From: Baffinella frigidus
Taxonomy: Eukaryota; Cryptophyceae; Cryptomonadales; Baffinellaceae
Length of the DNA: 28,987 bases
NCBI GenBank assembly: GCA_026770585.1
Contig: MU646314.1
Location: 218,876-247,862, forward strand
Reading direction: 5' to 3'
In this document: piece by piece, positions 1 to 28,987 of the stretch
Numbering within the stretch: position 1 is the first letter of the stretch
Layout of the letters: the number at the start of each line of letters is the position of its first letter
The notes under the pieces: generated by a model
Databases searched by the model: none
The model's input: the letters and a program-made list of their open reading frames with translations, nothing else
Told to the model about the DNA's origin: nothing
Made by a program: the position numbers and the translations under genes

Positions 1-699
1 GTGTTTGGTGTTTGGGGTTTGGGGTTTGAGGTTTAGGGTTTGGCGAGGTTGGGTGGAGGTGTGGAGGTGTGGAGGGGTTTGGAGTTTTCAACCCCAACCT
101 AGGGGCTAGGGATTTCTAGTTTCTGGATTCTGGCTTGGGGTTTAGGGCGTAGGGGTTAGGGGTGGTGTGGTTCAGGTGGTTCAGGGGTGGAGGAACGCAT
201 CCTGGAGTGCATGGGGCTCTCAACCACGTGTTTTCACATCAAGACGCGAAAACACGCGGCCCTTCAAATGACCATGTTATGGTGTTCGTGAAACGTACCT
301 GTTCGCCTCCGGGTGCGGGCTAGGGTCTAGGGTGTAGGGTGTAGGGTGTAGGGTGTAGGGTGTAGGGTGTAGGGTGTAGGGTCTAAGGTCTAGGGTCTAG
401 GGTCTAGGGTCTAGGGTCTAGGGTCTAGGGTGTAGGGTGTAGGGTTTAAGGTCGGAACCTCCGGGTTTGCGAAGGCCGGTGGCGGGCGTGATCTCCCCGT
501 CCCCCAAATACCTGCCATCGCGGGTTTGCGTCACGCCTATTCCGGTAGGGCTTAGGGTTTAGGGTTTAGGGTTTAGGTTAAGAACTTATGGTATATGGTT
601 TATGGTTTATGGTTTATGGTTTATGGTTTATGGTTTATGGTTTGGGGTTTATGGTTTAGGGTGCAGGGTCTAGGTTTTAGGTTTCCAATTTAGGGTTTA

Positions 700-755
700 G
701 GGTTTCGGGAGTCGGGCCTGGTGTAAAGCGCGAGGTCGGTTGTGAGGATGCGAGT
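700..755 (-). pseudogene. Echo of exon 18, 3' part
   Basis: Plus strand GTTTCGGGAGTCGGGCCTGG followed by TGTAAAGCGCGAGGTCGGTT matches exon 18 and its flank at 920-970 with few changes, ending before the conserved DFTA part. Confidence 0.8.
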
Positions 756-828
756 CTATGGTTCAGGTTCTAGGGTATAGGGTTGAAGGATGCGGGTTTA
801 GGGTTTAGGGGTTCGGGTTTGGAGTCAT

Positions 829-861
829 GGTTTCGGGAGTCGGACCTGGTGTGAGGTGCGA
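829..861 (-). pseudogene. Echo of exon 18, short
   Basis: GTTTCGGGAGTCGGACCTGG then TGTGAGGTGCGAGTC, a more decayed copy of the exon 18 3' end. Confidence 0.7.
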
Positions 862-909
862 GTCTAGGGTGTAGGGTGTAGGGTCTAGCTAGGGTCTAGG
901 GTTTAGGGT

Positions 910-1023
910 TCAGGATCTAGGTTTCTGGTTTCGGGAGTCGGACCTGGTGTAAAGCGCGAGATCGATTGAGAGGATGCGCGCAGGCTTGTCGGACAGGACC
1001 GTCGCCGTGAAGTCCAGCTCCAC
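910..1023 (-). CDS. Exon 18: last coding exon, DFTATVLS
   Basis: Residues 493-529: [20 protein letters not shown] then [10 protein letters not shown] and a short tail to TGA (rc of 910-912). Matches the family 'V.DFTA.V....RLL.I...LY'. Acceptor GGTTCAG|GTG. The stop lies in telomere-like sequence; an alternative is splicing at ACCAG|GTCCGA (about 931) into an exon beyond the window. Confidence 0.72.
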   Translation of the reverse strand: MELDFTATVLSDKPARILSIDLALYTRSDSRNQKPRS

Positions 1024-4000
1024 CTGAACCGGCGTGTTTTCGCGATTATAAAACGATATTTAACACATTTTGTGTGTCGGACACACACGCAGCGGCAGAA
1101 ACGGTGCGTTTTCGCGGGTCATACACACGCTCGTGTCCACATTGCGCCGGTCGATGGACAGATCCACCTGAAACCGCGCGTTTTCGCCGCCATAAAACGC
1201 TATTAAAAACACGCCGTGTCTCGGATACACACGCGGCGCGTTTTCGCGGTTCAGACACATTTCCTAAGGCCCCCTGGTACAACACCGCCAACCCCAAAAG
1301 ACCAAAAACCTTCACTGCGGGAGGGCGGGTGGTAGGGTGGTCCACTGAACCCTAAACCCTAAACCCTAGCCCCTAGACCCTCCTCCCTTTCAAACCCTAA
1401 CCTACAGACTCGAGGAGGAGGGGGAGCAGTGACCCTAAACCGAAATACAATTCATGAGGGGACGCGATGCACGAAACCATAAATCCTAAACCCGAACCCG
1501 CAGCCCTGATCCCAAACCCCCAAACCCAGCCGTACCACTTTTGCGCACCTCGAGGACGTTCCTACAGATCCAACCCCTAACACCCAAACCCCAACCCCTA
1601 ACATTCAAACCCTAACCCCTCACCCCTCATCCCCAAACCCCTAATATTCAAATCCTAACCCCTAACCCCCTAACCCTAACCCCTAACCCTAACCCCTAAG
1701 CCCCAAACCCTAGCCCCTAACCCTAACCCCTAACCCCCAAACCCTAACCCCTAACCTCCAAACCCTGACCCCTAACCCTAACCCCTAACCCCTAACCCCC
1801 AAAACCTCATCCCGAAACCGTGACCCCAAACCCCCAAACCCTAACCCTGTGCGTGATACCGATTTGCGGTCCTCGAGAACGTTGCGGCAGAAGACGTCCC
1901 ACCAACCCCTAACCCCTACCTCTTAGCTTCACGGATACAGTCCATCTAAACGATTTGTACTAGAATCTTATCCAGTTGCATTGGATTCTAACCGCATTTC
2001 CCCCGGATATCCGGGGGGAAAGGGTTCCTTTCCGGGGGGAAAGGAACTCGGCCGCTGCTAAGTGGACCGCACCCCTCCCCCCCTTGCGTCATCCCTTAAA
2101 TGGCCAGGGGGTCGAATTCGACCCCCAAGAGGTCCTAGGCAGGTCCTAGGGCCCTACGGTAGGGCGTATGAGCCTGCTGGCCACTTGAGGGATACAGCGC
2201 CATTCGGGGTGCAGGGTTCTCAGAGTTCTTCAGGGCCACGTAAGAGGTATCATACCGATTTGCGGTCCTCGAGAACGATGCGGCAGAAGACGTCCCACCA
2301 ACCCCTAACCCCCAAACCCAACCCCCTAACCCCTGACCGCAACCCCCCCCCCCGCCCTCCCACCCTGCGTCATCCCATAAGTGGCGAGGGGGTCCAAATA
2401 TACCCGAGGGGGTCCAAATATACCCTTTCAGGGCAGGTCCCTACGGTAGGGCGTATGAGCCTACTGGGCACTTAAGGGGTATCATACCGATTTGCGGTCC
2501 TCAAGAACGTTGCGGCAGAAGAAGTCCCACCAACCCCTAACCCCTACCCGCAAAACCCTCCCCGCCCCCCCTTTGCGTTATACCAATCCGGGAAATGGTA
2601 GTTTTCTTTCAAGCTGGCTGGCAACGAAAATTACTTCACACATCAAAGAAGTGTGTAGTAATTTTCGTGAATATACTTTGTTCCCGGATGAGTACCGATT
2701 TGCGGTCCTCGAGAACGTTGCGGCAGAAGACGTCCCACGGGCCCTTGACGCTGCTGAACTTCTCCTTCCCCGCATACACCTGCGATCGAGGCGGTTGACT
2801 AAACCGCTGCGAACAAGACGGTTGACTAAACGGGCGGAAAAGCGGGGTTTACTGAACAAACAAAAAGCGCGTTTTAATAAATTATCGACCGCGATGAGGT
2901 AGAGGACGAGGTTGGACGGGGCGGAAGGGCCCTACCACTCGAGGCTGGAAGAGGGAGTATTTTAAATGTGGGGTTGTTAAATTTAGTACCAGTCACGGGC
3001 AGACTTGGTCACGTAGCTGCGAGATATCCCGCAGCTACGTGACCAAACGCCCCTATTTGTGTAAAAATCACTATACACTCCCCCCCTCCCTTCACTTGTA
3101 AAATAAATCCTGTTTTAAAATAGTCACACTTCTAGCCTCGAGTGGTAGTGGCTACACGTCAGCACCAATAAATCTATCCTCAACCTGGGGTGATTTTACA
3201 GTGAATCCACTATTTGAGACGTATAGCCTCAAGCACGAAACCGCAACTGGTTGCCTGCGCCGGGCTGGTTGTAGGCCAGGACGGTAACAGAATAACTGAA
3301 CCGGGGGGGGTGGGGTTGTACACGGCAACGGTCAGGTTAGTCAACAACCGTGGGAGGACTCTGTCAAAAAAGTACCGATATTAATACCGGAACACTTAAT
3401 ACCGGTTCACCTTTGAGGGCTTCCACTGTACCGAGGCCGGCTCGTCTTCAGGCGCATAGACGTTGGGACATCTCCAGGCGTGAGAGTGATAGAGAAGAAA
3501 CAGAAGGAGGAGAACTGAATGAGGTCAGTCTGATTCGCAGGCAGGGATTCTCGTATTGTAGCACGCCCTTGGAGGAATTCGTACACATAATTTGGCCAAG
3601 GGAGGTCAGTCAACAGCCGCGGGGGGACTGTGTCCTGCCCGCTCAGAGTTACGCGCCTAGCAAATGCCGGGTCCCACGCGACGATGACCTGTTTATCAGA
3701 TCCCTCTTGTTTTCAAAGACAACTCGCCTTCAATCGCCCATAAATCTGTCAACTAATCCAGATTCCGGATTAAAATACTTTTACAAATGCAGGAATAATT
3801 GCGCGGCCCCAGCGCCAATGGCTCCAATACCCGCGCGCGCCCAGATGCAATGGCTCTGTAGGGTGTGACCTGAAGGTTTCCGTCGAGCATCATGGTCTTA
3901 TCCGGGGAAATCTATTTTTCTTTCATTTGATGGCAATCAAAATTACTACACAGATTATTTTATATTACTACTAAGAACGAATTGTGTAGTAATTTTCGTT

Positions 4001-4924
4001 GCCATCAAATGAAAGAAAAATAGATTTCCCCGGATAAGGTCTGCTCCCCTGTACCCGCGCGGCCCCAGCGCCAATGGCTCCAATACCCACGCGCGCCCAG
4101 ATCCAATGGCTCTGGCAACTCCTTAACCGACGTCAATGGTGCACGGGTCGTGTTAGGTCGAAGAAATCTAGGCCGGATCCGGTTGGAATTAGGGGACCTG
4201 GAGGTTCCCGTCGAGGACCATGCAGAACTTGCTGGTCTGCTCCCCGATGTGAAAATTCTTGTGGGTGTGGCCTATATATGATAGATGGACGGCTTATTTG
4301 GACGTGACGGCAGTAACTTTTTGTACCGGCTTGTACCTTTTTGTACCGCCTTGTTACAGCCCGGTACTACTTTCGGAACGTGACAGCAGTACACGGACAC
4401 CTGGAGGTTCCCGTCGAGGACCATGCAGAACTTGCTGGTCTGCTCCCCGATTTTGTAGAGATCGAGCGGCTCGTCCCCTTCCCTGCGCTTCAGAATCGGC
4501 GCGTCCTGCGCGGTTTGGGGTTTGGGGTTTGGGGTTTGGGGTTTGGGGTTTGGGGTTTGGGGTTTGGGGTTTGGGGTTTGGGGTGTAGGGTGTAGGGTGT
4601 GGAGTTTAGGGATTAAGGTTTGGGGATTAGGGTTTGGGTTTGGGTGTAGGGTGTAGGGTTTAGGGTTCAGGGTTCAGGGTTCAGGGTGTAGGGTGTAGGG
4701 TTTAGGGTGTAGGGTGTAGGGTGCGTCTGAGCTTGATGCGGTGAGCGAGAGCGACAAGGGAGATAGTCTTGGTCCCGAACAGCGGCGCGATCTTCCACAG
4801 GAGGCTGTCCCGTTCCTCAATTCAAACCCCAATTTTTAAAATGTGTAGTAATTTTCACACGTTTGGTCACGTGACCACACACTTTCCGTGCAGCCACGTG
4901 ACCAACTCCCCACAAAACGAGATA

Positions 4925-4959
<35 letters not shown>

Positions 4960-5060
4960 TCTCCCTCTCTCCCTCTCTCCCTCTCTCTCTCGCGTCTGAC
5001 CTTGATGAGCTGAAACGAGATAGACTCTCTCTCCCTCTCTCTGTCTCTCTCTGTCTCTCT

Positions 5061-5091
<31 letters not shown>

Positions 5092-8006
5092 CCTCTCTCT
5101 CTCGCGTCTGACCTTGATGAGCTGCGAGAGATTGACGCGCGAGATTGTCTTGGTCCCGAACAGCGGCGTGAACTTGTCCTGCGTTAGGGTTTAGGATTTA
5201 CGGTTTAGGATTGAGGGTTTAGGGTTAGGGTTTTGGGTTTAGGGTTTATGGTGTAGGGTTCAGTGTTCAAGTAGTGGTATCAAGGGTTAAGGGCTCCCTA
5301 AACCCTAAACCCTCAACCCTCAACCCTCAACCCTACACCCTGGGTGTGGTAACGCTGACGAGCTGGTAGGTTTCCCGGAGAGCAGCGTAGACTTTTCGTC
5401 GGAAAACGTCTGAGCTGGTCTCTAGGAGGCGTAGGGAATGCCTGCGTCCAATGCCCTATGCTAATGCTTTAATGTGCTTGGTGAATCATTTTACTCCGAT
5501 TAAAGCTCCACAAGAATATCGAACCTTGGTTAACCTCGCTTTCGAAATACGGAATGGACAGGAGCGTACGCTCCTGTCCAAGAAGGAAGAAACGGCCTCG
5601 GCCTCCGCGACGAGGAGGGTGGCCTCTTACCGCTCCTTGCCTTCAACGAAATTCACTACACAATTTGATCTGCCTAGTAATAGTAGAGCGTTCACCCTAG
5701 TAATAGTAGAGCGTTGGTGTAGTAACTAGCAATAGCGTTTGTCTAGTAAATTACCCGCAGGAATGACGACACAGCCTCGCCTTCCGCGACGGGTAGGCCC
5801 TAACCCCCAAACCCCACCCCCTCCAGCCCCAGCGTGGTCCTCAACCCCCACCCCCACCCCCTAAACCCCCACCCCCACCCCCTCAAGCCCGCGCACGCAC
5901 CCGCAGGAACGACGACACGGCCTCGGCCTCGGCGACGGGGAGGGTAGCCTCCTGGCGCTCCTTGGCTTCGAGGTACTGGAGGAGGGGGTGCTCGAAGGGC
6001 AGCGCGCCCCCGCCCGCCACCTGATGCGTCAGAGAGGTGTTATTATTGCCTAGAGGTTATCCAAAATCCCTTGGAAGTCCGGTGTGTGGCTGCGGTGGTG
6101 TCAACACGGTCTCGAGAGAGATTGGTGATTTGTTGGTGGCGCTCACGCCCGCCACCTGCGACGAACCAGCAAGATGCTCCTTGTGAACACCAACTGCCTC
6201 GGTGTGGGTGCTCCAAGGGCAGCGCGCCCCCACCCGCCACCTGATATGTGAGACCGTGTTGACACCACCGCAGCCCCACAGCGGACTTGGAAGGGATTTT
6301 GAATAACCCCTAAGCGATACGACCGCGAGGAACTAGCAAGAGGCTCCGTATCAACACCACCACAGCTTACATCTGTGGTGTGGTGTGGTTACAACTTACA
6401 TTTGTGGTGTGGTTACAACTTACATTTGTGGTGTGGTTACAACTTACATTGCACCACCACAGCTTACGCAAATGCGTTGATTACCCGCCACCTGCGATGA
6501 ACTAGCAAGAGGCTCCTTGTGAACACCAACACCAACTGCCTCGGTGTGGGTGGTTGAAGGGCAGCGCGCCCCCGCCCGCCACCTCAAGTGTGTGAGAGAG
6601 ATTGGTAATTCATTGCTAAGATTGGTAATTTATTGGTATACCCCCCCTATGTCCCTACGGATTGCCTACAGTAGGGTCCTAGGTCTTATTGCTTATGGGT
6701 TATTTAAAACCCCTTCGAAGTCCGCTGTGTGGACAGAAGAAGCAGACGCAGAAGCAAATGGGGCTCAAATCGGTAACGCGGACGAGCTGGTAATGAGAGG
6801 GCCCGCAACCTGGCGAGCTACGTTCTTTTTCTCTCCGTGCGCAGTTGACTAAACCGCGCAGGTTCTGTACCCCAGCGCCCCCCCCCTTGTACCAGAACCC
6901 CCCAGATTAGTCAACCGTCAGAAAGAAGGCTCGCAACCTGGCGGGCGATGTTCTCCTTCTCCTCCTTGCGCGATTTGAATAACCCCTAAGCAATAATACC
7001 TAGGACCCTACGGTAGGCAATCCGTAGGGGCATAGAGGGGGTCCCTACGGATAAAAAGGCTCAAAACCTGACGGGCGATGTTCTCCTTCTCCTCCTTGCG
7101 AGTGTTCTCTCCGGACGGGAGGTTGTCCTGCTCGTCAAGGATCTCCTCCTGCAGGCCACGCTATGTCACAAGTGGGGTTTTCACACACACTCGTTCGCAA
7201 TAGATGGCTTATCCCGGTACAAATTCTTTTTAAAAAACGTTGTAGCGCCCACGAAGAGCTACAATTTCCAACACTTTTGGCGTGTTTCCCGGGTAGAATC
7301 AACTTTACGTGTGCTCTCCGGACGGGAGGTTGTCCTGCTCGTCGAGGACCTCCTCCTGCAGGTTGCGAGCCCCCACCCACGCGTCAGGTCCACGCAACGC
7401 ACCGATCTGCTAAGCCCTCTGTCTGTGGGGGCCAGCCCGAGCCCTCTGGCACAAGCGGTGTAAGTAGCAGTCGATCACCTTCCGAAAGGCTTAGTCAGGA
7501 TAATTTCGTTAATTCCGATTCATGAAAGAGGATCGTCGATGTCAGCCCGTGTCGTCCCCAACCAAGGACCGGGGCTGTCAGGTGAAATCCCGATTTCAAA
7601 TCGGCGATTTGAATTCAAATCGGCGATTTGAATTCAACGCGCGGTGACTGGACATCACGGCTAGATTTTGTGGAAACCCACTGGTCGGTATTTTCCGACC
7701 AGTTTCCACCAAACCTGGTAATGGCCAGTTTTCGAGCGTTCAACTTAAACACCGCCATGTCCAGTTTTCGAACATTCTATTTTTTCTATATAAACACTTG
7801 GTGGGATGAGGTTGCGAGCCCCACACGAGTCAGGGTGGCAGCCATCAAACCTACCACTTAGCAGCCACCGGGGGCTTCACGGATACAGTCCATCTAAACC
7901 ATCTGTACTAGAATCTCATCCAATGGATTCCAACCGGATTTTCGCCTTGCTTTCAAGGCGAAAAGGACCTCGGCCGCTGCTAAGTGGGTATACATGCATG
8001 CATTCA

Positions 8007-8041
<35 letters not shown>

Positions 8042-11000
8042 ATGTATGTATGTATGTATGTATGTATGTATGTATGTATGTATGCATGTATCTAGCTAAG
8101 TGGCCGGAATACCTGGCGGACGAGGTTGCGAGCCCCCCCACGAGTCAGGGTGTTCATCACACAAGGCTTGTGCGATGAGCAGAGACGCAGGCCGCCGAAA
8201 TCAGCAAAAATGTACAGGATGCCGAAATAATTGAAAAATACTAAGAGCTGCCGAAATAATTGAAAAATGGTAAGAGTTTGGCGTTCGTGTACGAGCACCG
8301 TCAACTTTTACCGGTGCTGGCAACTTCGATGCACACCGCATATCGCGCGCCCTACGAGGAAGGCTGCAAGCCCTCCAGGCCACACAGCGGACTTCGAAGG
8401 GATTTTGAATAACCCATGAGCGATAAGACCTAGGACCCTACGGTAGGCATTCCGTGGGGACATAGGGGGGGTTCCCACGGATAAGGTAACGAAAAAAGGC
8501 TTGGATTTGACGATGTTTTCCCTGCGTAGCCCGCTGTGTGGGAGAGTGTGACACCATTTATCAAGCGGTAGAGCTGGTTACGATATCTGTTTGAAACTGC
8601 GGAGACGAACTGGCATTTGAGTCTACATCCTCATCCCTAAACCCTGAATCCCATGCAAAGGATCTTCAGGTCGCTCGCAGGATTTAACGCCTACCACTCG
8701 AGGCTGGAAGAGGGGGCATGTTAAATGTGGGGTTGTTAAATTTAGTACCAGTCACGGGCATGCTTGGTCACGTAGCTCAAGTGAGGAGCTACGTCACCAA
8801 ATGCCCCTATGTGTATGAAAATTACTACACATTTCTTTTCCCCCCTTCACTTGTGAAAGAATCCCTGTTTTAAAATGGTTACATTTCTAGCCTCGAGTGG
8901 TAGTCGACCGTCGTGTGTGGATGCGATCTCTCGCGTGCAGAATCGCTTCGAGGTTTAGGGTTCAGGGTGTGGGGTTTGGGGATTAGGGATTAGGTTTCAG
9001 GGATTAGGATCTCGGGTTTAGGGGTGAAGGTTTAGGGTTGAGGGTTTAGGGATTGGGTTTATGGATTAGGGATTAGGGCTTAGGGTTGAGGGATTGGGTC
9101 TATGGATTCGGGTGTAGGGTTCAGGGACAAGGGAAGGGTTTAGGGTCCAGGGTTTAGGGTTTAGGGTTTAGTGTGTAGGGATTGAGTATTAGGGTTGAGG
9201 GTTGTAGGGTTTGGTGTTTGGGGTTTTGGGTTTGGGGTTGAGGGGTCTCTTGCCTGGAGGATCTCCTCGATCAGATCCTGTCCCTACAGATGGCCTAACG
9301 TAGGGTCCTATGGATTATTCAGTGATGGGTTATTCACGAAATCCCTTTGCAGTCCGCTGTGTGGTTCGACCATCGTGCGTGGATGGGATCTCTCTTCTGG
9401 GGGAGATCTCTTCGAGGATTGAGGTTTCGGGTTTCGGGTTTCGGGGTTCGGGTTTAGGGACTAGGGATAAGGGTGTAGGGTTGAAGAGAGTAGGGGTCTC
9501 TCGCCTGAAGGATCTCCTCGATCAGATCCTCGATGGTGATGATTCCGACCTGCCCAAGGCGCGTAAAGCATTGAGCGTGTGCTTTCGGGATTGGGGTTTC
9601 GGGTTTCGGTCGGGATCTTATCCGGGGAAACCTGTTTTTCTTTGATTTCCTGGCAACAAAAATTACTACACAAATGCTTTGATATTACTAGTAAAGAACG
9701 AATTGTGTAGTAACTTTCGTTGCCAGGATAGTGATATTAAAGCGTTTGTGTAGTAATTTTCGTTGCCAGGAAACGAAAGAAAAATTGTTACCCCGGATAT
9801 GATCATCACAATCGCAGGTCTGAACCTGATCCTCGATCAGATCTCGATTGCGATGATTGCGACCTGCAACGAGAGCGGTGTGTGTGTGTGTGAGAGAGAG
9901 AGGGAGAGAGAGAGAGAGAGGGAGAGAGAGGGAGAGGGAGAGGGAGAGGGAGAGAGAGAGAGAGGGGGAGAGAGAGGGAGAGGGAGAGGGAGAGGGAGAG
10001 AGAGAGAGAGGGGGAGAGAGAGCATCACAGTTGCGCTTTCGGGGTTAGGGGTTTCGGGTTTCGGGGGTAGGGTTTCGGGTTTTGAGTTTCGGGCTTCGGA
10101 CTTCGGGATCAGATCCTCGATGGTGATGATTCCGACTTGCCCAAGGCGCGGCACGCATTGAGCGTGTGCTTCCGCGTTTTGGTTTTGGGGGACCGGGTTT
10201 TGGGTGTTGGGTTTCGGGTTTCTGGTTTTGGCTTAAGATTTAGGATGTGAAGTTTGGGTTTTGTGGCTTGGGGTCTGGGCTTCCGAGTTTCGGATTTCGG
10301 GTTTCGGGAGTGGGGTTTCAGGTTTCAGGTTTCGGGTCTCTGGTGTCGGGTTCAGGGTTTCGGGGTTACCGTTTTGTAGTAAGGATTTCAGGGTTTCGGG
10401 ATTACCGTTGTGTAGCAAGGATTTCAGGGTTTCGGGATTACCGTTTTGTAGTAGGGATCGGTGTCGTCTTCGCTGACAACAGTCTTGACGAGCGCCATGT
10501 GGCTCCTCCCCGACTTGAAGAGGTTCATCAGCACTGTTTCGGTCCGGGTTGGGGTTTAGGGTTTAGGGTTTAGGGTTTAGGGTTTAGGGTTTGGGGTTTG
10601 GGGTTTGGGGTTTGGGGTTTGGGGTTTAAGGTTTAGTGGACAGAGTGTGAGTTTCATCTGAACTGTTTGCAGAAGTCTGTCAGGAAGTCTGCAAGAGGTT
10701 CATCACTGTTTGCAGATGGTCTGGAAACAGTATGCGGTGCATCAACACAGTTTGAAGCGGGTTGGGCACACTCTAGCTCTGTCCCACTTTGATTCGGGCT
10801 CCTCATCAATTCGCCTCCCCCAAAATTTCACATGTGAATTTCCTTGGGGGGGGGGCAAAATTCACCTTGGAAATGGGGGGGGGGGGCGAATTGATGAGGA
10901 GCCCACATCAAGTGGGACAGAGCTAGACACTCCACTCGAGGCTAGAAATGTGACCATTTTAAAACTGGGATTCTTTTACAAGTGAAGAAAAAAAAAGGTG

Positions 11001-14000
11001 TGTGTAGTGATTTTCATTCAGATAGGGGCGTTTGGTCACATTACTGGGGGAATTCCCCCAGGTCACGTTGCTGGGGGAATTCCCCCAGTAACGTGACCAA
11101 GCCTGCCCGTGACTGGCACTAAATTTAACAATCCCATATTTAAAATACTCCATCTTCCAGCCTCGAGTGGCTGCCACGCAACATGCCACGGGCGGGACGT
11201 CCCACAGTACAAAAAGGTTACGAGCCTCTCGTGGCAAAAAGGGCGAAACGAAAGGCCAGCAGAAGCACAGGGGATCCTCCCAAAGTTCCAGGGCGTACCC
11301 AACCCGCATCCCCTCGGGACACTACGGGGAACCGCAGCACCGGATATCCGGAGTAACGTGACCAACATTTGCTGACTTGTAGTGGGGTTCCTAAGAAACA
11401 ACCCAATAACTGACTTGAGATGGTTCTCCGTAGTGTTCTGAGTGGACCTCATAACCCCTTTCGAGCCAGAAAAAGTGTTGACTCTGCAGAGACCCGCTCT
11501 ACCCAGAGCAAATAGCCGCTTACACGCTTACACGCCAAGGATCAAGGTCCAGCCGAGTAGCTCTACGTTGCACGTGCAGGAGAGGGTCGCAGAGGGTTTG
11601 GGGTTTGGGGTTTAGTGTTTCGGGTTTAAGATTTAGGGTTCAGGGTTTAGGGTTAGGTTTAGGGTTGAGGGTCAGGAGAGGGTCAGGAGAGGGATTTAGG
11701 GTTTGGGGTTTAGGGTTTAGGGTTTAGGGTTTAGGGTTTAGGGTTTAGGGTTTAGGGTTTGGGATTTAGAGTTCAGAGTTTGGGATTTAGGGTTTAGGGT
11801 TTAGGGTTTAGGGTTTACGAGGGGGTCAGGAGAGGGATTTAGGGTTTAGGGTCTAGGGTTTAGGGTTAGGGGTTTAGGGTTTAGGTTTTAGAGTTTAGGG
11901 TTTAGGGTTTAGGGAGTTGCCTGGGGTCTTGCAGTCATCGAACACGATCGGGATGTCACTCCCGAACCTGGAACAAGTTTTAGGGGTTAGGGGTTAGGGT
12001 TTAGGGTTTAGGGTTTAGGGTTTAGGGTTTAGGGTTTAGGGTTTAGGGTTTAGGTCACTCCCGAACCTGGAACAAGTTTGAGGAGTTAGGTCACTCCCGA
12101 ACGTAGAGCAAGGTTTAGGGTTTAGGTCACTCCCGAACCTCGAGCGAGGAGTGCTCATTTTAGTTGGCCTCCTAGACAACGCAAACCGGCACAACTTGAA
12201 CGGTTCAGGTGCGGAAACAGAGTGAGACAGAGGTAGGGTTCTCAGACGCGCAGAGAGCTGCTCGGCATCCCCCAGTCACCTCCTTCCATCGGACTCCCAA
12301 GTGGACGTACCAACTGGGTAAGGCCACAGTTCGTTTCCACAGGTCGACTTGTGCCAGGGTCTTGCCCCGCTCGGGCAACTTCTCCGTACGAATCGCCCCT
12401 TGGAAACGAACTTGGTAAGGCCACTTGGGAGTCCGGGCGGCGTCCTCGCCTAGCTCTTCACTGCTACCCAGGATATTTTTCCTTAAGTCAACAGAGCTGA
12501 TCCTCGGCAGTAAGTTGCCATTTCGTTTAGATGGACCTGCTCTGGGAGCAGGCATTTGACTTGCGGGACTGGCTTTCAGGGGGAGTTGACTTAGGCAAAA
12601 TGTTCTGGCTCAGAGTGCTCTTTTGGCCCGCCTCCGAGCGAGTCGCTTTGCAGAGCTTCACGATCTAATCGCCGCGAGTATTTAATTCACACCCTCTCCA
12701 CCCATGGCGAATTGCAACCGGTATCCTGTTTTCTGAAGGAAAGGCTCCAATTCCCTATGAGAGCGAGTTTTTAAATTAAAATCTATGAGAGCGAGTCGCT
12801 TTGCAAAGCTTCAAACCTCATCTAGGAACATGCCAGCATCTATCCACACAATAGGCGTAAAATAGCATCATTTTATGCCTAAAATAGCATATACACCCTT
12901 ATCTTTGGCGTTGGAAGCCTTACGGAGCGGGACAGATTCTGTCTAGTTCCGAAATTAGATCACATCTTCTCCTGTAAAGCGACTGTCTTGAACAATCTAA
13001 CTTCAGAACACGACATAATCTGTGAGGGCGGTACCAGTGGTGGACGATGGTGGACACTACACCAACAACCAAAACTTTAAATTTCATCAAGAAGAATTTC
13101 AACACCCTCTTAATATATAAAAATAAATGCATAAAGTATGTACGCAATATGCCAGATGATATAAAGATAGCATTGGCTAAATACAATAAAGAATATCCCT
13201 TAAGTGGCGAGCGGGTCAAATTTGACCCGTAAGAGGTCCTAGGCGGGTCCTAGGACCCTACCGTAGGGCGTATGAGCCTACTCGCCACTTAAGGGATAGA
13301 GCGGGCATGGCGTCATCAGGGCCGAGCAGAGCCTTATGAAGCAGGACATATTCTGTCTTGCTCCGAAATTAGATCTGAGGGCGGGCGGCACCACTGGTGG
13401 ACAATGGTGGCTGGTTCCTCTACACCAAGTCCAGGTTATGAGCTCCCATCCCATTATGAGGTTATGAGCCTCCCCCGTTACTTTTGCTTTACAGGTTTAG
13501 GCAGCGGTACCAGTGGTGGACGATGGTGGAAACGGGCATGGCGTCTTCAGGGTCCAGCAGGATCAGCTCTTTGACGAACAGCAGCGCTACCACGGCCTGA
13601 TTCAGGGTGTAGGGTTTCTAGCTTCCACTTGAGGCTGAAAGAAGGAGCATTTTAAATGTGGGGTTGTTAAATTTAGTACCAGTCACGGGCAGGCTTGGTC
13701 ACGTATCTGGGGGAATCCCCCCAGATACGTGACCAAACGCCCCTATTGTGTGAAATTTACTGCACATTGTTTTCTTCACTTGCAAAAGAATCCCTGTTTT
13801 TAAATATTCCCTGATTCAGGGTGTAGGGTTTCTACCTCTGGCTCACAGTCTTTTTGATCTGGGTAATTTGGTGATCAGTTCTTTCACAGTCTATTTGGTC
13901 TGGGTACTTTTTAGGGTTTCTACCTCTGTCTCACAGTCTATTTGGTCTGGGCGCGTTGGTGAGACCGGGCGCGTTGCCGCTCGAAAGTTGACGGAATTGA

Positions 14001-16396
14001 ACCACGCATCCGGCTGGTCAACTTGAGAATAGTCCGCCAACCCGAGTGAGGCAGAGTAGGGTCAGCACTTTCACGAGAGAGAGAGAGAGAGGGAGAGAGA
14101 GGGAGGGAGAGGGAGGGAGGGAGGGAGAGGGAGGGAGAGAGAGAGAGAGCGAGAGCGAGAGAGAGAGAGAGCGAGCGAGAGAGAGAGAGAGCGAGCGAGA
14201 GAGAGAGAGAGAGCGAGAGAGAGAGAGAGAGGGAGAAAGAGAGCAGCGGCACCACGGCCTGGTTCATAGTTCAGGGTCCGCACGGTGGACCACACGGTGG
14301 ACTACAGACCTTTCATCAAAAGTCAACTTACCCTGTGGGCAGTTAATTTTAAGGATTTCCTAATGCAAATTTGGTCACGTTACCGCTAAATCTAGGGGCC
14401 CCGAAACCCTCAAAGCCCACCGAGTGGCCACGAGGGTTTCATTTGAACAGACGTCTCGTTCAACTTCACTTTTTTTGGCCCTTTCCAGGTACACACCTGG
14501 TCACGTTACACCCAAAATCTGGGTGCTGCGACAGCTCCGTAGTCCACCGTATGGTAGGGGTTATGGGGAAACAGGCGAACGGGAGACGTTGGATGTATCC
14601 CACCTGCCATTTGAAGCGAACTACCCACACAGCGGACTTCGAAGGGGTTTTAAATAACCCGTAAGCAATAAGACCTAGGACCTTACGGTAGGCAACCCGT
14701 AGGGACATAGGGGGGTTCCTACGGATAAGGTAACAGAAAGTCCGTACGACCCCAAAGCACGCTACCGCATCGATGCATGCGGTAGGCTGCTATGGCACGA
14801 TGGTAGAGTGCTATACAGCACCACGGCGGGGTGCTGCAGAGGCACGAATCCGGGCGTGTTCCACTCGAGAATGCAAGAGGGCACCCCTAGGACCTAATGT
14901 TTCTTAGGACCCCCCCTAGACCCCTACGGCCTACCGTAGGCAATACCGTAGGCCTAACTACCCGCTTTTCAGGACGTTAGCCTATAAGTGCAGTGCCACT
15001 ACCTTTTTGCCGGAAGGGGTCGCCAAAAGTCAATTCCCCGAAAGGAAAAAGGGGAAACAGTTTACTTCTGGGATAGTTGAACGCCCAAACCGTACCTTTT
15101 TGCCGTCGGCGTCCTTCTGAAAGACCGGGACGCGCGAGTGCCCACTCTGGAAGATCTCCATGATTTTCTCGAAGTCGAGCGCGTCGTCGATGTCCACCAT
15201 GAACACTTGCTCGATCGGCGTCATGCACGACCCCACCTGAACTCGCGCGGTTTCGCGGTTTGGCGAATATCGGGACGGTGAATGGGTGTGTAGAAGGACG
15301 GTTTCGTGGTTTGGCGAACACCAAGACGGCAAATAGATTCGTGGAAGGACGGTAACTAGGTCATGAAGACTGTCCGTGATGGGATTTCGAGAATAACCTA
15401 TCAGTGTAATCCACATGAACCTACAGTAGGCAATCCGTAGGGACACATTGTTGTTCCTACGCATATCCTGACCGGTTCTCGAATCAGAAACCGACAAACA
15501 ACCCCTCCGTAGTCCGCTGTGTGGACCCTACACCCTCAACCCCAGAGACACCAACTGTCTTGTGCTCGAAGTCATCGCGCGTGCCTCCGCCCTAAACCCT
15601 AAAACCCACACCCTAACCACGCAGGGCTCCATGGGGGGTTATTCAAAAGTCACATTTCAAAGGTGTTCTGAAAAACAGGGCCCATCTCTGGCAAAAGTTG
15701 CCAGGAACCGACCCAACGGCTCGAAGTACGACCCTGAATTGCCCCAACGAGAAGCCCTGCGTGGGACACCCACACGAGAATGCTAGAGGGGCCTATTTAA
15801 AGCCGATGTGCTTTGAAAAGTGGGCATTTGTGCAGTAACTTTCGTTGATTGGTCACGTAACTCTGCAAAATTAGCACAGTCACGAGGTTAGAATACCCTA
15901 TCCTGGTACAAACGTTTACAACCCTACATGTAAATAGGACCCTCCAGCATTCTCGAGTGGACATACCGGACCGTCTAGTGCTCGAAGTCGAGCGCGCTGA
16001 CCATGATGTTGGTTTCCACGTTGCGGTGCATCCAGAACACACGATCGAGAACCTCGGGGACCTCACACTCTATTCTCGAAGCCTCTTGACTAGCGTGCGG
16101 GGCCATGTGGGCTCCGATGACATGTGGGCTCCGAAGGGATCACATGACATGTGGGCTCCGAAGGGATAGTTTGTCGCACAGCGGGCTTCAGAGGGATTGG
16201 TCGGTTCAGGGTGGACCCTACACCCTACACCCCAGAGACACAGACCGTCTTATGCTCGAAGTCAAGCGCGCCAGCCATGATGTTGGTTTCCTTGGCGCCA
16301 AACTCGGAGTTCTTCGACCGCGCATACTCCGCCAGGAGAGTCTGCAGTTCGAGCGTCCGGGGGTTAGGGGTCAGGTGCCAGGGGAGNNNNNNNNNN

Positions 16397-16428
<32 letters not shown>

Positions 16429-19400
16429 CAGTCAACACAATTCACCAGCCAGGCGTCCGGGGTCAGTCAATTCATTCAGTCAACTTAGTGATGAGTCAAC
16501 TGGAGATGTTGGTTCGTCACCCGGGGCGTCCGGGGAGGGGAGGAGGGCTCCTATAAAAAACCCGGGCCTAGGGGCCCTACAGCCTACGGTAGACCATACC
16601 GTAGGCTCAACTACTCGGAGTTCTTCGACCTTGCATACTCTGCCAGGAGTGTCTGCGGTTTCAGCGTCTGGGGGTTAGGGTTCAGGGTTTAGGGTTCAGG
16701 TGTCTTACCCCTAACCCTGAAAAGGTGGCACCTTGAGCTGGGTGCGGGAGTGGATAGTCCCGATCTCTGTCCCGAGGATTCTTGGAAGGGGTCGCCAAAA
16801 GTCAATTCCCCGAAAGGAATAAGATTGTTTACTTTTGGCATAGTTCAGCGCCCAAAAGAGTGCTCGGAAAGAGCCGAACCCGAGCAATCTCGCGCGGTAG
16901 GTATCGTCTGGTGCGTCTTATACACCAGATCTGGCGTCGTTGACTGAAGCTATTCAGGATATTTCCCCTGAACGATCTCAAAAGGGGATGTTTGGAGCAA
17001 TCTGGCGTGGTGAGTACCTTGAGCTGGTTGCGGGAGTAGATAGTCCCGATCTCTTTCCCGAGGAGCAAGTCCAGCAGGATCGAGATAGGGTACGACGCGA
17101 AGAACGTCGCCTGCTTGAGGGTTTGGGGGTTAGGGTTTAAGGTTCCCTCCTGGCCATCACGAAGACGATGAAGAAGGATCAGATCGATGCTCCTTACTAA
17201 CCGTCTTGTGCTCGAAGTCAGCGTGCGTGCCCCCACCCTAAACCCTAAAACCTAGGTCTTGCGTCCCATACTTGGCCATCACGAGGGCGATGAAGAAGGA
17301 GCCGATCACGATTGCTTTGCTATCACTTGAATGACCCTTCTGTGTAGTAAATTCCGTTGCCCAATTTTTTTATTTGATTGAATGATTGTCCCGGACGAGC
17401 ATTCCACGCCCAAGATCCGCGGAAAGTAATTCTAGACATAGAAAGTATGGCACACAAGACCTGGCTCTGTCTGAGGTTTATTCTGGCTCGACCTTGAAAG
17501 TTTTTAAGAGCGGAAATCCAGTACAAAAGGTCAAATAGAAAGCCTTTAGGACGAGCCAGAATAAAACTCGGGCAGAGCTAGAATGTGGCGACAGGGTACG
17601 ACGCGAACATCGTCGCCTGCACCAGGCGGATCAAACACCTTTTTTACCACCCGGGGGGCTGTACCAGTGATGTAGTGTGTAGTAACTTTCAAGTGTTTGG
17701 TCACGTGTCGCCCCGCTTTTCGGGCGGACACGTGACCAACTCCGTACACAACGCCTGCAATCGATGTTTTAAAAAGGTGCCTGTGTAGCCTCGTGTGGCA
17801 TTCCAAGCCAAAGCCCGCGGTGCGTAACCCCAGACATTAACAGGGTAACGGACTGAAAACCGGGTAGTTAGGCCTACGGCATTGACTACGGTAGGCCGTA
17901 GGGGCCTAGGGGGGCTCCTACGAAAAACCCGGGCCTAGGGGCCCTACTGCCTACCGTAGACAATACCGTAGGCTCAACTACCCGGTTTTCAGGACGTTAT
18001 CCTATGGATATATAACGTATGGCAAGCAAGACCGAGACAGAGTAGAGTACGTACGGCGCGAAAAAACGTCGCTTGACATCCTACCGGGCCACAGGAGAAT
18101 GCTGGAGGGGCCTAATTAAAACCGATCTGCTTTTAAAAGTGGGCAGTAGTAACTTTCATTGGTTGGTCACGCAACTAGCCATACATTGGCCAGACACGAG
18201 GTTGGAACACCTTATCCTGGTACACATATTTACAACCCCACATATAAATAAGATCCTCCAGCGTTCTCGAGTGGGGATGTAAGATGAGAGGAGCAGGGAT
18301 CTGTTTTCCGAGGAGTATTGTGGTAAAAACCCGTCGACGTTTGGTGTGAACACGATCAGAAAACCGGCTGGGGTAGAGGTGGGTGAGGTGGGTGGGGTGG
18401 GTGGGGTGGGCACGCTCCGTCTCGGGTAGCTCTGCCTGAATTAATCTGGTCTCCTCAACACGACGAGACCGGGAACTTGACCCTCCAGCATTGTCGTACA
18501 AATCCGTCAACGTTCGGTGTGACCACGACAAAAAAACCGGCTGGGGCAGAGATGGGTGAGGTGGGTGATCAGTCAACGTTTGGTGTGAACACGACAAGAA
18601 AACCGGCTGGGAAAGAGGTGAGTGAGGTGGGTGGGGTGCGGACGTTGACGAAGAGCCACTGAGGCCCTGGTTAGGCCGGTTGCGAGGTTGGCACACCTTA
18701 TCCTGGTACAAATATTTACAACCCCACATATAAATAGGTTCCTCCGGCATTCTCGAGTGGGGTGGGTGGGGTGCGGACGTTAACGAAGAGCCACACGAGC
18801 GGTAAGCATGCGGAGCCGATCGCTAGCGGGTGCCGCGAGCAGATTGCCTGTTAGGGGATAGGGTGCAGGATGCAGGGGGGGGTTAGTGCGAGAGAGAGAG
18901 AGAGAGAGAGAGACGGTAGCCCCTCAGGGCGTGACGCGATCGTGGAGGGCTATCGTTGACCAGATTGCCTGCCGGCGCAGGGTGCAGGGTGAGGGGGGGG
19001 GTTAGTGCGAGAGAGACGGCAGCCCCTGAGGGAGTGATGCTATCGTGGAGGGCTGTGCTGCGAGCAGATTGCCTGTTAGGCGATAGAAGATAGGGGATAG
19101 GGGATAGGGGATAGGGGATAGGGGTTAGGGGATAGGGGATAGGGGATACGGGATGGGGGACAGAGGATAGGGGATAGGGGACAGGGGATGGGGGATGGGG
19201 GACAGAGGATACATAGGGGATAGGGGATAGGGGATGGGAGACAGGGGAGGATATGGGATAACCCACGCTGCTGCCTCCCTCTCCCGGCAGGCTCAAGGTG
19301 CAGGGTGCGGGGGGGGGGGTAGTGAGAGAGAGACGGTAGCCTCCGAGGGTAGTTAGTAAGTTGATCGTAGTTAGTAAGCTGATTACTTTCCAGAAGGCTC

Positions 19401-22400
19401 CAGGACCTGTTTACAGGGATTTAAGAGGTTCGTAAAGAAAGAGAAGAAGATGCAGGGTGCAGGGGGGTGACATGGGAGGTTAGTATGTGAGAGAGACGGT
19501 AGCCCCCGAAGGCGTGACGCGATCGTGGAGGGCCATCGTTGATCAGATTGCCTGCCGGCACAGGGTGCAGGGGGGGGCGAGAGTGAGGGAGGGGGTCAGG
19601 GGTCAGGGTTGAGGGTTAGGTAACCCCCCGCGGGCGCGACTCTATCGTTGAGGGGGTTACTCTGTCAGTTGCGCTATCGTCGAAGGGGTCTTGAATGAGA
19701 CATAGATGCGTTTTTACTGGGCCTGCAATGGTAGAGCTATTCCGGTAGGACTTGTCGCGTTTTCGAGACTTCGAGACTTCGAGACTTCGAGACTTCATTT
19801 GTACCATGAGATTTGAAACGGTGTGTTTTAAAACGTTTTACGCCCTTTAAAACCTTTTTGAAGTCTGAAATCTTGAAATCTCGAAGTCGAAAACGCGACA
19901 AGTCCTACCGGAATGGCTCTAAGCTGCACCAACGGATCAGCACGCCACCTGCCGGTAACCCCCGGGGGAGTTGCCCTAGCATCGACGGTGTAGCTCAATC
20001 AGTTACGCGGACCCTTCAATAATCGAGAGACCCACTTAGCAGCCACAGGGGCCTTCGATGATGAGTCCGTCTGAACGATTCTGGTGCAAGTTATGCTAGC
20101 CTTGCGGGAGTTTCTCCGGCAGGTTTATCTCAAAAAAGGGATTTTTAAATTCGTTTTCTTAAGTCAATTCCTGTACAAATTCGTCAACTTATTCTTTTCT
20201 CTGCGCATAAGTTGACAAATTTGAAGGGGGGTTGACTTAAGAAAACGAATTTAAAAATCCCTTTTCTGAGATAAAGGTACTCTATCGTTGAAGGGACCCT
20301 TCAATGGTCGAGAGACCTCCCAGAACACTCCCGGAACGCTCCAGCTTCGATCATAACCTGTACCCCCGGCGAGCCAACAAAGCACAAGAATAAAAGCTGA
20401 GACCGGATTTAAAGCACAGGAATAAAAGCTGAGACCGAAAATCCGGTCTCAGTTTTGTCTTTTTAAAAGTCCATTTCCTTAAGGATGCAGGTGAAAGTTT
20501 TTAAATCCCTTTGAAAGTGTGTCCCGTCCTCGCTTGGCAGCGGCAACGGATTCCCCCGAGAAGACAATTTCATAGGGAAACGGTTTTAATTTAAAACCGT
20601 TGGATTCAAAGAAAATTACTACACGAATGCTTTAATATTACTAGTAAAACTCATTGTGTGCAGTAAATTTCATTGCCAGAAAGTTTTAAATTAAAACCGT
20701 TTCCCTATGAAATTTGACCTGTCCGAGGCTCTTGCGTGGCACCTAGAGACAGATCATTTGTACTCAGCGAGCAGATGAAGGGTTTGCAAACGGTAAGTTG
20801 ATACCCACCAACCCTCACAACTTAGGGCAAATCGAAAAAGTCAACAACACCAAATCCCCTTGGAGGCCGTCGGAATCCGACGGCCTTCAAGGGGATTTTT
20901 GGAGCCATTTTTCCCGATTTGCCCAGACTGTGAAGGGTGGTGGACGGAACGCCGTATTTCGGGTGACGCTGGAACAAGACCGTCCACCTCCGGCACCTGG
21001 GGGAGAATATCGCCCAAGACGACAATTTAATTTCGGACCAAGACAGAATCTGTCCCGCTATCTTAGGCTCCCCACGCGGAAGGTAAGGGTGTATATGCTA
21101 TTTTAGGCATCACATCATGCTATCTTGCGCCTTTTCATCAGGACAGATTCTGGTATGGTCCGAGATGAAATTTACGAGGGTGGAACACCCCACACAGCGG
21201 ACTGAAAACGGATTTCGTGGATACCCCATCAGCAAATATTCCTCAGGACCCTACGGTAGGAACTCCGTAGGGAAATAGGGCTGTGCGTACAGATACCCTA
21301 ACCGAAACCTGGTTGATGTCCAACCAGGGTTCCCTTCGTAGCCCGCCAGGTCTCCCTTCGCAGCCCGCTGTGTGGCTAGGCACCTGGGGGAGGATCTCGC
21401 CGAAGATCACGATGGCCATGGTTGACACGATGAAGCCGGTGAACCCCGAGGTGAGGTTAGCGAGGATGATCGAGAGAAGGCAGTTAACAGCGACGTTGCC
21501 TGCCACGCCAGAGTGGATGAGGGGGTTGATTTTTTTGAAACCTTTCTGAAAAGGGGTGGCAACTTTTGAAAACCACTGCCTTCAAGGGGAATTGACTTTT
21601 GGCGACCCCTTCGAAGACTCTGGCGTGGTGCAGGTGGAGCCTTCTAAAAATCCGACGTTTCTAAGAATCCAATTTTCTAAGAATTAGAAGCTGCCACACG
21701 AGAATGCTAGAGCACATTTTTAAAACCGACAGCTTTTACAAGCAGCCATTTGTGTAGCAACTTTCGTGAGTTTGGTCACGTGCCTGACAGAAATTCTGCC
21801 AGGCGCGAGGTTGGTCACCTTATCCTGGTACAAATCCTTACAACCCCACATATAAATTGGGTGCCCCAGCATTGTCGAGTGGTGCGGGAGAATGTCGCCT
21901 ACGATGACGAAGGCGAGGGTTGGAATGAGGAAAAGCCGGCAAGCCCCACGGCGCGGTTGGCTATTACTATCATCGAGAGAAAAGCGTTCCCCGCAAAGTT
22001 ATCAGAAGGTCGCAAGACTCCCCGCAAGACAGTTCAGAAAAACATGGGTTTTTTTTTTGTGTAGCTCCGTTTCGCTGTCACGTGCTCAGTAAAGTCACTT
22101 TTTCTCTCCAGGAAGCCTCCTTTGAGGGTGCGGCCGGGATGATCGAGAGCAGGCAGTTCCTGCCTCTGCCTCACTCGCGTTGACCGACTCTTCTCAAGTC
22201 GGATGGGGGTAGAAAATCTCACCAAACGGGAACTCGTGAGCGATTGCAACCTTGCAAGAGACCTGGGAAAACAAGTCAGTTCACACGGAATTTGTACCAA
22301 CTTTCCGAAATTCCGATTTTTCTCTAGGGAGAATGTCCACTTATGAACTTACAAAATAGTCAGATCTGACTATTTCTCCTGTAAGCCAGTCAGCTCTACA

Positions 22401-25400
22401 CTCTTGCGTGGAACGTGCGGGGCAGATGTGGCTTCGGGCCCTGCTGCCGCGAACCTTGCCACCCTAGCATGCCGGGCGTGCCGTACAACCCCGTAGGAAG
22501 AGCACGGGGTTGCCGTACAACCCCGTAGGAAGAGGCTCCGCGCACCGACGAGGGTGCAGAGGGGTACACCCGAACCCCCGGACCCTGCACCCTGAGCAAC
22601 CACGTCAGAGGGAAACATCCACGTTTGACATCTTTCAAGGGAAAACCCTTGAAGTCTGAAGGCAACCGCGGCAGATCTGTCGCGGATAAGGCGTCGGTTT
22701 CCCTCGGTCATTCTGGCGTGGCAGCTCTGCCTCAGTTTTATTCTGGCTCGTCCCAGAGGCTTTCTATTCGCCCTTTTGTACTGGACCCTACACCCTGAGC
22801 AAGGAAGAACACGCACCGAAGAGGAGGGTGCAGAGGAGGAGGTTTCCGCGCTTCCGAAAAGGGTAGATGCGCTGGGCATGCCCCGCATCCTTCCGCTCCT
22901 GCCACCCAATTCAATGCAAATAAATACTCAATTAAATGCGAATAAAATACTCAATTACTCAAATAAATCCGAATAAAATACTCAATTTACTTGAAACTAT
23001 TTTGTGGCATTTTAAGGGGGGGATACGCGATGTTAGCCCCGACATGGCTGTACCATATCACGATAACCACCCATAAGATAACACACAGGTGGGGGCGCTT
23101 CCGGAAGGGGCAGATACGCTGCGCATACCGCGCTCCGTGCGTATGTCCGACTTTAAGGTGTTTTGAGGCGACATTTTCCACTTTTGGGCACTGTTATCAC
23201 GCGGAATTCCCGCCACCCCGCCGCGCGAGCCAATCTGATAGTGAGAGGGTCTGAAACTAGAGGCGTAAAGCAATTCGGTTTGGTACACATCGGCAAACTC
23301 GGGGGCTGTAAACCCCTGAGAGTTAGACCCTGCACCTCCTTGCGCCCCTGGCACCCCGCCGCGCGATTTGGCGGCAAGTGGAAGCTGACAGTGCTCACGG
23401 ATCTCTTAGACAAACTGTTTTAATTTAAAATATTGGATTTCAATGAAAAGTACTACACGTTTGCTTTAATATTGCTAGTAAATATCGGTGTGTAGTAAAT
23501 TTCATTACCGAAATATTTGAAATTAAAACAGTTTGCCTATGAGATGACAGCATGCCCACGTTCATAGGCTGACTGCCTGAAAATGGGGTAGGCAGGCATA
23601 CGGCATTGCCTAGGGGACCTCCTACCGTAGGCCGAGGGATCCTAGGACCAAAAAGTCTCGGCCTACGGTAGGAGGTCCTAGGCAATGCCGTAGGCCTAAC
23701 TACCCCATTTTCAGGCCGTTGCCCTATTAACGTACACAGCGTGCCCGGTGCGGGCATCGTTCGGCTCATAGACTATTGTATCACTCAACTCAAGGCCAAC
23801 GGGCCTGATTTAGGACCTGCATCGAGAGTAATAAAGAAGAAGAAGTGCGGGCATCGTTGCAGTGCGCACCTCGCCCACTCGAGAATGCTGGAGGATCCTA
23901 TTTACATGTGGGTTTGTTTATTTCTCTCAAGCCTGGAGATGACGTTTTGGGGCTAGGGCCACCTGAGTCGAAGCTTCCGGGCGAGCCCCACTGAAACGCA
24001 GGGTAGGGTGTGGGGGCACGCAGGGTAGGGTGTAGGGGCTAGTAAGGTAAGGAGTAGGGTCACCTGCGCCGAAGCTTCGGGACGAGTCCCGCTGCGTATC
24101 ACCACTTGCAATCCCATCTGTATGGGGGTTGACTTCAAAAATGATCGATTTGCCCATAAGATGCCTCCAGGGTGGCACACGGCGGACCACGAGGTCCCCG
24201 AGAGAATTGGGATCGCGAGATCCCATCTGCCCACACGTCCCCCCTCGCATCAAAACCTTCCTTAAAAAAATCCATGTTTTCATTTTTTCATCGTCAGCTG
24301 ACACGCGATCGGAGTCCCCAATACGCCTGTTGACTTAACCGGCCGGTTGTTGACTAAACCGGGAGAGTTGCAACAGGACGATGACTAATCCGAACAGGCC
24401 GCGTACCAGGAAATGGGAAAGGTAGGCAAGAGGGGTACGGGGGACTCCTAGCTCTGCCTGAATAAAACTGCGCTCGCCATCAAAGCAATTTGTTTGCCCT
24501 CTTGTACTGGAGTTTCTGCTCTAAATGTGTTTTATGGCGCGCATAGTTGTACGCAGACAGAGCTAGGACTTTCGGTGCGGTGCGCTGCGAACCGGAATTT
24601 CGAATAACCCTGAAGCGATAAGACCTACGGCCCCACGGTAGGCACTAGCGTAGGGACATGGGGGGGTTCCTACGCCGCTCCAGTCTGCGACCACGGACTC
24701 CTAGCTCTGTCGCAGTCTATTGCGGCTCACCAATTTGGTGAGCCCGGGCTCTTTCCCGCTCCAAAGGGTGACGAATTTGTACTGTAAATCCAGCATGTCA
24801 ATTCGAGAATTTGCGGTCAACCCGAGAGAGGCAGAGCTAGGACTCTTCCTAGCTTTGTCTGGCCTAGTCTCTTGAGTTGAACTTTGGTGGTGCGAATTAT
24901 GTGTACCACGGGTGGGCCACCCCTCGAAAAACACCTTCACTCGTGGTGCAAAAGGTTCGTACCACTAGGCCCCACCCAATCAACTAGTGTTAGTGATACA
25001 CGGCTGCCCTCGTGCAGATCAAGCCAACCCTCGTGAAGATGTGCGGTTGCAAGCCCGGACGTTTCTTGGGAAATAGCTCGTCGAGACCCACGCACCCAGA
25101 GCACAAACTCCCCCGAGAATGCTCTCCTACCTCCCCCATCCCACGCCTGTTTACAAAACCGTGCAGATGTTGCACCGTGAAGGTGACTCTGCCGGGCAGG
25201 CTCAAGTACCAGGGAATCCTCTAGCAAGCTTGACTTTATTCAGCAGTAACCTGTGGTCTAAGGCTGTGCTATGCGGGCACCCAGGAAATATTGTCAGGGG
25301 AAGTCCCTTCTCCACCCGCAACCTCATGCATCAGGCAACGTGGGGCTGGCAGTGGAATCCGCGGGGAACACGGGATCCCCTTCCGCTCCCTCCCCACAAC

Positions 25401-25742: not shown

Positions 25743-25796
25743 GGTTGGTGTCCCTGGTTGGTCTGGCCCACAGACTGGGCCACAGTCCTCGAATTT

Positions 25797-25960
25797 TCGG
25801 GCGGGTAGTATTCCTGAATACGATTTTGGGGACCTCCGATCCGATTTTAGTGTATTTTAAGGATATAAATGAAGGCTAGATAGTTTTTACACCCTCAAGA
25901 TACACCAATTTCTAATCGGAGATCCCCGAAATCGTATTCCTCAGGAATAATCGTCCCAAC
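25797..25960. mobile_element. Foldback element in the putative CNNM promoter
   Basis: TATTCCTGAATACGATTTTG .. GGGGACCTCCGAT mirrored by ATCGGAGATCCCCGAAATCG .. TCCTCAGGAATA, starting about 55 bp upstream of the ATG. Confidence 0.9.
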
Positions 25961-26126
25961 CAAATTCGGGTCGGTTGGTTCGCATCCATGGAAGGAAACT
26001 CCTAGCGGTCGCTGCGGGCACAGGAGCAAGGCGCATCAGGTGAATGGCAAAGAGCGCAGGGTTCGCGTTTCATTGGTGGTTTCAATATCCCTCTTGAGGA
26101 CGGAGCACCGTTTGGGTGGGGTGCCT

Positions 26127-26262
26127 TTCTTGAACCCATGGGCCGTCGCCTTAGCGCTAGCGCGGAACTCAAAGGCGCCGAGTTCCAGAAGCCTTTCTTG
26201 AACCCATGGGCCGTCGCCTTAGCCCTAGCGCGGAATTCAAAGGCGCCGAGTTCCAGAACGGC
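26127..26262. repeat. 68-bp direct tandem duplication
   Basis: TTTCTTGAACCCATGGGCCG .. TCAAAGGCGCCGAGTTCCAG twice with two or three differences. A short plus-strand frame (MGRRLSASAELKGAEFQ) lies in unit 1; coding status unclear. Confidence 0.92.
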
Positions 26263-26358
26263 ACCTCAAAGGGCGCTTGCTCTGAGCAGCCTTGCGCGGG
26301 GAATTTCCGTTAATTTATGTACTCTTTCGGCCTAGGTGTGAGCAGAGGCGCCAATTGA

Positions 26359-26874
26359 ATGCCTCCAGGCGCGCTCCTCCATCTGGACAAGACGCCGTCG
26401 CTCGTCATCGCTCCGGAGAGTACCGCGGTTTCCGATGCTGAACTTGTATTTCGGTGGGTCCGCAAGCAGCCGGTCCCGAGAGCAGAGACGTGCAGGCGGG
26501 AGGCGGACCTCGAAGACGGCGTCCTCCTCTGGAACATCGCCGCCAACGTCATCGCCGGGCCCAATCTCATCAAGCAAAGAACCGTCCTCGACAAGCTGTG
26601 GGGCGCTGTTGCTGCAGCGAACAACGCGAGCGATGCTGTCGCTGAGATGGACGCTGTCACGAAGCTGGGGAACACCTACGCTTCCTGCGGCATGCACTCC
26701 CGCGCGGTTGGCCTCCAGCTCGTCCAGCTGCGCGGCGCGTTGGCGCGCGGGGAGGGGGAGGCGGCAGGGAGGGCGCTCATCTCCCTGGGGCACACGCTCC
26801 CGGAGGGCGACGAGCTGGACGTGCAGCTAGGGAGCATCGGCCAACAGGAGCGCCCCCCGTCCTTATCTCCCTGA
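26359..26874 (+). CDS. Unknown protein or exon, 171 codons
   Basis: I do not recognise it. ATG is preceded directly by an in-frame TGA; alternatively the exon could begin at CCTCCAG|GC (26366). The frame is G/C-ending at third positions throughout, unlike all surrounding non-coding frames, and ends at TGA. Visible: acidic/basic first third, EADLEDGVLLWNIAANVIAG (weakly recalls the calponin-homology 'DG..L..L.N.I.PG'), then LGNTYASCGMHSRAVGLQLV, which has TPR-like spacing (LG..Y...G....A), then ALISLGHTLPEGDELD. No signal peptide or membrane helix. It is divergent to the CNNM gene and 617 bp from its ATG, so the two could share a promoter region. It may continue by splicing at GAGCTGGAC|GTGCAG (about 26821). 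Confidence 0.6.
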   Translation: MPPGALLHLDKTPSLVIAPESTAVSDAELVFRWVRKQPVPRAETCRREADLEDGVLLWNIAANVIAGPNLIKQRTVLDKLWGAVAAANNASDAVAEMDAVTKLGNTYASCGMHSRAVGLQLVQLRGALARGEGEAAGRALISLGHTLPEGDELDVQLGSIGQQERPPSLSP

Positions 26875-27009
26875 TTTCCAATTAATCGTTTTAATCCATT
26901 ATTTTCTACGATCCGTACGATGGTTGACTGAACCGGGCTGGGTTTATTCGTACCTGGGCGGTGACTTATCTAGGCTTCGTGCCTGCACAAACAGTAGGCA
27001 GGCAGCTAC

Positions 27010-27282
27010 CCGGACTCCGAAGTGGACTTGCCGAGTTCGTTTCCAATGGCCGATTCGTATTGAGAAGTCGCCCCATCAGGGCAACACCCTGGCACACGTC
27101 GACCTTTGGAAACGAACTCGGTACGTCCGCTTGGGAGTCCGGTAGATCGAGTGGAGGGAGGTGACTAAACTGTTCTTTCTGTGCTAGTTCTAGCTTTACC
27201 TATGTTCCTTATTACCTTGGGGGATACCGAGCAGCTCCCTGCGCGCCTGAGAACCCTACCTCTGTCTCACTCTATTTGTTAA
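27010..27282. mobile_element. Composite family L element, inverted copy
   Basis: CCGGACTCCGAAGTGGACTT .. TTGGGAGTCCGG (27010-27143), GGAGGTGACT, about 65 bp extra, then CCGAGCAGCTCCCTGCGCGC .. CTACCTCTGTCTCACTC; matches 12220-12438 in reverse. Confidence 0.85.
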
Positions 27283-27343
27283 GTAGAGAGCGTCGTCAAC
27301 AGCTGGGTAAAGGCATCCCTCTCGCGAGCAGTCATCGGATCCC

Positions 27344-27554
27344 CCACTCGAGGCTAGAAATGGGAGTATTTTAAAAGTTTCAACTTTACAAGTCCTTTAT
27401 ACAAGTGGGCCGATGTGTAGTAATTTTCCCCAAAGTCGCGTTTGGTCACGTATCTGACAGATATCTGTCAATTGCGTGACCAAGCCCCGCCCGTGACTCG
27501 TACAAATGTTTGCAACCCCACCTTTCAAATGCTTCCCTTTCCAGCCTCGAGTGG
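27344..27554. mobile_element. Family A element copy 5
   Basis: CCACTCGAGGCTAGAAATGG .. CCAGCCTCGAGTGG; inner GGTCACGTATCTGACAGATA .. ATTGCGTGACC. Confidence 0.92.
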
Positions 27555-27555
27555 T

Positions 27556-27685
27556 CTAGCTCTGCCCCAGTTAATCTGCGCTCCTCATTAAATGCATTTA
27601 GGTGCTCTTCGTACTGGAGCTTTTGTACGGAGTCCTCATCTACATGTATTTAATGAGGAGCCCGCATTAACTGAGGCAGAGCTAG
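27556..27685. mobile_element. Family B foldback abutting the family A element
   Basis: CTAGCTCTGCCCCAGTTAAT .. GCTCCTCATTAAATGCATTT mirrored by ATTTAATGAGGAGCCCGCAT .. CAGAGCTAG. Confidence 0.92.
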
Positions 27686-27759
27686 AATGTGTGGGGACCT
27701 ATCACGTCTCAGGTGGATACGAGCAGGCTGCACGGGCGTTCGATAGCTAACCCGGCTGG

Positions 27760-27866
27760 CTTAGTAATATCTAACCCCGTAGTGCCAGCCGTAGTACCCA
27801 AATCTAACCTGTGGGGTTAGATTTATCTAACCCCGTAGCACCTACATCTAACCCCGTAGTACCAGA
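27760..27866. repeat. ATCTAACCCCGTAG(T/C)(A/G)CC repeat cluster
   Basis: Four direct units (about 27767, 27816, 27832, 27845 onward) plus one inverted TGGGGTTAGATTTATCTAAC junction. Confidence 0.85.
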
Positions 27867-28046
27867 ACATACGGCGCTCTTGCAAAGGGAGGGTCGGCGT
27901 GAGCGACTTTACTCTTGTCGTGCGCACAGAATCCCAGCAGCTGTCGAGCGAGGACGCGACACAATTTCAAAGGGGGTTTCAAACTTTCACCCGAATCTCG
28001 AAATCCTGAAGGAAATGGAATTTTAGAATGAAAAAAACAGGTCCAG

Positions 28047-28100
28047 ATTCTGGACCTGGCTTTTATTCTTGGAATCTGGACCTGGCTTTTATTCTTGTCC
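28047..28100. repeat. 27-bp tandem duplication with small hairpin
   Basis: GGACCTGGCTTTTATTCTTG twice, directly after AGGTCCAGATTCTGGACCT (self-complementary). Confidence 0.92.
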
Positions 28101-28149
28101 TTCTTTGGCTCGTCAGCGGCCTGCTGACTAATCCGAGACTGAGAAAGGA

Positions 28150-28278
28150 TGCGGCACCGGGGAGCAGTTTGCGGAGCTCTACAGGCCAAAAACGCCGCAA
28201 ATGGACACGTCGACGCTGGACGGCTGGGCCACAAAACCGCAGACCCCTGACTCGCGCGACTTCTCTGGCAGACCTTCC
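28150..28278 (+). CDS. Candidate exon, unknown
   Basis: Plus-strand frame reads GEQFAELYRPKTPQMDTSTL then DGWATKPQTPDSRDF, coding-like in composition. Possible acceptor GAAAG|GA near 28146 and donor TCCAG|GTTCCT at 28278. No family recognised and no link to 26359-26874 shown. Confidence 0.3.
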
Positions 28279-28294
28279 AGGTTCCTCCACCAAA

Positions 28295-28455
28295 CCCTCC
28301 CCCACCCTGGAGGCAACTCATGGGCAAATCTTAAGTCAATTACCCACGAAGGCACTCGGATTCTGAGTGCATTTGTATGGGGATTGACTTGAGAAATCAT
28401 CGATTTGCCCACAAGTTGCCTCCAGGGTGGCACACGGTGGACTACGAGGCCCTCA
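28295..28455. mobile_element. Family J foldback
   Basis: CCCTGGAGGCAACTCATGGG .. CTTAAGTCAATTACCC mirrored by GGGGATTGACTTGAG .. GCCCACAAGTTGCCTCCAGG; then GTGGCACACGGTGGACTACG. Confidence 0.9.
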
Positions 28456-28596
28456 CGACCCCCGGAATTGGGATCGCGTGGTCAAACTTGTACCGGGAAA
28501 GGGCTGCCGCAAGTGAAAGTGGACGAGGCCACTTTTACAAAGATTGCCTCACATTCCGCCGTGTGGAACCCTGAGCTCAAGGGTCCACCAGCCCTC

Positions 28597-28928
28597 CCAC
28601 TCCAGGCTGGAACACGGGGCATTTTACAACCGGGTGTGACCTAAAAGTCCTGATTTAATCCCGCCAGGTATTTGATTTAAATGCTTTGGAGTTCCCCGAA
28701 TCAACGAAATTTACTACATAATTGGCCAAATCAGTCGTGTCCAGCCCTGGACGTGACCAATTGTGTGGTAAATTTCATGTATTCGGGGAACTCCCAACCA
28801 TTTAAAACAAATACCTGGCGGGATGAGATTTCTGGCGGGCTGGTCACGTATCCCCCGGCGCGGGGGGTCTCTCAGTACACCATCATACAACCGCATTATA
28901 TAATAACCCTACGTGCAGCCTGGAGTGG
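28597..28928. mobile_element. Family A-like element with a nested family C-like element
   Basis: Outer ends CCACTCCAGGCTGG / CAGCCTGGAGTGG. Inside, 28660-28824 is a palindrome CCGCCAGGTATTTGATTTAA .. TTTAAAACAAATACCTGGCG with GAAATTTACTACATAA / GTGTGGTAAATTTC. Confidence 0.87.
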
Positions 28929-28987
28929 TCTCAAGCCAAGCGGTTCCGGCCTTTAGGTTTCCCGGGTTTGTACCACGGGGGAGGGGG

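Follow-up and report, generated by a model that had tools for sequence, protein, structure and literature searches.

The CNNM Gene of Baffinella frigidus

The window, i.e., the whole stretch of 28,987 nucleotides analyzed in this study, belongs to the nuclear genome of Baffinella frigidus, a cryptophyte alga from the Arctic. Its minus strand carries a gene for a CNNM metal transporter, which was modeled with 18 exons from position 25742 to 944 (Table 1). The 15th, 16th, 17th, and 18th exons are labeled E16, E17, E18, and E19, respectively. As E1 lies at the right end, the gene exceeds the interval given in the first-pass annotation. The introns were 607–2536 bp long. The spliced model of 518 amino acid residues was 100% identical over 100% to the public transcript protein P0001, the single transcript protein available for comparison, whose taxon (697907) has been merged into B. 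frigidus. Judged by this one protein, the mRNA was normal despite the exon copies described below. The window also contained one N-run beside a poly-G tract (16387–16426).

Table 1. Exons of the CNNM gene, their partial copies and an associated transposon-like stretch. Positions are those of the window; upstream and downstream refer to the direction of transcription.
Feature	Position	Strand	Copies and remarks
E1	25644–25742	-	Carries the start codon (25742); no copy detected
E2	24064–24117	-	3' copy at 23963–23993
E3	22817–22898	-	Inner-part copy upstream, 23095–23133; weak copy near 3' end, 22547–22562
E4	21384–21499	-	3' copy downstream, 20997–21019, below strict threshold; old copy (exon 22–115) upstream, 21883–21981, breaks polarity rule; inner copy, 22137–22158
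E5	18779–18847	-	5' copy upstream, 19055–19072; 3' copy downstream, 18644–18659; both below strict threshold
E6	17018–17110	-	5' copies upstream, 17590–17616 and 18051–18072 (second weak); 3' copy downstream, 16732–16778
E7	16246–16341	-	5' copy upstream, 16613–16652; 3' copies downstream, 15972–16017 and 15557–15581; 3' copy upstream, past E6, 17202–17226, breaks polarity rule
E8	15096–15236	-	Longest exon; no copy of its own
E9	13511–13596	-	Two-piece copy downstream, joined at exon position 64, 13302–13329 and 13035–13057; further weak 3' copy, 13392–13410
E10	11921–11967	-	GC donor; 13-nt 5' copies upstream, 12054–12066, 12090–12102 and 12126–12138, forming a 36-bp array of 2.5 units
E11	10442–10533	-	Last 17 nt plus donor in 36-bp tandem array of 3 units, 10351–10458
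E12	9505–9549	-	GC donor; 5' copies upstream, 10107–10136 and 9830–9863; 3' copy downstream, 9254–9279
E13	7068–7148	-	5' copy (exon 1–47) upstream, 7309–7355; 3' copy (49–81) downstream, 6938–6970
Transposon-like stretch (81 bp)	6974–7054	-	In the 82-bp gap from the E13 donor side to the 3' copy
E14	5901–6020	-	5' copies upstream, 6206–6240 and 6548–6582; 3' copies downstream, 5755–5797 and 5579–5644
E16	5113–5178	-	Near-whole copy without splice sites downstream, 4732–4794; tandem 3' copy, 5001–5025, weak by exon sequence alone
E17	4401–4505	-	3' copies downstream, 4198–4248 (51/51 identical) and 3870–3894 (weak)
E18	2696–2779	-	3' copies downstream, 2488–2530, 2256–2298 and 1860–1902
E19	944–1023	-	3' copies downstream, 718–752 and 828–862

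Partial Copies of Exons in the Introns

Each exon was compared by Smith-Waterman alignment with the window in which all exons were masked. At the strict threshold (score of at least 32), 28 same-strand copies from 14 exons were found, while the maximum score of 18 exons × 40 dinucleotide-preserving shuffles was 31. The same search of the antisense, the reversed and the complemented window yielded no copy at the strict threshold. Chance similarity, for which a shuffling check had been proposed in the first-pass annotation, was thus ruled out by the shuffles and the three strand controls. The tiny copy of exon 8 reported there did not survive, as its sole match (16 nt at 15996–15981) falls within the exon 7 copy at 16017–15972 and is no independent copy. 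Once this match was removed, 27 copies of 13 exons were left, which ranged from 22 to 99 nt in length and lay 71 to 860 bp from their own exons. By exon sequence alone, E5, E10, and E11 were under the strict threshold. E5 was backed by a longer match across the splice site (40 bp, 95%), as was E10 (23 bp, 100%), whose 13-nt matches scored 26 against a shuffle maximum of 29 for this exon, and E11 was backed by the tandem array containing its end. Taken together, 16 of the 18 exons (2–7 and 9–18) had partial same-strand copies, the same exons as annotated before, and E1 and E8 had none.

No complete exon flanked by two splice sites was present among the 41 copies compared in detail, and the only near-whole one covered positions 4–66 of E16. 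Insertions or deletions were found in 6 of the 41, and the 29 ungapped ones, read in frame, contained 2 stop codons, which bears out the earlier description of one intact copy among broken ones. In these 29, the mismatches at codon positions 1, 2, and 3 numbered 22, 14, and 54, respectively; the excess at position 3 was somewhat larger than neutrality of the copy and constraint on the exon would produce. One pattern scan of genome contigs, and pattern scans together with P0001 against viral contigs, revealed no relative. Two single exact matches in a viral-contig scan and two in the genome-contig scan, of which one was to a contig of Pseudomonas lini and the other to a bacterial MAG, were taken as chance.

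Polarity and Splice Sites of the Copies

The position of an exon-edge fragment followed the end from which it came. All 7 fragments of 5' ends in CNNM were upstream of their own exons and 14 of the 16 fragments of 3' ends were downstream, with two exceptions among 23 (E7 at 17226 and E4 at 21981). The fragments ended abruptly within the exon and usually included the splice site. The 5' and 3' copies of E13 had a nearly identical inner break point, and the transposon-like stretch beside this exon was bordered by 48-bp direct repeats that were 92% alike. Such a polarity is predicted by local duplication across exon-intron boundaries.

Similar fragments were found in other genes of B. frigidus, for which three contigs were analyzed out of four matched. 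The polarity held for 5/5 fragments in CCT1, 5/5 in CCT6, and 1/1 in CCT4 (11/11 over three genes), and hence for 32 of 34 across four genes. This polarity rule is the new element of this study. In these three genes, copies were present at only 7 of the 23 exons examined, and 16 were without a copy.

Among 21 scored donor-side copies, 18 had GT and 2 had GC, and their median score was 5.7 as compared with 5.3 for the real donors, where leave-one-out scoring was applied to the real ones only and slightly favored the copies. The 12 scored acceptor-side copies kept AG in 9 cases, with a median of 4.3 as compared with 7.1 for the real acceptors. Three decoy donors were located downstream of E18, and four decoy acceptors of one CCT6 exon were located upstream of the real acceptor. 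The decoy splice sites suggested in the first-pass annotation are thus present in the sequence, and any use of them is hypothetical.

Tandem Arrays and Homology beyond the Splice Site

Head-to-tail arrays were observed at E11, among the E10 copies, at E16 and, when insertions are allowed for, at E18, while unrelated sequence intervened between the remaining copies. That of E11 was a clean 36 bp × 3 array across the boundary with no insert. At E16, the tandem offset was 112 bp with 92% identity over 86 nt, though most of this was CT-rich simple repeat. The three 3' copies of E18 were identical at 41, 42, and 43 of 43 positions and formed with the exon a four-unit array interrupted by insertions, in which homology among units 0, 1, and 2 picked up again beyond the inserted elements.

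With repeats masked, 9 of the 32 pairs tested (32 of the 41 copies) had intron sequence past the splice site in common (p 0.01 or less), and the other 23 showed no intron homology at a greater distance; the masking hid outer homology at E11 and part of that at E16 and E19. For E17, 51/51 exon bases matched with no further match beyond them. The spacing of the copies was usually larger than the duplicated length. As some pairs have intron sequence in common, copying occurred at the DNA level. RNA-level copying was unsupported, as many copies continue into intron sequence.

Repeats and Background Duplication in the Introns

The introns contained many small inverted-repeat elements. Telomere-like repeats made up 18.7% of the last 100 nt of introns vs. 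4.7% of mid-intron sequence (permutation p 0.002), and their 10.4% in the first 100 nt was no significant excess (p 0.16). Of the inner break edges, 15/43 were at most 6 bp from a boundary of a dispersed or inverted repeat, as compared with 3.1 expected; the 43 edges came from 37 of the 41 copies, and 2 of the 15 were exon 7 copies detected by way of one another. The acceptor of E2 was also at the edge of a transposon-like stretch. Arms at about 6044–6319 and 6640–7042 suggested capture of exons in inverted-repeat elements, but by eye these arms resembled halves of separate elements.

Of 48 local repeat pairs that were not transposon-like, 26 touched an exon, as compared with 7.6 in simulations. 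Random intron segments also had local copies, in 142/600 cases outside the known exon copies and in 196/600 including them (24–33%), for which the corresponding figure for exons is 14/18 with the false exon 8 match among them. These local copies weaken the strong form of an exon-only duplication. As introns are duplicated as well, part of the exon excess may reflect preservation, and exon edges may be favored less than is apparent.

Origin of the Exon Copies

The copies are probably the result of mirage-type duplications, in which stretches straddling an exon-intron boundary were duplicated locally and repeatedly, and then decayed and were split by insertions. A scenario of local duplication in the same orientation with subsequent decay and insertion, which the first-pass annotation had also proposed, fits best with the polarity, the sharp inner breaks, the homology across the splice site and some tandem arrays; its additional proposal of a role for telomere-like repeats amounts to a correlation. 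Short boundary stretches would be duplicated nearby in the same orientation by slippage or template switching, perhaps at telomere-like tracts. With one break in the exon and the other in the adjacent intron, the exon would stay whole and a half-exon with one splice site would be left in the intron, which would be either a 3' half plus donor downstream or a 5' half plus acceptor upstream. If both breaks were inside the exon, the protein would be spoiled and the product lost, and whole copies would presumably be removed by selection. The extra units would decay and be split by transposon-like insertions. Half-exons would be tolerated because each offers one splice site only, and because the first donor and the last acceptor would be the ones chosen, in the manner of whole-exon recognition (exon definition). 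Later insertions are invoked for E17, whose exon match without an intron match does not appear as a plain long tandem duplication.

Insertions could also be the cause of the duplications. Were an inserted element or a repaired break to leave long direct target repeats (30–70 bp) flanking new DNA, the same polarity would be predicted, and the direct repeats around the insert that fills the gap at E13, the excess of inner edges at transposon-like edges and the exon match of E17 would all be accounted for. We consider this coupling rather doubtful, as the E11 array has no insert, the E13 insert has by eye no terminal inverted repeat, and target duplications of this length are unlike the 3–9 bp described for some introners (PMC9860276). 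Insertions have also cut existing copies (E9 at position 64 and a third E17 copy seen by eye), so that edges at transposon-like sequence need not be causal. Templated insertion, by which break repair would copy 20–70 bp of nearby sequence into another break, agrees with the short tracts, their local source and sharp edges, and a spacing larger than the tract; it is improbable, since it gives no reason for the polarity in four genes or for the kept splice junction. An assembly artifact is extremely unlikely. The N-run beside the poly-G tract and the misassembly of a mirage in the lancelet draft genome (PMC3087553) might raise this suspicion; however, the copies are diverged and their flanks differ, the exons in order yield the exact mRNA protein, and three other contigs show the same pattern.

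The copies might instead be leftover halves from intron birth, either by tandem duplication of AGGT-bearing exon pieces (Rogers type) or by introners, and the many small inverted-repeat elements and the position of the E2 acceptor would be in line with such an origin. The Rogers signature, in which the start of an intron resembles that of the next exon or its end resembles that of the previous exon, exceeded the 95% null in only 2 of 34 tests and equaled it in 1, which is chance level, and the copies lie within introns, many of them extending beyond the splice junction into the intron. Thus, intron birth is very unlikely. In potato RdRp, the raw material is described as a tandem duplication that spans an intron-exon boundary (PMC4974935); different from that case, no new intron was seen in B. 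frigidus. Introners are described as small elements in introns of aquatic species, some with inverted repeats (PMC9860276). The elements in B. frigidus are similar in both respects, whereas its repeats are exon pieces tens of bases long and its elements are known inside introns, not as makers of them. Retention of the half-exons as decoys that tune splicing or intron retention, to which the well-preserved copy donors might point, is highly unlikely, as donor sites were retained about as often as expected from copy identity, copy acceptors were weaker, copies were at every stage of decay, and none was used in P0001.

Whole-exon tandem duplication is likewise local and in the same orientation. 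Different from it, the CNNM copies never include a complete exon with both splice sites. The closest known kind is the lancelet “mirages,” repeats of exon-intron boundaries with splice signals that are described at both 5' and 3' boundaries, with units of 10–160 bp in Adh3 and globins (81–100% alike in BflGb6) and with regular mRNA (PMC3087553; PMC3902484). Similar to these, the units of B. frigidus span the boundary with a splice signal and the mRNA protein is normal. The lancelet mirages are, as described there, head-to-tail arrays at single boundaries in a few animal genes, whereas in CNNM of B. frigidus 16 of 18 exons are affected and most units are separated by inverted-repeat elements and telomere-like tracts. 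The structure in B. frigidus is therefore a variant in another lineage, at nearly every exon and mostly interrupted, and the earlier view of a phenomenon of its own kind was too strong. A literature search limited to open-licence PMC papers found no comparable structure in a cryptophyte.

Implications

The genome of Baffinella is reported to be 6.1 times that of Guillardia (PMC9756366), and the exon copies bear on how its introns have grown. Tentatively, the duplication of exon edges might be a standing, genome-wide mutational process tied to the insertion of small inverted-repeat elements and to telomere-like tracts, which would fill many introns with half-exons that bear good splice sites. 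Splicing would cope by recognizing only whole exons, and the half-exons would form a large reservoir of new exons and introns. Half-exons with one splice site are a natural experiment on splice-site choice, as for the CCT6 acceptors and the E18 donors. The polarity signature can be scanned for in any genome, and the finding would turn mirages, now a peculiarity of lancelets, into a process present in distant eukaryotes.

The CNNM gene and its transcript protein

The 18-exon CNNM model, spliced from the minus strand, was 100% identical across all 518 residues to the public transcript protein P0001 (692 aa). The taxon of P0001, 697907, has been merged into Baffinella frigidus, a cryptophyte, whose 382-Mb assembly contains the window at positions 218876-247862 of one contig. 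P0001 possessed a CNNM domain (PF01595, 1.7e-29) and a CNNM C-terminal domain (3.6e-11). Exon labels omit E15, E16–E19 being the 15th to 18th exons. All 17 introns of the window ended in AG and began with GT, except those after E10 and E12, which began with GC. No match to residues 520–692 of P0001 was found within 20 kb left of the window (position 944 and leftwards), perhaps because an intron there is very long, the sequence has a gap or the transcript is chimeric.

Partial exon copies in the introns

Each exon was aligned against the window with every exon masked, at a score cut-off of 32, which exceeded the maximum from 720 comparisons with shuffled sequence (40 for each of the 18 exons). 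At this score, 14 exons yielded 28 copies on the same strand, and searches of the window in antisense, reversed and complemented form yielded none; the resemblance reported by the first-pass annotation is therefore above chance. The tiny exon 8 copy that it also listed was rejected: the sole E8 match was part of an exon 7 copy, leaving 27 copies of 13 exons. Echoes of E5, E10 and E11 were backed by tandem arrays and by matches spanning the splice site. Overall, echoes were found at 16 of the 18 exons, in agreement with the partial copies described for exons 2–7 and 9–18, and E1 and E8 had none in the exon-masked alignment. None of the 41 aligned copies was a complete exon, in keeping with the single intact version described for each exon.

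The fragments were polarized. In the strict set of 28, fragments of 5' exon ends were upstream of their exon in all 7 cases and those of 3' ends were downstream in 14 of 16; the rest were one near-whole copy and four internal ones, the false exon 8 match included. The match stopped abruptly inside the exon, while its opposite end usually extended across the splice junction. Donor-side copies (n = 21) had GT in 18 cases and GC in 2, and AG was kept in 9 of 12 acceptor-side copies. Exon-copy mismatches at codon positions 1/2/3 numbered 22/14/54, slightly more skewed than expected of neutral copies.

Features of the window (exons on the minus strand)
Feature	Position	Description
First polarity exception	17226-17202	E7 copy
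Second polarity exception	21981-21883	old E4 copy, 70% alike
E11 array	10351-10458	36-bp unit x3; last 17 exon bases + 19 intron bases, donor included
E16 repeat		86-nt stretch, offset 112 bp, 92% identity; much is CT-rich simple repeat
E18 array		4 units, each with 43 exon bases + donor
Small inverted-repeat elements	2932-3148, 8688-8906, 10932-11170, 27344-27554	CCACTCGAG near ends
Transposon-like stretch	24115-24217	reaches 3 bases into E2, so that the E2 acceptor lies within element-like sequence; by eye similar to 28312-28478
Exon-like open-frame stretch, intron 5	17151-17185	duplicated at 17273-17307, spacing 122 bp; absent from known mRNA protein
Assembly gap, intron 6	16387-16426	10 N adjoining 30 G
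Open frame (+)	26359-26874	171 aa, no Pfam match
Tandem repeat	26123-26258	68-bp unit x2, 97%, just upstream of the 171-aa open frame

Intron homology, elements and telomere-like tracts

With repeats and elements masked, intron sequence past the splice site was common to 9 of 32 exon-copy pairs (p 0.01 or less) and absent from the remaining 23; for E11, further intron homology is hidden by repeat masking. In units 0, 1 and 2 of the E18 array, an element was inserted behind the donor, past which the intron homology picked up again. One kind of element was found in unit 0 and another was common to units 1 and 2. Transposon-like stretches resembling the CCACTCGAG elements recurred along the window. 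Among 43 inner edges taken from 37 of 41 copies, 15 were at most 6 bp from a dispersed-repeat or inverted-repeat edge (2 of them E7 copies detected through each other), with an expected mean of 3.1 (5000 draws).

The telomere-like repeats described as flanking the exons were enriched towards intron ends (last 100 nt, p 0.002); no clear enrichment was seen in the first 100 nt (p 0.16). Such repeats are very common in the Baffinella genome: (TTTAGGG)x3 had 25,832 forward and 27,288 reverse matches, overlaps counted, and the reversed-pattern control 13 and 14.

Origin of the half-exons

Excluding transposon-like sequence, 26 of 48 repeat pairs within 1 kb touched an exon, compared with a simulated 7.6 (2000 random placements; sd 2.6, maximum 18); at 90% identity or more, 15 of 23 did so (3.7 simulated, maximum 11). 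Random intron segments had local duplicates in 142 of 600 cases outside known exon copies and in 196 including them, compared with 14 of 18 exons, one of which (E8) was false. Selection holds one partner of each exon copy, and exon copies hence stay recognizable for longer. Thus, exons are truly overrepresented by count, but this does not prove that the duplication process favors them.

The half-exons most likely originated from duplications straddling an exon boundary, followed by insertions. Such a duplication would leave the exon intact and give the intron a half-exon with one splice site, upstream if it carries the 5' end and downstream if it carries the 3' end; small elements inserted later would separate and cut the units. 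Polarity, terminal fragments and sharp inner edges follow from boundary-straddling duplication with no extra assumptions. The main rival explanation is that element insertion itself creates the duplication, which E13 and E17 fit better; at E13, two 48-bp direct repeats lie 82 bp apart, and an 81-bp element fills this gap. The Rogers model, in which introns are gained through tandem duplication, was tested on this gene and was not supported.

In lancelets, minisatellite-like duplications of intron-exon boundaries, both 5' and 3', are known as mirages, and the mRNA is regular (PMC3087553; PMC3902484). As far as these accounts describe them, mirages are the same kind of sequence as the Baffinella copies in what they are made of, but the latter differ in taxon, in reach (nearly every CNNM exon) and in their mostly interrupted units. 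The Baffinella genome paper puts repeats at 41.1% and genome size at 6.1 times the Guillardia value, and its main text never uses the word "intron" (PMC9756366). Copy donors scored on par with real donors, and the known transcript protein used real exons only and none of the copies. Together, these results suggest that splicing recognizes whole exons.

Other genes of the genome

A chaperonin family search gave 12 matches on four contigs, three of which were analyzed. The loci were presumably CCT1, CCT4 and CCT6. CCT1 (contig 94), whose 17 exons were placed by hand with uncertain outer borders, had 6 copies from 5 exons (three 5' upstream, two 3' downstream and one internal), and its other 12 exons had none. 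The third of three placed CCT6 exons had four 5' fragments upstream, each preceded by CAG, and one 3' fragment downstream that preceded a GT. In CCT4 (3 exons), a 3' fragment was downstream of one exon. Controls for all three genes gave 0 copies. The pattern was thus present in three further genes, at 7 of the 23 exons covered there. When CNNM and these genes were pooled, 32 of 34 edge fragments followed the same polarity. Exon-edge copying therefore looks like a habit of the Baffinella genome that is strongest in CNNM.
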